A stretch of DNA of 64,000 bases. It comes from Paracoccus sp. MBLB3053 (GTDB lineage: Bacteria > Pseudomonadota > Alphaproteobacteria > Rhodobacterales > Rhodobacteraceae). This document shows, piece after piece, positions 1 through 64,000 of the stretch. The stretch is from the NCBI RefSeq assembly GCF_031822435.1, contig NZ_JAVQLW010000005.1, positions 228,501 to 292,500 on the forward strand, read 5' to 3'. The first letter of the stretch is position 1; each line of letters opens with the position of its first letter. The notes under the pieces are model-generated. The model ran no database searches and was not told the DNA's origin. It worked only from the letters and a program-made list of their open reading frames with translations. A program made the translations under genes and the position numbers.

Positions 1-834
1 GCCTGGTTCTGCTATCACCCCTATTACAAGTCACCCGATCTGATCGGTCCTCCGCTGGCACGGGAATTCGGATTGCCCTGGATCAGCGCCGAGGCTTCGT
101 TGTCGGGCCGGCGAGATCGCGGGGTCTGGGCCGAATGCCAGGCCGCCGTGACCGAATCGGTGGACCGTGCTGCGGTGAATTTCGCCATGACGGCACGGGA
201 CCGCGACGGCTTGCGCGCGCGTGTACCTGCGGCCCGTATCTGCGCGCTTCCTCCGTTTCTCGATCTTGATGATTGGCCGCGACGCTCCCTGCCCAAGGGG
301 GGGCGGATCGTCACGGTTGCAATGATGCGCAGGGGCGACAAGATGGAAAGCTACCGCGCGATGGCCGCTGCCCTGCAGATGCTGCCGCCTGCCATCGACT
401 GGAAGCTGGGCATCGCGGGTGACGGGCCCATGCGAAAGGAGGTGGAAGCGCTTTTCCCGCAGGATCGCGTCGAATGGTTTGGGCAGGTTCCGTCGGACAA
501 GCTTCCCGAGTTTCTGGCCGCGGGCAGCGTCTATTTCTGGCCCGGCTGCGGCGAGGCCTACGGCCTTGCCTATCTCGAAGCGCAGGCGATTGGTCTTCCG
601 GTGGTTGCATGGTCGGCCGCCGGCGTGCCCGAGGTCGTGGCTGATGGGGAAACGGGCTTATTGGCGCCCGAGGGGGATATCGCCGCCCTTGCGGACAACC
701 TCGCGCGCTTGCTGGGCGATGACGATTTTCGCGTCAGGATGGGCGCAACGGCGCGGGCAAGGGTTGCCGAGCGGCATGGGATCGCCACCGCGGCTGACAT
801 CCTTGATCGCGAATTCAGGGCGGCCATCGGATGA
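1..834 (+). CDS. Glycosyltransferase family 4, 5'-truncated by window edge
   Basis: The frame is open to base 1, so the true start lies outside the window; 277 codons are visible before TGA at 832-834. The visible part is the C-terminal Rossmann half of a GT-B fold retaining glycosyltransferase. It has the EAYGLAYLE segment (nt 552-578) with the family's E-x7-E nucleotide-sugar motif, then GLPVVAW and a GVPEVV-ADGETGLL stretch typical of GT4. It would transfer a sugar from an NDP- or GDP-sugar to a glycan at the cytoplasmic face. It overlaps the next gene by 4 bases, so the two are probably translated together. Donor and acceptor cannot be read from the sequence. Confidence 0.85.
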   Translation, partial: AWFCYHPYYKSPDLIGPPLAREFGLPWISAEASLSGRRDRGVWAECQAAVTESVDRAAVNFAMTARDRDGLRARVPAARICALPPFLDLDDWPRRSLPKGGRIVTVAMMRRGDKMESYRAMAAALQMLPPAIDWKLGIAGDGPMRKEVEALFPQDRVEWFGQVPSDKLPEFLAAGSVYFWPGCGEAYGLAYLEAQAIGLPVVAWSAAGVPEVVADGETGLLAPEGDIAALADNLARLLGDDDFRVRMGATARARVAERHGIATAADILDREFRAAIG

Positions 835-1577
835 TGCGGGAAAGGGACCTGGCCGAACGCGCTTTGGCTGATCGTGCCGTTGCGGGCGTGCCCGTGCAGT
901 TCTGGTGGCGTGACGACGATGCGGTGTCCCCTGAACCCGCGCTTGATCGGTTGCTGGCGATGGCCAATGCCTTTGACGCGGCTCTGACCTTGGCCGTGAT
1001 CCCCGCGCCCTGGAATTCCCGGGCGTCCGGGCCCGAGCTTGCAGACAGGCTTGCGGATGAGCCCCTGGTCCGTGTGGCCGTGCATGGCTGGTCGCATCGC
1101 AATCATGCGCCCGAAGGACGGAAACGGCAGGAATTCAGCCCCGACAGGGCGAACGAAGAGATGCGGGATGAATTGCGTCGCGGGCTGACGAAGTTGCAGG
1201 AACTGCATGGTGCACGCGCCCTGCCGCTGCTGGTGCCGCCGTGGAACCGCATCGCGCCTGCCCTGTTGAAGCATCTGGCCGAGGACGGCTTTCGGGCGAT
1301 TTCCACTTTCGGGCCTGAAACGGAAGTGCGGGGCCTGCGTGTCGTCAACACCCATCTCGACGTCATCGACTGGCGCGGCGGCAGGGTCGCATGCGACCCC
1401 GAGGCGATGTGGCGCGAAATCAGGTTTCGGGCGGAATCCGGCCGTGCATTTTCGGGCCTATTGACCCACCACCTTGTTCACGGTGAGGATACCTGGTCCT
1501 TCATCGCCGAACTGATCGGCGCGACGAAAGCAAACGGGGCGGTCTGGTTGCCTTTCGACGAAATCAGCGACGCCTGA
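831..1577 (+). CDS. Polysaccharide deacetylase-like protein
   Basis: 248 residues. ATG at 831 overlaps the stop of the upstream GT4 gene (ATGA); a second in-frame ATG follows at 834. The N-terminal WWRDDDAV and later VHGWSHRNH match the metal-binding Asp and His-x3-His region of the NodB/carbohydrate esterase 4 (beta/alpha)7 fold, and PPWNRI resembles its conserved active-site loop. Members remove N- or O-acyl groups from polysaccharides. No signal peptide is visible, so it may act in the cytoplasm on a lipid-linked or nascent glycan. It converges with the minus-strand cyclic-nucleotide-binding gene 15 bases downstream. The fold assignment is firm; the substrate is unknown. Confidence 0.75.
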   Translation: MMRERDLAERALADRAVAGVPVQFWWRDDDAVSPEPALDRLLAMANAFDAALTLAVIPAPWNSRASGPELADRLADEPLVRVAVHGWSHRNHAPEGRKRQEFSPDRANEEMRDELRRGLTKLQELHGARALPLLVPPWNRIAPALLKHLAEDGFRAISTFGPETEVRGLRVVNTHLDVIDWRGGRVACDPEAMWREIRFRAESGRAFSGLLTHHLVHGEDTWSFIAELIGATKANGAVWLPFDEISDA

Positions 1578-1592
1578 GTCGCCGCGCTTGCA

Positions 1593-2045
1593 TTATCTGT
1601 CAGACGACATGGCTTTCTTTGCGACGTCTGCATCACCCAACTGCGCGCCCAGGGACCGAATGACGCCTTCGCTGCTTTTGCAGCAAGACGTCATGAGCTG
1701 CATGAAACAGCTGCTGTTGATGCGCAGGACTTCCACATCGGTCAGCGCCGTGACCGTCGCGCGCCGCGGCGTGTCGTTCAGCATCGATGATTGCCCGATG
1801 ATGGCCACTGCGGCGTCGCTTCCTGTCTTGGTATAATGGCTGTCCTCGACGGATTTGAAAACGTCGACCGAGCCAGAAAGGATGACGTAAGCGCCCGCAC
1901 TCGCTTCACCTTCCCGGAACAGGACCTCCCCCGGGGCGAAGCTTTCCCGATCAGAGGCGAAGCACAGAACCTTCAGCCGACCGGGATCGACCCTCGACAA
2001 GAGGGGAAGTTTCCGCAGAAGTGCAACCTCGTCTTCGAGCAGCAT
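1593..2045 (-). CDS. Stand-alone cyclic-nucleotide-binding domain protein
   Basis: 150 residues, essentially one Crp/cNMP-binding beta-barrel: LFREGEASAGAYVILSGSV (about residues 42-60), then the phosphate-binding cassette IGQSSMLNDTPRRATV. The cassette keeps the Arg that contacts the cyclic phosphate, but the usual Glu after Gly is Gln, so ligand binding may be altered or lost. No helix-turn-helix or kinase domain follows; the last ~25 residues are low-complexity helix, so it is not a Crp-type transcription factor. It is the last gene of the minus-strand unit, 65 bases after the degenerate ABC protein, and may be a sensory or regulatory partner of it (inference from adjacency). Confidence 0.8.
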   Translation of the reverse strand: MLLEDEVALLRKLPLLSRVDPGRLKVLCFASDRESFAPGEVLFREGEASAGAYVILSGSVDVFKSVEDSHYTKTGSDAAVAIIGQSSMLNDTPRRATVTALTDVEVLRINSSCFMQLMTSCCKSSEGVIRSLGAQLGDADVAKKAMSSDR

Positions 2046-2110
2046 ACGCAGCCCCTTTCAGCGCCTTCGCCATCCACGCCCTTCCTCTTCGGGGGACCCG
2101 TAAGAGGGTG

Positions 2111-4867
2111 TCATGTGCTGGCTACCTGAAAATCACCAAGATTCTTGTTCACGTCCCGCTTTCCAGAATCATCGGCCTGGACCAATCGTCCTCTGGAAAA
2201 TTCTGCCTTTCTCACAAAGTGGTGTGCCAGAACCGGATTTGCAAGCACCCAGACAACGCCGGCAGGTTCTGGCTGATGCGCAAGAAATGCAAGGATGTCT
2301 CCGATCATGCGTTCCTGGAACACAGGATCGACACCGGACAGTGGCTCGTTGAAGACGTAGTAGTCGGACTTGCGCAGCAATGTGCGGGCCAGTGCCAGCC
2401 GCTGCCTTTGCAGCAGGTTCAGACGACGACCGCCCGCGCCGATATCATAGGCGAGCCCCAGCCCCATTATCCTGTCGCGCAGTTCCCTGTTCCCGGTCAT
2501 CGCGTCGCGCAGGACCGACTTGACGCATTCCGCGATGCGGTCTTCGGACCTGCCCATGCGGCGATTGACCTTTCCGAACAGGATATTGTCCATGATCGTG
2601 GCCCGCTCCATGTAGACCGTCGGATCATAGGGTTGCAGATTATCGCGCAGGTCGGCGGGCATGTCGTCGTCCAATGTCTTGCGCCCGGCGACCAGCAGGT
2701 CGCGCAATTCGTCATCCAGAAGCCCGAAGCGGTATTTCGGCTCGATATAGGACATGGACAGTCTCACCAGGCGGACCCTGTCTGAATTGCTTGCCCTTTC
2801 CATTCCACCCGTCGCGGTTCGCGCGACGATCTGTTCGAACTCCGGCAATTCCTCGGGGGTCATGTAGGTGAGCCATTGCAGCAGATCCGGATTGTCGGCC
2901 ATGCCGCCGAACAGGTCCAGCGTCACCTGCGCAAAGCTTCGGCCCAGATCAAAAAGGCGCGGCAAGAGGCCGGTCGATATCAGCGCCTCGCGGAAAAAGG
3001 GATGCCGGACGATCGCGACAATCGAGGCCTGCCTTTCGGTGGGAATGCCGAACAGAAGGTTCTCGCCAATCGTCGCCTCGCTGTTGTAGCGATCCGGTTC
3101 AAAGGGCAGGATCGCCGAAACGAGGTCGCGCTCGGCAAGTCGTTCACGCAGTTTGCGGCGCATCTCGAGAATGTCCGGAGCGATCATCGCTGCGAATTCC
3201 GGTGTGACCGTCTGATGGACCGCGAAGGTCATGATGTCGCCATGCAGACCAACGACCTCGAGCACCTCGTAGATCGACCCCATGATGTCGTTATCCGTCA
3301 CGGCGGGTTGGATCGCGTCATAGTCGATCCAGTCGGAATCCTTCTCGAAGATCGGGTTCCCGGCCAGCCGGGCTTCCTTCAGCCGCCACTCGCGATCGAA
3401 ATGACCCTGGGGCAATTCTTCGGCATGTGCCGCGCCGGGGCGACGTTTCAGGGCATAAGTGACGTTTTCCATGACAGTGCCGCCAAGCAGGTGGATGGCG
3501 GGCCCGGTATAGCCGATCGCACGCCCCGTCACGCGTTCGGGCAATTGGGCAAGATCGTGTTGACCCAGCAATATCCTGCCCTGTGACGGTGCGATCAATC
3601 CCGCCATGACGTCGCCCACAAGCGGGGCCCCGCCCGAGGATTCCCCGATCACGGCAAGCGTCTCTCCGCGGTCGACCTGCAGCGAGATATCATCCAGCAG
3701 TGTCGTGCCCAGATCATTGCGCACCGACAGCCGATGCATGGCCAGAGGGCCGATGCTGTCGGGGGGGATCTGGGCGTCGATATCGTGGCGCGCGGGATCG
3801 ACCAGCCCTTCGGCCTCGAACTGCTCGATGACCTGCTCGTATTTCACCTGCATGTCCTGTCGCGCCAGATCCCAGTCGATCAGTTCCTTCAACGGTCCCG
3901 GAAGTTCCTTGTAGGCGTTGATGACGGCGATCAGTTGCCCGACGTCCAGCTTGCCCTGGATCGTGAGATAGCCACCGATCGAGTAGAACAGGAATGGCGT
4001 GAGCTGCGCGATGAAGTTGTTCAGGAACTTCACCAGAAATTTCCACTGGTAGATGTCATAGCGAATCCGAAAGATCCGACCCAGCCGCGAAACGATATCG
4101 GCCCTTTCCCAGTTCGTGGCATCATTGCTGTGAATGGTCTGAATGCCGTCGACGATCTCGGCCACGCGTCCAGCCAGTTCGCGCGCAGTCAATTGGCGCT
4201 CGCGGCCAAGCACGATCAGCCTGCGCCGCATGCGGGGAATGATCGCGACCTGCACCCCGGCCATCGCCGCGGCCAGCACGCCCAGCCAGAAATGCTGGAC
4301 GAAGATGAAGGCCATCGCCGTCAGGGCCTGCCCGCCCAGCATCGCTGGCTGGGTGAAGGCATCTGCCGCGAAGCCGCCAAGCGGCTCGATCTCGTCCTTC
4401 ACCAGGCTTGCCATCTCGCCCGATTTCGCCTGGCGAAAGCGTTGCGGCGGAAATCGCAGGATGCGGTCCACCAGTTCGTAGCGGGTCCGCCGCAGCAGCC
4501 TTTCACCAAGCAGCCCCTTGCGGACATTGACGAAGAATTTGAAAAGGCCGTTGATGATCACAAGCCCAAGAAACGTCAGGCTCAGCGCAAACAGCAGGGG
4601 CACGCGCTCAAGCTCGATACCGTCGAAGAACCGGACCTCCCCGATGAAGGGCAGGTTCAGGGCCAGATCCAGAAAGGGCTGTGTGCTGCCCGCTCCGTCG
4701 AAGCCCATGCCCTGAATTGGCCGGTTGACGATCTGCTTGGGCAGGTCCAGCGCGAGATAATAGGGTATCATCGACACAAGCACGATGCAGACGATCAGGA
4801 TCTGCTCGCGCTTGGTATGCATCCAGATGTAGCGAAAGATATTCGGTTCCATCGAAGACGATCTCAT
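2111..4867 (-). CDS. ABC exporter-like protein with motif-dead, expanded nucleotide-binding domain
   Basis: 918 residues. Residues 1-340 form a type I ABC exporter-like membrane domain with hydrophobic segments near 22-45, 88-112, 175-212 and 285-305. The ATPase-like domain starts near 375, but its motifs are degenerate. The Walker A position reads GESSGGAPL (408-416) with no Lys. The signature is LNLLQ (816-820) in place of LSGGQ. Walker B is YYVFNE with Asn for Asp (N840), although the next Glu is kept. The H-loop His is not evident. About 350 residues separate Walker A and signature sites, and a TI-(E/D)N-LFG-like motif occurs three times (464-471, 598-607, 756-765), suggesting internal duplication. 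A second Met lies at residue 6. It is probably a non-hydrolysing transporter-like protein; its function is unknown. Confidence 0.8.
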   Translation of the reverse strand: MRSSSMEPNIFRYIWMHTKREQILIVCIVLVSMIPYYLALDLPKQIVNRPIQGMGFDGAGSTQPFLDLALNLPFIGEVRFFDGIELERVPLLFALSLTFLGLVIINGLFKFFVNVRKGLLGERLLRRTRYELVDRILRFPPQRFRQAKSGEMASLVKDEIEPLGGFAADAFTQPAMLGGQALTAMAFIFVQHFWLGVLAAAMAGVQVAIIPRMRRRLIVLGRERQLTARELAGRVAEIVDGIQTIHSNDATNWERADIVSRLGRIFRIRYDIYQWKFLVKFLNNFIAQLTPFLFYSIGGYLTIQGKLDVGQLIAVINAYKELPGPLKELIDWDLARQDMQVKYEQVIEQFEAEGLVDPARHDIDAQIPPDSIGPLAMHRLSVRNDLGTTLLDDISLQVDRGETLAVIGESSGGAPLVGDVMAGLIAPSQGRILLGQHDLAQLPERVTGRAIGYTGPAIHLLGGTVMENVTYALKRRPGAAHAEELPQGHFDREWRLKEARLAGNPIFEKDSDWIDYDAIQPAVTDNDIMGSIYEVLEVVGLHGDIMTFAVHQTVTPEFAAMIAPDILEMRRKLRERLAERDLVSAILPFEPDRYNSEATIGENLLFGIPTERQASIVAIVRHPFFREALISTGLLPRLFDLGRSFAQVTLDLFGGMADNPDLLQWLTYMTPEELPEFEQIVARTATGGMERASNSDRVRLVRLSMSYIEPKYRFGLLDDELRDLLVAGRKTLDDDMPADLRDNLQPYDPTVYMERATIMDNILFGKVNRRMGRSEDRIAECVKSVLRDAMTGNRELRDRIMGLGLAYDIGAGGRRLNLLQRQRLALARTLLRKSDYYVFNEPLSGVDPVFQERMIGDILAFLAHQPEPAGVVWVLANPVLAHHFVRKAEFSRGRLVQADDSGKRDVNKNLGDFQVAST

Positions 4868-4920
4868 TGCCGCGCCAATCCCGGCGGACTGTTGCTTGCG
4901 GTTCGAGGAGCACGTCCCCC

Positions 4921-6093
4921 TCAGCCGATGTTCCGGAGTTCTGTCAGATTGTACAAGATGTTGGCAGTCTTGGCCGCGCCGTCAAGGTCCAGACTGTCGG
5001 GCGACGGTCGCGGCGCGGACAATGCTCGGGCGATCGCGGCCGCGAGGCGTTCGCCGCTCAGGTTCTCTTCCGGCAGCAGAACGGCCCTGCCCTTCGCCTG
5101 CAAGAGACATGCGCGGGCCGTCTGCTCAGTCTCGCCGCCCGCGGCGAAGGGCACGAGGATCGAGCGGCATCCGGCTTGCAGAACATCGCAGACGGTGTTG
5201 TATCCGGCCTGCGAAATCGAAAGGCGCGCACTGGCAAGAACCGCGGCGAAATCGCTGCGAAAGGTTTCGATCGTCACCTGACCTGCCGCCATCGCCGCCG
5301 CCTGCTCAACCAGCACGCTGCGCGTCGCAACCTGAAGGTTCGGCCCGCAGATGATGCAATGGCGAAGTTGCGACGGAAGGATCGCGGCAGCCGCCATGGC
5401 CGCGAGGGCCAGTTCTGCCCCGACGGCACCGCCGCCCGCCGAGACGACGATATCGAACCGATCCGCCGAAGGCTCGGGCCGGGCAGGTGCCACAAGCCCG
5501 GTATAGACAACCCGAGAGGCAATTTCCGCGGCCCGCGAAAAGCTGTCCTCGAGACGCGCGAATGCCGGGTCGCCATGCACGAGAACCCTGTCATAGTGAT
5601 GCAGGATGCGTGCGACCGTTTCCGCATCGCGTCCGGGCTTGGTTCTTGCTTGCAGGATATCGCGCAGGGAACAGCACAGGACTGGCCGGGGCCGCGTTGC
5701 TTCGATCACTTCAAGCAAAGGGTCAAGTTCGAACCGCATCTGCCTGCGACCAAAGGGAAAAGCCTCGGTAACGACGACATCCGGGCGGGACTGGCGGAAA
5801 AGCTCCAGCAGTCGATCGCGCCGCGCCTCCAGGAAAGCCGCGTCGACCGGGCGCCCTTCGGCATCGGCCAGTCCCGAAAACCCTTCCCCGGCGGATTGCA
5901 CCGGGGGCAAGGTGACATGACGCAGGCCGGTCGGGGGAAAACCCGTAACGGGGAGCCCCCCGGTCACCAGCGTGACTTCGGCGCCGCGCGCGACGAGCGC
6001 CGAGGCGATGCGGCTTGCGCGGGCCAGATGCCCGATCCCCAGAAGGTGCTGGACGTAGAACAGGATATGTGGTGGGCGCGTGCTCGGGTTCAT
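4921..6093 (-). CDS. GT28/MurG-like glycosyltransferase
   Basis: 390 residues from ATG at 6093, chosen because this ATG overlaps the upstream stop by 4 bases (ATGA); an in-frame ATG 17 codons earlier lies inside the previous gene. The N-terminus YVQHLLGIGHLARA carries the Gly/His-rich loop of the GT-B N-domain, as in MurG and COG4671 proteins. The C-terminal ISQAGYNTVCDVLQAG and PFAAGGETEQ segments match the UDP-sugar binding face of GT28 enzymes. It is the third glycosyltransferase in the minus-strand unit, 53 bases before the degenerate ABC gene. It likely adds a sugar to a lipid-linked or surface glycan; the specificity is unknown. Confidence 0.82.
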   Translation of the reverse strand: MNPSTRPPHILFYVQHLLGIGHLARASRIASALVARGAEVTLVTGGLPVTGFPPTGLRHVTLPPVQSAGEGFSGLADAEGRPVDAAFLEARRDRLLELFRQSRPDVVVTEAFPFGRRQMRFELDPLLEVIEATRPRPVLCCSLRDILQARTKPGRDAETVARILHHYDRVLVHGDPAFARLEDSFSRAAEIASRVVYTGLVAPARPEPSADRFDIVVSAGGGAVGAELALAAMAAAAILPSQLRHCIICGPNLQVATRSVLVEQAAAMAAGQVTIETFRSDFAAVLASARLSISQAGYNTVCDVLQAGCRSILVPFAAGGETEQTARACLLQAKGRAVLLPEENLSGERLAAAIARALSAPRPSPDSLDLDGAAKTANILYNLTELRNIG

Positions 6094-7331
6094 CGCGCCC
6101 TCCAGCTTTCTCGGAAAAGGGCGCTCAACTCGGCAATGCCGCAATTGTGGTCGAACTCATTGCGGACGCGTGCGAGCGCGGAGGCTCCCAGGGTTTCGCG
6201 CAAATGCGGATTGGAAATCAGGCGCTGCAATGTGATGGCCAGTGACTCGTCATCCTCCGGGGGCACCAGTACCCCGGTGTCGCCATCCCGAACGAATTCG
6301 GGGATCCCCGAGAGTTCGGTTCCGATGCAAGCCAATCCCTGGCTCGCGGCCTCGACAATCACATTGGGCAGGCCATCACGATCACCATCGGAAGTCGTCC
6401 GGCTGGCCAGGACGAAGAGATCGGCATCGCGGTAGGCCTGAAGCACCTCGGATTGGGATTGGGCGCCGCGCCATTCGACACGTCCGGATAGGCCAAGGCT
6501 TTCGGCCAGCGCTCGAAGCCGCGCCAGTTCGCCACCGCCGCCGATATGGACCAGACGCCAGTTCAGCGTTGCGGGCAGTCGCGCAAGGGCCTCAAGCAGG
6601 ACATCAAAGCCCTTTTTGGGAACTGCACGGCCGACCGTAAGCAGGCGAACCGGGCCCTCGGCTTGCGCTCCGTCACGGGCAGGACGCGATCCCACAGGCG
6701 CAGGAAAGCGGTCAAGGTCAAGCCCATGATAAGACAGATGGACAGTTGCAGCCGGGGCCAGATCCAAAAGCCTTTTCCGACCCACCGCCGTGCAGGTGAC
6801 CGCCCAGTCGGCGTCTTGCAGTTTTTCGGCCAATTCCCAGTCGGGCGAGGTCCAGATGTCCTTAGCATGGGCAGAGATGGTGAAAGGCAAGGCCAGCAGG
6901 CAAGCCGCGTAGCGGGTGACCGAGGCGGGCGTATGCGCAAAATGCGCATGCAGCCATACCGGGCCGGGCGGCATTTCTGCCACCATCACCATCGCCTGCC
7001 CGAAGCGTCGGATGCGGTTCGTGGTCGGGTCCCTTGCGAGGTCGCGCAGGAACAGCCGGGCAGCGCGCCCGATGCCCGGACGACGCAGGCAGTGCCAGAA
7101 GCTTCGCGTGACGCGCCAGGGTTCCTGATAAAGGTATTCCGGCAGATAGCTGACCGGAGCCTTGATCTCGTCATGGACGGGGTGGCGGCGGGTATCGGTG
7201 GGGTGGCGAAGAGACAGGATCCTGAGGCTGAAGCCCTGCCGCTCAAGTCCGAGGAGTTCTTGCGCAATGAAGGTTTCGGACAGGCGTGGATAGCCCTTGA
7301 GCACAACGACCAACAGGGGATCAGCACTCAT
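6090..7331 (-). CDS. Glycosyltransferase family 4
   Basis: 413 residues. The N-terminus has KGYPRLSETFIAQEL, the 'SETFI' acceptor-domain signature common in GT4 colanic/exopolysaccharide enzymes, followed by LHAHFAHTPA and ISAHAKDIW. The C-terminal domain carries VGRAVPKKGFDVLLEA, DGDRDGLPNVIVEA (the E-x7-E region with its first Glu replaced by Asp) and GVLVPPEDDES. ATG at 7331 overlaps the stop of the upstream COG4671-like gene by 4 bases, and its own stop overlaps the next start, so three glycosyltransferases are translationally coupled. It is predicted cytoplasmic or membrane-peripheral. Confidence 0.88.
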   Translation of the reverse strand: MSADPLLVVVLKGYPRLSETFIAQELLGLERQGFSLRILSLRHPTDTRRHPVHDEIKAPVSYLPEYLYQEPWRVTRSFWHCLRRPGIGRAARLFLRDLARDPTTNRIRRFGQAMVMVAEMPPGPVWLHAHFAHTPASVTRYAACLLALPFTISAHAKDIWTSPDWELAEKLQDADWAVTCTAVGRKRLLDLAPAATVHLSYHGLDLDRFPAPVGSRPARDGAQAEGPVRLLTVGRAVPKKGFDVLLEALARLPATLNWRLVHIGGGGELARLRALAESLGLSGRVEWRGAQSQSEVLQAYRDADLFVLASRTTSDGDRDGLPNVIVEAASQGLACIGTELSGIPEFVRDGDTGVLVPPEDDESLAITLQRLISNPHLRETLGASALARVRNEFDHNCGIAELSALFRESWRAR

Positions 7332-8554
7332 GAGCTATTCTTGACCGCCTGCAGCAATGGATTCGGGGGCGCACGCAGCCACTTGCCGACATCTTGCGCG
7401 ATGCTCTGCTGGCCATTCAGGTTCAGAAACCCTGCTTCGCGCGCTAGACGGGAAAGCGATGGGCGGGGCGCCGTGGGCAGGTCGCGAAGCATCTTTGCCA
7501 TTCGTTCGGGATCGGTCGCCACTTCGCTGGGCATGACGCGGGCAAGTCCCAGTTCTTCGGCCCGCAGGGCGCGTATCGCCTGCTCCATCCTGGGCCGGGT
7601 GCGCGGCACGATCAGCGCGGGGCGGTCGAAGCTGAGGATTTCGCAGAACGTGTTGTATCCGCCCATCCCCACCACGCCGACCGAGCCCGCCACGAGGTCC
7701 TCCAACCGGTTGTCGAATTCGATCACCTCGATCCGCGGCAGATCCGCCGCTGCGGCGATGAACTCGGCGCGTTCCTTGATCGGCAGGTAGGGGCCCAGAA
7801 CCACGAAAGTCGGACAAAGGCGGCGGTCCTGACGATGCGCCGCGAAGACGTTCTGGATAAGCTCGGCGCCATCCCCGCCGCCCCCGGTCGTGACCAGAAG
7901 GTAATCGCCTTGGGGTCGGATCTGCGTCCCCTCGGATTGGATCTGCGAACGCCGCAGAAAGCCCGTATAGCGCATGCGCGAGCGGATTGTTTCCGATACG
8001 GCGAGACCCGAGAGGGGGTCGTGGAAACCCTCCGGCCCATAGACCCAGATCGCGTCATAATAGGCCTCGACCTTGCGCAACAGATCCTTGCGTTCCCATT
8101 CAGGACCCAGAAACTCGGGGGCATCCATGATCTCGCGCAGACCCAGGACGAGGCGTGTGCCACGGGTCTTCAGAAAGGCCAGTGTTTCCTCGATCTCGCC
8201 ATGCAGCCCCATCGGCTCCTTGTCGGTAATGAAGATGTCGGGGCGAAAGGTTTCGGCCGTGTGGCGGATGATCGCGCGACGGATCTCCAGCGTATCTTCA
8301 AGCGAGGTGTGCTGCGCCATAGACTGGTATTCGCCGTTTCTCAGCTTGATCACGCTGGGGATCTTCACGAAATCGACGCGCACGCGATAGTCGAAGGCGC
8401 CAGCGATCGTCGTGCCCGAGATGATCATGACCGACAGGCCATGATATGCATCGACAAGTGCATGGGCAATTTCACGGCAGCGTCGCAGATGACCAAGCCC
8501 GAACGTGTCGTGGCTGTACATCAAAATCCGTGCGTTATCGAGCCGGGGGATCAT
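7328..8554 (-). CDS. COG4671-type predicted glycosyltransferase
   Basis: 408 residues from ATG at 8554. This start has an AGGAG ribosome site 6 bases upstream and begins directly before ILMYSHDTFGLGHLRR, the family's N-terminal signature; the longer open frame upstream looks non-coding. The C-terminal half has VTTGGGGDGAELI and VVGMGGYNTFCEIL, then PRTRPRMEQ, all typical of GT28-related predicted glycosyltransferases. The fold resembles the gene at 4921-6093, so the two may have arisen by duplication. It follows the importer permease by 64 bases and is the first enzyme of the coupled glycosyltransferase trio. Confidence 0.82.
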   Translation of the reverse strand: MIPRLDNARILMYSHDTFGLGHLRRCREIAHALVDAYHGLSVMIISGTTIAGAFDYRVRVDFVKIPSVIKLRNGEYQSMAQHTSLEDTLEIRRAIIRHTAETFRPDIFITDKEPMGLHGEIEETLAFLKTRGTRLVLGLREIMDAPEFLGPEWERKDLLRKVEAYYDAIWVYGPEGFHDPLSGLAVSETIRSRMRYTGFLRRSQIQSEGTQIRPQGDYLLVTTGGGGDGAELIQNVFAAHRQDRRLCPTFVVLGPYLPIKERAEFIAAAADLPRIEVIEFDNRLEDLVAGSVGVVGMGGYNTFCEILSFDRPALIVPRTRPRMEQAIRALRAEELGLARVMPSEVATDPERMAKMLRDLPTAPRPSLSRLAREAGFLNLNGQQSIAQDVGKWLRAPPNPLLQAVKNSS

Positions 8555-8618
8555 CGCTGCTCCTGCGTTGCGGATATGGTATTCTTCATTTCTCTGCTCC
8601 TCGCCAGAGCCACTACGG

Positions 8619-9788
8619 TCATCTGTACGGGTCCGCCGCATCGCGCAGGCCGTCGCCCAGGAAATTGAACGCAAGGATGACCAGCACAACGGGCAGCATG
8701 GGCCAAAGCAGCCAAGGATAAAGTGCGACGATATTGATCCCGCGTGCCTCGGTCAGCAGGATGCCCCAGCTTGTGACAGGCGGACGAAGCCCGAGACCCA
8801 GGAAGGTCAGCGCGGTTTCGCCAAGGATCATGCCCGGCACGGACAGGCTGGCACTGGCGATCAGATGGGACAGCACACCGGGAAGCAGGTGTCGCCCGAT
8901 GATCCGGGGGCTTTTCGCGCCCATCAGTTCCGCCGCCAGGACGTAATCCTCTTCCCGAAGCGCGAAAAGCTTCGAGCGCACCGCCCGCGCCTGCCCCGTC
9001 CAGTCGAGCATCCCAAGGATCACCGTAATGCCCAGATAGACCAGCAACGGGCTCCAACTCAGCGGGATGATCGCCGCGAGCGTCATCCAGAGCGGGATCG
9101 AGGGAATCGACTGGATGACCTCGATCGAGCGCTGCATCATGTGATCGAACCAGCCCCCGCGATAGCCTGCGATCCCCCCGATCGTGATGCCCAGGACAAA
9201 GCTGACCAGCGTTCCCAGCAGTCCGATCGTCAACGAGATGCGTGCGCCATGCAGGATGCGCGAAAACACGTCGCGGCCCAGCCGGTCAGTGCCGAGCAGA
9301 TTGAAGCGGCCACCCTCGGCCGGACAGAACAGGTGCAGATCGGCCGGGATGGACTTCCAGAAACGGTAGGGCTCGCCGTGGCAGAAGAAGCGCAGCCGCT
9401 GCACATCGGACGTGTCATCCGTATAGATCCGGCGCAGGTCGTTCATGTCGAGCCGCATGGTCTGACCATAGACGAACGGGCCGATCAGTTGGCCTTCATG
9501 AAACAGCCTGACCTTCTGCGGCGGGGCGTAGATGTAATCCAGGTCGCGGCTGTCGAGCCTGTAGGGGGCAAGAAACTCGGTGATGAGCAGCGAGCCATAG
9601 AGCAGGATCAGGAAGGCGCCTGAAATGACCGCCAGGCGATGGCGGCGGAATTTCAGCCAGGTCAGCCGAAGCTGGCTGGCGCTTCCTGTCATCGCGGCAT
9701 AGCCCGCCGGTTCGGCCGCCGGATCGAAGGGAATGTCCGAGACATAATGTGGCAGATCGGTCCCGGGGGGTGGCAAAGGTGCGGTCAT
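8619..9788 (-). CDS. Oligopeptide-type ABC transporter permease (DppC/OppC-like)
   Basis: 389 residues from ATG at 9788, which overlaps the upstream permease stop (ATGA). The N-terminal cytoplasmic tail is long (~50 residues), then a membrane helix, then an unusually long periplasmic section of about 110 residues before LGTDRLGRDVFSRILHG, the conserved start of the OppC transport domain. The EAA loop is visible as ELMGAKSPRIIGRHLLP. The C-terminus GDGLRDAADPYR is diagnostic of the DppC family. It pairs with the DppB-like permease at 9785 and the double ATPase at 12691. Confidence 0.93.
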   Translation of the reverse strand: MTAPLPPPGTDLPHYVSDIPFDPAAEPAGYAAMTGSASQLRLTWLKFRRHRLAVISGAFLILLYGSLLITEFLAPYRLDSRDLDYIYAPPQKVRLFHEGQLIGPFVYGQTMRLDMNDLRRIYTDDTSDVQRLRFFCHGEPYRFWKSIPADLHLFCPAEGGRFNLLGTDRLGRDVFSRILHGARISLTIGLLGTLVSFVLGITIGGIAGYRGGWFDHMMQRSIEVIQSIPSIPLWMTLAAIIPLSWSPLLVYLGITVILGMLDWTGQARAVRSKLFALREEDYVLAAELMGAKSPRIIGRHLLPGVLSHLIASASLSVPGMILGETALTFLGLGLRPPVTSWGILLTEARGINIVALYPWLLWPMLPVVLVILAFNFLGDGLRDAADPYR

Positions 9789-10780
9789 CCGCGCCTCCCC
9801 TGCAGGCGGATCCGCGGATCGAGCAGGCTTAATGCGATGTCCGAAACCAGCACCCCGACCACGGTCAACGCCGCGAGGAACATGAGGAAAGATCCAGCCA
9901 GATACATGTCCTGGCTTTGCAGCGCGTGGATCAGCATCGGCCCGGTGGTTTCCAGCGAGAGAATGATCGCGGTCACCTCTGCCCCCGAGATGATCTGCGG
10001 CAGGATCGAGCCGATATCCGCGATGAAGAAGTTCAGCGCCATGCGCAGCGGGTATTTCAGGACGACGCGACGGGGAGAAAGGCCCTTGGCCCGCGCGGTG
10101 ACGACATATTGTTTTCCCAACTCGTCCAGCAGGTTTGCCCTGAGCCGTCGGGCCATGCCGGCCGTTCCGGCGGTCCCGATGATCAGGACCGGGATCCAGA
10201 TATGCTCGAGAATGGATTGGAACTTCTGCCAACTCATTGGTTGGTCTAGGTATTTCAGGTCCATCATGTGTCCGATCGAGGTGCCGAACCAGACATTGGC
10301 GAAATACATCAGGATGATGGCCAGCATGAAATGCGGCACGGCGATCCCCAGCAGACCCAGCAGGGTCAGGCCGTAATCGCCCCAGCTATATTGCCGCGTG
10401 GCCGAATAAAGCCCGATCGGGAAAGCCAGGATCCAGGTGAAGACGATCGTGACCACGCTGATCAGCACGGTCAGCCAAAGCCGGTCCCCCACGACCTCGT
10501 TCACCGGCATGCGGTATTCGAAGCTGTAGCCGAAATCGCCATGCAGCATGCCGCCGACCCAATGCAGGTAGCGCACAGGGGCGGGCGCGTCGAAGCGATA
10601 ACGCGCCTTCAGCTCCTCGATCTCCTGCAGGTTTGCCGGCTCGCCCAGCATCTTGAGTTCCTGCACATAGCTTTCGAAATAATCGCCGGGCGGCAGTTCG
10701 ATGATGATGAAGATCAGGATGGAGATCACGATCAGCGTCGGGATCATCACCAGCACGCGCCCGAGAAGATAGCGCAGCAT
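9785..10780 (-). CDS. Oligopeptide-type ABC transporter permease (DppB/OppB-like)
   Basis: 331 residues. It starts MLRYLLGRVLVMIPTL, the standard first helix of OppB/DppB proteins, has a periplasmic loop (residues ~33-80) and an LHGDFGYSFEYRMPV motif typical of the family. The EAA-loop equivalent is ARAKGLSPRRVVLKYPLR. The C-terminus SLLDPRIRLQGRRG matches the family's DPRIR ending. It begins only 3 bases after the binding-protein stop and its own stop overlaps the next permease, so stoichiometric coupled translation is likely. It forms half of the membrane channel. Confidence 0.93.
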   Translation of the reverse strand: MLRYLLGRVLVMIPTLIVISILIFIIIELPPGDYFESYVQELKMLGEPANLQEIEELKARYRFDAPAPVRYLHWVGGMLHGDFGYSFEYRMPVNEVVGDRLWLTVLISVVTIVFTWILAFPIGLYSATRQYSWGDYGLTLLGLLGIAVPHFMLAIILMYFANVWFGTSIGHMMDLKYLDQPMSWQKFQSILEHIWIPVLIIGTAGTAGMARRLRANLLDELGKQYVVTARAKGLSPRRVVLKYPLRMALNFFIADIGSILPQIISGAEVTAIILSLETTGPMLIHALQSQDMYLAGSFLMFLAALTVVGVLVSDIALSLLDPRIRLQGRRG

Positions 10781-10783
10781 CGC

Positions 10784-12694
10784 CTAGTTCCCTTCCTTCA
10801 GCCAGAACGTGTCGGGCATGTAGATCCCAAGAAGCGATGTGGGCTGAAAGCCGATCAGGCCGGTTTCAGGCACGTTCTGCAGCCGCTCGTTGCGCACGAC
10901 CGGCTGCTTGGCGCTGTTCACGGTTCCAATCGTAAATACCTGATCTGCATGGATTTCAAGCATCCTGTGCCAGATGTCGATACGTTCGTCATGGCTGCGC
11001 GACCACCGCCAGCGGCCCACCAGCTTGACCAGTTCCTGCGCCTCGGGAAGTGCAGGCGGAGCCCCTTGGGCGCCCTTCGAGGCATAATGCACCCCCCAGC
11101 GCGGCCAATGATACTGGTCCTCGCTCGTTGGGGCCAATTCATAGGGCGGCATCTCGGCCGTCGGGACGGCATTGTCGAGCCCCATCCAGACCGACATGCT
11201 TGTCAGTCCCGCCATATTGCGGCTGCGGAACAGGTCGCGCTGCGACACCCTTGTCCAAAGCGCGATTCCGATCGCATGAAAATGCTCGGCGATCAGTTCC
11301 AGCACATCGGTTTCGACCGTGCTTTCGCCGGCTGTCTCGGCCATGATGCCCGCGACGCGCCCGTCGGGCAGTCTGCGGTAGCCATCCAGACGGATCGCGG
11401 AAAGATCCGTCTGGTCCAGAAGCGCATTGGCCTGTTCCGGGTCGTGCTGCGCCCATGCGCGGGCGAATTCCTCGCGGTAGAGTGGGCTTTCCGGCATCAC
11501 CGTATTGGCGCTTTCGCGGGCAAGTCCGAAAAACAAAGCCTTGTTGATTTCGGTCCGGTTGATCGCCAGCGACAGGGCCCGGCGGATACGGACATCGCGG
11601 TAAAGCATGCTCCAGACCGGATCGGCGCAGGTCATGTTCGGCAACAAGGCGACGCGTGACCCCTGGGTTCTGGTCCATAGATCGACCTTGATCGGAAACC
11701 GCGTCTCGGCCTCTTTCACGAGGGTATAGTCAGAGAATTCGACACCGACCGCCTGCAGGTCGCTTTCCCCGGTCGCAACCTTGGCCGGGATGATGTCGTA
11801 GGTCGAGACGTTCAGCACGACGCGATCGACATAGGGCAATTGGCGTCCGTCCTGGTCGATCCGGTGGAAAAAGGGGTTCCGGTCGAACACGAACTGCTGG
11901 GCAGGCGGCGCGGTGCGCGGACGCCAGGGGTCGAGCGTCGGCAGATCGGGGTTTTCGGGCCGGGTGATGCGGCTCATCTTCTGATGCAGTGCCTGCCAAT
12001 CATCGACACGCTGCTCATGCACGTACCGATCCAGTTCGTCCCGCCGGGCGAAGGACACATGGAACTGCTTCATGTAATGGGCGGGCATGCAGATGCGCAG
12101 CGGTGAAGGCGCGGCAAGCAAGGGCAGGAAGTCGGGCAAGGGCGCGTGCCAACTGTAGCGAACCGTTAGCTCGTCGAGCAGTTCGAAGATCGGCCCCTTT
12201 CCTTCGAGCCGCATCTCGGGGGGCATCCCGCCCAGATCGTCGCGAAGGATCACGTCTTCCCAGCAGTAGCGGAAATCCTCGGATGTGAAGGGGTGCCCGT
12301 CCGACCAGCGATGCCCCTTGCGCAGGCGAAGCGTGAAGACCCGATCTTGATCCACCTCCCACGAATGCAGGATATCGGCAATGAAGTTCAGGTTCATATC
12401 GTAGCCGACCAGCCGGGCATAACCGTTGATCGGCATGTAGCGGATATCCCGCTGGCCGCCGATCAGCATGCGGATTGTCCCGCCATGTCGTCCCGGACTG
12501 CGTCCCAGCGCAGGCATGTCGACGATCCTGGGTTCCAGCGGCACGCGCTGCCCGGCGGGCGGCAGCTCGCCCGCTTCGATAGGGTCGTCGAGATAGGGCG
12601 AGCCGATCAATGCCTGCGCGGCTTGCGGCCCGACCAGAGCGCCTGACGCCATCATCACCAGCGTCTCGCGGCGGGTGATGGCTCTTGCGCTCAT
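10784..12694 (-). CDS. Family 5 extracellular solute-binding protein with Tat signal
   Basis: 636 residues from ATG at 12694, which overlaps the stop of the double-ATPase gene (ATGA). The N-terminus has a twin-arginine signal (ITRRETLVMMASGALVG), so the protein is probably exported folded. The mature part has family 5 binding-protein hallmarks: LRKGHRWSDGHPFTSEDFRY and a LSLAINRTEINKALFFG segment. These proteins bind peptides, opines, nickel or oligosaccharides. At 636 residues it is longer than DppA-type proteins (about 530) and resembles the COG4166-type subgroup. The ligand is unknown; being followed by glycosyltransferases hints at a glycan fragment (inference). Confidence 0.9.
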   Translation of the reverse strand: MSARAITRRETLVMMASGALVGPQAAQALIGSPYLDDPIEAGELPPAGQRVPLEPRIVDMPALGRSPGRHGGTIRMLIGGQRDIRYMPINGYARLVGYDMNLNFIADILHSWEVDQDRVFTLRLRKGHRWSDGHPFTSEDFRYCWEDVILRDDLGGMPPEMRLEGKGPIFELLDELTVRYSWHAPLPDFLPLLAAPSPLRICMPAHYMKQFHVSFARRDELDRYVHEQRVDDWQALHQKMSRITRPENPDLPTLDPWRPRTAPPAQQFVFDRNPFFHRIDQDGRQLPYVDRVVLNVSTYDIIPAKVATGESDLQAVGVEFSDYTLVKEAETRFPIKVDLWTRTQGSRVALLPNMTCADPVWSMLYRDVRIRRALSLAINRTEINKALFFGLARESANTVMPESPLYREEFARAWAQHDPEQANALLDQTDLSAIRLDGYRRLPDGRVAGIMAETAGESTVETDVLELIAEHFHAIGIALWTRVSQRDLFRSRNMAGLTSMSVWMGLDNAVPTAEMPPYELAPTSEDQYHWPRWGVHYASKGAQGAPPALPEAQELVKLVGRWRWSRSHDERIDIWHRMLEIHADQVFTIGTVNSAKQPVVRNERLQNVPETGLIGFQPTSLLGIYMPDTFWLKEGN

Positions 12695-14619
12695 CCTGCG
12701 GCCTCCCTCGGGATCGTGTCGGCGAGGCGCGCGGTCGGGTTCATCCTCACCAGATGCCCGCCCCCAAGATCGATGAGGTGACCGGGTTGATCCGGCGTCT
12801 CGCGGAAGGCATCCGGCCATAGAAGCTCGGCCTGCTCGGCTGGAATGCGCGCGGCCAAGATGTCGAGGCGTCGGCCGGGATCAGGGACAGGGACCGCCGC
12901 CAGAAGCGCCCGAGTATAGGGGTGGACGGCGGCTTCCATGATGATCCGCCGGGGGGCGATCTCGACCAGCCTGCCGCGCCACATGACCGCGATGCGGTCC
13001 GCCATGTAGTTCACCACGGCCAGATCGTGCGAGATGAACAGATAAGTCAGGTGCAGTTCTCGCTGAAGATCCTTGAGCAGGTTCAGGATCTGGGCCTGCA
13101 CCGATACGTCGAGGGCCGAGACGACCTCGTCGCAGACGATGAATTCCGGGGCCAGGGCGAGCGCGCGCGCGATCCCGATCCTTTGCCTTTGCCCCCCTGA
13201 GAAGCTGTGCGGAAAGCGCGTGGCCGCCCCGTCGCCCAGCCCGATCGCGTGCAGCAGGGCCGAAACCATGCGGCGCCTTTGCGCAGGGCTGCCCCGGCGG
13301 TGGATATCCAGCGGTTCGGCCAGGATGTTTCCGACCGTCATGCGGGGCGAAAGCGACGAAACAGGGTCCTGAAAGATCATCTGCACACGGGTGCGCAGGG
13401 CGTCGAGTTCGGCCCCGTCAGCTTCTGTCATGTCGATGACGCTGTCGCCGGAATCGAAGATGATGCTGCCCGTGTCCGGCTGCATGGCCCGCACAAGCAG
13501 CTTGCCAAGGGTCGTTTTTCCCGAACCGCTTTCCCCCACGAGGCCAAGACATTCGCCGCGCAGGATATCAAGGCACACATCGTCGACTGCGCGGGCGGGG
13601 GTCTGCTTGGGCGCGAAAAACGACCAGCTTTCATGGCGCGGCAGAAAGGATTTCGTGACATTGCGCAGTGAAATCAGCGCGCGCGGCCGAAGTGAGCTGC
13701 GCCTTGGCTCGGCGTGCAGCAACCCCATACTGGCCAGTTCCTGAATGCCTTCCGCGGGGATCTCGCGCAGCGGCCTGAGCCGTTCCCTGCCCTTTTCCCC
13801 AAGCACGGGGACCGCGTTGATGAGCCCGCGAAGATAAGGGTGGGTCGGGTCACGGAAGATCGCCTCGGTCGTGCCTGCCTCGACCACCCGGCCATGATGC
13901 ATGACCACGACCTCATCCGCGACATTGGCGACGACCCCCAGGTCATGGGTGATCATCAGGACCCCGAGCCCCAGCTCCTCCTGCAGATCGCGGATGAGCG
14001 CGAGGATCTGGGCCTGTATCGTCACGTCAAGCGCGGTGGTCGGCTCATCCGCGATCAGCAGCGACGGACCGCAGATCACTGCCATGGCGATCATTGCGCG
14101 CTGTCGCATTCCCCCGGACAGCTCAAACGGATACATGTCGAAAACCCGATCGGGCCGACTGAAACCGACCCGGCCCAGCATGGTTTCGCAGCGTTCGCGG
14201 GCTTCGCGCGCGCTGAGCAGCCGATGCAGCCGCAATGCCTCGGAGACCTGGTTCCCAATCGTGTGCAGCGGCGAGAAAGAGGTCATCGGCTCCTGGAAGA
14301 TCATGCCGATCTGCCCGCCGCGGATCGCGCGGATCTGCTTGCCGTCATGCGGCAGATCCAACAGGTTCACGGGTGCGTCCTCGCTGCTGTGGAACAAGAC
14401 ACGTCCCGTGACCCGCGCGATCCGGGGCTGCAGGCCCATGATGGTCAGACCGGTGATGCTCTTGCCCGACCCCGACTCTCCCACAAGTGCTGTGATGCGT
14501 CCCGGCAGGACGCGCAGGCTTGCCCCGTTGACGGCGTGCAATTCACCTTTTAGCAGAGGAAATGCCACGTTCAGCTCTTCCACGCGCAGCAGGTCACGAG
14601 TGTTCGGCAGCTTGTCCAA
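12691..14619 (-). CDS. Fused double ABC ATPase (DppD-DppF type)
   Basis: 642 residues with two full ATPase domains, so it supplies both nucleotide-binding sites of the importer. Domain 1 has GESGSGKS (Walker A), LSGGMRQRA and LLIADEPTTALD. Domain 2 has GESGSGKT, FSGGQRQRIGIARAL and FIVCDEVVSALD. All catalytic motifs are intact, unlike the ABC protein at 2111. The inferred start is TTG at 14619; no in-frame ATG lies between it and the upstream stop at 14635-14637, and the ribosome site is weak (GGGAAAAAG). It is the first gene of the minus-strand unit; its promoter should lie in 14620-14766, shared divergently with the GT32 gene. Confidence 0.92.
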   Translation of the reverse strand: MDKLPNTRDLLRVEELNVAFPLLKGELHAVNGASLRVLPGRITALVGESGSGKSITGLTIMGLQPRIARVTGRVLFHSSEDAPVNLLDLPHDGKQIRAIRGGQIGMIFQEPMTSFSPLHTIGNQVSEALRLHRLLSAREARERCETMLGRVGFSRPDRVFDMYPFELSGGMRQRAMIAMAVICGPSLLIADEPTTALDVTIQAQILALIRDLQEELGLGVLMITHDLGVVANVADEVVVMHHGRVVEAGTTEAIFRDPTHPYLRGLINAVPVLGEKGRERLRPLREIPAEGIQELASMGLLHAEPRRSSLRPRALISLRNVTKSFLPRHESWSFFAPKQTPARAVDDVCLDILRGECLGLVGESGSGKTTLGKLLVRAMQPDTGSIIFDSGDSVIDMTEADGAELDALRTRVQMIFQDPVSSLSPRMTVGNILAEPLDIHRRGSPAQRRRMVSALLHAIGLGDGAATRFPHSFSGGQRQRIGIARALALAPEFIVCDEVVSALDVSVQAQILNLLKDLQRELHLTYLFISHDLAVVNYMADRIAVMWRGRLVEIAPRRIIMEAAVHPYTRALLAAVPVPDPGRRLDILAARIPAEQAELLWPDAFRETPDQPGHLIDLGGGHLVRMNPTARLADTIPREAAG

Positions 14620-14766
14620 GCGCTTTTTCCCAGATCATGTGCGAGTGTCAGCTTATGGGCCCGCGCGCACCTGTCGAGAGCGAAGATGAGAAAATTGAGC
14701 AGGCAAGGAAAAATCCCCGACCAAACGACTGAAAACCGGTCCTTCCTGCCGGAAACGGAGCCTGCC

Positions 14767-15723
14767 ATGTCAAGCAAGGACCGCCTCGTCCGGGACATTG
14801 AAATCGCGCTGGAGCTCGGCAAGGCCGGCAAGCTGTCCGAGGCCGAGATGCGGCTTGCCCGGATCGCGCAGGATGAGGATGCCGCAGTCCTTGGGCCGGT
14901 CACCGAACTTGGCTTGCCGCGCAAGCTGCATTCGGCCCGGCTGAAGCTTGCGAAACTTGGCGCGGATGTCGCTGCCCTCACCGGGCTGCGCGCGACAGCC
15001 GTCCCGCCGCACGCCCTTCTCGCGGACCTGTTTCCGATCAGCGACGATACAAGAGCGGCCATGGCGGAAGCCTGTTGTCGCAAGGTGCCACGCATCGTTC
15101 ACCAGATATGGATCGGCGAGCGCATACCCCGGCCCTGCGAGACATGGCGGCAATGGGCGGCACGCCACGGCTGGGAATACAGGCTTTGGGATGAAGCCGC
15201 CCTGTCCCGGCTTGGCTTGTCGGACGATCCCGCCTGGTGTGTGATGCGACAGATGGGCGACTTGCCCGGGGCGGTCGATGTCGCGAGATACCATATCCTG
15301 CTGCGCGAAGGCGGGCTTTATCTTGATTGCGACTGGTATCCGATCAGGCCGGAGCTTGGCCCCACGGCGCTGTTTCCCGAATGCGGCATGTCGGCCATTG
15401 CCGAGGCCGGACCCCGCCTGGTCGGAGGGGGCGGCATGCTGCTTGCCAATGGCCTGATCGCGACCCCGGCGGGCCACCCTGCCCTGCGCAGGTTGCTGAA
15501 TGCGCTGCCCGAAGTGGTTGAACGGCTTCGAGGTGGTCCGGCCTGGTGGCTGACCGGGCCGCTACCCTTTACCCTCGCCCTGCGAGGCGGACCGTTCACG
15601 GTTCTCGACAGCGCCTTCGTGGCCGGTCGCCTGCCCCGTGGCGCGGAGCTGCCCGAGGTCCTTCGGGCGGTCGAAGAGGCTCGGCAGGGTGCCGGCGTCC
15701 TCCTCGAGTGGAAGGACTGGTAG
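14767..15723 (+). CDS. GT32-like glycosyltransferase with DXD motif
   Basis: 318 residues from ATG at 14767, chosen for its CGGAG ribosome site; an in-frame ATG at 14686 has a poorer context. About 110 helical N-terminal residues precede VPRIVHQIWIG, the entry signature of the GT32/Och1-like GT-A fold. ARYHILLREGGLYLDCDW then carries the catalytic DXD (DCD) that binds the metal and nucleotide-sugar. It diverges from the importer/glycosyltransferase operon and probably belongs to the same glycan pathway. Its last 162 bases overlap, tail to tail, the histidine phosphatase gene on the other strand. Confidence 0.85.
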   Translation: MSSKDRLVRDIEIALELGKAGKLSEAEMRLARIAQDEDAAVLGPVTELGLPRKLHSARLKLAKLGADVAALTGLRATAVPPHALLADLFPISDDTRAAMAEACCRKVPRIVHQIWIGERIPRPCETWRQWAARHGWEYRLWDEAALSRLGLSDDPAWCVMRQMGDLPGAVDVARYHILLREGGLYLDCDWYPIRPELGPTALFPECGMSAIAEAGPRLVGGGGMLLANGLIATPAGHPALRRLLNALPEVVERLRGGPAWWLTGPLPFTLALRGGPFTVLDSAFVAGRLPRGAELPEVLRAVEEARQGAGVLLEWKDW

Positions 15724-16320
15724 TTCACCGGGCGGGGGTTCCGCTTCTCGGACCGACAAGCGGTCGATCCGGCCATCGGGAAGCAGTCGAAAGATGGCGT
15801 CCTGCGGTGCCTCCAGCCGCAATGCCTCTGTCAGCGGAAGCCCGGCATGCAGCCCGCGCATCATGCGCCCGACTAAGCCGTGGCTGACAAGCGCAACAGT
15901 GGGTTCACGCGCCGCGTCCGCAAGCACTGACCCGATCCGGCCAAGGACGGCCTCCTGGCTTTCACCGGCAGGGGCGTGAAAGACCCATCGACCACCGGGA
16001 TGGAGCTTGCGAAGTGACGGGGATTCGACCGCAATCTCGGCTCGGGTCTTCCCCTCCCATTCCCCAAGCGAGACTTCACGCAGCCGGTCGTCCTCGCGGA
16101 TCGAAATGCCGGGGATAACCTGCGCAATCAATCGAGCGGTCTCGCGCGCTCGCGGCAAGGGGCTGACCCAGAGCATACGGGGTTTGTCGTGCCTTTCCAG
16201 CAGCTTGCCGCAGGCCAGGGCCTGCCGCCGCCCCTCGGCCGTCAAGGGCGAATCCGACCAGCCCTGATAGCGGCCCTGCAGGTTGAATTCGGTCTGGCCG
16301 TGGCGCAAGAGATAGATCAT
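15562..16320 (-). CDS. Histidine phosphatase (phosphoglycerate mutase-like)
   Basis: 252 residues. LLRHGQTEFN gives the RHG catalytic His near residue 7. SPLPRARETARL is the second Arg motif, RLREVSLGEWEGK has the acidic residue region, and ALVSHGLVGR supplies the second catalytic His. The phosphatase fold is complete by about residue 195; the final ~55 residues are low-complexity and are read antisense to the GT32 gene, so they may be an accidental extension. It lies 69 bases after DUF1850 and may be the last gene of the TRAP operon. The substrate is unknown; small-molecule phosphatase is the safest call. Confidence 0.85.
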   Translation of the reverse strand: MIYLLRHGQTEFNLQGRYQGWSDSPLTAEGRRQALACGKLLERHDKPRMLWVSPLPRARETARLIAQVIPGISIREDDRLREVSLGEWEGKTRAEIAVESPSLRKLHPGGRWVFHAPAGESQEAVLGRIGSVLADAAREPTVALVSHGLVGRMMRGLHAGLPLTEALRLEAPQDAIFRLLPDGRIDRLSVREAEPPPGELPVLPLEEDAGTLPSLFDRPKDLGQLRATGQATGHEGAVENRERSASQGEGKG

Positions 16321-16389
16321 GGTCTTTCCTTCCCGGCCAAGTCCAGCGCGCGGCCCATCGCATCGGCAAATCGAGGTTTCGCGACAGGA

Positions 16390-16773
16390 TCAACCGGCCG
16401 GGTGATCGCCATCCTGGCCGCAAGGCTCGATCAGGATCGGTTCGCCGCCCGTGCTGCCCAGCGTCACGCAATCCGCACCGCAAAGGCGCCAACCCGAACC
16501 GGTCGCGCCCGAGGCGGCAAGAACCAGACGCTGGATTGGCTGGCCCTTCGGTTGCCAGACCCACCAACGACCTTCCCAATGCCCGCCTTCGCCCGGCTCC
16601 ATGCCGGCGCCCGATCCCTTTACCGCCGCGCGGGTGTTCGAAAGCCCCTCTTCGGTCAGCTGCCACTCCTCGCGCCAGCCTTCCTTTTCGACCGAGTGCA
16701 CCCATTCCAGCGTGAACCGCCCTTCCGGCGCAAGCGCGATGATGAGTGTACCAGCCATCAGGCACAGGCTCAT
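16390..16773 (-). CDS. DUF1850 domain protein of TAXI-TRAP operon
   Basis: 127 residues from ATG at 16773, which overlaps the TRAP permease stop (ATGA). It has a short hydrophobic N-terminus (MSLCLMAGTLIIAL), then FTLEWVHSVEKEGWREEW, the conserved core of DUF1850, with a later WRLCGADC region. DUF1850 proteins are habitually encoded next to TAXI-family TRAP permeases; their biochemical role is not established. The family assignment rests on the HSVEK-type motif and this exact context. Confidence 0.8.
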   Translation of the reverse strand: MSLCLMAGTLIIALAPEGRFTLEWVHSVEKEGWREEWQLTEEGLSNTRAAVKGSGAGMEPGEGGHWEGRWWVWQPKGQPIQRLVLAASGATGSGWRLCGADCVTLGSTGGEPILIEPCGQDGDHPAG

Positions 16774-18857
16774 GCCGCGGCGCCCCTTTCCCGGCGTAGC
16801 CACAAAAGCAGGACGAAGCTCGCGACCAGCGCGAAACCAATTTCGTCCGTCAGGGGCAGCGCAGCAACCAGCGTGAAGGCTCCGGCCATGGCGAGTGCGC
16901 GTTCCCATAGGGCAAGCGGACGCCCAAGCCAGCCGATCACCGCAGCACCCCACAGCGCGAGCGCACAGACCGCCTTGAAGACGACATAGGCGACCGCAGC
17001 TGGATAGCCGATCTGGCTGGCCAGCGGCCCGCCGTCCTGCAGCATCAGCGCGGGAGTATAGACCGCCATGAAGGGCACGACGAAGCCCGCCGCCGCGATC
17101 TTGACGGCTTCGAGGCTGATCTTGAGCCCGCTTTCCCTGGCAATCGGCGCGGCGGCAAAGCAGGCCAGCGCTACCGGTGGGGTCAGGTCGGCGAGGATGC
17201 CGAAATAGAACACGAACATGTGGCTGACGATCAGCGGCACGCCCAAGCCCAGCAGCGCCGGCCCCGCGATCGACGAGGTGATGATGTAGTTCGGGATCGT
17301 CGGTATTCCCATGCCCAGCACGATGCAGGTGATCATCGTGAGAACGAGTGACAGCAGCAGGCTTGTTTCCCCGACCCCGACGATGAACTGGCCGAAGGTC
17401 GTGGCGGCGCCGGTCAGGGTCATCACACCGATGATGACCCCAACGAGCGCGCAGGCGATACCAACGGGCAGGGCCGTGCGCGCGCCATCCGCCAGACTGT
17501 CGCGGCAGGCGATCAGGGTTTCGCGGCCACCCCTGGAGATGGCGTTGATCGCAATGAGGACGGCGACGCCGCCAAGCACGACCTTCATGCCAAGCGCGAA
17601 GAACGATGCCGCAACCATGCCGAGCGCGATCCAGAAGATCGTGCGGATCACCCCTTCGGGAAGGCCGAGAGCCGCCGAGCTGCCCAGGATCAGCATGGCC
17701 GTCAGCCCCAGACCGACGGTGCCCGCAAAAAGCGGCGTGTAGCCCGAGAAAAGCAGGTAGACGAGCACTGCTAGCGGCAAAAGCAGATACCATCTTTTGC
17801 GCAGCGCGGTACGGGGCGATGGCAGCTCGGATTTCGCAAGGCCGCGCAGGTCACGCTTGCCGGCTTCCAGATGCACCATCCAGAACACGCCGAGGAAATA
17901 GAGGACCGCCGGGATCAGAGCGGCCTTGACGACCTCGACATAGGGAACCCCCAGCGTCTCGGCCATGATGAAGGCGACGGCGCCCATGACGGGGGGCATG
18001 ATCTGCCCGCCCATCGAGGCCGTGGCCTCGACCCCGCCGGCAAAGGCGGGCCGATAGCCGAACCGTTTCATCAAGGGGATGGTGAACTGGCCGGTGGTGA
18101 CCACGTTCGCAACGCCCGAGCCCGAGATCGTGCCCATCAGGCCCGAGGACAGCACCGAGACCTTGGCGGCACCGCCCATCTTGTGACCGACGAGCCCAAG
18201 CGAGACATCGGTGAACAGGCGGATCATCCCGGCTTTTTCAAGAAACGACCCGAAGAGAATGAAAAGAAAGATATATGTCGCCGAGACGTAGATCGGGATG
18301 CCGTAGATCCCCTCGGTGCCATAGGCCATCTGCTCGATCACCTGCGCGAAATCGTAGCCGCGATGGTCAAGCGGAGCGGGAAGATGCTCTCCCCATAACG
18401 CATAGGCAAGGAACGTGCCCGCGATGACAGGCAGCGCCGGCCCCATCATCAGCCATGCTGCGACGAAGACTGTGACAAGCGCGATCACCCCCATGACGAT
18501 GTCGCGGGTTTCGAGATCTCCTGCACGCAGCAAGAGTTCGGTATAGTCGACCCATTGATAGGCGGCGACCGCAACCCCGCCAGCAGCAAGCAGGTAGCTG
18601 ATCGTCCTCCCCAACCGACCGTGCCCCTTGGCCAGTGTCAGCAGTGGCAAGCCCAGGGTCAGCAGGAAGCCCACATGCACCGCACGCACGACCTGACTGG
18701 GCAGGTCGATGAGATGGGCGGCAATCGAGATCTGAAAGACCGAGAAGGCCACCGCGATCCAGAACAGGACGCGCCCCTCGGCGGTGGGCGGAAAGCCCTC
18801 ATGCAATGCGTCGGGCCTGCCCTCGCTGGCCGGGGCATCGCTGGTCTTGGCCGTCAT
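16770..18857 (-). CDS. TRAP transporter fused permease (DctQM-like, TAXI type)
   Basis: 695 residues and strongly hydrophobic. The N-terminal ~200 residues correspond to the small DctQ-like four-helix subunit; the rest is the 12-helix DctM-like carrier. Signatures include GMGIPTIPNYIITSSI and GSGVANVVTTGQFTIPLMK, and TASMGGQIMPPVMGAVAFI matches the ligand/sodium-binding core. It uses ion gradients rather than ATP to import the ligand delivered by the TAXI binding protein encoded 51 bases upstream. Substrates of this family are often organic acids or amino acids; which one applies here cannot be read. Confidence 0.95.
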   Translation of the reverse strand: MTAKTSDAPASEGRPDALHEGFPPTAEGRVLFWIAVAFSVFQISIAAHLIDLPSQVVRAVHVGFLLTLGLPLLTLAKGHGRLGRTISYLLAAGGVAVAAYQWVDYTELLLRAGDLETRDIVMGVIALVTVFVAAWLMMGPALPVIAGTFLAYALWGEHLPAPLDHRGYDFAQVIEQMAYGTEGIYGIPIYVSATYIFLFILFGSFLEKAGMIRLFTDVSLGLVGHKMGGAAKVSVLSSGLMGTISGSGVANVVTTGQFTIPLMKRFGYRPAFAGGVEATASMGGQIMPPVMGAVAFIMAETLGVPYVEVVKAALIPAVLYFLGVFWMVHLEAGKRDLRGLAKSELPSPRTALRKRWYLLLPLAVLVYLLFSGYTPLFAGTVGLGLTAMLILGSSAALGLPEGVIRTIFWIALGMVAASFFALGMKVVLGGVAVLIAINAISRGGRETLIACRDSLADGARTALPVGIACALVGVIIGVMTLTGAATTFGQFIVGVGETSLLLSLVLTMITCIVLGMGIPTIPNYIITSSIAGPALLGLGVPLIVSHMFVFYFGILADLTPPVALACFAAAPIARESGLKISLEAVKIAAAGFVVPFMAVYTPALMLQDGGPLASQIGYPAAVAYVVFKAVCALALWGAAVIGWLGRPLALWERALAMAGAFTLVAALPLTDEIGFALVASFVLLLWLRRERGAAA

Positions 18858-18908
18858 GATCTTCTCCCTGATCGTCCGCGGCCCAACCGGGCCGCGGCTT
18901 CGGCGAAC

Positions 18909-19856
18909 TTACATCAGGCCATTTTCCTTGTAGTAGCGCTCGGCGCCGGGATGGAGCGGGATGGGCAGTCCCTTGACCGCGTCTTCGCTGGTGATCCCGG
19001 CGGCCGCCGAATGGGCAGCCTTCAGCGTCTCGAGATTTTCAAAGAGCAGCTTGGTCATCTGGTAGGCCGTCTCGTCGGATACCGCCTCGCTGGTCACCAG
19101 GAAGTTCACGACGGCCACGGTCGGCACATCGGCATCCTGCCCGTCATAGGTGCCGGCCGGAATGGTCGAGGCGACATACGGCGCCCCCAGCGTCTCGACC
19201 ACCTCGGCGGGAACGGACAGGAAGCTGATCTGCTGCGAGGTCGAGAGGTCCTTGAGCGCGGCATTGCCCAGCCCCGAGGATTGCAGCGTCGCGTCGATCT
19301 GACGGTTCTTCATCAGTTCCACCGATTCCGCAAAGGGCAGGTATTCGACCTTGCCAAGGTCCTCATAGCTCATCCCCAGAGCCCCGAGGATCGCGCGGGC
19401 ATTGAGTTCGGTGCCCGATTTCGCGGCGCCGACCGACAGGCTCTTGCCCTTCAGATCCGCGACGGTCATCGCGCCCGCTTCCTTCAGCGAGGCGATCTGA
19501 ATGACGTTGGGATAGATTGCGGCGATGGCGCGCAGCTTGGTCAGGGGTTCCTTGAAACCGGCCTCGGCATTGCCCTCCCAAGCGTATTTCACGGAATCGC
19601 CAAGCGCGAATCCGATCTCGCCCTTGCCCTGCTGCAGCAGGTTCAGGTTCTCGACCGATGCCTTTGTCGCCTGCACCTGCGTCCGCGCGCCATCGATTCC
19701 CTTGGCGTAGATTTCCGAAAGCGCTACGCCAAGCGGATAATAGACGCCGGAAGTGCCTCCCGTCAGAACGTTGATGAATTCGCTGGCATGGATGGCAGGC
19801 GCCGAAACCAGCGCGGCACCGGCGAAAGCCATGCCAAGCTTGATGTTATGAAGCAT
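18909..19856 (-). CDS. TAXI-family TRAP transporter solute-binding protein
   Basis: 315 residues. A Sec signal peptide (hydrophobic residues 6-22, probable cleavage after IHA) leads into INVLTGGTSGVYYPLGVALSE, the conserved opening of TAXI proteins. VGAAKSGTELNARAIL and LPFAESVELMKNRQIDA complete the family pattern. It captures the ligand in the periplasm and passes it to the permease at 16770. The start has an AGGA ribosome site, and the operon promoter should lie within 19857-20062. Confidence 0.95.
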   Translation of the reverse strand: MLHNIKLGMAFAGAALVSAPAIHASEFINVLTGGTSGVYYPLGVALSEIYAKGIDGARTQVQATKASVENLNLLQQGKGEIGFALGDSVKYAWEGNAEAGFKEPLTKLRAIAAIYPNVIQIASLKEAGAMTVADLKGKSLSVGAAKSGTELNARAILGALGMSYEDLGKVEYLPFAESVELMKNRQIDATLQSSGLGNAALKDLSTSQQISFLSVPAEVVETLGAPYVASTIPAGTYDGQDADVPTVAVVNFLVTSEAVSDETAYQMTKLLFENLETLKAAHSAAAGITSEDAVKGLPIPLHPGAERYYKENGLM

Positions 19857-19875
19857 TCCTATTTCCCCCCTGTTT

Positions 19876-19895
19876 GACCTGCCTCACCACAGGTC
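19876..19895. promoter_or_regulatory. Inverted repeat upstream of TRAP operon
   Basis: GACCTG at 19876-19881 is matched by CAGGTC at 19890-19895 with an 8-base spacer, 20 bases upstream of the TAXI gene start. The position fits an operator for the TRAP operon, but no regulator gene is adjacent and the arms are short. The remainder of 19857-20062 shows nothing else I can support. Confidence 0.35.
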
Positions 19896-20062
19896 TTGGC
19901 CCAACCTTGGGAAAAATCGGTTGCTGCGTCATCCAAAATCTTGCCTGCGGCGGGAAAATCTGGCCGCAGTTCGGCCGGCTTGGTCGGTATCCGGAACTGG
20001 CTCGCCGCTCTGCCCTCTCGCGAAGTTCCGCAGATCGCCCCTTGCCGGAACGCGGCGGCGCA

Positions 20063-20989
20063 TCAGGTCGGGTGCGGTGCCGTCAGTCGCGCTGCGATCG
20101 CCCTGAGATGGCGCAGATCCGTTCCGCAGCAACCGCCAAGAACACGAAGATTGGGCAAGACGCGCCTGAGCTCGGCGAGTTGTCCGGCAAGTTCCTCGGG
20201 ATTCCCGTCATCCAGCGCTTCGGCCGCATCCAGTTCGGCATGGCTCTGACGGGATGCGTTGGCCACGATGCCCGCGAGCTTCGTCTGCCACGGCCCACCG
20301 TCGAGGCCGCTTGCCACGTGATCGGGATGGGCGCAGTTGACCACCACCGCCTCGGGCTCGGCTTTCTCGACCAGCTCCGCCACCGCGGCGGAAAGCGGCG
20401 TCCCATCCGCAAGCCTGCCATCCGTCTCGATGGTGAATGCGATCAGGGCGGGAATGCCCACCTGTCGCGCGGCGGCCGAAATCCCGATCGCTTCGCCCGC
20501 CGCGCCCAGCGTATAGGCGCTGACCAGATCGGCCCCCGCCTCGTGAGCCGCGGCGATCTGAGGCAGGTGATAGCGGGCAGCCGTCTCGGCAGCTGCGATG
20601 CCCGGTTTGTAACCATCGCCGCGCGGCCCGATCTGGACGCTAAGCCGTATCGCGACATCGGCACGGGCCGCGGCGGCATCGCGTGCCAGCGACACCCCGT
20701 CACGGGTCACCCGCGGCAGGTCTGGCGCCTTATAACCAACCGCCAGGGCGCGGTCGGGATTGGCCATCCATGTCGGCGTGTCGAGGATGATCCCGACGCC
20801 AAAATCACCCCCGATCTGGATTTGGGCGTCGTAATAACCTCTGAGCCGGGCTCGACCTTCCTCGCTGTCAAGCATCGGAAAGGCCGCGAAGCTTCGCAGA
20901 TCGTAACCGTGATTGAAGATCAGATCCGTTTCCATGCCCGTCCAGGCGATCCAGATCCGATCCAGCGTGAGTGCCTCGGCGCTGGACAT
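20063..20989 (-). CDS. Homocysteine S-methyltransferase family protein
   Basis: 308 residues, a single TIM-barrel methyltransferase domain. Zinc ligands are visible as the Cys in VVNCAHP and the paired Cys in LGGCCGTD near the C-terminus. It therefore should activate a thiol such as homocysteine and accept a methyl group from a donor such as S-methylmethionine or a betaine. ATG at 20989 has a GAGGGG ribosome site. It is the last gene of a three-gene unit with an ABM-domain and a tandem-ACT protein, 67 bases after the latter. The methyl donor is not predictable. Confidence 0.85.
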   Translation of the reverse strand: MSSAEALTLDRIWIAWTGMETDLIFNHGYDLRSFAAFPMLDSEEGRARLRGYYDAQIQIGGDFGVGIILDTPTWMANPDRALAVGYKAPDLPRVTRDGVSLARDAAAARADVAIRLSVQIGPRGDGYKPGIAAAETAARYHLPQIAAAHEAGADLVSAYTLGAAGEAIGISAAARQVGIPALIAFTIETDGRLADGTPLSAAVAELVEKAEPEAVVVNCAHPDHVASGLDGGPWQTKLAGIVANASRQSHAELDAAEALDDGNPEELAGQLAELRRVLPNLRVLGGCCGTDLRHLRAIAARLTAPHPT

Positions 20990-21056
20990 GGCTGCCCCTC
21001 CGTTGCTGAACGCAGGGCTGATGATACGCTTTCAGCGCGATCTTTTCAGCCCCCTT

Positions 21057-21455
21057 TCAGCCCTGCTCGGTTCCGACGGCCCAGTCCAAGGTTGCACAAC
21101 TGGCAGCTTCCGGTCGGTCGCAGATCAGGACAAGCCTGTTCTGATGGTCGGAATACTGCACGAGGATGTTGACCCCTGCCTTTGCCACAGCCCGCGAAAT
21201 CGCGCCAAGCTGGCCCGGCGTTCCCTGTTTCAGCTTTCGGATCACGGGCCTGCGCATTGCCGTCACCTTAATGCCCCCGGCTTCGGCGGCCTGTCTTGCG
21301 GCCTTGCCGTCGCGGAAAAGGAAATGGGCGGTGGCGCGTGTTCCCGTAGCGAAGACGCCCCCACCCTCGAAGGGGATGCCAGCCTGGCCCATCACCTCTC
21401 CCAGATGCGCCAATGAGCCGGGGCTGTTCTCAAGATCGAATTCAAGATCGTCCAT
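21057..21455 (-). CDS. Tandem ACT-domain protein
   Basis: 132 residues. DLEFDLENSPGSLAHLGEVM opens a first ACT domain and GTPGQLGAISRAVAKAGVNI a second; both carry the ligand-binding 'PGxL' turn. ACT domains bind amino acids and usually regulate enzymes. As a free-standing protein between an ABM-domain protein (12 bases upstream) and a homocysteine methyltransferase, it may sense methionine, homocysteine or a related amino acid (inference). Confidence 0.75.
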   Translation of the reverse strand: MDDLEFDLENSPGSLAHLGEVMGQAGIPFEGGGVFATGTRATAHFLFRDGKAARQAAEAGGIKVTAMRRPVIRKLKQGTPGQLGAISRAVAKAGVNILVQYSDHQNRLVLICDRPEAASCATLDWAVGTEQG

Positions 21456-21467
21456 GCCGACCCCCTT

Positions 21468-21812
21468 TCACTGATGAATGCGACGGCTGTCGTCCGGCGC
21501 TTCGCCGCGCGCTTCCATCCCGTAATCCCGCGCCACTTCTGCGATACGCAGCCGATAGTCGGAAAAGACATGATCCCGCCCTGCCGCCTGCGCCTTGCGA
21601 TGCGCCGAAAGGTTGCGCCACGCCGCAATGGCCGCTTCATCCCGCCAGAAGGACAGTGACAGAAGCTTGCCGGGATTGGTCAGGCTCTGGAATCGCTCGA
21701 TCGAGATGAAACCGTCGATCCCGGCCAGCAATGGCCTGAGCTCAGCCGCGAGATCGAGATATTCCTGACGTCTGCCTTCGGCCAGTTCGGCCTCGAAGAT
21801 CACGGCGATCAT
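21468..21812 (-). CDS. Antibiotic biosynthesis monooxygenase (ABM) domain protein
   Basis: 114 residues from ATG at 21812; the 17 codons upstream in the same frame look non-coding. MIAVIFEAELAEGRRQEYLD, FISIERFQS and LLSLSFWRDEAAIAAWR match the dimeric ferredoxin-like ABM fold, in which the WRDE-A--W segment is well conserved. Members include quinol and heme-degrading monooxygenases and many with no known activity. It is the first gene of the ABM-ACT-methyltransferase unit and is transcribed divergently from the ArsR-like regulator at 21992, with 179 bases between them. Confidence 0.8.
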   Translation of the reverse strand: MIAVIFEAELAEGRRQEYLDLAAELRPLLAGIDGFISIERFQSLTNPGKLLSLSFWRDEAAIAAWRNLSAHRKAQAAGRDHVFSDYRLRIAEVARDYGMEARGEAPDDSRRIHQ

Positions 21813-21956
21813 GCGCCTGCACCGTTCGCGGTTGCGGGAATTGGCGCGGGGCGCCGCCCCCATCGGGAACGAGACGCCACGTCCGCGCGACGTTTGAAAC
21901 TGATTGAATGGGACAATTTGGCCTGCCTTCCTGAATGCTCCGGCAAGAATAGCAGA

Positions 21957-21985
21957 TTGGCGATGTGGGATGGTTCGATTAATAT
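21957..21985 (+). promoter_or_regulatory. Leaderless promoter of ArsR-like gene
   Basis: -35 TTGGCG at 21957-21962 and -10 TAATAT at 21980-21985 are 17 bases apart. Transcription would start about 7 bases after the -10, at the A of the ATG (21992), and no ribosome site is present, which implies a leaderless mRNA. The -10 lies in the centre of the palindrome 21971-21992. Confidence 0.65.
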
Positions 21986-21992
21986 CGAACCA
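21971..21992. promoter_or_regulatory. Perfect 9-base palindromic operator
   Basis: Arms TGGTTCGAT (21971-21979) and ATCGAACCA (21984-21992) are exact reverse complements around a TAAT centre. The site covers the -10 element and touches the start codon of the ArsR-like gene, so bound regulator would block its own promoter. It may also control the divergent ABM-ACT-methyltransferase unit. Confidence 0.75.
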
Positions 21993-22666
21993 TGAATGAA
22001 AGTCCCGATATCGCGCGGATCGCGGCGCTTGTTGCGGATGGTGCTCGCAGTTCCATGCTGCTTGCCCTGATGGACGGGCGGTCCATGACGGCCACCGAGC
22101 TCGCAGGGCGCGCCGGCGTCACGAAGCAGACGGCCAGCAGCCATCTGGCGAAGCTCGTCGATGGTGAGGTGCTTTTTGTCGAGTCGCAGGGGCGCCATCG
22201 CTATTTTCGGCTCGCTGGCGCGCATGTGGCGACGCTTCTCGAAGCATTGATGGTATTTTCAAGCGATGCGGCGGCGCCCCTTCGGACCGGACCCAAGGTC
22301 CCCGAATTGCGCCGAGCCCGCATCTGTTACGACCATCTGGCCGGAGAAATGGGCGTCGAACTTTACGATCGGCTTCGCGAAGACGGTTGTCTGACCGGAG
22401 ATCTTGAACTTACAGCCCATGGCTGGGATCGGTTGCGCGAAATCGGTCTTGCACGTGATGTCCTGCCGCGCAGCAATCGCCCGCTCTGCCGGACCTGCCT
22501 TGATTGGAGCATGCGGCGCCATCATCTCGCCGGGTTGATCGGAAAGGCGATGCTCGACCGGTTTTTCGCGCTTTCATGGGCGCGCAGGCAGCCGGATTCG
22601 CGCATCATCCGTTTTTCGCCAGAGGGTGAGCGCCGTTTCCGGCAATGGCTTGGCGCAAGCCGGTAA
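21992..22666 (+). CDS. ArsR-type winged-helix regulator with C-terminal extension
   Basis: 224 residues. The N-terminal ~90 residues are a winged helix-turn-helix: LADGARSSMLLALMDGR, then TATELAGRAGVTKQTASSHLAKL as recognition region, and the wing ESQGRHRYFRLAG. The remaining ~130 residues are a family-typical extension with PLCRTCLDWSMRRHH, in which two Cys and a His pair could bind metal or a thiol-reactive ligand. It starts directly at the predicted transcription start and probably represses itself and the divergent ABM unit through the palindrome at 21971. Confidence 0.85.
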   Translation: MNESPDIARIAALVADGARSSMLLALMDGRSMTATELAGRAGVTKQTASSHLAKLVDGEVLFVESQGRHRYFRLAGAHVATLLEALMVFSSDAAAPLRTGPKVPELRRARICYDHLAGEMGVELYDRLREDGCLTGDLELTAHGWDRLREIGLARDVLPRSNRPLCRTCLDWSMRRHHLAGLIGKAMLDRFFALSWARRQPDSRIIRFSPEGERRFRQWLGASR

Positions 22667-22686
22667 CGGCGGAACACTCTGAGAAG

Positions 22687-22724
22687 CGGGTGGGCAAACC
22701 GGATCTGCCCACCCGAGTTTTCTT
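22687..22724. terminator. Bidirectional rho-independent terminator
   Basis: A perfect 10-base stem, CGGGTGGGCA (22687-22696) with TGCCCACCCG (22706-22715), has a 9-base loop and is followed by AGTTTTCTT on the plus strand. It separates the convergent ArsR-like gene and the aldo-keto reductase gene and should end plus-strand transcripts. Confidence 0.85.
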
Positions 22725-22743
22725 GGCCGATCGGCGCAAGGCA

Positions 22744-23775
22744 TTAAAGCGAACTGGAATCCTTCCAGTAATCCGTACCGCCATCCGTGGCATGACGATT
22801 GATCTCGGCCAATTCCTCGGGCGAGAAATCAAGCCCCCCGAGCGCGCCAAGCGAGTTTTCAAGCTGCCCGACGGTGCGGGCCCCGATCAGGGCGGAAGTG
22901 ACGCGCGGATCACGCAGGGCCCAGGCGATTGCCATCTGCGCAAGGGTCTGACCACGGCGTTCCGCGATTTCGTTCAGGGCGCGGATGCGTGCCACGATCT
23001 CGGGCGACAGCGAGGCTTCGCTCAGGAGACGGCCTTTCGTCGCCCGCGTCTCTTCAGGGATACCATTGAGGTATTTCGAGGAAAGCAGACCCTGCGCCAG
23101 CGGCGAAAATGCGATGCAGCCGGTGCCCAACTCGTCTAGCGTGTCAAGCAGCCCGCCTTCGATCCAGCGGTTGAACATCGAGTAGTTCGGCTGGTGGATG
23201 AACAGCGGAACCCGTTCCTCGCGCAGGATGGCCGCTGCCCTGCGTGTCAGTTCGGGCGAATAGCTCGAGATGCCGACATAAAGCGCCTTGCCCTGCCTGT
23301 GCAGTTGGGCCAGCGCCCCCATCGTCTCTTCGAGGGGCGTCGTCGGGTCGACGCGGTGCGAATAGAAGATGTCGACATATTCCAGCCCCATCCGCTTCAG
23401 CGACTGGTCGAGGCTTGCAACCAGATATTTCCGGCTGCCACCGATGCCGCCATAGGGGCCGGGCCACATTTGCCAGCCAGCCTTGGTCGACACGATCATC
23501 TCGTCCCGATGCCGGGCAAAGTCCGAGGCCATGACGCGGCCGAACATCTCCTCGGCAGAGCCGGGCGGCGGACCATAATTGTTCGCCAGATCGAAATGCG
23601 TGACACCCAGGTCGAAGGCGCGGCGCAGAATAGACCGTCCGGTTTCGAAGACGTCGACGCCGCCGAAATTCTGCCACAGCCCCAGCGATATTGCCGGCAG
23701 GTCGATACCGCTCCGACCGCAGCGACGATAGACCATATCCCCGGCATAACGATCCGGGTTTGCCGCGTATGTCAT
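22744..23775 (-). CDS. Aldo/keto reductase (L-glyceraldehyde 3-phosphate reductase-like)
   Basis: 343 residues. The opening YRRCGRSGIDLPAISLGLWQ, the catalytic Asp/Tyr in DLANNYGPPPGSAEEMFG, Lys in VSTKAGWQMWPGPYG and His in YSHRVDPTTPLEETM match the AKR14/YghZ subgroup of NADPH-dependent reductases. The C-terminal ALIGARTVGQLENSLGAL binds the cofactor phosphate. Likely role: reduction of small aldehydes or detoxification of phosphorylated aldehydes in the cytoplasm. It is monocistronic, converging with the ArsR-like gene and divergent from the ArsR-SRPBCC pair. Confidence 0.9.
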   Translation of the reverse strand: MTYAANPDRYAGDMVYRRCGRSGIDLPAISLGLWQNFGGVDVFETGRSILRRAFDLGVTHFDLANNYGPPPGSAEEMFGRVMASDFARHRDEMIVSTKAGWQMWPGPYGGIGGSRKYLVASLDQSLKRMGLEYVDIFYSHRVDPTTPLEETMGALAQLHRQGKALYVGISSYSPELTRRAAAILREERVPLFIHQPNYSMFNRWIEGGLLDTLDELGTGCIAFSPLAQGLLSSKYLNGIPEETRATKGRLLSEASLSPEIVARIRALNEIAERRGQTLAQMAIAWALRDPRVTSALIGARTVGQLENSLGALGGLDFSPEELAEINRHATDGGTDYWKDSSSL

Positions 23776-23904
23776 GTTGATGCCTCCATATCCGAATTGC
23801 CCAGACGCCTGACTTCAGGCGGGATCTTTCCGGGGCAGCATTCTCGTGTCTTTTGCGCTGACGCAAGCCGTCTCGGCGGTCAGCCGCCGCATATTCGGCA
23901 ATTG

Positions 23905-23920
23905 TTAGCCGAAGGGCTAA
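23905..23920. promoter_or_regulatory. Operator copy 1 for ArsR-family gene
   Basis: TTAGCC and GGCTAA flank a GAAG centre: a perfect 6-4-6 inverted repeat immediately upstream of the -35 at 23928. A second copy of the same design sits at 23956-23971, 51 bases away centre to centre, which is close to five helical turns. Confidence 0.7.
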
Positions 23921-23927
23921 GTTTTTC

Positions 23928-23956
23928 TTGACTGCCGCGCGCCCATTGGGATAACT
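23928..23956 (+). promoter_or_regulatory. Leaderless promoter of ArsR-SRPBCC operon
   Basis: -35 TTGACT at 23928-23933, a 17-base spacer and -10 ATAACT at 23951-23956. The expected start of transcription (about 23963) falls within one base of the ATG at 23964, and there is no ribosome-binding sequence, so the first gene is probably translated from a leaderless mRNA. Confidence 0.7.
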
Positions 23957-23971
23957 AAGCCATATGGCTAA
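23956..23971. promoter_or_regulatory. Operator copy 2 overlapping start codon
   Basis: TAAGCC, ATAT, GGCTAA: the inner AGCCATATGGCT (23958-23969) is a perfect 12-base palindrome and the design matches copy 1 (AGCC-N4-GGCTAA). It overlaps the -10 edge, the predicted transcription start and the ATG, a classic autorepression geometry. Confidence 0.7.
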
Positions 23972-24323
23972 GCATGATGCCCGGCTCGACCTTCTGTTCA
24001 CGTCGCTTGGCGATCCGACTCGGCGGGCCATCCTGGCCCGTCTTGCCCGCGGCGAGGCAAGCGTGACCGATCTGGCCTCGGCCCATGACATGGCGCTGCC
24101 TTCGTTCATGAAGCATCTCCGTAAGCTGGAGGAGGCAGGGCTGATCTCGACGACCAAGGAAGGGCGGATCAGGTCCTGCGCGCTGTCGCCCGAGGCTTTC
24201 GCGCCGGTAGAAGAATGGCTGAGCGAGCAAAGGGCGATATGGAACGACCGGCTTGACCGGCTTGATGACTATGTCGGCAATCTCATGAGGGAGAGAATGC
24301 ATGGAACTCGACCCGAAGACTGA
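23964..24323 (+). CDS. ArsR-family transcriptional regulator
   Basis: 119 residues, a compact winged helix-turn-helix: LFTSLGDPTRRAILARLARG, SVTDLASAHDMALPSFMKHL (recognition helix) and the wing TTKEGRIRSCALSPE. It lacks the CxC metal motif of metal-sensing ArsR proteins. This subgroup is usually paired with an SRPBCC/AHSA1 gene, as here, where the next gene overlaps by 23 bases. It probably represses the pair through the two operators at 23905 and 23956. Confidence 0.92.
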   Translation: MAKHDARLDLLFTSLGDPTRRAILARLARGEASVTDLASAHDMALPSFMKHLRKLEEAGLISTTKEGRIRSCALSPEAFAPVEEWLSEQRAIWNDRLDRLDDYVGNLMRERMHGTRPED

Positions 24324-24771
24324 CCTGAAGCTGGAACGTATCGTGAAGGCTCCCCGCGCACTTGTGTGGGAATGCTGGACCACCCCGGAACATATCAAGC
24401 ATTTCTTCGTTCCACGGCCGCATCGCGTGACAGAATGCGACATCGATCTTCGGGTCGGCGGAAGGTTCAACACCGTCTTCGATGTCGAGGGCAACGAGAT
24501 GCGCAACGAGGGTGTGTTTCTTGAGGTCGTGCCCCAGCAGAAGCTCGTCTTTACCGATACCTATACAGAAGGCTGGAAGCCCACCGAGAACCCCTTCATG
24601 ACCGCCATCCTGTTGCTTGATGAGATGGCCGATGGCGCCACCCGCTATACCGCGATCGCACGACACCGGACGCCGGATTCGCGCAAGACCCATGAAGACA
24701 TGGGGTTTTTCAGCGGTTGGGGAACTGTGGTCGATCAACTCGAGGAATACGCCCGATCGCTTGCGCGATAA
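24301..24771 (+). CDS. SRPBCC (AHSA1-like) family protein
   Basis: 156 residues. The opening LKLERIVKAPRALVWECWTTPEHI and VGGRFNTVFD are typical of the AHSA1/START-like helix-grip fold, which forms a hydrophobic ligand pocket. Bacterial members encoded with an ArsR regulator are common, but their ligands are unknown. It is translated from within the last 23 bases of the regulator gene in another frame. The protein is probably cytoplasmic; no signal peptide is seen. Confidence 0.88.
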   Translation: MELDPKTDLKLERIVKAPRALVWECWTTPEHIKHFFVPRPHRVTECDIDLRVGGRFNTVFDVEGNEMRNEGVFLEVVPQQKLVFTDTYTEGWKPTENPFMTAILLLDEMADGATRYTAIARHRTPDSRKTHEDMGFFSGWGTVVDQLEEYARSLAR

Positions 24772-24830
24772 TGGCAAAGGCGAGGTCAATGAGGCATCGT
24801 CGCTTGCGTTATTCCGGCCTCGCCCTTCAC

Positions 24831-25739
24831 CTAGCGACGTGACCGCGAGAAGTTTTCCGCGAGCAGGCGGAATCGCTTCATCGCTGTCGTCTCTCGGCGG
24901 CTTGCGCGGGACAGAAGCGAGACCGGGAACGAGATCGAGTAGCTGTCCGTCACGCGCCGGATCTGGCCACGCGCGGCCAGGGGGGCAGCAGCATGGGGCG
25001 GAAGATAGCCTAACACGGGCAGCGCCCCGAGAATGATCGCGACAGCCTCGAGATTGGCGGCCGTTGCGGCAGCCGGGCCAAGCGACAGGGGAAATCCATC
25101 CTCGGGCGTGAGGTAGTAGCTGCGGCGCACCCATCTCTGCGCCTCGAGGGTCGCCGCGTCGACGACATGCGGTGCGCCGTGGAAAAGCGGGTGCGAGGGT
25201 CCGCAATGGATGAATTGTCGCTCGTTATACAATGGAACGAAGTCGAAATTCGGATCGTCCATCGGAAAGGCGCCAATCGCCAGGTCGAGCGCCTTCTTCT
25301 GAACCTGGTCGGCCAGCGCGGTCTGAATGTCCTGCACGATCTCGACATTCACATCCGGCGCGCGTTCGTGGAACTGGCGCAGCAACTCGACGACCGGGAA
25401 GCGGGGATCGGCCGACACATGGTCCATCAGGCCCAGACGCAACGTCCCCACCGCCCGGCGGGACAGATCGGCCGCCGTCTGGGTGAAATCCTCCATCGCG
25501 ACATTCAGGCGGGCATTCGCTTCTAGCAGCGAACGGCCCCGCTCGGTCAGGCGAAATCCGCCCGGCCCCCGATCGCAAAGCCGAAAGCCCAAACGCTTCT
25601 CAAGCCCCGAAATCTGGGCGCTGATCGTCGATTGAGACACGTCAAGCTGGCGTTCGGCAGCAGCAAAGCTGCCGCATTGGTGGATGACTTCGAAAACCCT
25701 GAGCGCGCGAAGATCGGCAGCGGTCAATGATGTCAGCAT
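24831..25739 (-). CDS. LysR-family transcriptional regulator
   Basis: 302 residues from ATG at 25739, which has a GGGGGAG ribosome site 6 bases upstream; an in-frame ATG 10 codons earlier is less likely. LTAADLRALRVFEVIHQCGS and AAERQLDVSQSTISAQISGL form the N-terminal winged helix, followed by a coiled linker and a substrate-binding domain. It diverges from the YjiH/AruI-like operon and lies 26 bases from an inverted repeat at 25753-25778, so it likely regulates itself and that operon. The inducer is unknown. Confidence 0.92.
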   Translation of the reverse strand: MLTSLTAADLRALRVFEVIHQCGSFAAAERQLDVSQSTISAQISGLEKRLGFRLCDRGPGGFRLTERGRSLLEANARLNVAMEDFTQTAADLSRRAVGTLRLGLMDHVSADPRFPVVELLRQFHERAPDVNVEIVQDIQTALADQVQKKALDLAIGAFPMDDPNFDFVPLYNERQFIHCGPSHPLFHGAPHVVDAATLEAQRWVRRSYYLTPEDGFPLSLGPAAATAANLEAVAIILGALPVLGYLPPHAAAPLAARGQIRRVTDSYSISFPVSLLSRASRRETTAMKRFRLLAENFSRSRR

Positions 25740-25752
25740 TGGGCTCCCCCCC

Positions 25753-25778
25753 AAAGCATCGATCCGCAACGATGCTTT
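25753..25778. promoter_or_regulatory. Inverted repeat in LysR/YjiH divergent region
   Basis: AAAGCATCG (25753-25761) and CGATGCTTT (25770-25778) are perfect 9-base arms around an 8-base centre. It lies 14 bases upstream of the LysR start codon in the 309-base divergent region, as expected for a LysR autoregulatory site. Downstream T residues on the plus strand also make it hairpin-like. Apart from this repeat and the small ORF at 25891, the region holds nothing else I recognise. Confidence 0.55.
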
Positions 25779-25890
25779 TTATCGAACTGGCATGATGGTT
25801 CTAGAGGCAAGTTACTGCTACCGCGTCAAGTCAAATCGGCGGGAGGGGCCATTCGCGATGGAGATACCCCATCCCCGAGGGAGGAAAACA

Positions 25891-26037
25891 ATGGCCGGGC
25901 GACAGATATCGACCATCGCAAGATGGCCCGTTCCTGTCGACGCGCGTTCGTTGGCCGGTGCTGCGATGCCCCATCGACCAACGCTCATGGCCTTTACCAC
26001 TTGGAACCGTCCGCAAGATCGGCGCGGGCGAGTCTGA
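25891..26037 (+). CDS. Possible 48-residue leader ORF before YjiH
   Basis: ATG at 25891 is preceded by a strong ribosome site (GGGAGG, 6-base spacer). The frame ends 11 bases before the YjiH start, and its stop region overlaps that gene's AAAGGAG ribosome site. The peptide has 8 Arg in 48 residues, no signal peptide and no family I recognise. It may be a leader peptide affecting translation of the operon, or chance: Arg-rich frames are common in high-GC DNA. Coding status is uncertain. Confidence 0.3.
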   Translation: MAGRQISTIARWPVPVDARSLAGAAMPHRPTLMAFTTWNRPQDRRGRV

Positions 26038-26048
26038 AAGGAGACCTA

Positions 26049-27404
26049 ATGACCGACATTGCTCACGTTTCGCAGTCGCGAAACCTCTGGCTGAAATTCG
26101 CGCTGCCCTCGATTCTGGGCGCCGTCGTCTTTCTCGCCCCAATCCCGAATGGCGCCAGTTTCACGATTCCCTTCGGCATTCTGATCGACTGGGTCAATGA
26201 CAATTTCGGAACGCTGGTCAGCGCGCTGCTGATTGCCGTCACGGTGATTTCCGCCGCCGCGACGATCGCATTCTCGGTTTTCCGGCTTGGGCCCCAATCC
26301 GGTTTTCTGGCCGAGACCTTCCGGGTGTCGCCTGCATGGCTGGTGCTCCGCACGCTGGGCGCGGCATTCTGCCTGCTTTACTTCACGGGCACGGGACCGG
26401 CTTTCGTGACGGCGGATTCAACCGGGGGCACGGTCGTCGGCTTCCTGATGAAGAACCTTCTGGCGCTTTTCTTCTTTGCCGCGATCGCCTTGCCGCTGTT
26501 GACCGATTACGGATTCATGGAATTCGTCGGCGCGTTCATGTCGCGGATTTTCAAACGCCTGTTCCGCCTGCCCGGGCGTGCGGCCATTGACGGCCTCGCC
26601 TCTTGGCTTGGTGCGGCGCCGGTGGGTGTGATGCTGACCGTCCAGCAATATGACATGGGTGTCTATAACCGTCGCGAGGCCGCGACCGTCGCCACCACCT
26701 TCTCGATCGTTTCGGTGCCCTTCTGCTATGTGATCGCAAAGGTCGTCGGCCTGCAGGACATCTTCTTCAGCTACTATGCCTCGGTCGTGTTCATCGGCTT
26801 CGTCTGCGCCCTGATCCTGCCGCGGATTCCCCCGCTGAGCCGCCTGCCCGAAACTTTCGCCCATGGCCGCGCCAGCGAGGAGACCGATGTCATCCTGCCC
26901 GGTGAAACCGCGTTCCAGGCCGGAATCCGCATGGGCCTGGCCCGCGCCGATGCTGCTCCGGGGCCGACAGGGTTTTTGAAGAACGGTGTTCGGAACCTGA
27001 TCGGCATCTGGTTCGGTCTTGTGCCTGCCACGCTAGCCGTCGCCATGATCGCGCTGATCCTCGCCGAATACACACCGCTTTTCACCTGGCTCTCGATGCC
27101 TTTCGTCCCGGTGCTTGAGTGGTTCAATGTCGCCGAAGCCCAGGCTGCCGCGCCCGCGCTGGTGATCGGCTTCGCCGACATGTACCTGCCCGCGCTGATC
27201 GGGGCCGAGATTGCCAGCCAGGAAACCCGTTTCCTGATCGCCATCCTCTCTGTCTCGCAGTTGATCTACATGTCCGAAGTCGGAGCGCTCTTGCTGCGCG
27301 CCAATCTGGGGCTCAATCTTGGCCATCTTGCGATGCTGTTCGTGATCCGCACGATCATTGCGACCCCCATCGCAATCTTCCTGGCCAAGGTCGTGATCTT
27401 CTGA
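26049..27404 (+). CDS. YjiH-family membrane protein (nucleoside-recognition Gate domains)
   Basis: 451 residues from ATG at 26049 with an AAAGGAG ribosome site. About ten hydrophobic helices are present. Gate-type segments include LGAAPVGVMLTVQQYDMGVY and a repeat-like second half with VIGFADMYLPALIGAEIAS, the hallmark of YjiH proteins related to nucleoside and spore-maturation Gate domains. These are presumed transporters without a settled substrate. The 14-base gap to the TPP enzyme downstream suggests that it imports or exports that enzyme's substrate or product. Confidence 0.85.
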   Translation: MTDIAHVSQSRNLWLKFALPSILGAVVFLAPIPNGASFTIPFGILIDWVNDNFGTLVSALLIAVTVISAAATIAFSVFRLGPQSGFLAETFRVSPAWLVLRTLGAAFCLLYFTGTGPAFVTADSTGGTVVGFLMKNLLALFFFAAIALPLLTDYGFMEFVGAFMSRIFKRLFRLPGRAAIDGLASWLGAAPVGVMLTVQQYDMGVYNRREAATVATTFSIVSVPFCYVIAKVVGLQDIFFSYYASVVFIGFVCALILPRIPPLSRLPETFAHGRASEETDVILPGETAFQAGIRMGLARADAAPGPTGFLKNGVRNLIGIWFGLVPATLAVAMIALILAEYTPLFTWLSMPFVPVLEWFNVAEAQAAAPALVIGFADMYLPALIGAEIASQETRFLIAILSVSQLIYMSEVGALLLRANLGLNLGHLAMLFVIRTIIATPIAIFLAKVVIF

Positions 27405-27418
27405 AGAAAGGACATCCC

Positions 27419-29080
27419 ATGGTCACCGCAATTCCTGCCACGCCCGGCTTGCCCGCCGAAAGCCGTCACGAAACGGCGATGACCGTGGGAGAGGCACTGC
27501 CAAGCCTGCTTGAAGCGCATGGCATCGACACCGTGTTCGGCATTCCCGGAGTTCACACCGTCGAACTTTACCGGGGCATGGCGAACACTTCGCTGCGCCA
27601 TGTGACGCCGCGGCACGAACAAGGCGCAGGCTTCATGGCCGACGGCTATGCCCGCGCCAGCGGGCGGCCCGCCGCCTGCTTCATCATCTCGGGTCCGGGC
27701 ATGACGAATATCGCCACTGCGATGGGCCAGGCCTATGCTGATTCGATCCCGATGCTGGTCATCTCAAGCGTGCTGAACCGCAACGAGCTGGGCCGCGGCG
27801 AAGGTCGGCTTCACGAACTGAAGAACCAGAGTGCGCTGGTTTCCGGGGTCTCGGCCTTCAGTCATACCGTCATGTCCGCCGAGGATCTTCCTGCGATCAT
27901 CGACCGGGCTGCGGCCGTGTTCAACTCGGCCAGACCGCGACCGGTGCATATCGAATTGCCGCTTGACGTCATCGTCGAGCCGGCGGGACGGATCGCACTG
28001 GATCGGCCGCAGCAGATTTCGGTTCCCGCGCCCGATGCAGTCGCCGTCGCGCGCGCTGCCGAGTGGCTCGGGTCGGCGCGCCGGCCGCTGGTCATTCTTG
28101 GCGGTGGCGCGGTTGCAGCCGGCGATTCCGCGCGGCAGATGGTCGAGGCGCTGGGTGCTCCCACCCTGCTGACGATCAATGCCAAGGGGCTGCTCGTGCC
28201 GGGCCATCCCCTTCTTGTCGGCAGTCTGCTGCCCCAGTCGCCGATGCTTGACGAGCTGCGCGACGCGGACGTCGTCCTTGCCGTGGGAACCGAGCTGGGG
28301 GAAACCGACACGCTGTTGTTCGGCGCAAGGCCCCGGATCGACGGACGACTGATCCGCGTCGACATCGAGGCCGAGCAGATCATGCGCAACGCCCAGCCTG
28401 CACTTGGGATCGTGGCCGACAGCCGGAGCTTTTGCCCCGCGCTTATCGCCGCACTTGGCGACACGCCTGCCCCCCAGACGGACCGCACCGCCGCGCTAAG
28501 GGCCAAGTCGCTCGCCACCGTGACACCGGTCTATCACACGCATGGGCGCATCCTCGATCTTATCGCCAGCGCTTATCCCGATGCGATCTTTGCGGGGGAT
28601 TCGACCCAGCCGGTTTACGGCGGAAACCTGACCTATGACGCACAGCGACCACGCAGCTGGTTCAATTCGTCGACCGGTTTCGGCACGCTCGGCTATGGGC
28701 TGCCTGCGGCGATGGGCGCCAAGCTTGCCTGCCCCGAAAGGCCGGTGATCGGACTGATCGGCGATGGTGGCCTGCAGTTCACCGTGGCCGAGATCGCCTC
28801 TGCCGTGGAGCTGGGCCTTTCGTTGCCGGTGATCGTCTGGAACAATCGCGGCTATGGCGAGATCAAGACGTATATGCGTGATCGCGGCATTCCCGAGATC
28901 GGCGTGGATATCCTGACCCCGGATTTCCAGATGATCGCACGCGGTTTCGGCGCGAAGGCAACAAGGGTCGAAACGCCTTCCGCACTGCTCGAAGCACTGG
29001 CTGCCGCTTTCTCGGAAAACGGGCCCACGATCATCGAGATCGAAGATCACGTGGCGCAATCCTGGTACCAGACGGCCTGA
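27419..29080 (+). CDS. Thiamine-diphosphate enzyme, AruI-like (5-guanidino-2-oxopentanoate decarboxylase)
   Basis: 553 residues with the three-domain layout of acetolactate synthase relatives. The PYR domain opens EALPSLLEAHGIDTVFGIPG and carries the cofactor-activating Glu in PRHEQGAGFMADGYAR. The PP domain has GDGGLQFTVAEIASAVELGL followed by WNNRGYGEIK, the GDG...NN thiamine-diphosphate/Mg motif. The GIPGVHTVELYRGM start is typical of proteins annotated as 2-ketoarginine decarboxylase (AruI) in the arginine transaminase pathway. No AruH-type aminotransferase is nearby, so another 2-oxo acid substrate is possible. Confidence 0.8.
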   Translation: MVTAIPATPGLPAESRHETAMTVGEALPSLLEAHGIDTVFGIPGVHTVELYRGMANTSLRHVTPRHEQGAGFMADGYARASGRPAACFIISGPGMTNIATAMGQAYADSIPMLVISSVLNRNELGRGEGRLHELKNQSALVSGVSAFSHTVMSAEDLPAIIDRAAAVFNSARPRPVHIELPLDVIVEPAGRIALDRPQQISVPAPDAVAVARAAEWLGSARRPLVILGGGAVAAGDSARQMVEALGAPTLLTINAKGLLVPGHPLLVGSLLPQSPMLDELRDADVVLAVGTELGETDTLLFGARPRIDGRLIRVDIEAEQIMRNAQPALGIVADSRSFCPALIAALGDTPAPQTDRTAALRAKSLATVTPVYHTHGRILDLIASAYPDAIFAGDSTQPVYGGNLTYDAQRPRSWFNSSTGFGTLGYGLPAAMGAKLACPERPVIGLIGDGGLQFTVAEIASAVELGLSLPVIVWNNRGYGEIKTYMRDRGIPEIGVDILTPDFQMIARGFGAKATRVETPSALLEALAAAFSENGPTIIEIEDHVAQSWYQTA

Positions 29081-29097
29081 TTGCCACAAATGACTGC

Positions 29098-29148
29098 GGG
29101 CGGGTGGAACGGCATGAAGGAAATGCCGTTCCGCCCGCCCCTTTCATT
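29098..29148. terminator. Strong bidirectional terminator
   Basis: An 18-base stem (29098-29115 with 29123-29140) has a single G-T mismatch that becomes a wobble pair in RNA, a 7-base loop, and CTTTCATT following. It lies between the convergent AruI-like and VOC-like genes. The stem is unusually long and stable, while the T tract is short. Confidence 0.75.
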
Positions 29149-29177
29149 GGACGATCCGTCAAATTGCCGGAGGCGGG

Positions 29178-29657
29178 TCAGCCGCGTCGCGCGGCGTCGA
29201 TCGTGGCGACGTCGATCTTTCGCATGGTCATCATCGCGGAGAATGCCCGTTTTGCCTCGTCACCCCCGGCGGAAAGCGCCTCTGTCAGGGTTCGGGGCGT
29301 GATCTGCCACGAGATGCCCCATTTGTCCTTGCACCATCCGCAGGCGCTTTCCTCGCCGCCATTGCCGACAATGGCGTCCCAGTAGCGATCAGTTTCGTCC
29401 TGGTCCTCGGTGGCGATCTGGAACGAAAAAGCCTCGCTATGCTGGAAGATGGGCCCACCGTTCAAGCCAAGGCAGGGAATTCCCGCTACGGTGAAGCTGA
29501 CCGTCAGAACGTCTCCGGCCTTTCCAGACGGGTAGTCGGTGGGCGCGGTGTGGACCGAGGTGATCGCGCTGTCGGGGAACGTTTCGGCATAGAACCGGGC
29601 GGCCTCTTCTGCCCCCTTGTCGAACCAAAGGCAGATCGTGTTCTTCGCGACGGTCAT
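29178..29657 (-). CDS. VOC/PhnB-like protein
   Basis: 159 residues from ATG at 29657; the in-frame sequence upstream appears non-coding. TICLWFDKGAEEAARFYAET and a central SFTVAGIPCLGLNGGPIF match the PhnB/3-demethylubiquinone-type branch of the vicinal oxygen chelate fold, and CGWCKDKWGISWQITPR is the standard C-terminal signature of that branch. Members are small cytoplasmic proteins, often of unknown function. It converges with the AruI-like operon; the gap to queE is 91 bases, so it may be read together with queE. Confidence 0.85.
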   Translation of the reverse strand: MTVAKNTICLWFDKGAEEAARFYAETFPDSAITSVHTAPTDYPSGKAGDVLTVSFTVAGIPCLGLNGGPIFQHSEAFSFQIATEDQDETDRYWDAIVGNGGEESACGWCKDKWGISWQITPRTLTEALSAGGDEAKRAFSAMMTMRKIDVATIDAARRG

Positions 29658-29748
29658 GACATGTCCCTTTCGTTCGGTCCGCCCGATCGGCGAACATCCC
29701 GTCAGTGAACGTGCCCATGCCCGGAGGCGTTCCCGCCGAGCCGAGCGA

Positions 29749-30456
29749 TCAGACGCCGCGCTTGTTGCCCCAGACCAGCACGTGAAGCTGCGGCAGCACG
29801 CGGGGTGTGAACCAGCGATCACCCGTCACCTTTTCGATCAGCCAAAGCAGCCGGTCCACAGCCACCTGCAGATCGACGGGATGGGTCGGATCGACATCAG
29901 GGTTTCCGGGCTGCAGGAACAGCGGCAGATCGGGGTAGCGTTCCGCTGCATCCCGCGCCCAGCCATAGTCGACCTCATCGAAAATCACGATCTTCATCAC
30001 GGCCTGACCACATCCCCGCGCAAGCTCGAGACAGCGATCGAACTTGCCCCAATCGATCTGCTCGCCGCTCGACGGCGGCTTGGGGCTGAGGACCAGCGTG
30101 TCGAGCGCGGCGAACCATGGCTGCGCGACAGAGCCCTGGGTTTCGCAGGCGAACCGGTAGCCTTCCTCTTTACCCAATGCGATCAGCGGCCCGAAATCCT
30201 GGATGGCGGGGTTCCCGCCGGAAATGGAAACCGTCAAGGGCAGGCCGCCGGACAGGCGGCGGATCTCGGCCATCACCTCGTCATGGCCCATCGCGGCCCA
30301 ATCATGGCGATAGGCGCTTTCGACGGCATGCAGGCTGTCGCACCAGCTGCAACGATAATCGCATCCGCCCGCACGCACGAAGACGGTGGGCTCGCCGATC
30401 AGGGCGCCCTCACCCTGCACCGTCGGTCCGAAGATCTCCGCGATGCGAAGCGTCAC
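29749..30456 (-). CDS. queE: 7-carboxy-7-deazaguanine synthase QueE
   Basis: 235 residues. The start is GTG at 30456, overlapping the queD stop by 4 bases (GTGA) and leading into [17 protein letters not shown], the conserved N-terminus; an upstream in-frame ATG lies within queD. Radical-SAM cysteines are in [11 protein letters not shown] (C-x3-C-x2-C), and [11 protein letters not shown] and [11 protein letters not shown] are QueE signatures. It converts 6-carboxytetrahydropterin to 7-carboxy-7-deazaguanine using SAM and a 4Fe-4S cluster. Last gene of queCDE. Confidence 0.95.
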
Positions 30457-30806
30457 GGCCGATACTCCGCCCAGGTCTTTGGCGTTTCCGAGACGCGAAC
30501 CGCCGAGGTTTCCGGCCAGCGCGAGTGGCACCATTCAAAGAAGTGCAGCGCCATGTTCTCGGCGGTCGAAGGGCCGTCCAGCACATCGTTGAGATGGCGG
30601 TGATCGAAGACCTCGTCGATATAGTCCTTGAGTGGCTTCAGCTCGTGATAGTCGCGCACGAAACCATCCCCGTTGAGCGAGGCCGAGGCCAGTTCGACGA
30701 CCACCACGTAATTATGGCCATGAAGCCGCGCGCATTGATGATCCGCGGGCAGATGCGTGAGCTGATGCGAGGCCGAAAAATGAAATTCCTTGCTGATCCG
30801 AAACAT
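30453..30806 (-). CDS. queD: 6-carboxytetrahydropterin synthase QueD
   Basis: 117 residues, the usual length. Zinc ligands are the His in FSASHQL and the pair in RLHGHNY; the catalytic DHRHLND and PTAEN-like [14 protein letters not shown] are present. It makes 6-carboxytetrahydropterin from 7,8-dihydroneopterin triphosphate. Its ATG overlaps the queC stop by one base and its stop overlaps the GTG of queE, so the three are tightly coupled. Confidence 0.96.
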
Positions 30807-31507
30807 CAGGCGCCCCCGTGATCGGCAATGGCCTGCCGCCAGAAGTCAGGATCTTCATATTCGGTCGGGTCCTCGACCCTGGCGAGATGAAATGCCTCGC
30901 GCCGTTCGACGCAGGTCCCGCAGCGGCCGCAATGCTGTGCGCCCCCCTTGTAGCAGGACCAGGTGGCGGCAAAGGGCGTGCCGTGATGGGCACCCTCGGT
31001 CACGATATCGGCCTTGGTGCGATGCACGAATGGCGTCCAAAGCGAAACATCGGCATAGCCGTCGAGCGCGGCGCGCTGCATCCGGTCGAATGCCTCGGTG
31101 AAGGCCGGGCGGCAGTCGGGATAGATGAAATGGTCGCCGCCATGCACCGCGGTCGCCACCGCCTCGTCGCCATTCGCGGCCGCGATGCCATAGGCCACCG
31201 CGAGCATGATCGCATTGCGGTTCGGCACGACGGTGATCCGCATGGTTTCCTCGGCATAGTGGCCGTCGGGCACGTCGATATCATCGGTCAGGGCCGAACC
31301 GGTCAGGGCCGCGCCTATGGTCCGCATGTCGATGACATGGTGCGGCACGCCAAGACGACGGGCGGCCGCGGCGGCGAAGTCGAGTTCCTTCAGATGTCGC
31401 TGGCCGTAGTCGAAGGACACGAGGCGTGTCAGTTCCCGCGTCCCCGCGGCGACATGGGCAAGCGAAACGGAATCCAGCCCGCCCGAGCAGATGACAAGTG
31501 TCTTCAT
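30806..31507 (-). CDS. queC: 7-cyano-7-deazaguanine synthase QueC
   Basis: 233 residues from ATG at 31507, 9 bases after an AAGGA ribosome site that is part of the riboswitch upstream. The PP-loop SGGLDSVSL binds ATP, and the C-terminal CGRCGTCVERREAF supplies the structural zinc cysteines. It converts 7-carboxy-7-deazaguanine to preQ0 with ATP and ammonia. First gene of the queCDE unit, which feeds queuosine tRNA modification. Confidence 0.96.
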   Translation of the reverse strand: MKTLVICSGGLDSVSLAHVAAGTRELTRLVSFDYGQRHLKELDFAAAAARRLGVPHHVIDMRTIGAALTGSALTDDIDVPDGHYAEETMRITVVPNRNAIMLAVAYGIAAANGDEAVATAVHGGDHFIYPDCRPAFTEAFDRMQRAALDGYADVSLWTPFVHRTKADIVTEGAHHGTPFAATWSCYKGGAQHCGRCGTCVERREAFHLARVEDPTEYEDPDFWRQAIADHGGA

Positions 31508-31516
31508 TTTCTTCAG

Positions 31517-31551
31517 TCCTTGTTTTGATGACCGGGTAGGCTGCGACCGGT
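31517..31551 (-). promoter_or_regulatory. preQ1-I riboswitch controlling queCDE translation
   Basis: On the minus strand, ACCGG (31551-31547) pairs with CCGGU (31535-31531) around an 11-base loop beginning UCGCAG and ending in C (31536). An A-rich tail then runs into AAGGA, ending at 31517. From memory this closely matches the Thermoanaerobacter tengcongensis class I aptamer: same UCGCAG loop start and same CAAAACAAGG tail. The loop G (31541) and tail C (31522) that close the pseudoknot, the ligand-reading C (31536) and the tail A (31523) are all present. The tail includes queC's ribosome site, 9 bases before the ATG, so preQ1 binding should block translation. Confidence 0.88.
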
Positions 31552-31559
31552 ATGCGGGG

Positions 31560-31588
31560 CGTATAGGATCTGGGGGCGACGAACGCAA
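31560..31588 (-). promoter_or_regulatory. queCDE promoter
   Basis: On the minus strand -35 TTGCGT (31588-31583), a 17-base spacer and -10 TATACG (31565-31560). The expected transcript start, about 31553, places the riboswitch P1 helix at the very 5' end of the RNA, which supports both calls. Confidence 0.65.
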
Positions 31589-31631
31589 TGACCGATGCCC
31601 CTGTCCCGCGGCGCCCCAATGTCCGAACGCA

Positions 31632-31916
31632 TCACGATCCGCTGAATTTCGCTGGAACGGCTGAAACAATCGTCCCGTCTGCCGTGACCAGCAGGAAGTT
31701 GCCCGGCACCAGCAGCCAGCGCTGACCGCCCTCGGGCCTGCTCAGGTCGTGGTTCAGGTGATCGACGATCGTGCCCCCGCCAGTATAGCGCATGCCGGAC
31801 TGGTAGCCTGATGCGGGGTCGGCCCCCTCGGCGTAGCGGTAGATCCGTCCGACCGGTTCCGGCGCGGAGCATGCAGAAAGAGTGCCCAGCAGCGCCAGCG
31901 CAAGTGCGATTTTCAT
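31632..31916 (-). CDS. Small RcnB-like lipoprotein
   Basis: 94 residues from ATG at 31916 with an AGGA site 9 bases upstream; an ATG at 31925 is an alternative. The lipobox LSAC (residues ~13-16) predicts a lipoprotein. The C-terminal GQRWLLVPGNFLLVTADGTI resembles the 'RG-W-RVGNDYLLI---TG-I' hairpin of RcnB/DUF1236-like periplasmic proteins. The function is unknown. It sits just upstream of the queCDE promoter in the same direction but is probably transcribed separately. Confidence 0.6.
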   Translation of the reverse strand: MKIALALALLGTLSACSAPEPVGRIYRYAEGADPASGYQSGMRYTGGGTIVDHLNHDLSRPEGGQRWLLVPGNFLLVTADGTIVSAVPAKFSGS

Positions 31917-32426
31917 GTCTTTCATTCCTGTTGCGACGACACGCCCGATCGCCAAAGGCCATCCGCATACTGCGTCGTTTGCGGCCTGTTCGTTTCAGCG
32001 CGGGCAGTCGCGGCGCCTCGCCGCGCTGACTAGTACGGAGCTGTTTCGCCGATTGGTCCCGACGGTGATCCTTCATTTCCAGGATCGCCGTTTTGTAAGC
32101 GGATGTTTCTGCCCGGCGGCCGGAAAAGCTTCCTTACAAATCTCTGGATGCGGTCCGGCGCGGATCGGGCATGTCTGGCCAAAGGGTATGCGACGCGCCC
32201 GCGATCGGGGGATTCCAGACCAGGCAATGCGGATAGGATCATGGCAACGACACAGGATCGTAACCGAAGACACCCAGTGCGGCTGCGGGATATCTCGGCC
32301 CACCGGCATCCGGGACGACCAGATAGACACATTCGCCCGGCGGCAAGGGTGTTCCCGCTTGGGATTGCGCCTTGGCCGACGCACAATCGCTTCAAGTCCC
32401 GCCCTTTCGAAAAAGGAAGACCTGCC
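31917..32426. other. 510-base intergenic region before RND efflux operon
   Basis: No convincing gene was found. An inverted repeat, TTTGTAAG (32092-32099) and CTTACAAA (32133-32140), has arms 33 bases apart and could be two half-sites of a regulator or a long hairpin. The promoters of the lipoprotein (minus) and the RND operon (plus) must lie here, but none matches the consensus well enough to place. Confidence 0.4.
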
Positions 32427-33596
32427 ATGATCCGCCGCGATCTCGCCCCCCTCGCCCGAATAGCGATCCTTCTTGCAGCCCTGTCGGCAGGTGCGGCACA
32501 GGCGCAGCAGCCCGCGCAGGGTCCCAGGCAGGTCGGAACGATCACCCTGCGCACGGAGTCCGTGCCACTGATCGTGACCTTGCCCGGCCGCGCCGTCGCA
32601 AAGGCCGAAGTCGATATCAGACCAAGGGTCAGCGGCTTCGTTACGGAAGTACTCTATGATCCGGGCAAGCCCGTCGAGGTGGGCACGCCCATGTTCCGTA
32701 TCGACGCGACCACCTACGAGGCCGCAGTGGAAGAGGCGCGCGCCAACCTGGCCTCTGCCAGGGCAGCGGTGCCGCAGGCAGAGGCCGCCTATGACCGAAG
32801 CCGGCAATTGCAGGGGACGGGATCGACAAAGGCCCTGCTGGAAGAAGCGCAGGCCACGATGGAAAAGGCGCAGGCAGCCGAGCAGGCCGCGACCGCCTCT
32901 CTGCGCCTTGCCGAAACCGAACTGTCCTGGACCACGATCACCAGCCCTCTCGCGGGAATGCCCTCGGTCGCCGAGGTGTCACCCGGTGATCTCGTGACTT
33001 CGGGCCAGAGCGACGCGATGGCGACAGTCACCCAACTCGATCCGATAGATGTCGACATGTATGAGCCCTCGGCCCGGATGCAGCGCATCCGCGATCGGAT
33101 CGATGCCGGACAGGTCAGCATCGCGCAGACATTGAACGCCCAACTGACGCTGGAAAACGGGTCCAGCTATTCCGTGACCGGCGAGATCGTCGCGCCGGGA
33201 TACAATGTTTCGACCTCGACCGGCTCGATCGACTTCCGGTTTCGGTTCCAGAATGCCGAACTGCGCATCCTTCCCGGCATGTTCGTGCGCGGCCAGATCG
33301 AAATCGGCGAGGTCGAGGCGATCCTCGTGCCGCAGATCGCGGCGACGCGCGAGCGAGACGGATCGCTGACCGCCTGGGTTGCCGAGGATGGCAAGGCCGT
33401 GAAGCGCAGGCTGACCGACGAGGGTGTCTACCAGAATGATTGGATCATCGCGGACGGATTGCGCGACGGAGAGGAGCTGATCGTGAACGGGATCACCAAC
33501 CTTGCCGAAGGGGCCGAGATCGCGCCGATACCGGTCGAGATCGACGAAAGCGGCGTCATCCGTGACACGCCCGCCCAGACCCCGGTAACGGAGTAA
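32427..33596 (+). CDS. RND efflux periplasmic adaptor (AcrA/MexA-like)
   Basis: 389 residues from ATG at 32427 with an AAAAGGA site. Signal peptide residues 1-26 (cleavage near AQA). VDIRPRVSGFVTEVLYDPG is the first lipoyl half-motif and ELSWTTITSPLAGMPS the second, with a coiled-coil hairpin (~residues 105-165) between. The beta-barrel and membrane-proximal domains follow. No lipobox Cys is evident, so the adaptor is probably not lipid-anchored. It is encoded 6 bases before the RND pump. No outer-membrane TolC-like gene is present in the window. Confidence 0.92.
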   Translation: MIRRDLAPLARIAILLAALSAGAAQAQQPAQGPRQVGTITLRTESVPLIVTLPGRAVAKAEVDIRPRVSGFVTEVLYDPGKPVEVGTPMFRIDATTYEAAVEEARANLASARAAVPQAEAAYDRSRQLQGTGSTKALLEEAQATMEKAQAAEQAATASLRLAETELSWTTITSPLAGMPSVAEVSPGDLVTSGQSDAMATVTQLDPIDVDMYEPSARMQRIRDRIDAGQVSIAQTLNAQLTLENGSSYSVTGEIVAPGYNVSTSTGSIDFRFRFQNAELRILPGMFVRGQIEIGEVEAILVPQIAATRERDGSLTAWVAEDGKAVKRRLTDEGVYQNDWIIADGLRDGEELIVNGITNLAEGAEIAPIPVEIDESGVIRDTPAQTPVTE

Positions 33597-33602
33597 AGCG
33601 CC

Positions 33603-36600
33603 ATGGCCCGTTTCTTCATCCACAGGCCGGTCTTTGCCTGGGTCCTTGCGATCGTCACCATGCTCGCCGGTTTCTTCGGCCTGTCCAGCCTGCCCATCGC
33701 ACAATATCCCGACATTGCGCCCACCACGGTTCGGATCAGCGCAACCTATATCGGGGCCTCGCCCGATATCGTGGAAAACTCGGTCACCTCGGTCATCGAG
33801 GACGGCATGACCGGGCTTGACGGCCTGATCTACATGACCTCGACATCGTCGCAGGGCTCAAGCTCGATCTCGCTGACCTTCGATGACAGCGTCGATGCGG
33901 ATATCGCGCAGGTTCAGGTCCAGAACAAGCTGCAGCTCGTCACCTCGCAACTGCCGGATGCGGTGCAAAGCCAGGGCGTATCGGTCACGCGCTCGACCTC
34001 GTCGATCCTGATGGTCGGGGCGCTGACCTCGACGGATGGCAGCCACAGCTCGATCGAGCTCGGCGATCTCGTCGAGCAGTCGATCAAGAACCCGGTGCAG
34101 CGCACGGCGGGTGTCGGTTCGATCAACACCTTCGGATCAGGCTATGCGATGCGGATCTGGCTCGATCCGGTCAGGATGGTGCAATATCGGGTGACCGCTT
34201 CCGACGTCGTCTCGGCCGTCTCCGAGCAGAACACGAATGTCACCGTCGGCAGTCTCGGCGCGCAGCCCACGGTCAAGGGCCAGCAATTGACGATGCAGCT
34301 TTCCGCGCAATCGCAACTGACCTCGGTCAAGGAGTTCGAGCGCATCCTGCTGCGGACCGAAACCGACGGCTCGACGATATTCTTGGGCGATGTCGCAAGC
34401 ATCGAGATCGGCCAGGAGGAATATGGGACGCATTCACGGTTCAACGGCAAGCCTGCAGCCGGTTTCGGGGTCAACCTTGCCACCGGAGCGAATGCCGTCG
34501 ATACGGCGAAGGCAGTGCGGGAGGTGCTGGACAAGTTGCAAACCTCGCTGCCGACCGGGGTCGAAATCGTCTACCCCTATGACACCTCTCCCTTCGTCGA
34601 GGAATCCATCAACCAAGTCTATCACACGCTCATCGAAGCCGTGCTGCTGGTGTTTCTGGTGATCCTCGTCTTCCTGCAGAGCATTCGCGCGACACTCATC
34701 CCGACCTTGGCGATCCCGGTCGTCCTGCTGGGCACCTTCGGCGTGCTGGCCTTCGCGGGCATGTCGATCAATACGTTGACGATGTTCGCACTGGTCCTGG
34801 CGATCGGCCTTCTCGTTGATGACGCCATCGTCGTGGTCGAGAACGTCGAGCGCGTGATGGAAGAGGAAGGGCTTGGACCTGTCGAGGCCACCGAAAAAAG
34901 CATGGACGAGATCTCGTCTGCGCTGATCGGGATCGTCATGGTGCTTTCGGCGGTGTTCCTGCCAATGGCCTTCATGTCGGGATCGACGGGGATTATCTAC
35001 AGGCAGTTCTCGATCACGATCATCAGCGCCATGGTGCTGTCCTTGGGCGTGGCGCTTGTCCTGACCCCGGCGCTTTGCGCCACATTGCTGCGCCCGCGCA
35101 AGCATGGCGATGGCATCGCCCCGGCGCGCTGGTTCAACCGCAACCTGGAACGGGCGACCAACGGATATGCCGCCGTTGTCGCGCGCTTTGTCCTGCGCCC
35201 CTTCCGCTTCCTCGTCGTGCTTTTGGCCTTCGGGGCCGGAGCCTACATGCTTTACCAGAAGCTTCCCGGATCGTTCCTCCCATCGGAAGATCAGGGCGTT
35301 CTGATGGTCATGGTCGAGACACCGGAAGGATCGACCACGGCGCGGACCGAGGCCCTGATCGAAGAGGTCGAACAATATGTCCTGAACACCGAAAAGGACA
35401 CGGCCGAAAGCGTCCACGCCGCGTTGGGCTTTGGTTTCGGCGGATCGAGCCAGCGCAATGCGATGATCTTCGTCAAGCTGAAGGATTTCGAGGACCGCGA
35501 AGGTTTTGATGCCGGCTCGATGGCGACGCGCGGTAACATCCATTTCATGTCGAACAAGAACGGCCAGGTGATCTTCATGCAGCCGCCTGCGATCCCCGGC
35601 ATGGGCAACACATCCGGCTTCACCATGCAGCTCATCGACCAGTCGGGACGAGGCCAGGAGGCACTTGCCGATGCCGCAAACGAACTGGTCGAAAAGGCGA
35701 CGGCCGACGGGCGCGTCACCAGCCTTCAGGGCAACGACCCGCCCTTCGAGACCTCGAGCAGGATCACCATCGACCAGCAGAAGGCCGCAGCTTACGGCCT
35801 GTCAATCTCGGATTTGAACGAAACCCTGTCGATCATCTTCGCAAGCGCCAATGTGAACGATTTCGCGCTTGGTGACCAACTCCGCCCGGTGATCGTCCAG
35901 GGCGAGGCCGAGGCGCGCATGCAGACGGAGGATATCGAGAAATGGTATGTCCGCAATTCGGACGACAGGATGGTGCCCTTCACCGCCTTCACGAGCCAGC
36001 AATGGGACCAGAAGGCGCAAAGCCTCGCGCGTTATGGCGGAACCCGGTCGATGGAAATCTCGGGCGCGGCGGCGGAGGGCGTGTCGTCAGGAACGGCGAT
36101 GAATGTCATGGAGGAACTCGTCGCCGATATCGAGGGGGGCTATGGGACGGCCTGGACGGGCCTGTCCTACCAGGAACGGCTTTCCGGCAATCAGGCGCCG
36201 ATGCTCTTCGCCCTGTCCGCGCTTGTGGTCTTCCTTGCGCTCGCAGCGCTTTACGAAAGCTGGACGGTGCCTCTTTCGGTCATGATGACGGTTCCGATCG
36301 GCATCGTCGGCGCAATGTCTGCAGCACTGGTCTTTGGCCAGTCGAATGACGTCTATTTCAAGGTGGGCATGCTCACGACGATCGGTCTTGCGGCCAGAAA
36401 CGCCATTCTGATCGTCGAGTTTGCCGAGATGCTGCGCAAGCAGGGCAAGCCCCTTGTCGATGCGGCGATAGAAGCCTCGCGCATGCGGCTGCGTCCGATC
36501 CTGATGACCACGCTTGCCTTCATGCTGGGGGTCCTGCCCCTTGCGACGGCCACAGGTGCGGGGGCTGCCTCGCAGAAATCCATCGGGATCGGAGTGCTGG

Positions 36601-36701
36601 GCGGCATCGCTGCCTCGGCCGTGATCGGCATCTTTCTTGTCGCGGTCTTCTATGTCGCCGTGCTGACCTGCGTGGGATATTTCTCGCGTGCGAGATCCTA
36701 G
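33603..36701 (+). CDS. RND multidrug efflux permease (HAE1/AcrB-like)
   Basis: 1032 residues, standard length. MARFFIHRPVFAWVLAIVTM is the typical first helix. TM4 carries the proton-relay pair in GLLVDDAIVVVENVER, and TM10 reads GLAARNAILIVEFAE, in which the usual Lys (AcrB K940) is Arg at residue ~932. Two large periplasmic porter/docking domains follow TM1 and TM7. It exports hydrophobic drugs or bile-salt-like compounds from the periplasm with the adaptor upstream. The Lys-to-Arg exchange is conservative but worth noting. Confidence 0.95.
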   Translation: MARFFIHRPVFAWVLAIVTMLAGFFGLSSLPIAQYPDIAPTTVRISATYIGASPDIVENSVTSVIEDGMTGLDGLIYMTSTSSQGSSSISLTFDDSVDADIAQVQVQNKLQLVTSQLPDAVQSQGVSVTRSTSSILMVGALTSTDGSHSSIELGDLVEQSIKNPVQRTAGVGSINTFGSGYAMRIWLDPVRMVQYRVTASDVVSAVSEQNTNVTVGSLGAQPTVKGQQLTMQLSAQSQLTSVKEFERILLRTETDGSTIFLGDVASIEIGQEEYGTHSRFNGKPAAGFGVNLATGANAVDTAKAVREVLDKLQTSLPTGVEIVYPYDTSPFVEESINQVYHTLIEAVLLVFLVILVFLQSIRATLIPTLAIPVVLLGTFGVLAFAGMSINTLTMFALVLAIGLLVDDAIVVVENVERVMEEEGLGPVEATEKSMDEISSALIGIVMVLSAVFLPMAFMSGSTGIIYRQFSITIISAMVLSLGVALVLTPALCATLLRPRKHGDGIAPARWFNRNLERATNGYAAVVARFVLRPFRFLVVLLAFGAGAYMLYQKLPGSFLPSEDQGVLMVMVETPEGSTTARTEALIEEVEQYVLNTEKDTAESVHAALGFGFGGSSQRNAMIFVKLKDFEDREGFDAGSMATRGNIHFMSNKNGQVIFMQPPAIPGMGNTSGFTMQLIDQSGRGQEALADAANELVEKATADGRVTSLQGNDPPFETSSRITIDQQKAAAYGLSISDLNETLSIIFASANVNDFALGDQLRPVIVQGEAEARMQTEDIEKWYVRNSDDRMVPFTAFTSQQWDQKAQSLARYGGTRSMEISGAAAEGVSSGTAMNVMEELVADIEGGYGTAWTGLSYQERLSGNQAPMLFALSALVVFLALAALYESWTVPLSVMMTVPIGIVGAMSAALVFGQSNDVYFKVGMLTTIGLAARNAILIVEFAEMLRKQGKPLVDAAIEASRMRLRPILMTTLAFMLGVLPLATATGAGAASQKSIGIGVLGGIAASAVIGIFLVAVFYVAVLTCVGYFSRARS

Positions 36702-36726
36702 AAAAACCCGCCCCAGTCATCTGCCG

Positions 36727-36762
36727 GCCCGGCGCAGTTACCAATTGCGCCGGGCATTTGCG
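36727..36762. terminator. Terminator between RND pump and wrbA
   Basis: GCCCGGCGCA (36727-36736) pairs perfectly with TGCGCCGGGC (36746-36755); the loop is 9 bases and ATTTGCG follows. It lies between convergent genes and has a weak T tract on the plus strand. Confidence 0.65.
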
Positions 36763-36779
36763 TCAACCTGGCCGCAGGA

Positions 36780-37373
36780 TCAGCCGATCATCTTTGCAGT
36801 CACCTCGACCAACCGCTTGGCCTGGTGGGCGACGGCGGCCCGCCCCTTGTCATCGAACTTTCCTGCCTCGGTCGAAAAACCATAAGGATTGCCTCCCGCT
36901 TCATAGAGGACTTCATCGGTATAGCCGGGTGGCACGATGATCGTGCCCCAATGCATCGCCGATGTGTAAAGCGACAGAATAGTCGCCTCTTGGCCGCCAT
37001 GGGGGTTCTGTGCGCTGGTCGTGGCGGTGAAGGTCTTGTTCGCGAGCTTGCCCGCAGACCAGACACCGCCCAGCGTGTCGATGAAGGCGCGCAACTGGCT
37101 TGGCCCACCCCCGAAACGGGTCGGCGCGCTGAAGAAATATCCGTCGGCCCAGACCATGTCGTCCGGCGTGACCACGGCAATGTCCTGCACCTTCTCAAGC
37201 TGCTCCTTCCAGGCCTCCTGCCCGTTTACCACGGCCTCGGGTGCGGTTTCCGCGATCCGCAAAAGGCGCACCTCTGCGCCGGCCTCTTTCGCGGCCTCGA
37301 CGGCGGCAAGGGCAACCTGATGGTTGGTCCCATAGGTCGAATAGAAGACAACTGCGATCTTGGGTTGTGACAT
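36780..37373 (-). CDS. wrbA: NAD(P)H:quinone oxidoreductase type IV, WrbA
   Basis: 197 residues, the family length. [17 protein letters not shown] is the FMN-phosphate loop, [18 protein letters not shown] and [19 protein letters not shown] complete the flavin site, and [12 protein letters not shown] is the WrbA-specific insertion helix region. It performs two-electron reduction of quinones in oxidative defence. It is monocistronic, with its promoter in the 317-base region upstream. Confidence 0.95.
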
Positions 37374-37690
37374 CCCTGATACCTCTTTCTGTCTGCTGGG
37401 AAAGCTCTTGAGCGGGTCGAAACGGCAGCCGAGAGGATCTGCCGGAATTGTTTACTTCGGTCAGAGCATGGAAATATCCGCCGTCTGGACATTCTGTCGT
37501 CATAACGCAGCCTGCGCGCGATGGTTTCAGCCACCTTTACCGGCCCCCTTGGAAAACTTGGCGCAGCAAGCAGGGATGCCCGGCCGTGTTTTCCAGGTGC
37601 GGCACGTTTTTCAAAAGGGCGAGGGCACGCTTTGTCCCGCATTCCGGTCCTGTCATCTCCCGCAGTCAATGCCCGGCAGGACAGCCCTGC
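37374..37690. other. 317-base intergenic region upstream of wrbA
   Basis: Must contain the wrbA promoter (minus strand). A 6-base inverted repeat, CGGCAG (37423-37428) with CTGCCG (37439-37444), lies 50 bases upstream of wrbA. No gene-like frame, RNA gene or clear promoter is visible otherwise. Confidence 0.4.
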
Positions 37691-38278
37691 TCAATGATCA
37701 TGCATGCCTTTTCCGGCGAGAATCCGCGCCAGTGCCTTCTCGATCCGGCCATGTCGTGTGGCTGGCATTTTTGGTTGCGAGAAATGCAGCACCCACCCAC
37801 GGCGCCGCCCAGGTGTCAGCAATTCGAACGCATGTCGGAACTGGGGGTCGCTGTCCAATCGGTCGACAAGCTCATCCGGATAATCAAGATCATCCTTCGG
37901 AAGATCGACCTTTGCCCCCGACCGTTCGATTTCGATCGCCTCGTGCACATAAGCGCCGAGAACTGGCGCAAGCCGTTCGATCTCTGCAGCATCGGTAAAA
38001 TTGGCGCAGCGCGAGGAACGCGAGTTCGGACCCGGAGCCTCAAGAATTCCCTCCGGGTCCCGAAGCAGCACGCCCTTGAAGAAACCAATGGTTGCGCGGT
38101 CCTTGAACCCCCAAAGGATCGCGACATTGCCGCCGCCATAAGTGTAGACCGGAGAGCTCCATTTGAATTCCTCGACCAGCGGGCTGTCGAGAAGAATCTT
38201 GCGCAAGAGAACGAGTTCGTCACGCCACGCGGTCTGAGCGGCGAAGAACTCATCGATTCTTTCGCGATTCCCTTTCAT
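37691..38278 (-). CDS. YdeI/DUF1801 family protein
   Basis: 195 residues from ATG at 38278. KILLDSPLVEEFKWSSPVYT and GNVAILWGFKDRATIGFFKG match the DUF1801 fold, and the C-terminal GRRRGWVLHFSQPKMPATR with GRIEKAL is the YdeI 'stress-resistance' tail. It is a soluble protein of unclear function. It is divergent from the MarR gene and may share its control. Confidence 0.85.
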   Translation of the reverse strand: MKGNRERIDEFFAAQTAWRDELVLLRKILLDSPLVEEFKWSSPVYTYGGGNVAILWGFKDRATIGFFKGVLLRDPEGILEAPGPNSRSSRCANFTDAAEIERLAPVLGAYVHEAIEIERSGAKVDLPKDDLDYPDELVDRLDSDPQFRHAFELLTPGRRRGWVLHFSQPKMPATRHGRIEKALARILAGKGMHDH

Positions 38279-38474
38279 GTGCGCTCTCCGCAACGAGATC
38301 ATCAATGTCGCGTGCGAAATTCGATCTGTCGAGTCCCGTCTGATATGCCCCGGCCGGGACTGTCCGGATGGGATGAAAACGCGAAGGAAGCGATGGGCCA
38401 AAGCGATCGCCGAGCGTTTTTCGGAAAGTGGGTTCGAGCAATTTCGTTATGAATATGCTTAATAATTTAATTTG

Positions 38475-38498
38475 AATTGCAATGCAATTTATATTGCA
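38475..38498. promoter_or_regulatory. MarR operator with three half-sites
   Basis: AATTGCA (38475-38481) and TGCAATT (38483-38489) form a perfect palindrome around one A. The second half-site also pairs with ATTGCA (38493-38498) across TTAT, so three alternating TGCAAT half-sites cover the -35 and spacer of the promoter at 38477-38505. Confidence 0.7.
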
Positions 38499-38505
38499 CC
38501 ATAAT
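38477..38505 (+). promoter_or_regulatory. Leaderless promoter of MarR-FUSC operon
   Basis: -35 TTGCAA (38477-38482), 17-base spacer, -10 CATAAT (38500-38505). The expected start is 38512-38513, at the ATG 38513; no ribosome site is present, so the message should be leaderless. The -35 lies inside the MarR palindrome. Confidence 0.65.
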
Positions 38506-38512
38506 GGGCAGC

Positions 38513-38977
38513 ATGACGCATAACCCGTCCCCCCGTTCTCGTTTTGGCATCCGCTTCTCTATCCTCGCGCGCCGATGGCGGCGCGCGCTGGACGCGCATC
38601 TGGCGGCTGCGGGCCTGACCGACGCAACCTGGGTGCCGCTTGTGCACCTGCGCGAAAGCGGCCATGCGATCACGCAAAAAGAGCTGGCATTGCTGGTGGG
38701 CGTCGATGGTTCGAGCCTTGTCCGCGTTCTTGACATCCTGTCGCGGCAAGGACTCATCGAGCGACGCCCCGACGCCAGCGACGGCCGCGCAAGATTGATC
38801 CACCTGACAGAACTTGGAGAGCAAAGGGTCACGGAAATCCTCAAGGCCCTGCGTGAGGGAGAGGAAAGGCTGCTCGTCGATCTTGCAGACAGTGATATCG
38901 CAACCATGCTCGAGTGCTTTGACAAGATCGAAGAACGCCTTGCCCCCGCGACTGACAGCAAGGACACCAGCCGATGA
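38513..38977 (+). CDS. MarR-family transcriptional regulator
   Basis: 154 residues from ATG at 38513; ATGs at 38504 and 38477 are in frame but lie inside the promoter and operator. The winged helix is ITQKELALLVGVDGSSLVRV with wing RRPDASDGRARLIHLT, flanked by dimerisation helices. It probably represses itself and the FUSC gene, whose ATG overlaps its stop (ATGA), and is relieved by a phenolic or similar ligand, as is typical of the family. The divergent YdeI gene may also respond. Confidence 0.92.
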   Translation: MTHNPSPRSRFGIRFSILARRWRRALDAHLAAAGLTDATWVPLVHLRESGHAITQKELALLVGVDGSSLVRVLDILSRQGLIERRPDASDGRARLIHLTELGEQRVTEILKALREGEERLLVDLADSDIATMLECFDKIEERLAPATDSKDTSR

Positions 38978-40131
38978 CGAGCGCCGGACCGGGCCCGGAG
39001 CTTCGCCCTTCGGCGGAACGGCCTACAGGTCGGATAGAGGCGATGCGCCACCTGATGATGCGCCACCACCTGCGCGACAGCTTTGCCCTGGGCAAACAGC
39101 CGTTCCTTTACAATTCGGGCCTTGCCGGGTTGCAGGCCGGGCTGACCGTCGCCATTGCCCTGCCGCTGATCAACCTTTCTCCTTGGCCGCATCTGATCGG
39201 TTTCGGTTCACTTGGCGCGCTGATTGCGCTCTTCGGTCGTTTCGCACCGCATCGCGACCGCAGCCGCGTCGTTCTCGCCTGTGGCTTCTGGCAGGTCATG
39301 GCTGTTCTGGTCATGTCGACGACAGCCTTGCTGGGGGCGCCTCTGCCGCTCCAGTTCGCATTGTTGGCGCTGTCTTGCGGGTTCTTTTTCTTCGTCGCGG
39401 TCACCGGCAGCTTCGGCCCCCCGGGGGCGCTGATCTTCGTCTTTGCTGCAGGCGCCTCCATGGGTCAGGTCGGTTCACCGACCGAACTGCTCGAACGCGT
39501 TTCGGCTACGGCGGTGGTGGCGGCGCTCGCCTGGATGGTCTGTCGAACGACCGAAACCCTGCGCCGCCCTGCGCCGGCAGATCGGGCCTTTCCCGCAGAA
39601 CCCTATCGTCCCATCGGCCATAGGCTTTTCGCGGCGGGCAGGATCGTGGCCGGATCGGCTGTCGCCATATTTGCCAGCCATGCTTTCGGCGCAGACCATC
39701 CGGCCTGGGCGGCGATGGGCGCACTGGCCGTGATGCAGGGCTCCCATCTGCACATCAGCCTTAATCGTGCCTTGCAGCGCATGGTGGGCACCATCCTCGG
39801 TGCCATTCTGGCCTGGCTGATCCTGTTTCAGGGTCCCTCGCTCTGGGCGATCATCTGCGCCCTGTTCCTGCTCCAATTTGCGACCGAGATGATCATCGGC
39901 GCAAACTATGGTCTGGGGCAGGTCCTGGTGACGCCGATGGCATTGCTGATGAGCCACCTGGCCGCACCACATGTCGCCGGAGCGGCCATGGCACCAGAGC
40001 GGATTCTGGACACCCTGCTTGGCGTTTGTGTCGGCATGGCCTGCGCGGTCCTGTTCTCAAGCAATGACGACAGGCGATATCTGGCCCGGCACAATGCCGA
40101 GAAGACCGGGACCCAAATGACCGCGCGTTGA
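38974..40131 (+). CDS. FUSC-family inner-membrane protein (aromatic acid exporter-like)
   Basis: 385 residues. Two hydrophobic bundles (about residues 47-180 and 215-365) form the repeated FUSC layout. FGADHPAWAAMGALAVMQGS and ALQRMVGTILGAILAWLIL are the canonical second-bundle motif. The family includes AaeB-like p-hydroxybenzoate exporters and fusaric-acid resistance proteins. Coupling to a MarR regulator supports a role in exporting a toxic aromatic compound. No separate adaptor gene follows. Confidence 0.88.
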   Translation: MTSAGPGPELRPSAERPTGRIEAMRHLMMRHHLRDSFALGKQPFLYNSGLAGLQAGLTVAIALPLINLSPWPHLIGFGSLGALIALFGRFAPHRDRSRVVLACGFWQVMAVLVMSTTALLGAPLPLQFALLALSCGFFFFVAVTGSFGPPGALIFVFAAGASMGQVGSPTELLERVSATAVVAALAWMVCRTTETLRRPAPADRAFPAEPYRPIGHRLFAAGRIVAGSAVAIFASHAFGADHPAWAAMGALAVMQGSHLHISLNRALQRMVGTILGAILAWLILFQGPSLWAIICALFLLQFATEMIIGANYGLGQVLVTPMALLMSHLAAPHVAGAAMAPERILDTLLGVCVGMACAVLFSSNDDRRYLARHNAEKTGTQMTAR

Positions 40132-40361
40132 TCAGGGTGTCCCGACAAGGTGCCTGTTCACGCTCGGCGATCTCTTATCTGTCCGGGCCCCAAAACTCCG
40201 GCCCGGCGGCAGGCACCCCCGGTGACTGTCCAAACAGCCCGCCCTCACGACATTGTGCCGCGAATTCCGGGTCACTCGGGCCCCGATTCCTTGGGTGCTC
40301 GCCAATTCCCGGGTAAGATGAGGTCTGCCCGGGAAACCGCACGAATGTCAGGAGGCTTCTC

Positions 40362-40850
40362 ATGACCAATATCCGACATGATCGCCGAACATTGCTGGTC
40401 ACCGGTGGAGCCTTTCTGGTCACTGCCGCGTCTGGCCTGCTGGTACCCGCCAAGGCAAAGGGGCTTGCGCCTACGCCATCAATGCGGGGCGGTGCAAACA
40501 ATTACCGGCCCGGTGCGCCGCTGGTCAATCGGATCGGCGGCGGCGGCTTCTGGATGACGGGGACGGTGCGGCGTGCGGGCGACGGCGCGCCGCTTGAGGG
40601 GCAGCGCATCCAGATCTGGGCGCATACGACCGAAGGGCATGAACGCGACCCGCATAGTCACGGCGCCACCCTGACCGATGCGAGCGGCATATTCCGCCTC
40701 GAGATGCCCCAGATCGTCCCGGCCTTCGGTCAACCTCATGGCCACCTCGCCTATGACAGCGGCCAGTTCCAGACCGTCTTCCTGCGTCCGGTGATGCGGA
40801 GCGCGCGCGACAAGAGCCTGGAGGCGCATTTCATCCTGCAGCCGGCCTGA
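40362..40850 (+). CDS. Tat-secreted intradiol-dioxygenase-like beta-sandwich protein
   Basis: 162 residues. The twin-arginine signal DRRTLLVTGGAFLVTAASG precedes a small beta domain with GTVRRAGDGAPLEGQRIQIW and TDASGIFRLEMP, the pattern of intradiol ring-cleavage dioxygenase C-domains. The canonical 'RPxHIH' ligand segment is replaced by GQPHGHLAY, and the tyrosine ligands are not evident, so catalysis is doubtful. It is encoded 3 bases before a ferric-reductase-like membrane gene and is probably its partner. The 230 bases upstream hold only a weak GC hairpin (40183-40206). Confidence 0.7.
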   Translation: MTNIRHDRRTLLVTGGAFLVTAASGLLVPAKAKGLAPTPSMRGGANNYRPGAPLVNRIGGGGFWMTGTVRRAGDGAPLEGQRIQIWAHTTEGHERDPHSHGATLTDASGIFRLEMPQIVPAFGQPHGHLAYDSGQFQTVFLRPVMRSARDKSLEAHFILQPA

Positions 40851-40853
40851 GAC

Positions 40854-41456
40854 TTGCCCGGCCAGGACAGACGCCCGTGGCGACACTTCGCGATCTGGAT
40901 CGCGCTTGCTCTCGTCATTGCGGTGCCGCTCATGGTGGCGGCTGAAAGCCCTTTGCTCGCATGGCGCAGGCCGGTCTACATCATCGCCGGTTTTTCCGGC
41001 ATCGTCGCCATGTGCCTGCTGCTGCTGCAACCCCTTCTGGCAGCGGGACACCTGCCCGGGTTCCGGGGGGGCCGCGGGCGCCGCGCCCACCGCTGGACTG
41101 GCGCGACGCTGGTGATGCTGGTGCTTGTCCATGTGGCCGGGCTGTGGATCACCAGCCCCCCGGACGTGATCGACGCGCTTCTCTTCGTCTCTCCCACGCC
41201 CTTCTCGGTCTGGGGCGTGATGGCGATGTGGGCTATTTTCCTCATGGCGCTTCTTGCGATACGGCAACGGCGCAGCCGGTCTTGGCATCTCGGTCATCGG
41301 GCGGCAGCACTGGTTGTCATCGTCGGAAGCGTGGTTCACGCCCTTCTGATCGAGGGAGCAATGGAGCCGCTGACCAAGGCCGTGCTTTGCGCGTTCGTTC
41401 TTGTCGCAAGCCTTCTGGTCATCTTTGGGCACCGGATCAGGGCGCCTTCACGTTGA
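40854..41456 (+). CDS. Ferric-reductase-like transmembrane protein
   Basis: 200 residues starting at TTG 40854, three bases after the previous stop; no ATG lies early in the frame. Six hydrophobic helices are predicted. Heme-b-type His residues appear in RRAHRWTGATLVMLVLVHVAG and WHLGHRAAALVVIVGSVVHA, the paired-His arrangement of the ferric-reductase-like transmembrane domain. There is no FAD or NAD domain, so electrons must come from elsewhere. It is likely to act with the Tat-secreted protein encoded before it. Confidence 0.75.
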   Translation: MPGQDRRPWRHFAIWIALALVIAVPLMVAAESPLLAWRRPVYIIAGFSGIVAMCLLLLQPLLAAGHLPGFRGGRGRRAHRWTGATLVMLVLVHVAGLWITSPPDVIDALLFVSPTPFSVWGVMAMWAIFLMALLAIRQRRSRSWHLGHRAAALVVIVGSVVHALLIEGAMEPLTKAVLCAFVLVASLLVIFGHRIRAPSR

Positions 41457-41484
41457 CGGCGAAGCTTTACGGCCGTGGCGCCCT

Positions 41485-42315
41485 TTACTCACCCCAACTG
41501 CGTTGCCGCTCACCCCATAGCTTTTCGCCGACAAGACAATCGGCCGCAGGCAAGGCCTGTGCCCGGATCAGTTCTTCTCGGACCAAGGGCGAGCGCCCCG
41601 CGACCTCAAGGACCAGCTTATGGCGCACGGCGGCCGCGAACTGGTCCCAGCTGGTGACCGAAATTGAAAAAGCGCCGGTGCCTCCGATTACGCAATCGAC
41701 ATAATAGCGATCCAGGTCGGGAATGCTGCTCCAGCCGCCATATCCGTCCTCTGAATCCGTCATCAGCGGCAAGCCGTTGATGGTGATGCCCCGCATGACC
41801 GCCGCATCGCGGGCCTCGGTCACGCTTCCGCCCTGATTGTTGGGCCCGTCGCCGGAAATGTCGATGACCCGCCGCGTGCCGGCAAATCCGTTCCCCTCGA
41901 AGAGATCAGAGGCAAAATCGATCGCGCCCGAAATGGAGGTGCGCGAAACCGGCGGAGAGACGCCCGACTCTATCAGCGTGGCGAAAGCCTCTGCCCCAGC
42001 AGCGCTGTCGATCAGCGTCCATGGTATCGCGACGCGTTGAGACTGCGCCCCTGCCCATTCGACATAGGTCACCGCGATGCGCTTCCAGTCCCCGTAAAGG
42101 ATCGCCTTCTGCAGCTGGATGCTGCGGAAGGCCGCGGCATATCCCTGGCGCTGAATTGCCCTCTCGTCCGGATCGACCGAGCGCGAAACATCCACAGCCA
42201 GCACCAGCTCGACCCCGACGCCCATATCGCCCGCAGGCGTTTGCGCAAGTGCGGGACTGGTCAGCCCGGCCAGCACCAGAAGAGACGCCACGGAAGAGTG
42301 AAAGGGAACTTGCAT
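41485..42315 (-). CDS. DUF1194 VWA-like secreted protein
   Basis: 276 residues with a Sec signal peptide ending near ALAQ. VELVLAVDVSRSVDPDE contains the DxSxS metal-ion-dependent adhesion site of a von Willebrand A fold; RTSISGAIDFASDLF and RRVIDISGDGPNNQGG supply the remaining ligands. DUF1194 proteins are common in Rhodobacteraceae and presumed periplasmic or extracellular binding proteins; the partner is unknown. It is divergent from the autotransporter phosphatase across a 245-base region. Confidence 0.88.
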   Translation of the reverse strand: MQVPFHSSVASLLVLAGLTSPALAQTPAGDMGVGVELVLAVDVSRSVDPDERAIQRQGYAAAFRSIQLQKAILYGDWKRIAVTYVEWAGAQSQRVAIPWTLIDSAAGAEAFATLIESGVSPPVSRTSISGAIDFASDLFEGNGFAGTRRVIDISGDGPNNQGGSVTEARDAAVMRGITINGLPLMTDSEDGYGGWSSIPDLDRYYVDCVIGGTGAFSISVTSWDQFAAAVRHKLVLEVAGRSPLVREELIRAQALPAADCLVGEKLWGERQRSWGE

Positions 42316-42560
42316 GTCTCCAGCCTCGCCAAAACCGGCGCGTGCACCAAATCACAAATGCGAAACATCGCCTGGCTGCCCCAATTAGCCCAGAAACTTT
42401 TCGAAGTTGCCAGATCCCGCTTCGGATGCAGAGGGGGCACGGGCCCGCTAGAAATTTCACAAAACAGTCACGCATTTATAACCTGTTTGTTACCAATCGG
42501 CTCAAAACACGCGCTCCGCAAGTCCCCTGTCCCGCAGGGTTTCACTGGAGATACAATACA

Positions 42561-44462
42561 TTGCCTAAACTAACGACCACGGTGTCCGCGACCGCCCTCG
42601 CGCTGGCACTTGTGCAAGCCAGCGCCGCTTCTGCCGACGCTCTCGACACCGTCCGCCTGTCGTCCGTCGACAATTTCCGCGATGTAGCTGGCACGACGAC
42701 GGCCTATTCCACGGCCAAGAATGGGGTGATGCGATCGGGCGTCTTCTATCGCTCGAATGCGCTGACCCTTTCGGACGAGGATCTCGCCACGATCGAGACG
42801 CTGGGCATCAGCGACGTCTATGACCTGCGCACCACCAGCGAGATTGCTTCGACCCCTGACCGGATGCCCAGGGGCGCGAGCTACACGAACGTGAATATCA
42901 TCGGCGATATCGGGACCGGCTTCAGCCTGACCAGCGCCGAGGCCTCGCGTGCGATGATGGAGGATGCCGAGCGTTCCTTTGTCAATGACAGTGACGTGCA
43001 GGATCGTTTTGCGACGCTGTTCAACGGACTGGCCTCGGCCGAGGATGCGGCGCTTTTCCACTGCACTGCGGGCAAGGACCGGACGGGCTGGACTGCGGCA
43101 GTGCTGCAAGGCATTGCTGGCGTGAGCGATGCCGACATCATGGCCGACTATCTCGCCACCAACGCATACACCGCCGACCGCGTGGCCGAAACCTATGCCT
43201 ATTACGAGTCGCATTACGGGACAGCCTTCGCCGAGGCCATGGAACCGCTTCTGGGTGTCGAGGCGAGCTTCCTGCAGGCCGGCCTCGACGAAGTCGCGGC
43301 AAACTACGGGACGATGGAAAACTACGTCACGCAGGGACTTGGGCTCTCGCAAGAGACGCTTTACGTCCTGCGGGGCAAGATGGTCCGCTACGCCCTGCCC
43401 GGCCAGGAAGATCTGACCGGCAACGCCGCGGCCGGTGCGCGCGTGCTCAGCGACCTGCAGGACAGCGATCTTTCGGGGGCCTACACGAACTACAACTACT
43501 ACCTGCAATCCGCGATAGATGCCGGCACTTTGGGCGGGGTCGAGACGACGGTTGGCGGGCAAGTCCATGCCGATGCGGCCAGTTCGTTGCTGCGCGAGAT
43601 TTCCCTGATCGACGCTGCCGTTCCCCATGCGTCGGGCCGCGCGATGGAAGACGGGCAGCAGCAAGTCTGGACCAAGGGTCTGACCTTCCACGAGGAAAAT
43701 GACGCTCGCCCGGGCATTGCGCGCAGCGAAGGCGACGTGACCGGCTTCATGTTGGGTGCCAGCAAGCGCTTCGACAGCCAGATGTCCGGCTATGTGGGTG
43801 CGGGCACGCTGAACGGCTCGACCTCGTCAGCCGCGGGCGAGGTCGATACCGATCAGGTCTTCGTCACGCTGGGTGGTCGTTACGGCTTCGAAAGCCTCGA
43901 CCGGGGCGCGTTCGCCGCGGTGAACTTCACGGCGGCCCAGTTCGATTATGACAGCAAGCGCCGGATCGGCGGAGGCCTTGGCACGGCGACAGGCAGCACC
44001 GATGGCAACCTTTACGGCGCCAGCCTGAAGCTTGGCTACGACTATGTCACGCCTGCCTATCGCGTGACGCCGACCGTCGGAATTCGCTTCAGCCATCTCA
44101 AGCGCGATGCTTTCACCGAGACCGGCAGCGAACTCGCCCTGGACATGGACGAGCTTTCCGAAAACCGCCGCGACTTGCTGCTTGGCGTCGAATTTGAAGC
44201 CGCCCCGACCCAGCTTGGCAAATGGAGCATCTCTCCCGCCGTCAGTGCCGCCTATGAGCATTCTCTGGATGACGGTGCCACAAACAGCCGCGGCTTCATC
44301 GAGGGTCTGCCGATCGACCAGGTCTCGGCCTTCGACAGCCGCGACATTTTCCGCATCGGAGCTTCGGTCAACGCAAAGATCGACCAGATCACGATATCGG
44401 CCGAGGGTACCTATCAGGATGAAAATCCGGGTGGTCTGATTTCGGTCAGCTACGCGTTCTGA
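42561..44462 (+). CDS. Autotransporter with tyrosine/lipid-phosphatase passenger
   Basis: 633 residues from TTG at 42561, chosen because it has a GGAG site 10 bases upstream and begins a clean signal peptide (residues 1-25, ASA cleavage); earlier in-frame codons look non-coding. Residues ~35-290 are a phosphatase of the MptpB/IphP type: VDNFRDVAG, VFYRSNAL, DLRTTSEI, and the P-loop LFHCTAGKDRTGW with Cys168 and Arg174. Residues ~360-633 form an autotransporter beta-barrel (many alternating strands) ending in Phe. A CCCTG/CAGGG hairpin (42525-42539) lies in the leader. It should display or release a phosphatase outside the cell. Confidence 0.85.
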   Translation: MPKLTTTVSATALALALVQASAASADALDTVRLSSVDNFRDVAGTTTAYSTAKNGVMRSGVFYRSNALTLSDEDLATIETLGISDVYDLRTTSEIASTPDRMPRGASYTNVNIIGDIGTGFSLTSAEASRAMMEDAERSFVNDSDVQDRFATLFNGLASAEDAALFHCTAGKDRTGWTAAVLQGIAGVSDADIMADYLATNAYTADRVAETYAYYESHYGTAFAEAMEPLLGVEASFLQAGLDEVAANYGTMENYVTQGLGLSQETLYVLRGKMVRYALPGQEDLTGNAAAGARVLSDLQDSDLSGAYTNYNYYLQSAIDAGTLGGVETTVGGQVHADAASSLLREISLIDAAVPHASGRAMEDGQQQVWTKGLTFHEENDARPGIARSEGDVTGFMLGASKRFDSQMSGYVGAGTLNGSTSSAAGEVDTDQVFVTLGGRYGFESLDRGAFAAVNFTAAQFDYDSKRRIGGGLGTATGSTDGNLYGASLKLGYDYVTPAYRVTPTVGIRFSHLKRDAFTETGSELALDMDELSENRRDLLLGVEFEAAPTQLGKWSISPAVSAAYEHSLDDGATNSRGFIEGLPIDQVSAFDSRDIFRIGASVNAKIDQITISAEGTYQDENPGGLISVSYAF

Positions 44463-44470
44463 CAAACCTG

Positions 44471-44504
44471 CTTCCGGCGGTGGTGATCCAGACCCCGCCG
44501 GAAG
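44471..44504. terminator. Hairpin after autotransporter gene
   Basis: CTTCCGGCGG (44471-44480) pairs perfectly with CCGCCGGAAG (44495-44504); the loop is 14 bases and no T tract follows. It starts 9 bases after the autotransporter stop. It is a probable transcript end or 3'-stabilising hairpin. Confidence 0.5.
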
Positions 44505-44556
44505 CTCGCCGCGGCAATCCATTGCCGCATGGCTGCGTGGGTGCTTTCGCACGCTT

Positions 44557-44742
44557 TTGGCACCCGCGCATCACAGCGTGACGAAGCTTATTTTCCGCAG
44601 GCACAGCAGCGTCTCGATCGCCGAACATCTGGGCGTCACCGAAGGAACGTTGAAAATTCATCCTTCTAACATCTATCGGCGGTCGGGAATCTTCAGCCAG
44701 AGCGAAGTTTTCCAGCGTTTTATCGATCATCTGTCCGAATAG
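44557..44742 (+). pseudogene. LuxR-type helix-turn-helix relic
   Basis: The frame encodes SVSIAEHLGVTEGTLKIHPS and NIYRRSGIFSQSEVF, clearly the C-terminal LuxR/FixJ DNA-binding domain. The preceding receiver or ligand domain and even the first helix (usually LTPRE--V) are absent; upstream codons show no similarity. The Pro after KIH, where such domains usually have a positively charged residue, is unusual. It is most likely the decayed end of a regulator gene; translation as a 61-residue HTH protein from TTG cannot be excluded. The rest of 44463-44826 holds only the hairpin at 44471. Confidence 0.65.
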
Positions 44743-44826
44743 CCGCGCAACCTCTTTCACGGGGAAAATGAACCGGTCTGGCTTTCGGTCATTATCATCT
44801 AGAGAGCCCAACACGAAGGACAACGC

Positions 44827-46104
44827 ATGTCGCGCTGGCAATGGATGCTGCGACAATTGACACGCAGGCTTTGGTTCCGAGCCTCACTCATCGGTTTGCT
44901 CGGTGTCTTTACCGCCATTTTCGCGGCATTCGCCGAAGAATTCGTGCCCTGGAAACTGCCCGGAAAGATCGGGGCGGATGCGGTCGAGAGCCTGCTCAAC
45001 ATCATCGCATCAAGCATGCTCGCCGTGACCACATTCTCGCTGAGCGTGATGACCTCGGCCTATGGCGCGGCGACAAGCAATGTCACGCCGCGCGCCACGA
45101 AATTGCTTGATGAAGATCGCGTGACCCAGAATGTCCTTTCGACATTCATCGGCACCTTTCTCTTCAGCATCGTGGGCATCATCGTGCTGAAGACCGGGGC
45201 TTATGGTGAACGCGGCCGGCTGATCCTGTTCGCGGTCACGATCGGCGTGGTCGCGCTGATCGTCATCACGCTCTTGCGCTGGATTGATCACCTGACGCGA
45301 CTGGGACGCGTGGGCGAAACGACGAACCGGGTCGAACAGGCAACGCGGAACGCGATCGAACAACGCCTGGCGGCGCCCTGCCTGGGGGGGCTGCCGCTTC
45401 GTGTCGGAAGCGCTGTCCCCGATCACGCCATTTCGGTGATGTCAGAGGAAATCGGCTATCTGCAGAACATCGACATGCCTGCGCTCGCGGAATGCGCCGA
45501 TAAGATCGGGGCGACGATCAACGTGCCGCTCAACCCCGGAAGTTTCGTCTACCCGGACATGGCGCTGGCCTGGCTGGACGTAGACGAGGGGCGGCCGGAC
45601 GATGAGGTCATCGACAAGATCCGTGCGGCCTTCACCATAGGGATCGAGCGCAGTTTCGACCAGGACCCGCGCTTCGGACTGGCTGTCCTGAGCGAGATCG
45701 CCTGCCGCGCCCTTTCGCCGGCCGTGAACGATTTCGGCACGGCGATTGACGTCATCGGCAGGACGACCCGCCTGATGGCCCTGTGGGGGAAAGAGAAAAG
45801 CTCCGACGAGGTGGACTATCCGAAGATCCGCATCCCGCCCCTGCAAGACGATGATCTTTTCGAGGATGCGTTCATGCTTGTGGGACGGGACGGGGCGGGC
45901 CTGATCGAGGTTCAGCTTCGCCTCCAGAAGGTTCTTCTCGCATTGTCGCAGATGGGTGGTCCCGAGTTCCGGGCTGCCGCCGCCAGGCAAGCTGAAATGG
46001 CCATGGATCGCAGCGCCGAATGTTTGGCCTTCGAATCCGACAGGCATCGCCTGACGGTCGAACTGGAAGCACGAAAAGCGATAGGTCCGCGACGGAGCGG
46101 TTAG
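44827..46104 (+). CDS. DUF2254 membrane protein
   Basis: 425 residues from ATG at 44827 with an AAGGA site 6 bases upstream. Four N-terminal membrane helices (about 20-40, 58-80, 105-125, 130-150) contain SSMLAVTTFSLSVMTSAYGAA, the DUF2254 signature. The cytoplasmic half has IERSFDQDPRFGLAVLSEIA and RALSPAVNDFGTAIDVI, also family hallmarks. The function is unknown; some relatives are described as predicted membrane channels or sensors. It converges on the end of the eCIS operon with 47 bases between. Confidence 0.9.
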   Translation: MSRWQWMLRQLTRRLWFRASLIGLLGVFTAIFAAFAEEFVPWKLPGKIGADAVESLLNIIASSMLAVTTFSLSVMTSAYGAATSNVTPRATKLLDEDRVTQNVLSTFIGTFLFSIVGIIVLKTGAYGERGRLILFAVTIGVVALIVITLLRWIDHLTRLGRVGETTNRVEQATRNAIEQRLAAPCLGGLPLRVGSAVPDHAISVMSEEIGYLQNIDMPALAECADKIGATINVPLNPGSFVYPDMALAWLDVDEGRPDDEVIDKIRAAFTIGIERSFDQDPRFGLAVLSEIACRALSPAVNDFGTAIDVIGRTTRLMALWGKEKSSDEVDYPKIRIPPLQDDDLFEDAFMLVGRDGAGLIEVQLRLQKVLLALSQMGGPEFRAAAARQAEMAMDRSAECLAFESDRHRLTVELEARKAIGPRRSG

Positions 46105-46151
46105 TCAGAAAAAAGCCTCCAACCAGCACCGGACGATGATCGGATCTGCGC

Positions 46152-46550
46152 TCACCTGTTCTTGGGATTCGTCTTCTTCGTCGTTTTCGCCGCCCCGCGG
46201 GTCGCGGGTTTTGACCTTGTCTTCACCGAGGGTGCGTCGGCCGCCTTCAGCGTCGCACCGAGCTTGCCAAGCCGGTCTGCCGTATCCTTGCCGACAGCTT
46301 CGCGCGGTGGGTTCGGGCGGATCGCCGCGATCTGCTTCAGGGCTGCTTCCTCGGCGGCGATGGCTTCGTCATATCGTGCGAGAACCGCCTTTTTCTCGGC
46401 GTTCAGCCGTTCGATCCGGATTTCGACCCGCTTGATCATCTCGGCCGCCGCATCCACCCTGACCGAAGTTTCCCGGACGTCGCTGCCGAAGCGCTTGCCG
46501 GCCTCCTCGAATATCCTCTTCTGCTCTTCGATCACCTTGCTCACGCTCAT
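46152..46550 (-). CDS. Coiled-coil protein at end of eCIS operon
   Basis: 132 residues. Residues 1-80 are a charged heptad-rich helix (EEQKRIFEEAGKRFG, ...RIERLNAEKKAVLARYDEAI); residues 95-132 are Lys/Arg/Ala-rich and disordered (KTRSKPATRGAAKTTKK). I do not recognise a family. It is the last gene of the contractile-injection operon, 12 bases after the DUF6519-like/beta-helix gene, so it may be a chaperone, regulator or cargo-related protein (inference from position). Confidence 0.7.
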   Translation of the reverse strand: MSVSKVIEEQKRIFEEAGKRFGSDVRETSVRVDAAAEMIKRVEIRIERLNAEKKAVLARYDEAIAAEEAALKQIAAIRPNPPREAVGKDTADRLGKLGATLKAADAPSVKTRSKPATRGAAKTTKKTNPKNR

Positions 46551-46562
46551 CGCTCGTCTCCT

Positions 46563-49500
46563 TCAGAAAATCAGGTTGAAGCTGGACTCGGGCGCGGGGA
46601 AGTTCGGACCGTTGACGATGCCGGATGCCGTGACATTGCCGATCACGGTTCCCGGCATATTGCCAAGGTTCATCGACGGATGGGCGAAGCTCAGGGCCTT
46701 TACCTGATTGCCCATGACGACACCCGCAGTGCCGTCGAGGATCACCGATGCGTTCCCTGCCCCGGCGACGCCCCCCTGGTGCATCACGTAGTTGTTGCAG
46801 AAGAACACCCGTTCGAACCTGATGGCCACATTGTCGGAGATGTTTGATTGCCGCAATTCGACCAATGCCCTGTTGCCCTTGCCGATGAACTTGTTGTCGA
46901 CGATCTGGCAGGAAAAGCCGAAGCTGATCACGCGATCGCCGAAGGTGAACCGGATTTCCAGCAGCCCCTGCATCAGCAATGCACGATCTTCGCGACCATC
47001 GGGAACGCGCGCGAGGTCTGAACAGGACACCAGATTGGATTCGACGCGGGCCTCGAGGATCAGGAAACCCATGATCCCGGCCGCGGCCTGGGGATTGGCG
47101 TCGCCTTCGACGGGAAGCCCGGTATCCAGCACCTCATTGGCTTCGACATGCCATTCGCCAAGAATGAAGAAGGCGCCGATCCCGCAGGGGAACGGCCCTG
47201 CCGTCCCGCAATTCGCAACCCGGTTCTCGACCACGGTGATGCGCCCAAGGCAGTACATCGCGAGCACACCAAAGGACCGGCAATCCGTCACTCGATTTCC
47301 GCGCACGCTCGCGCCAAGTTCGCCGCTCAACCCGATCGCGATTTCAGTGCCGCTGATGGCATTCGCCTCGATCACGGCGTTTCGGCCATTCGTGGCTATG
47401 ATCGCGTTTGCCCTGCCGGAAATGGTGTTGCCGGCGATGCGGGGCGACAAGGCCTCGTCACATGCCACGGCCGGCGCTCCTTCTGCCGCCGCAGGCGTCA
47501 TGTCGTTATCCGAGAGATCGACCCCCATGGCATCGCGGATGAAGACTGCCGTCGTCATGCCCGCAAGCATGTTGGCCGAGAGGTTCACCCCCGTTGTGAG
47601 ATGCGCCACATCGTCGGGCACGCCGATCAGGATGCCAATATTGCGCGCCGCGTCGGTGGCGGTCACGTCGATGCGGTTTTCAACGATGACAAGCCCCGAG
47701 CCCGTCGCGCGGATGCCGGCGCGGGCACTTCCCCGGAAGCGGATGGTGTTTCCGCGCAGCACGGTTCTGTCAGCCGCGCTGTCGATGCCGTGCCGGGAAA
47801 TTTCGGCATCAGGCGCTTCTTCGGTTTCGGAAAGCGAGACGAGATTATCCGCGACCAGCGATCCGAGAGCGAGCGAGAAGCGCTCTTGCCCGGTGGCGTC
47901 ATCATTCAGACTGACGCCCGTGGCCGCACCCGCGATACGGTTCCCGGTGATCGTCAGGCGCCCGATCGCACCGGGCGCGGCGATGCCGCTCAGCCCTTCG
48001 AAACCCTCGCCCCCGAGGTCCAGGCGGTTCGTCGCAAGGATGATTTCCTCGGAGCGGTAGCCGGCAATAATGCCGATCACCGTGCCCGCAATCGAGCAAT
48101 CGCGTATCGTGACGTCATAGCATGCGACGACGACGATCCCCGAAGACGATGTGCCGCGTTCGGCGGCACAGGCGCAGTCGTGAACACTGATCCCGCTGCT
48201 GTCGAGAATTTCGACGACACCCTGGCTGCCCTCGGCCGCCCGGTGGGAAAACGCGATGGTGTGGACCTCGATCCCCGTCGTGCCGAGGATGCTGAGCGCC
48301 GGTCCCGATCCATCCAGCCGGACGTCCACCCCATGGCATTCGCCATGAAGCGTGATGTTCGGTGCCGAAACGACGATCGGGACCTGCAGGACATGTTCGC
48401 CGGGCTTGAGACAGACGCATCCGCCGACATCGTCGGGCAAGCTGTCGATCGCTGCCTGGATATCCTCTCCGGGACGCACGACGACCGTGCAGCAGCAGAC
48501 CTCTTCGATCGGATCGCGGCAGTCCGAGAAGACCTCGGTCCACACCCCACCTGCCGCCTCGGCCAAGGCAAGTCGGCAGTAATGAAGCTGGTTGTCCTGC
48601 GGCGGCGCAAGATCCAGCTCCTCGACCGAGCTGTCGGCATAGCGCGCGATAAAGCTCCAATTGTCCCCCGGACGGAAATCGCCGCCGAAGGGGTCGAGGG
48701 TCAGCGCGACCTCGACGCCGTCTTCGAGGTGAAGGAAGGTGCCATCCGTCGGCGCTGGGATCAGGCCGTCCGCACCAGGCAGGTCCAGATCGACGACCAG
48801 CGTGCCTGTTTCATCGCGCACCTGTCCCGTCTGGTCCCAGCGCCGGACCACCGGAAAGAAGCTCTGGTCGGCATCGGGACCCGCGCCGTGCAGCCGGATG
48901 GTCCCGGCTGGCAATGCGGCTTCCAAGGTGATCGTGTCGGACGGATCGTCGACCGAAAGGATGCGCGCGATGACGCCCGGAGTTTCGGTCAGGACCCGCA
49001 CCTCATCGGTGATCTCGACCCAGTCGCCGGGATTGAAGCGCAGGAAGTCATCCTTGGCGACCTGCGCGACCTCAAGGACATCGGACGCCGGTTGCGAAAG
49101 GATCGCGGTGGCGACAACGGCATTCGTGCGCGAGAACTTGACCAGCGGCGTGCCGTCCGGCGCAATGTTATGGATAGCAAAGAAATAGGTGCGATTGTCA
49201 GTGCCGCGAAAGGCGGCGTCGGGCGGCAACAGGCAGGGGTCGGGATCGGTGGCAGCCGGGTTCGCCCGCGTGGTCAGGCGCGCGGCCGAAGGCGCGATCA
49301 GGGCGCTCCAGCCAGGGATATCCTCATCATCGGTATCGCAATCGATGCCAGGGCCGACAGGGCCAAAGCTGCGCACCTGCCAGACGGTCTGTCGACGCGC
49401 GAATGTATCGGTGAAGATCGCCGGATCGAGGATGGACGGGTCGTTGAGAAAGGTCGTGTCCCGCTGCCATGTGACCAGATAGATCAGATGCGTCCCGTCT

Positions 49501-49880
49501 TCGGGCGGGTCGGGCGTCACTCCCGGCAGGTAGGGCTGATCGTCGAAGGGAACTGGCTCGAGCCCCCACATCTCGGACAGGATGTCGTCGAAGACCGGCG
49601 TCCCGGTGCCGAAGTTCTCGGCCGGATGGCCATCGACATACATCGTCCCCGGACCGATGGTCAGTGCTCCGCCGGAAAGCCCGATGAGAAAGCTGTCGGG
49701 CTGGGTTGCGGGATAGCCCGCCCGGCCGATCAGATGGGTCATCATCGCGCGAAGCCGTCGGTCGCGAAGGCTGCGGTCCTCGTTGATCGGGGCATCCGTT
49801 GCGACACGGCCCTGCATGGTCGTGGTCCAGGCCGTATTGCGGTGCGAATTGAATGTCTTGCGGCTAATGTCGATCGTCAT
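46563..49880 (-). CDS. eCIS-associated DUF6519-like/right-handed beta-helix protein
   Basis: 1105 residues, the largest protein here. Residues 1-85 (ISRKTFNSHRNTAWTTTMQG, ...LTIGPGTMYVDGHPAENF) resemble DUF6519, a module found with contractile tail-like loci; a beta-rich region follows to ~460. From ~465 a right-handed beta-helix begins (VVVRPGEDIQAAIDSLP) and continues to the C-terminus with dozens of N-x-I/V-type rungs. No signal peptide is seen. It is probably a fibre, receptor-binding or decorating subunit of the injection particle; enzymatic activity on glycans is possible. The GGGGGA ribosome site at 49880 is good. Confidence 0.75.
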   Translation of the reverse strand: MTIDISRKTFNSHRNTAWTTTMQGRVATDAPINEDRSLRDRRLRAMMTHLIGRAGYPATQPDSFLIGLSGGALTIGPGTMYVDGHPAENFGTGTPVFDDILSEMWGLEPVPFDDQPYLPGVTPDPPEDGTHLIYLVTWQRDTTFLNDPSILDPAIFTDTFARRQTVWQVRSFGPVGPGIDCDTDDEDIPGWSALIAPSAARLTTRANPAATDPDPCLLPPDAAFRGTDNRTYFFAIHNIAPDGTPLVKFSRTNAVVATAILSQPASDVLEVAQVAKDDFLRFNPGDWVEITDEVRVLTETPGVIARILSVDDPSDTITLEAALPAGTIRLHGAGPDADQSFFPVVRRWDQTGQVRDETGTLVVDLDLPGADGLIPAPTDGTFLHLEDGVEVALTLDPFGGDFRPGDNWSFIARYADSSVEELDLAPPQDNQLHYCRLALAEAAGGVWTEVFSDCRDPIEEVCCCTVVVRPGEDIQAAIDSLPDDVGGCVCLKPGEHVLQVPIVVSAPNITLHGECHGVDVRLDGSGPALSILGTTGIEVHTIAFSHRAAEGSQGVVEILDSSGISVHDCACAAERGTSSSGIVVVACYDVTIRDCSIAGTVIGIIAGYRSEEIILATNRLDLGGEGFEGLSGIAAPGAIGRLTITGNRIAGAATGVSLNDDATGQERFSLALGSLVADNLVSLSETEEAPDAEISRHGIDSAADRTVLRGNTIRFRGSARAGIRATGSGLVIVENRIDVTATDAARNIGILIGVPDDVAHLTTGVNLSANMLAGMTTAVFIRDAMGVDLSDNDMTPAAAEGAPAVACDEALSPRIAGNTISGRANAIIATNGRNAVIEANAISGTEIAIGLSGELGASVRGNRVTDCRSFGVLAMYCLGRITVVENRVANCGTAGPFPCGIGAFFILGEWHVEANEVLDTGLPVEGDANPQAAAGIMGFLILEARVESNLVSCSDLARVPDGREDRALLMQGLLEIRFTFGDRVISFGFSCQIVDNKFIGKGNRALVELRQSNISDNVAIRFERVFFCNNYVMHQGGVAGAGNASVILDGTAGVVMGNQVKALSFAHPSMNLGNMPGTVIGNVTASGIVNGPNFPAPESSFNLIF

Positions 49881-49907
49881 TTCGATTCCCCCGTGATGGG
49901 TGGTCGC

Positions 49908-51974
49908 TCATGTCGCGTAGAAGAAGCTGGCCTCGAGGCCGTTCGGAACGAATTCCTCCAACCTTGTGGACAGATTGCTTTCCCGTTGAGGCTGGTGGAT
50001 GTGGTGCCACACACCCATTTCGCCCTCGTCATCGGCACCCGTTCGGATCGCGGTCGGGGACGAGGTGAGAAGCTGCAGATAGGCCGGTCTCGGCCATTGT
50101 CGCTGGACAAAACCCGGCACGATCCGCGCAAGGATACGTGTGCGGATCGCCGCCCGCTCCGGATCGGTGAGCAGCGGATTTGCCTCTTCGGCGGCACGGA
50201 TGGCCTCGCCAAGCGCAAGGCTGGGCTGGCAGCGATAGCGTCTTGGCACCCTGCTGCCCGGAGGTATCCATGAAAAGCGCGCGCAGCCTCTCTGGGTGTC
50301 CTCGGCCTCGACAGCGAGGGTCCAGCTATCTGCAGGTGCAAGACGGGCGATCAGGATCGAGTTCGAAACAAGGGTGAAGGCGTGAACGGCAAGCTTGCCG
50401 ATCACGGTGACTTCCTCAAGCGTGACCTGCCCCGCTGGGGAAAGGTGATCAAGCCCGGCAATGGCCACATTCGACGGCTCGCAGGCATCAATCGCCGAAT
50501 CCCGCGCCACGAAGACGGTCGAGGGATGGCAACGAATGCCGCCAACAACCGAGCTTTCGATTTCGACAATCACATTCGAGGCCTCGATCACCAGCGAGGG
50601 TTCGGTTGGTGAAACGGGCGCGCCGTCGGCTGCGGCGGATAGACCCGGGACCAGCGTGACATGGCGCAAGCTAAGCCTGCGCAGTTCGTTCCCGGCGGCA
50701 GGGACTACCACCGGGGCGCCGCCGATCAGCAGCCCATCCAGCGTGACCTCACTGCCAGTCCCACCGCTGATTTCAAGCGGGGCCGTCAGTCGCAAGCTGG
50801 GTCGCTGCCCATCGGCGGCGCGCAGTTCGAACAGCGCGTCCGGATCCGCCGCAATCGCGAAGCTGCCGTCGAATGTGGCGCTATCCGAGATTTCGACGAC
50901 CCCACCCTGCGCGCTCGCATCGACTGCCGCCTGAAGGTCGTCCCCGCTCGCAATCGTGTCGGCCACGCCCGAGGCGAACGCAGCGGCGCGACCATAGGCC
51001 CCGCCGCCGATATCACCCGGAAAGCCTGTATGCAGCATCACCTCGACCCGCGTCGGAACGGCCGAGGCGGAGGGCGTGGCGATCCGGCCCAGAAGCGGGT
51101 CGAAGGCCACGGCCACGGCCGGGGCATGTGCCCATCCCGGCCCGTCATCCTCGAGATTGCAGATCACAAGCGCGGGCGGGACGATTTCGGCCCCATCCAC
51201 CCAGATGCGGAAGGCGCGCGGATGGAAATCCGCGAGTTCCGCGCCGAGCTCTCTCCGGCCCATTGGCACGGGCAGATGCGGCCTCAGCGCCAAAGACCTA
51301 CGGTCAGCTTCGGTCAGGGGCAGGTTGAAGGCCTGAACATCAAGGCCAAGCGGGTGGGCGGCATAACGGCGCGGACCGATCTCGACCGCATCGTGGCGCG
51401 GGAACTCCTGCGCCTGCAGCCGCCAAAGCCAGATCGACAGATTCGCGATATTGCGCTGGCCTTCATGTCGGGGAATACGTCCGACATCGACGGTCGCATG
51501 GGCATCGTCGAAAGCGCCGCCGATCGCCTCGCAACGTTGCGCATGGCGCAGATCCAGCGCGCCATGGACCTGCGGTCGCAGGTGGTTCATGAACTGCGGA
51601 TGCGACAGCAGGCGAAACTCCTCGACCACGCGCGCGGGCCAGCCCGTCGCGCCGCGCGCCACCTCCTCCAGCGTCGCGGCCGTGCCTTTCGAGCGGATAA
51701 GGGCAAGCCATCTGCCCACCAACGCACGCTGGCTGACCGCGCCGATATCATGGACCGGCCGATAGCCGACCAGCGCGCCGATATAGGGAACCAGCCAGTC
51801 GTCGCAGGTTTCGATGAACTGGTTGTCGTAAAGGCGCATTGCCTCGTCCCAAAGGACATCGCCCTGCTCGCCCAGCACATTGAGAAACGATTTCAAGGGA
51901 TAGCCCTGATCCGCGTCGCGGCTTCGATAAACCTGCGGCAGGGAGTCGTAGAGAAATGCGCCGGTCTCGCTCAT
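49908..51974 (-). CDS. eCIS tail-protein-I-like protein with beta-helix body
   Basis: 688 residues. The N-terminus LYDSLPQVYRSRDADQGYP, LYDNQFIETCDDWLVPYIGA and LIRSKGTAATLEEVARG match the phage tail protein I-like domain that joins the baseplate wedge to a fibre. Residues ~340-560 form a beta-helix-like region (VADTIASGDDLQAAVDAS, then repeated short strands). The C-terminal ~100 residues are unassigned. Its start overlaps the baseplate gene stop (ATGA). It likely anchors the beta-helix protein encoded next to the baseplate. Confidence 0.75.
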   Translation of the reverse strand: MSETGAFLYDSLPQVYRSRDADQGYPLKSFLNVLGEQGDVLWDEAMRLYDNQFIETCDDWLVPYIGALVGYRPVHDIGAVSQRALVGRWLALIRSKGTAATLEEVARGATGWPARVVEEFRLLSHPQFMNHLRPQVHGALDLRHAQRCEAIGGAFDDAHATVDVGRIPRHEGQRNIANLSIWLWRLQAQEFPRHDAVEIGPRRYAAHPLGLDVQAFNLPLTEADRRSLALRPHLPVPMGRRELGAELADFHPRAFRIWVDGAEIVPPALVICNLEDDGPGWAHAPAVAVAFDPLLGRIATPSASAVPTRVEVMLHTGFPGDIGGGAYGRAAAFASGVADTIASGDDLQAAVDASAQGGVVEISDSATFDGSFAIAADPDALFELRAADGQRPSLRLTAPLEISGGTGSEVTLDGLLIGGAPVVVPAAGNELRRLSLRHVTLVPGLSAAADGAPVSPTEPSLVIEASNVIVEIESSVVGGIRCHPSTVFVARDSAIDACEPSNVAIAGLDHLSPAGQVTLEEVTVIGKLAVHAFTLVSNSILIARLAPADSWTLAVEAEDTQRGCARFSWIPPGSRVPRRYRCQPSLALGEAIRAAEEANPLLTDPERAAIRTRILARIVPGFVQRQWPRPAYLQLLTSSPTAIRTGADDEGEMGVWHHIHQPQRESNLSTRLEEFVPNGLEASFFYAT

Positions 51975-54652
51975 GACATCAACTCCAGATGATCAAGGGG
52001 CCCGGAATGAAGCGTCAGCAATTCGGCCCCCTGCGTGGCAGAGGCCGGGGCCGCCAGCAACGCAGCCGCGCTCGCAGGAACGGCGCCGGTGTAGAGCAGG
52101 TCCAGCACCACCCCTTCGACGCCCGGCACATCCTGCATGGTTGTCAGGATCTCGGAGGCGAAGACGGTCTGGGCGAAGCTCCGGCCTTCGAACCCGTAAG
52201 CCGTTCTCAGTGCGGCTTCGGCGGCGGCCAGCACCTCGTCGGGAAGATATTCCTCGAACACCTTGATCTTGGCCCCGATCCGGAATGTCTGCGGGCGGTA
52301 GTTCAGCAGCCGGAAGCGGACATAGGGGATGCCGTCCTTGCGCAACCCGCCGACCAAACCGTCGTAGATGGCGCTTCCCGGCAGGATTTCGGCACCCAGA
52401 TCGCCCGCAACGGTTAGTACGATGCCCGGCTGCCCGAGCCCCGGTATGCGGACGCGTTCGGCCCGCGCCTTGGCGATCCCCGCATAGGTCAGCGCATAGT
52501 CGGCATAGTCCGACAGGGACACGACACGTCCCAGCGTCCGGCAGGAAAGCGGCAGATTGCGGCGCAGGTCGTTCAGTGGTTCTGGGTTCGCCCCGCCCTC
52601 GGCAGGCAGCGGATTTTCCGCGGCCTCCACCCCCAGGGGACGCGTCATCAGGATGTTGAGCTGCCCGGCACGCACCCGTCCAGCCAATCCAAGGCCCGTG
52701 CGGTAGGTCGCTCGGATCTCCTGCCCCGAGGCCGGCATGGCCCCGGTCACACCATCTCCGAAACCGTAGGTGGCAATGCCCGTCTCGTCGACGCGCAGGG
52801 TATAGACGCGGTCACCCTGCCGCGCATCAAGCAAGTTCGGCACCTGCTTCCAAAGGATGCCCCCAACCCGCAATTCGGTCGTCGGTGCAGCTCCGCCCAC
52901 AACCTCGGCCGTGATATGGGTCAGGGGACCCTGCCTGGCGACAAATGTCGGAAAGACCCGCGCGGGATCTCCCTTGCCGAGCAGGTCGACCGTTGTCTCT
53001 CCATGCGTTGCAGGGGCGACATTACCGCAGATCCGCAGCGCGTCGCGTGCGTGGTCATAAGCCAGACCTGTGGCAAGCGTGATTGTCGTGCCACCGCCTG
53101 CCTGAAGGTCGTGGAACACGTCTTGGATTTCCGCAGCCTCGACGGCAGGGGCATCCAGCCCATCGGCATATCCCCCGCGCAGCGCCAGTCGCTGGCCGGG
53201 CTGAAGGCCGGGTGACCAGCCGTTCAGCGCGATCTGGGTATCCCCCGCCTTCAACGGATCGACAAATCGCCTGCGTGGCAGATCCAACCATTCGCTGCTT
53301 GTCCAGACAGTCGTGCCGCGGATCGTAAGCTGATCAAATCCGGTCGAACCATCCAGCCCCAGCCGCGTGCTGCGCCCCTGGATCGCGAACCTTGCCAAGG
53401 CCAGTTCGGCGACGTTCTCGACTTCATACAACCCCCAGTCGTCACCATCCTTCAGGGCGACGACTGAGCCTGCGGTCACGTCCTTGAGCACGCGGTCAAG
53501 GTAGATGTTGCCTGCTTCATCCGAAAGGACTTCAAGCGTGCCATCTGCCCAGTGATCCTGCTGCCCGAAATAGGGACCCTGTTCCATGTGGTCGATGACG
53601 ATGACCCCGTCGTCATTGGGCCCATAGACCGGAAACTCCCCCGTCAATGCCGTCGGCAATGACGCAAAGCCTGGCGCCGCATTGCCGAATATCCCCGTGC
53701 TTTGCCGAAAGACGAGAACGCGTTTGCGTGGTTCGGGCAGCCCGATCAGGGGATCGAAGAACGCATCGTCATCGACCCCCGCCTCGTCGAGGATCTTGGC
53801 CAGATCGCCCGCGCTCAACGTCTGGCCCAGATGGTCTGCCAGCGGCGGCTGGACCACGGGGGGCATGGGATCTGGCGGAGGGGCAAAGGCGAAATGCGCG
53901 GGAGTGGTCGCGATCGGGTCTATCACAAGATGCGTCAGATCAATCGCATCCGGATCAAGCGCGGGGTTCGCGGGCTCGATCGTAACCGAAGACACCCTCG
54001 CGAAAACCGGCGTGCCGTCATCTGCCGCGAAGGCCACGCCGTCGCCTGATTTCAGACCGGTGCGTGTTCCCGCCAGCGCCAGCCTCGTCGTGCCCGCAGT
54101 CAATTCCTGGGGTGCATCCAGAAGCGGGCGCATCGCGTTCCATGCGCTGCGCGCCGGGATGGAGGCCGTGGTCTCGAAGATCACAGGCGCTTCGTCGGGG
54201 CCGGGCGTGCTTTGCACCTTTACGCCCGAAGGCAGCTTGATCGATCTGGGCGACCCCTCCACCTCGGACATGCGAAAGGCGATTTCCACCTCGGCCGCGA
54301 CGCCCGGTGAAGGCGCATAGCCGACAAGCATGGCCAGCCCGTGCAGCGAGTTCAGCTCGCGCGCGGTCGGAAGCAAGGTCTCGACTGTCAGTCTTTCGGC
54401 ATAGAAGGTCAGGATATCGCCCACGACCGCCCATGCATCCAGCGCGGCGATCGAGAAATCCACCGCCGGATCGCGCGTGCGAAGATCAGCCAGCGCGCCG
54501 TGTTCGGACGATGAGAGCCGAGCCAGCATCGTGTCGAGAAAGCTCGTGTAAGTCCCCGCCCTTACCGAGATATTGGTCAGACCCGGTCGGTTCCAGGCCG
54601 CTTCCGGCGTGGAAACCATGATGCCTTCGCATGCGCAGCAACTGTCCGCCAT
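51971..54652 (-). CDS. eCIS baseplate wedge protein (Afp12-like)
   Basis: 893 residues. RDPAVDFSIAALDAWAVVGD followed by ILTFYAERLTVETLLPTARE is the signature of 'putative baseplate assembly protein' (TIGR02243-type, gpJ-like) found in eCIS and Pvc/Afp loci. The central domain carries PLGVEAAENPLPAEGG and LRRNLPLSCRTLGRVVSLSD, where baseplate J-like cores lie. It should form the wedge with the 842-residue protein encoded upstream, whose stop overlaps its ATG by one base. Confidence 0.88.
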   Translation of the reverse strand: MADSCCACEGIMVSTPEAAWNRPGLTNISVRAGTYTSFLDTMLARLSSSEHGALADLRTRDPAVDFSIAALDAWAVVGDILTFYAERLTVETLLPTARELNSLHGLAMLVGYAPSPGVAAEVEIAFRMSEVEGSPRSIKLPSGVKVQSTPGPDEAPVIFETTASIPARSAWNAMRPLLDAPQELTAGTTRLALAGTRTGLKSGDGVAFAADDGTPVFARVSSVTIEPANPALDPDAIDLTHLVIDPIATTPAHFAFAPPPDPMPPVVQPPLADHLGQTLSAGDLAKILDEAGVDDDAFFDPLIGLPEPRKRVLVFRQSTGIFGNAAPGFASLPTALTGEFPVYGPNDDGVIVIDHMEQGPYFGQQDHWADGTLEVLSDEAGNIYLDRVLKDVTAGSVVALKDGDDWGLYEVENVAELALARFAIQGRSTRLGLDGSTGFDQLTIRGTTVWTSSEWLDLPRRRFVDPLKAGDTQIALNGWSPGLQPGQRLALRGGYADGLDAPAVEAAEIQDVFHDLQAGGGTTITLATGLAYDHARDALRICGNVAPATHGETTVDLLGKGDPARVFPTFVARQGPLTHITAEVVGGAAPTTELRVGGILWKQVPNLLDARQGDRVYTLRVDETGIATYGFGDGVTGAMPASGQEIRATYRTGLGLAGRVRAGQLNILMTRPLGVEAAENPLPAEGGANPEPLNDLRRNLPLSCRTLGRVVSLSDYADYALTYAGIAKARAERVRIPGLGQPGIVLTVAGDLGAEILPGSAIYDGLVGGLRKDGIPYVRFRLLNYRPQTFRIGAKIKVFEEYLPDEVLAAAEAALRTAYGFEGRSFAQTVFASEILTTMQDVPGVEGVVLDLLYTGAVPASAAALLAAPASATQGAELLTLHSGPLDHLELMS

Positions 54653-57180
54653 CAGCGCCCCCCTTTCATCCTGAGCCGCAGCACGCCCCGCCCGGGATGG
54701 CTCGGGTCGTTCTGAAGCTGGGCCACCTCGCGCCTGCCGAAAAGCAACCGCCCCGCCCCCAGCCCGCTCGATCCGGGATCGTTGAAACGTCGAAACAGGA
54801 TAGCCGTGACGCCGCAGACCCCTTGGACACGCTGCGCGAGCGCGACGAGAGGTGACAGGTAAAGTGTCCTGCCAAGCTCCATCCGGTCAGGGTGGAACGC
54901 GCCAAGACTGCCATCGGGCAGGACCCGGGCCGAAAACACATCGGCAAGCGCGGCCTTCACCTGTCCGCTCAGATGCCCGCGGCATACACAGATCTCAAGG
55001 TCGATCTCGATCGGGACATAGATCGGGCCCTCGACCTCGATGTCGCGGCCGGCCATGCGATAGGGTTCGATATGGGCGCGCAGGTCCGTTTCGAAATCCG
55101 GATCGACCGCCAAGCCGCCCCGACGGTCCACCGTAAGCAGCGTTGTGTGCCATGACCCGGTATGCATGACATCGGTGACGCTGCCCTGCAGGGGGCCTTC
55201 GGGCGGCAGGAATCGGCGCGCAATCTCGTCATGGTCGGGCCGGTTGACCGCGCGGTCTTGGCGGCGGAACGCGAACGGTGCGCGACGCCGCATCGAACGG
55301 ATCGTTTCGGCCGCGATTCCGCCCACCCCTGCGGTGAAGTTGCGCAATGCGGCAATCTCGGCCGGGCCGCCCAGGACATGCACAAGCCGGTCCTCGCCGA
55401 TATTTCCGGTAGGCCCCTGCCCGATCCTGTAACGGGCTGAAAAGCTTACGCCGGCAGCCGGTCGCTGGCCGTTCACGTCATTGCCGAACCGCAGATGGGC
55501 GCGACCCGCGCTATCGATTTCCGCGACCACGTCGCGCGCAGCCGGGCCACTGCCCAAAAGGTCGCGCTGCGCCGTCCAGGGTTCGACCACCGCACCGATC
55601 ACGCCCGTCGGCCAAAGTTGCGGCGCAGGCAGTCCCTGCGCCGCGAGTAGCGCACGCGCCCCCAGCGCCGCGTCGAGCGGCACGGCAAATGTCAGGGGGC
55701 CTTTTGCAAGCACGGGGGCAAAACGGCCGGGCATTCTTTCGGGCGGATCTTCCTCGCATTCGCAGCAAGGTCCGACCTTCCCGGCTCCGGCCGCCCTTTC
55801 CGGCCCCCGACCCGGAGCCCAGGATTTCGTCGATCCGGGCACGTCGCCAATATCTTCATCGAGAATGCTGCGCCCGTGGTCGGCCAGGACGATGTTGCCA
55901 CGCGCGACCGAGACGCGGGGCAGATAGATCCGGCCGAATTCCAGCGCGGTCTCGGCGCTCAGGCATAGCGGACGATCCAGCGCATCGGCGGGGTCCCACG
56001 CGATCTCGGTGATCTCTTCAGTCGTGACCGGGTCGGTCAGTGGAACGCCCGCTGTTTCAAACGCGTTGACCGCGATCAGTCGCACCACCTGGCGGTTGGC
56101 CCGGTCACGATCCGCGGGATTGCCAGTCCGAGGCCCGACCACCTCTTCGAAGCCCAGGAAGTCGCCGATTTGCAGGTTGGGGAAATGGCCCGAAAGCGTG
56201 GCCGAGGTTGCCCCCGCAGGCAACGAGCAGCGTTGATCCGACCAGGTATGAAAGCCCATTTCGTTATGATCGACGAACAAGGCCTGAAGGGGCGTCATGG
56301 CCTCGAAGACCACTCGGGCCCGGTCCAGCGTCGCGGCACCCGTCAGTCGCACATCCTCGCCTCCGATCCGCGTGGCGAAGGCGGTGCCGGCCATGACGAC
56401 CGGATCGAAATCCGGTGCGACCGGCAGCGCATCGGATGCCGCCGTCAGGTGCACGAAACATCGCGCATTCCTGCCTTCATCCATCCGGTAATCGACCAGC
56501 AGCGCCAGCCGGCGCGCCGAGATGCGATCCTGCACATGGGCCAGCCAGCCGGCGGTATGCCCCGCATCCTGCGCATAGGCGATGCGATCCGCGACGACCG
56601 CCAGCGCATCGATGATCGCCATGCGTTGATCCACCGGGTTGGGTGGCGGCATGCCGGGCTGAAGCGTCGCTATCCGGTCCAGCATCACGGTGCGAAAGCT
56701 GTCGATGTCACGCGCGAGATAGCTGAATTCGGGAAGCGCGGGCACATCCGGGACGCAGCCGCATGACTTCAGGCAATCGAAATCCGAAGGGCATTCCACC
56801 TTGAACGAGAAGGCGACCGAGGCGAGCTGCGGGTCAAGCTCGGGCGGGGGGCGATCATCCAGAAGTCCACGCCTGATCGCCAGCACATGGGTTTCGAAAT
56901 CTCCGGCCGCGGTCAGTTCGACGACAAGGACGTTCGCCTGGCTTCCCAGTCCGGTCTGCACATCGAGCACCTCGATCACGCCCGAAGGCCCAGTGACCGT
57001 GATCTGGTCGCCGGCATAAACAACGGGCGCGGGGTCCTTGAGCAGATGGACATGCAGGAAGCGCTGACGGTCGGCCTCGACCGGCGCGGCATGGTCGATC
57101 ACCTCAAGAAAATCTATTCCGTTCAGGGCACTGGCGCGGGTCTCTTCGCGGCGAAGCAGGTCACAGCAACGATAGATCAT
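54652..57180 (-). CDS. eCIS baseplate wedge protein (Afp11-like)
   Basis: 842 residues, a second baseplate J-related protein. RMAIIDALAVVADRIAYAQD and LAHVQDRISARRLALLVDYR are the N-terminal family motifs. ARYRIGQGPTGNIGEDRLVH and TAGVGGIAAETIRSMRRRAP form the J-like core. The C-terminus has IEIDLEICVCRGHLSGQVKA, as in baseplate wedge subunits. ATG at 57180 overlaps the gp25 gene stop. Together with the Afp12-like protein it builds the ring that opens during contraction. Confidence 0.88.
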   Translation of the reverse strand: MIYRCCDLLRREETRASALNGIDFLEVIDHAAPVEADRQRFLHVHLLKDPAPVVYAGDQITVTGPSGVIEVLDVQTGLGSQANVLVVELTAAGDFETHVLAIRRGLLDDRPPPELDPQLASVAFSFKVECPSDFDCLKSCGCVPDVPALPEFSYLARDIDSFRTVMLDRIATLQPGMPPPNPVDQRMAIIDALAVVADRIAYAQDAGHTAGWLAHVQDRISARRLALLVDYRMDEGRNARCFVHLTAASDALPVAPDFDPVVMAGTAFATRIGGEDVRLTGAATLDRARVVFEAMTPLQALFVDHNEMGFHTWSDQRCSLPAGATSATLSGHFPNLQIGDFLGFEEVVGPRTGNPADRDRANRQVVRLIAVNAFETAGVPLTDPVTTEEITEIAWDPADALDRPLCLSAETALEFGRIYLPRVSVARGNIVLADHGRSILDEDIGDVPGSTKSWAPGRGPERAAGAGKVGPCCECEEDPPERMPGRFAPVLAKGPLTFAVPLDAALGARALLAAQGLPAPQLWPTGVIGAVVEPWTAQRDLLGSGPAARDVVAEIDSAGRAHLRFGNDVNGQRPAAGVSFSARYRIGQGPTGNIGEDRLVHVLGGPAEIAALRNFTAGVGGIAAETIRSMRRRAPFAFRRQDRAVNRPDHDEIARRFLPPEGPLQGSVTDVMHTGSWHTTLLTVDRRGGLAVDPDFETDLRAHIEPYRMAGRDIEVEGPIYVPIEIDLEICVCRGHLSGQVKAALADVFSARVLPDGSLGAFHPDRMELGRTLYLSPLVALAQRVQGVCGVTAILFRRFNDPGSSGLGAGRLLFGRREVAQLQNDPSHPGRGVLRLRMKGGR

Positions 57181-57551
57181 GCCAGCCCCTCCACCACGAT
57201 CTCGGCGGATGTCTCGCTCCCGGTCGCGCGGATGCGATAACGAATGTCGATGAACAACGCCGAGCCTTCCATTCGCACGTCCAGACCGCGCAGCTCGATT
57301 TCCTGCGCCAGATGGCGCTGCAGCGCGAGGTCGATCGCGGTCCGGGCGGCATCGGCGGATTCGGGCGTCAGCGGGGCAAAAAGCAGATCGGCAAGACCGC
57401 AGCCAAGCGCGGGTCGGACCAGCCGCTCGCCCGGACGGGTGAACAACAATTGCTCGATCAGGTCGCGGACATGGTCTTCGTACCTGGTGCGTGCCGTCAT
57501 CCCGTCACTGGCCAGGCGATAGGGGTAGTCGGTATGGAATATCCCTGTCAT
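57177..57551 (-). CDS. GPW/gp25-family baseplate protein (Afp9-like)
   Basis: 124 residues from ATG at 57551, overlapping the PAAR-like gene stop (ATGA). HVRDLIEQLLFTRPGERLVR and PALGCGLADLLFAPL are the core of the gp25 fold, including the conserved 'EP/RPxxG' turn. In contractile systems gp25 nucleates the sheath at the baseplate. Length and position next to the J-like genes fit Afp9. Confidence 0.93.
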   Translation of the reverse strand: MTGIFHTDYPYRLASDGMTARTRYEDHVRDLIEQLLFTRPGERLVRPALGCGLADLLFAPLTPESADAARTAIDLALQRHLAQEIELRGLDVRMEGSALFIDIRYRIRATGSETSAEIVVEGLA

Positions 57552-57871
57552 GTGGCGATCACCCTTGGCTGGGCAAACGACGCGATCAGCGGCGTTCCGG
57601 TCGGGGTGCAGATCGAGATGCCGGTAAAGATCGCAAGCGGCGTCCCCAGAGAGGTGACGCGCGTCGTGCCCATGATGAACGAGGCCGTGACGCAAGGCCC
57701 GTTCGCGGCCGGCGGAGGAGGCAGGGCGCAACCGGCGACCGACCAGACCGCCGGCAGGGGAACGACCGGCTGGCCCGAGACAGTGACGCGCGGATTGGTC
57801 GTCGTCGGCATTGCCTGCCCCCCGTGCGAGCAGGTGACGATCGCGCCCATATGCAGCAACTGTCCCGGCAT
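57548..57871 (-). CDS. PAAR-like spike-tip protein
   Basis: 107 residues from ATG at 57871, 5 bases after AGGAGG (an adjacent ATG at 57874 is too close to it). LLHMGAIVTCSHGGQAMP and the later ISICTPTGTPL resemble DUF4280/PAAR-like proteins that cap the spike; Cys and His residues could bind the stabilising metal ion. The gene follows the gpV-like gene by 23 bases and precedes gp25, as expected for Afp10 or an equivalent. Confidence 0.8.
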   Translation of the reverse strand: MPGQLLHMGAIVTCSHGGQAMPTTTNPRVTVSGQPVVPLPAVWSVAGCALPPPPAANGPCVTASFIMGTTRVTSLGTPLAIFTGISICTPTGTPLIASFAQPRVIAT

Positions 57872-57894
57872 CATTGCCTCCTTCGCAACGAAAA

Positions 57895-58410
57895 TCAGGT
57901 GATGATCAGCGCTCCCAGGTTGATGTCGACGGCATTCCCGACGAGCGAGATCACCGCCCCCCGGCCGTTCATGATGACGATGCCCGTGTCGTTCACGGTA
58001 ATGGTCGCGCCCGAGGCGCTTTGTATCGTGATGCCGCCCACCCCTGACGGCCCGAGCCCGTCCGAGATGACGATGCCGTTCTTCAACGGCGTCTGGATCG
58101 TCACGGCGGGGGTAGGCGGCGGCGCGGTATTGGCAAGCAAGGGCTTGTCGGCAACCGTCCCGAGAAAGCAGCCCAGCCAGACGGGCTTGTCCGCGTCGCC
58201 CTGCTCGAACTGGATCCACACGCCCGAGCCAACCATGGGAACCGAGAACAACCCCTGCTGAAGTCCCGCCACCGGCAGGCAGGGCTTGACCCATGTCGAG
58301 GGCGAAAAGGCGGTAATGCCCGGGATCTCGACCTGGATATGCCCGGTCTGGTTCGGATCGGCGTTCTGGGTGACGGTCGCCCGGTACAGGCCGACAAGAG
58401 GACGGTTCAT
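57895..58410 (-). CDS. Baseplate assembly protein V-like spike
   Basis: 171 residues. YRATVTQNADPNQTGHIQVE opens an OB-fold gpV domain, and VGSGVWIQFEQGDADKPVW with LGCF is its conserved core. The C-terminal ~70 residues (ITIQSASGATITVNDTGIVI) have the regular short-strand repeats of a triple-stranded beta-helix needle. This is the spike half of what is a single VgrG/Afp8 protein in many systems. The start overlaps the hub gene stop (ATGA). Confidence 0.88.
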   Translation of the reverse strand: MNRPLVGLYRATVTQNADPNQTGHIQVEIPGITAFSPSTWVKPCLPVAGLQQGLFSVPMVGSGVWIQFEQGDADKPVWLGCFLGTVADKPLLANTAPPPTPAVTIQTPLKNGIVISDGLGPSGVGGITIQSASGATITVNDTGIVIMNGRGAVISLVGNAVDINLGALIIT

Positions 58411-59540
58411 GCTGGCACCTTTTCGACAGTGGAAACGAGTCCGTTCCGCGACAGAACGAAGGATTGGGTAAGCTGCCCACCCGAGAAGCTCGTGGTGACC
58501 TGCTCGACGTAGAAAAGACCGGTATAGGCAGGTCCGGCGCCGCGCAGGCCGACGAGCTTGTAAGGTTCGAGCATGCGTCCATAGGTCTGCACGTCCAGCG
58601 AACCGGTGACCTTCAGCGGGCCGCTTTGCGCCCTTGCCGCCCGCGCCATGCCGATCAGGGCCGCCTGAACGGGGTTCAGATGGCCCGTGTCATTCATCAA
58701 CTCGACGCGCAGCGGGATGGGCGGCACCGCCCCGAGCGGCGGGTTCAGAACGGGATTCACGACCACCGGAATCGGGATCGGCACCTTGGTTTCGGGGTTC
58801 TGGATCACCACGATCGGGATCATGCCCTTCTGGGTGTCGAAACTGGCCGAGGCATCGCGGATGTTGCGCCAGGCATCCATGTCGAGGTTCAGCGCCGGCT
58901 GAACATCGCCCATCTGCACATCCGGCCCCCAATAGGCGATCGAGGTTCCGACCGTCGGCCCCGGTCGCATCATGAAGACATAGCCAACCTTCTCGGCCAG
59001 CTCCTTCATGTAGCCCAGATCCTTGCCGTGATGCTGCGGGATCGACGAGGTGGGCAGGGGCACATCCAGAAGCACCGAGGGAATGACCATCGGGATCACA
59101 CCCAGAAAGGCGTATTTCGCCAGGATCAGGTTTACCCGCGCGAAGTCGGGCATCGCCGGATAGCGGATGAAGTCAAAGGGGATGTAGTCCATCACCCGGC
59201 TCATATCTTCGCCCGTCACGGAAAGCCGCGACGTACCAGGCGACGGGCCGGGCGTGACCTCGTGATGCGTCATCACGCCGTCGATCAGGATTGTGTCGAC
59301 CCCGGCCATGCGTGCGGCGATGACGACCCGCACCATCGGGATCGGTGCACCACCCGAGAGCACGAACAGCGTCGTCAGCGGCGATCGCTGGTCGATGTCG
59401 AAGATCAGCTGGAATACGCCCGGCGCATCCGGGGTGGCGCAGGTCACCGATGCCGATACCAGCGCCTCGAGGATATCCTGCGACACCGGCAAGGGGACCA
59501 CCGGCCCGATGAACAGGCGCATTTCGACGCCGCTGGTCAT
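58407..59540 (-). CDS. Phage protein D-like baseplate hub
   Basis: 377 residues. The N-terminal ~230 residues follow gpD/gp27 hub organisation (FQLIFDIDQRSPLTT, GEDMSRVMDYIPFD, LGYMKELAEKVGYVFMMRPG). The C-terminal PYKLVGLRGAGPAYTGLFYV and EQVTTSFSGGQLTQSFVLSR match the hub's final beta domain. It forms the ring under the inner tube and holds the gpV-like spike encoded next. The gap to the LysM gene is 9 bases. Confidence 0.88.
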   Translation of the reverse strand: MTSGVEMRLFIGPVVPLPVSQDILEALVSASVTCATPDAPGVFQLIFDIDQRSPLTTLFVLSGGAPIPMVRVVIAARMAGVDTILIDGVMTHHEVTPGPSPGTSRLSVTGEDMSRVMDYIPFDFIRYPAMPDFARVNLILAKYAFLGVIPMVIPSVLLDVPLPTSSIPQHHGKDLGYMKELAEKVGYVFMMRPGPTVGTSIAYWGPDVQMGDVQPALNLDMDAWRNIRDASASFDTQKGMIPIVVIQNPETKVPIPIPVVVNPVLNPPLGAVPPIPLRVELMNDTGHLNPVQAALIGMARAARAQSGPLKVTGSLDVQTYGRMLEPYKLVGLRGAGPAYTGLFYVEQVTTSFSGGQLTQSFVLSRNGLVSTVEKVPA

Positions 59541-59549
59541 CCTGCCCCC

Positions 59550-59909
59550 CTATTCATGGCTCTGCCCTCGGATCTGGACCGCAGCGCCGATGACCAGCCG
59601 CGAGCCTGTATCCTTCAGGGCCTGCCGCGCATCGCGGATGCCGTTTGCGTCAAGAATCTTCCAGCCCTGCGACGGATTGCCGAAATAGGCCGCCGCAAGA
59701 AGATCCAGTCGGTCGCCGTCGCGGATCTCGTGGATTGACGTCACCTCGACCGCTTCCAGCGGCGGCACGAAGCGCCGGGCCAGCACCTTGACGTCGCGCC
59801 CGTCAGGGAGCGTCAGGGTCATGACCGGCAGGCCGGCATAGCGGCTGTCAGGCGGAAACGGGGCCTTTTCGTCGCCCGCAGGCATCAGGAGTGCGGCGAT
59901 CTCGTTCAT
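59550..59909 (-). CDS. LysM-like baseplate adaptor
   Basis: 119 residues ending at TAG. The C-terminal ~60 residues (EIRDGDRLDLLAAAYFGNPS, QGWKILDANG) are a tail-protein-X/LysM-like domain; the N-terminal half carries GLPVMTLTLPDGRDVKVLAR. In Afp7 and gp53-like proteins this domain sits on the same chain as a tube-initiator domain; here the two are separate, overlapping genes (ATGA with the gene at 59906). Confidence 0.8.
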   Translation of the reverse strand: MNEIAALLMPAGDEKAPFPPDSRYAGLPVMTLTLPDGRDVKVLARRFVPPLEAVEVTSIHEIRDGDRLDLLAAAYFGNPSQGWKILDANGIRDARQALKDTGSRLVIGAAVQIRGQSHE

Positions 59910-60544
59910 AGCGCCCCCTCGATGCCCAATGTGGCAAGCTGCGTATTGGCGACCCGGGCCGCGCTCGCCTCGATATTGCGCAGATAGGCCCGATAGATCG
60001 CGCCACCGCGACTGGAATAGCCAAGATCGTCGACGGAAAGCGCGCGGAGCGTCATCTGGACCGTCGCCGCCAGCGGATAGAGACGCGCGTTGAAGAATTC
60101 CTCGGTGTAGCTGAAGGCGACCAGCCGGAACGGAATGATCTGTGTCCGACCCCAGATGAACAGGCTGAGCGGCTGCGTCATCGGCACGATTTCAAGCGCG
60201 CCGCTTTTTTGCAGCGCGTCATTGGCATCAAGCATCGCCGTGGTCGGCGTGACGAGCATCTGCAATGCCGCAAGCTGCGGCCTGATCCCCTCATCGATCG
60301 CGACCGCATCACCCCGCGCCAATGCGTCCGACACTTCCATCCGGGCTTCGAAACTGATCGTTTCCACCGCCGGTCCGGTCAGCCGAAGGGGCGAGGAACG
60401 GCCGGTTTCCTCGCCCATCGACTTGACCTCGAAGCTGTGCTGCAGGCTCGCCGGATTCACCAGCATGGGCAGAGCCCGAACGACCGTTCCCGCATCGTCC
60501 AGAAGCACGATCCCGCCCTTGAGATATTTCGCCCCGTTCGTCAT
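59906..60544 (-). CDS. CIS tube-like adaptor protein (Afp7 N-domain-like)
   Basis: 212 residues. YLKGGIVLLDDAGTVVRALP, LVNPASLQHSFEV, LTGPAVETISFEARM and RTQIIPFRLVAFSYTEEFFN fit the CIS tube-like protein that starts the inner tube on the hub. FNARLYPLAATVQMTLRAL is the usual closing motif. Start and stop both overlap neighbours by 4 bases. The assignment is by motif and by position before the LysM gene. Confidence 0.8.
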   Translation of the reverse strand: MTNGAKYLKGGIVLLDDAGTVVRALPMLVNPASLQHSFEVKSMGEETGRSSPLRLTGPAVETISFEARMEVSDALARGDAVAIDEGIRPQLAALQMLVTPTTAMLDANDALQKSGALEIVPMTQPLSLFIWGRTQIIPFRLVAFSYTEEFFNARLYPLAATVQMTLRALSVDDLGYSSRGGAIYRAYLRNIEASAARVANTQLATLGIEGAL

Positions 60545-62886
60545 CCGCCACGCCTCCGCCTGCGCCGGGAGGTCCCGCCCTCCGGTCGGTCCGGACGCAG
60601 GATGCCGCCCAATCCGTTCCTGAGCGGATGGAACGAAATACGGGCTTCGCGCACCTGCGGCACGAATTCGGGGGTCTCGGTCCGGGTCCGGTCGGTGACC
60701 GACGTGCCTCGTTCGCTTTCAAGCACCTGCAGCCGGCGCTGGATCGCTTCCAGTTCGCTTCGCCGGGTGGCGGAATTCGAACCGCCCTGCCGGCCGGTAA
60801 CTTCCTGCTCGCCCTCGACCTGACGACCCTGTTCGGCGCGCAGTTCTGCGGATTGCTGGCCGCTGACAGTGGTCTGACCGCCGACGCTGTTCGTCGTGGT
60901 GGTCGCGTTTCGCTGTTCGGCCGCGCCGCCAAGGCGGTAATTGCGCCGCCTGACCTCGCCCCAGAGACGCTTGGCGCGCAGGTCGCCCGACAGGTCGCCC
61001 GACAGCGAAAGCGCCCCCTCGGGCGAAAGGCTGAGGCTGATGCCCCCGGTCAGTTCCGGAAAGATGCTGAGCAGGCCCGCAAGCGCCGGTATCTCGGGGA
61101 CAGCAAGGCCCGCAAGGTCGGCAATGGGGCCCAGCACATCCCCCAAGGCCGACAGGTCCATGGTCGTGCCAAGCTCGATCCCGAGCTGGGTCGCAAGACG
61201 CAGCGCCGCTTCGGCGCCGATCCCGGCATGAATGTCGATCCCGGCCTCGGTCTGGGTCGATTGCTCGGTTTCGCCCCCCATTTCGCCTTCGATGCGCAGC
61301 ATGTTCTCGCGCATGGTCTGGACCTGGTTCTGCCAGTTCTGCTGCGATTCGAAGCCACGGATCGCGCCTTGGGTCGCGCCCACTGCGCTGTTGAGCTGTT
61401 CGCGCCGCCGGTTGCGCTCCTCCACGCTCCAATTTCCGCTTTGGGTCGTCTCTCCGATCTGCGCCTCGCGCTGCTGGCGTTCGTTCTCGGTGCGCTCTGT
61501 CACCGAGCTGGTACGGGTTTCGCTATGCTCGGTCTCGACCCGGCGCCGCTCCTGCGCGGCAAGCATGACCTCTATCCTGGCCTCGACTTCCTGATTGTCG
61601 GCGGTGGGAATGGCCGGGTAATGCGCCCCGAGCGAGCCCTCGCCCTCCTCCTCCACCTGAGGCAGCGAGGTCCGGGTTGCCGTGGCATAGGCGGGCCAAA
61701 GTGCCGTGTCGCGCGGCACCACCCAGAAGATCGCGCGGGCCAAGCCGTCCTTGTTCTTCGGATGCGCCGCGGTCGCTATGTTCAGCCCGCCCGGCCGTGT
61801 TCCCTCGGAAAACATGGCATTCTGCCGAAGCTGCTCGAATTCCGCGGTCCCGTCAGGACGTATTTCGAAGGTGTCCAGCGCCAGACCGGCAATGTCCTCG
61901 GGCAGGTTGGGGTCCTTGCGGATATTGTAGGACAGCTTCCATTTCACATCCTGCGGCTGTGCCCCGGACTGCTCGGTACCGACGACCCGCGCGCCGCCGC
62001 TGGTTCCGCCGTAGATCAGCGTGGTCAGTTCGTCGAGACGCGCACCGTCGAAACGGTCAATCAGCGCATCGACCCCGAAGCTGTTCACCAATTGCTCGCG
62101 CTCAAGCTGCGACGCGTCGCGCAGAATCCTCAGCACCGCATCCTGATCCCCGTCCGAGGAATAGCCATCAAGCAGATGGCGCATCAGCTTCAGCCGCACC
62201 GGCAATTCGGCGGCGCGCGCAAGCGTCGTGCCACTGATCGCCGCCGAGTGGGTCGATGCGTCATGCAACCCCCGCGCTACGATGGCCCTTGCCATGTTGT
62301 CCGAAACGGTCGAGGAGAGATCGCCCGGTCCGCGCGTCAACTCGCCGATGAACCGCGTCAGTTCGGCATCCGAAAAATCGTCGCTGCGAAAGAGGCCCGC
62401 GAACTGTTCGAAGATATTCGCGCCCCGCAGCACCTTCGGATCGTCCCGGCCCGACCGCGCCTCGACGGCATGGGCCAGCTCATGCGCGATCAACCCTTTG
62501 CCCGGCGCGCTTTCCGGCGCCCACGCCCCCGCGGCGAAGCCGACATGTCGTCCCACCGCGAAACCGGCGCTGCGGATGTCGCGCGCGACCGAAGCGGCGG
62601 CCTGTCCACGGTGTAACCGGATATCGCCGAAGGGCTCGCCGAAGGCACCTTCCATTTCGGCGCGAACATCGGGGGAAAGGGTTTCCCCGGGCTCGTCCAG
62701 CATCCGGTCCAGGTTTTCGGGTGCCATTGCCTGGTCACGTTCGGCCCCCTCGGCGATGCCGTCCAATGCGCCGTCATGCATCGCACGGATCGCGGGATCG
62801 GCCAGCCGCCCTTGCACGCGCCGTTCGGCCGCATCGCCGCGTCGGCCCAGCTTCATTCCCGCTGTCTGGACATGTCGCTGGCTCAC
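60541..62886 (-). CDS. DUF4157 (HELAH) eCIS-associated protein
   Basis: 781 residues from GTG at 62886, which overlaps the stop of the 60-residue gene (GTGA); an in-frame ATG is 10 codons later. The DUF4157 domain (~60-150) has PFGDIRLHRGQAAASVARDI and GLIAHELAHAVEAR, with HELAH a metallopeptidase-like HExxH motif at 135-139. Residues ~480-620 are Glu/Gln/Arg-rich coiled coil, followed by a Gly/Ala/Leu-rich hydrophobic segment (~630-690) that could insert in membranes, and an Arg/Gln-rich tail. DUF4157 is tightly linked to eCIS loci and suspected of cargo or effector processing. It is a good effector candidate. Confidence 0.82.
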   Translation of the reverse strand: MSQRHVQTAGMKLGRRGDAAERRVQGRLADPAIRAMHDGALDGIAEGAERDQAMAPENLDRMLDEPGETLSPDVRAEMEGAFGEPFGDIRLHRGQAAASVARDIRSAGFAVGRHVGFAAGAWAPESAPGKGLIAHELAHAVEARSGRDDPKVLRGANIFEQFAGLFRSDDFSDAELTRFIGELTRGPGDLSSTVSDNMARAIVARGLHDASTHSAAISGTTLARAAELPVRLKLMRHLLDGYSSDGDQDAVLRILRDASQLEREQLVNSFGVDALIDRFDGARLDELTTLIYGGTSGGARVVGTEQSGAQPQDVKWKLSYNIRKDPNLPEDIAGLALDTFEIRPDGTAEFEQLRQNAMFSEGTRPGGLNIATAAHPKNKDGLARAIFWVVPRDTALWPAYATATRTSLPQVEEEGEGSLGAHYPAIPTADNQEVEARIEVMLAAQERRRVETEHSETRTSSVTERTENERQQREAQIGETTQSGNWSVEERNRRREQLNSAVGATQGAIRGFESQQNWQNQVQTMRENMLRIEGEMGGETEQSTQTEAGIDIHAGIGAEAALRLATQLGIELGTTMDLSALGDVLGPIADLAGLAVPEIPALAGLLSIFPELTGGISLSLSPEGALSLSGDLSGDLRAKRLWGEVRRRNYRLGGAAEQRNATTTTNSVGGQTTVSGQQSAELRAEQGRQVEGEQEVTGRQGGSNSATRRSELEAIQRRLQVLESERGTSVTDRTRTETPEFVPQVREARISFHPLRNGLGGILRPDRPEGGTSRRRRRRGG

Positions 62887-63065
62887 GGCTTCCTCCCCGG
62901 CAATCTGGAAAGGATCGCCTGCGCCGCCGCGCCCGCCTTGCCCTTGGCAGGTAAGCCTTCCCGGCCAGATTTCAGCGCCGCGGCAAGCTTGTCGCCGAAA
63001 TCGCGATCGGCGCCCTTCGGCAGGACAAGGCGGTCGATCCTGACGGCAATCGGGCGATCGTTCAT
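62883..63065 (-). CDS. 60-residue protein between ATPase and DUF4157 genes
   Basis: ATG at 63065 overlaps the ATPase stop (ATGA) and its own stop overlaps the GTG of the DUF4157 gene, so all three are translationally coupled and the frame is very likely real. Residues 1-25 (IAVRIDRLVLPKGADRDFG) resemble short leaders seen in eCIS operons; the rest is Ala/Gly/Lys-rich with AAQAILSRLPGRK at the end. I recognise no catalytic motif. It may be a small structural or loading factor. Confidence 0.75.
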   Translation of the reverse strand: MNDRPIAVRIDRLVLPKGADRDFGDKLAAALKSGREGLPAKGKAGAAAQAILSRLPGRKP

Positions 63066-64000
63066 CGTGCCATCCTCCTGCGCAGCAGCCCGAGGTCGAT
63101 CGGCTGATTGTGCTTGGCGTTCTCGAAATCGAGCGCGGCAAGAATGTCGCCCATGCAGATTCCCTCGCCCCGTTCGGCCGCAAGAAAGGCCGCGTTCAGC
63201 GAAACCGTGCGGATTGCCCCGCCCGCGAGCGGCAGTTCCGCAAGCCGTTCGAGGTCCAGCGCGCTGGCTGGCGCTCGCGCCGGAAAGGCCATCGCCCATA
63301 GCCGCCGACGTTCGGCAAGACCGGGGAAGGGAAACGGAATGACGAAGCGCAGCCTTCGCAGGAAGGCGTCGTCCACGGCCGAGCGCATGTTCGTCGTGAG
63401 CAAGCAGACACCCGGCGTCGTCTCGAGCCGTTGCAACAGGTAGGCAACGGTCATCGAGACGAAGTGCCTGCTGCTGCCCTCGCCCTCGCCGCGTTGGCGG
63501 AACAGGGCTTCGGCCTCGTCGAAAAGGAGGATCGCGCCGGACCGCTCGGCAAGGCCGAACACGCGGTCGAGATGTTTTTCCGTCTCGCCGAAATACTTGT
63601 CGACCACCTGAGCAAGGTCCACCCGCAGCAGATCCAGCCCCAGTTCGGCCGCGACCGCTTCAGCGGCATATGTCTTGCCGGTTCCGCTGGGGCCGCAGAA
63701 TAACGCGGTCACGCCAAGCCCGCGATCGGTTGCGCCCCCCATGCCCCAATCGCGATAGACGGTTGCCCGGTGCTTCACCTGTGCCGTCATCGCCCTGAGT
63801 GCCGCAAGAGTCTGCGTCGGCAGGACAAGATCGCTCCACCGGGCACGGGCGGGAAGACGAAAGATCAGAGGATCGGGCTGTGGCGCCTGTGCCGTGCGCG
63901 CAGCTGACCAGGCCGCGGCAGCCCGCTTGCGGGGTGGCATGTCGGGCAGACAGGCTGCGATCCGCGCGATGTCGTCGGCCCCAAGTGCGAAGGTTTCGGC
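63062..64000 (-). CDS. AAA+ ATPase of eCIS (Afp15-like), truncated by window edge
   Basis: 312 residues are visible; the frame stays open through 64000, and the 20 codons before the first internal Met (63940) look coding (FALGADDIARIAACLPD), so the start is outside. Walker A GPSGTGKTYAAEAVA, Walker B AILLFDEAEALF, sensor LLTTNMRSAVDDAFLRRLRF. This C-terminal AAA module follows a helical region in the Afp15/Pvc15 ATPases found in essentially all eCIS loci, where it may help particle assembly or cargo loading. The gene order implies that the rest of the operon lies to the right. Confidence 0.9.
   Translation of the reverse strand, partial: AETFALGADDIARIAACLPDMPPRKRAAAAWSAARTAQAPQPDPLIFRLPARARWSDLVLPTQTLAALRAMTAQVKHRATVYRDWGMGGATDRGLGVTALFCGPSGTGKTYAAEAVAAELGLDLLRVDLAQVVDKYFGETEKHLDRVFGLAERSGAILLFDEAEALFRQRGEGEGSSRHFVSMTVAYLLQRLETTPGVCLLTTNMRSAVDDAFLRRLRFVIPFPFPGLAERRRLWAMAFPARAPASALDLERLAELPLAGGAIRTVSLNAAFLAAERGEGICMGDILAALDFENAKHNQPIDLGLLRRRMAR

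What the first reader, a model, noticed from the sequence alone, without database searches (positions are those of the whole stretch)
46152..64000. Baseplate half of an extracellular contractile injection system in a Rhodobacteraceae-like genome
At least ten genes in one coupled minus-strand operon match eCIS parts: AAA+ ATPase, DUF4157, CIS tube adaptor, LysM, gpD hub, gpV spike, PAAR-like, gp25, two J-like wedges. No phage replication, capsid, terminase, integrase or lysis gene is present, which argues for a tail-like particle rather than a prophage. The arrangement and the two beta-helix proteins are unlike the textbook Afp/PVC set. Novelty is inferred, as I cannot search databases.
Basis: partly seen in the sequence, partly recalled or inferred. 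Interest (0 to 1): 0.82.

Follow-up and report, generated by a model that had tools for sequence, protein, structure and literature searches.

The report
Complete phage-tail-like injection machine operon
This bacterium carries a complete, intact set of genes for a headless, spring-loaded phage-tail-like syringe of a widespread known kind; the least expected detail is two unnamed proteins kept near its motor gene in most relatives examined.

Summary
The result is an unbroken run of 19 genes, 11 of 18 junctions overlapping by 4 nt. All matches in this genome to two portal, one capsid and one terminase family (10 of 10) lie on another contig. So it is neither prophage nor remnant.

The claimed novelty mostly falls. 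The order recurs in 77 of the 80 best loci kept out of 573 or more relatives, in the same genus and on plasmids of Streptomyces and Paracoccus. The fibre carries DUF6519, published in 2026 as fibre anchor eBAP5 with pectin-lyase tips. The eCIS_core/DUF4157 protein sits where the Tme effector sits in S. davawensis.

What remains: two conserved proteins without a family model, a roughly 60-105 aa protein starting in the ATPase stop codon and a proline-rich protein before the cap. Their profiles share a strand motif. Function unknown; joint docking is inference.

The parts
63062..64000 (-). AAA+ ATPase, 605 aa, cut by the window end (start at 64879). Further parts of the same run beyond the window, in continued window numbering (L002 + 56000): cap 64876-66192, proline-rich protein 66189-67001, gp26-like protein 66998-67684, tube 67689-68219, sheath 68233-70194, all minus strand
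   Evidence: AAA PF00004 1.2e-22, start by 4-nt overlap with the cap stop. Cap PF14065 3.4e-38, tube PF06841 6.7e-36 and TIGR02241 7.5e-33; sheath PHROG 23 7.8e-46, Pfam 1.4e-5 below cut-off, solved sheaths to 4.7e-61; gp26-like: no family above its cut-off, match in 78 of 80 loci, name mine; proline-rich: C-terminal profile 2e-5, no Pfam
62883..63065 (-).
   Evidence: ORF of 60-90 aa at the same place in 14 of 14 family loci and an ORF of 45-130 aa in 53 of 67 named loci; no family model; its own profile score is weak, E 0.31
60541..62886 (-). eCIS_core (DUF4157) protein, 781 aa, presumed cargo
   Evidence: PF13699 2.3e-21; relatives along the whole length in G660 and G679, 27-28% identity
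59906..60544 (-). CIS tube adaptor (Afp7-like), 212 aa
   Evidence: no Pfam hit itself; the 12 other members of its alignment match PF19266 CIS_tube
59550..59909 (-). LysM / gpX-like protein, 119 aa
   Evidence: Phage_tail_X 0.022; match in 36 of 80 loci, many of which end before it
58407..59540 (-). gpD-like hub, 377 aa
   Evidence: profile to VgrG of a solved structure 4.9e-9; no Pfam
57895..58410 (-). gpV-like spike, 171 aa
   Evidence: PF04717 1.9e-20
57548..57871 (-). PAAR-like spike tip, 107 aa
   Evidence: position and sequence; no Pfam or PHROG hit; orthologues at 40-62% identity
57177..57551 (-). gp25-like wedge, 124 aa
   Evidence: PF04965 6.5e-15
54652..57180 (-). baseplate J-like wedge 1, 842 aa
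   Evidence: TIGR02243 1.2e-54
51971..54652 (-). baseplate J-like wedge 2, 893 aa
   Evidence: TIGR02243 4.1e-59
49908..51974 (-). tail-I-type protein, presumed fibre adaptor, with inserted beta-helix, 688 aa
46563..49880 (-). DUF6519 (eBAP5) tail fibre with right-handed beta-helix, 1105 aa
   Evidence: DUF6519 1.9e-18, Beta_helix 1.6e-15
46152..46550 (-). 132-aa charged protein, last gene of the run, membership uncertain
   Evidence: 12 nt after the fibre gene; one partial match in Kaistia soli L073; no match in 5 same-genus loci

Best explanation
A complete, intact eCIS operon of the single-sheath, single-tube, two-J, tail-I/DUF6519 type. Shown: gene set, order and open frames. Inferred from known systems: the baseplate (hub, spike, PAAR tip, gp25, two J wedges) assembles around the adaptor; tube and sheath stack on it and the cap closes it; the eCIS_core protein is the cargo, loaded with help of the AAA+ ATPase; the particle leaves the producing cell; the DUF6519 beta-helix fibre, held by the tail-I-type protein, binds a surface polysaccharide or protein of a target cell; sheath contraction drives spike and cargo through its envelope. 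Target and cargo action are unknown; no toxin domain was recognised.
For: Structural genes found with family or profile support. 11 of 18 junctions overlap by 4 nt, no gap over 27 nt. Same relative order in 77 of 80 named loci and, with the fibre, in same-genus G660 and G679 at about 32-62% identity. Phage_portal 3, Phage_portal_2 3, Phage_capsid 3 and Terminase_6N 1 matches, all on contig C1, none on C5. Fibre type published. The slot between ATPase and adaptor holds an ORF of 150 aa or more in 38 of 43 loci, with an HExxH pattern in 35 of 43.
Against: No lysis or release gene is among the operon genes (none was sought elsewhere), so release is inferred from the fibre. No tape-measure family was hit. 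The cargo role is by analogy (PMC11126660 passages; PMC8213781 section 10). Hub, LysM/gpX, PAAR and tail I rest on weak or no single-sequence hits plus position.
Confidence: 0.82

Rival explanations
1. The particle works inside the producing cell, as in Streptomyces coelicolor or S. davawensis, causing cell death, DNA release or development.
For: The S. davawensis system, whose sheath clade spans phyla including Proteobacteria, acts in its own life cycle through Tme, a DUF4157 protein just upstream of the baseplate genes. Streptomyces plasmid loci share this order. Same-slot proteins of 1701-1716 aa in G001, G125 and G639 have 5-7 hydrophobic stretches, as Tme is reported to have membrane helices.
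Against: This operon has a DUF6519 fibre, an anchor class read as target binding. Its own 781-aa protein has only two overlapping hydropathy peaks, and G660 and G679 have none. A CisA-like membrane adaptor was not searched for.
Confidence: 0.14
2. A prophage, or a decayed remnant of one.
For: The parts are phage-tail relatives, and the genome has portal, capsid and terminase genes elsewhere.
Against: No match to the four families searched lies on this contig. The 8 flanking proteins scanned are ordinary: MarR-acetyltransferase, chromate transporter, LysR regulator, flavin reductase, DUF2254, phosphatase-autotransporter, FUSC-type exporter and one without a family. All frames are open. AAA, DUF4157 and DUF4255 are listed eCIS core domains (PMC8213781).
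Confidence: 0.02
3. A membrane-anchored, contact-dependent device like T6SS or haloarchaeal CIS.
For: Contact-dependent haloarchaeal CIS are reported in PMC11566945, of which I saw only the search listing and the start of the abstract.
Against: No membrane-complex gene is recognised in the operon; a DUF2254 membrane protein lies beside it on the other strand.
Confidence: 0.02

Closest known systems
Streptomyces davawensis CIS with Tme effector (PMC11126660)
   Same: DUF4157 protein directly upstream of baseplate genes; a clade spread over distant phyla.
   Different: Our protein is 781 aa with no recognised nuclease domain. The S. davawensis locus was not fetched, so synteny is from passages and section 6 of the paper.
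eBAP5/DUF6519, Tail_P2_I eCIS of the 2026 fibre catalogue (PMC12923769)
   Same: DUF6519 anchor, beta-helix pectin-lyase C-terminus, tail-I adaptor, fibre gene at the baseplate end. A legend shows such a fibre from Rhizobium grahamii.
   Different: Here the tail-I-type protein also holds a beta-helix and there are two J-type genes; I did not check whether the catalogue notes either.
Plasmid eCIS of Streptomyces sp. NBC_00299 and Paracoccus pantotrophus pPAN2
   Same: Same gene order including a small gene overlapping the ATPase stop by 4 nt, annotated as hypothetical protein.
   Different: P. pantotrophus has no DUF4157 gene in the slot and its tube is only 35.9% identical.
Afp / PVC
   Same: Same kinds of parts; the sheath matches Pvc2-4 and Afp2-4 chains and the tube Pvc1, Afp1 and Afp5.
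   Different: One sheath and one tube gene instead of three and two in those structures; the fibre is of the DUF6519 type. From recall: Afp/PVC keep ATPase and cap near the end of the cluster and fuse hub and spike.

Membership tests
eCIS | contractile sheath gene | tested here: met
   Pfam below cut-off
eCIS | gp19-type inner tube | tested here: met
eCIS | baseplate set: gp25, J, spike, hub, PAAR | tested here: met
   PAAR by position and sequence only
eCIS | AAA+ ATPase and DUF4255 cap in the operon | tested here: met
eCIS | no capsid, portal or terminase beside it | tested here: met
   four Pfam families searched; 10 of 10 matches on contig C1
eCIS | particles released and injecting | not testable with these tools
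   needs microscopy and assays
eBAP5 / Tail_P2_I baseplate type | DUF6519 fibre anchor | tested here: met
eBAP5 / Tail_P2_I baseplate type | tail-I adaptor gene | tested here: inconclusive
   TIGR02242 1.2e-6, under its cut-off; no Pfam hit; position fits
eBAP5 / Tail_P2_I baseplate type | largely lacks an Afp12 homologue | tested here: inconclusive
   two TIGR02243 proteins; whether one is Afp12-like was not tested
Tme-like effector group | DUF4157 at the N-terminus, just upstream of baseplate genes | tested here: met
Tme-like effector group | relation to tape-measure proteins, membrane helices, coiled coil | tested here: inconclusive
   two overlapping hydropathy peaks in ours, none in G660 and G679; no tape-measure profile was run
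Tailed prophage | portal, capsid or terminase genes in the locus | tested here: not met

The most novel reading that the evidence does not exclude
This eCIS lineage has two overlooked parts kept in most loci: the small protein that starts in the ATPase stop codon and the proline-rich protein before the cap. They share one strand-forming motif and both dock by it on the same partner, most likely the AAA+ ATPase or the cap, handing over between assembly and cargo loading. The small protein is kept even where the cargo slot is empty, so it would be part of the machine and not an immunity or cargo-specific protein.
Probability: 0.3. Interest if true: 0.6.

Novelty: new member of a known kind. Interest (0 to 1): 0.34.

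Why it matters
As a locus it is one more intact eCIS with a beta-helix fibre in an environmental-type genome. The useful lead is general: two conserved proteins near the cap and motor genes have no family model in Pfam, and the small one none in NCBIfam, so the parts list of a large eCIS lineage is probably incomplete. If they help the ATPase load cargo, they bear on the open question of how eCIS choose and load effectors.

Tried and rejected
Prophage or remnant: rejected. Novel gene order: rejected. Novel beta-helix fibre: rejected, published. Cargo C-terminus as an orphan: a search of 385 class-level genomes (own included) gave one other, marginal match (E 0.0076), but G660 and G679 of the same genus hold relatives along the whole length at 27-28% identity, so it evolves fast and is not an orphan. 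Known fold for the small protein: 17 Foldseek matches, none under E 0.001; sequence search of solved structures, best E 0.66. Small protein as cargo immunity or cargo-specific chaperone: made less likely, as the 5 loci of 43 with an empty slot (L056, L081, L083, L104, L108) have it by position or profile. It is not universal: 14 of 67 loci lack the NTGA overlap form (several have it 0.8-2.4 kb further on), and L110 of S. europaeiscabiei gave no profile hit. Insertion site: the flanking DUF2254 and chromate-transporter proteins match in 56 and 92 of 101 same-genus genomes, own and paralogues included, but I did not resolve an empty site. The last gene, 46152-46550, stays unexplained.

Literature: searches showed no paper on the small or the proline-rich protein; they used general terms, and the original dbeCIS paper was not among the 20 of 32 listed. 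What I saw of papers: PMC8213781 outline, section 10 and a term search; PMC4122934 outline and section 4 part 1; PMC11126660 passages and section 6; PMC12923769 passages and section 8; passages only of PMC13277306, PMC12998442, PMC11495950, PMC11297309 and PMC12237407; others as listings.
Full report
WHAT IS THERE. The window is contig C5:228501-292500 of a 4.6-Mb genome in 8 contigs. I fetched the next 32 kb; L002 agrees with the window where they overlap. Along the minus strand from 70194 to 46152 there are 19 genes: sheath, tube, gp26-like protein, proline-rich protein, cap, AAA+ ATPase, a 60-aa protein, eCIS_core protein, tube adaptor, LysM/gpX, hub, spike, PAAR-like tip, gp25, J1, J2, tail-I-type protein, DUF6519 fibre, and a 132-aa protein of uncertain membership. 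Eleven of 18 junctions overlap by 4 nt and the largest gap is 27 nt (for cap to ATPase the overlap is read from the printed sequence). Family support is; solved-structure relatives of sheath, tube, wedge, hub and adaptor. The PAAR-like, hub, adaptor and gp26-like proteins have no Pfam family of their own. The genome has one match to Pfam sheath PF04984 (below cut-off) and one to eCIS_core PF13699, both here.

IT IS NOT A PROPHAGE. Matches in the genome to Phage_portal (3), Phage_portal_2 (3), Phage_capsid (3) and Terminase_6N (1) all lie on contig C1. The neighbours scanned are a MarR-acetyltransferase, a chromate transporter, a LysR regulator and a flavin reductase on one side, and a DUF2254 membrane protein and a phosphatase-autotransporter on the other. 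Other phage families were not searched.

HOW COMMON IT IS. In the family, 11 of 248 genomes, own included, match the hub, five of the others strongly. In the genus, 24 of 101, own included, match the sheath, some only over short stretches or with several sheath genes, so presence is patchy. G660 and G679 hold the operon in the same order at about 32-62% identity. A profile of the tube found at least 573 relatives in named genomes; the best 80 were kept. Of these 80, a match was found to sheath in 80, tube in 80, gp26-like in 78, cap in 68, ATPase in 67, eCIS_core in 52, adaptor in 45, LysM in 36, hub in 25, spike in 18, gp25 in 11, PAAR in 8, J1 in 6, J2 in 2, tail I and fibre in 1 each, the proline-rich protein and the last gene in 0 by plain comparison. 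Loci reach at most 10 kb past the tube, so the falling numbers say little about absence, and equally the fibre end was hardly tested in this set. Relative order differs in L063, L073 and L095. Titles name alpha-, beta-, gamma- and deltaproteobacteria, Chloroflexi, Nitrospira, cyanobacteria, an acidobacterium and a Bacteroidetes MAG. On plasmids, Streptomyces sp. NBC_00299 has the same ATPase, small gene, DUF4157 succession with 4-nt overlaps; S. europaeiscabiei has the set, DUF6519 included, split in two facing halves without a recognisable small gene.

THE CARGO SLOT. Between ATPase and adaptor, 43 loci with both ends were examined: 38 hold an ORF of at least 150 aa, 35 with an HExxH pattern (a short pattern, so a few may be chance), and 5 are empty. 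In family genomes the slot holds proteins of about 474 to 1716 aa, three in a row in G213, or none (G071, G130, G230, G685). Our 781-aa protein has eCIS_core at 70-146; the rest has no Pfam family and no solved relative but is related along its length to the G660 and G679 proteins. PMC11126660 reports evidence that a DUF4157 protein in this position is an ejected effector in S. davawensis. That ours is cargo is inference by position and domain.

TWO UNNAMED PROTEINS. (a) The small protein. In 14 of 14 family loci an ORF of 60-90 aa starts inside the ATPase stop (five are of the same genus, so not independent). In named loci with a complete ATPase, 53 of 67 show an ORF of 45-130 aa starting in an NTGA overlap, against 2 of 80, 1 of 80, 1 of 78 and 0 of 66 after sheath, tube, gp26-like and cap genes. 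Those genes are usually followed by larger genes, so the control is partial. A profile from 26 of the 53 hit 38 of 54 other loci at E under 0.001, all on the operon strand and after the ATPase where one was mapped, sometimes 0.8-2.4 kb further on. It hit only 3 of 9 family loci at that level; our own protein scores E 0.31, so its membership rests on position, coupling and the N-terminal motif. No Pfam or NCBIfam family covers it: of 55 members, two had one weak Pfam hit each and one a weak NCBIfam hit. AlphaFold predicts two helices after an extended N-terminus for the L106 member (pLDDT 83). (b) The proline-rich protein. Between gp26-like and cap, 67 of 67 loci have an ORF, 34 of 67 with both of my motif patterns. 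A C-terminal profile trained on 33 hit 32 of 34 test proteins, ours at 2e-5, with E-values for that small set. In the 14 family loci it gave a hit at E 0.01 or better just before the cap in 10, G000 included. (c) Comparing the two profiles gave one local match, the strand motif of each: score 24.2, P 0.00026, probability only 42%. Two hundred column shuffles reached at most 10.8, and five other operon profiles 8.3-11.7. Column shuffling destroys strand alternation, so this control flatters the match. Records call the small gene, and the gene at the place of the proline-rich one, hypothetical protein (the second by position only).

HOW IT WORKS. Shown: intact parts, order, lineage. Inferred: baseplate-first assembly, ATPase-assisted cargo loading (reported for Pvc15 in PMC11495950, passages), release, fibre-triggered contraction. 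Not shown: particles, release, target, cargo action.

VERDICT. A real, complete, intact member of a known eCIS lineage. Interest is modest and lies mainly in the two unnamed conserved proteins.

Noticed in passing
window 42021-44462 (+): A tyrosine phosphatase domain (Y_phosphatase3, 1.1e-58) fused to an autotransporter beta-domain (1.1e-36), so perhaps a surface-displayed phosphatase, two genes from the eCIS. The stretch before the phosphatase domain (from residue 212) looks to me like over-extension of the ORF.
   Followed up: partly
window 46152-46550 (-): A 132-aa charged protein closing the gene run; its first 31 residues match a stretch next to the Kaistia soli eCIS (L073:20235-20327).
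   Followed up: partly
G000 contig C1: Three portal-capsid pairs (near 58-62 kb with a terminase, 2.04 Mb and 2.83 Mb) and three Phage_portal_2 genes, likely several prophages or a gene transfer agent.
   Followed up: no
L018/L019 (G213), ATPase-adaptor slot: Three eCIS_core genes in a row, suggesting several alternative cargoes on one machine.
   Followed up: no
L073 (Kaistia soli): Operon split in two, baseplate genes on the opposite strand from the sheath-to-cargo half.
   Followed up: no
L147 (Deinococcus taeanensis plasmid), 3755-8596: A very large gene annotated as FHA-domain serine/threonine-protein kinase lies inside a CIS cluster of another lineage.
   Followed up: no
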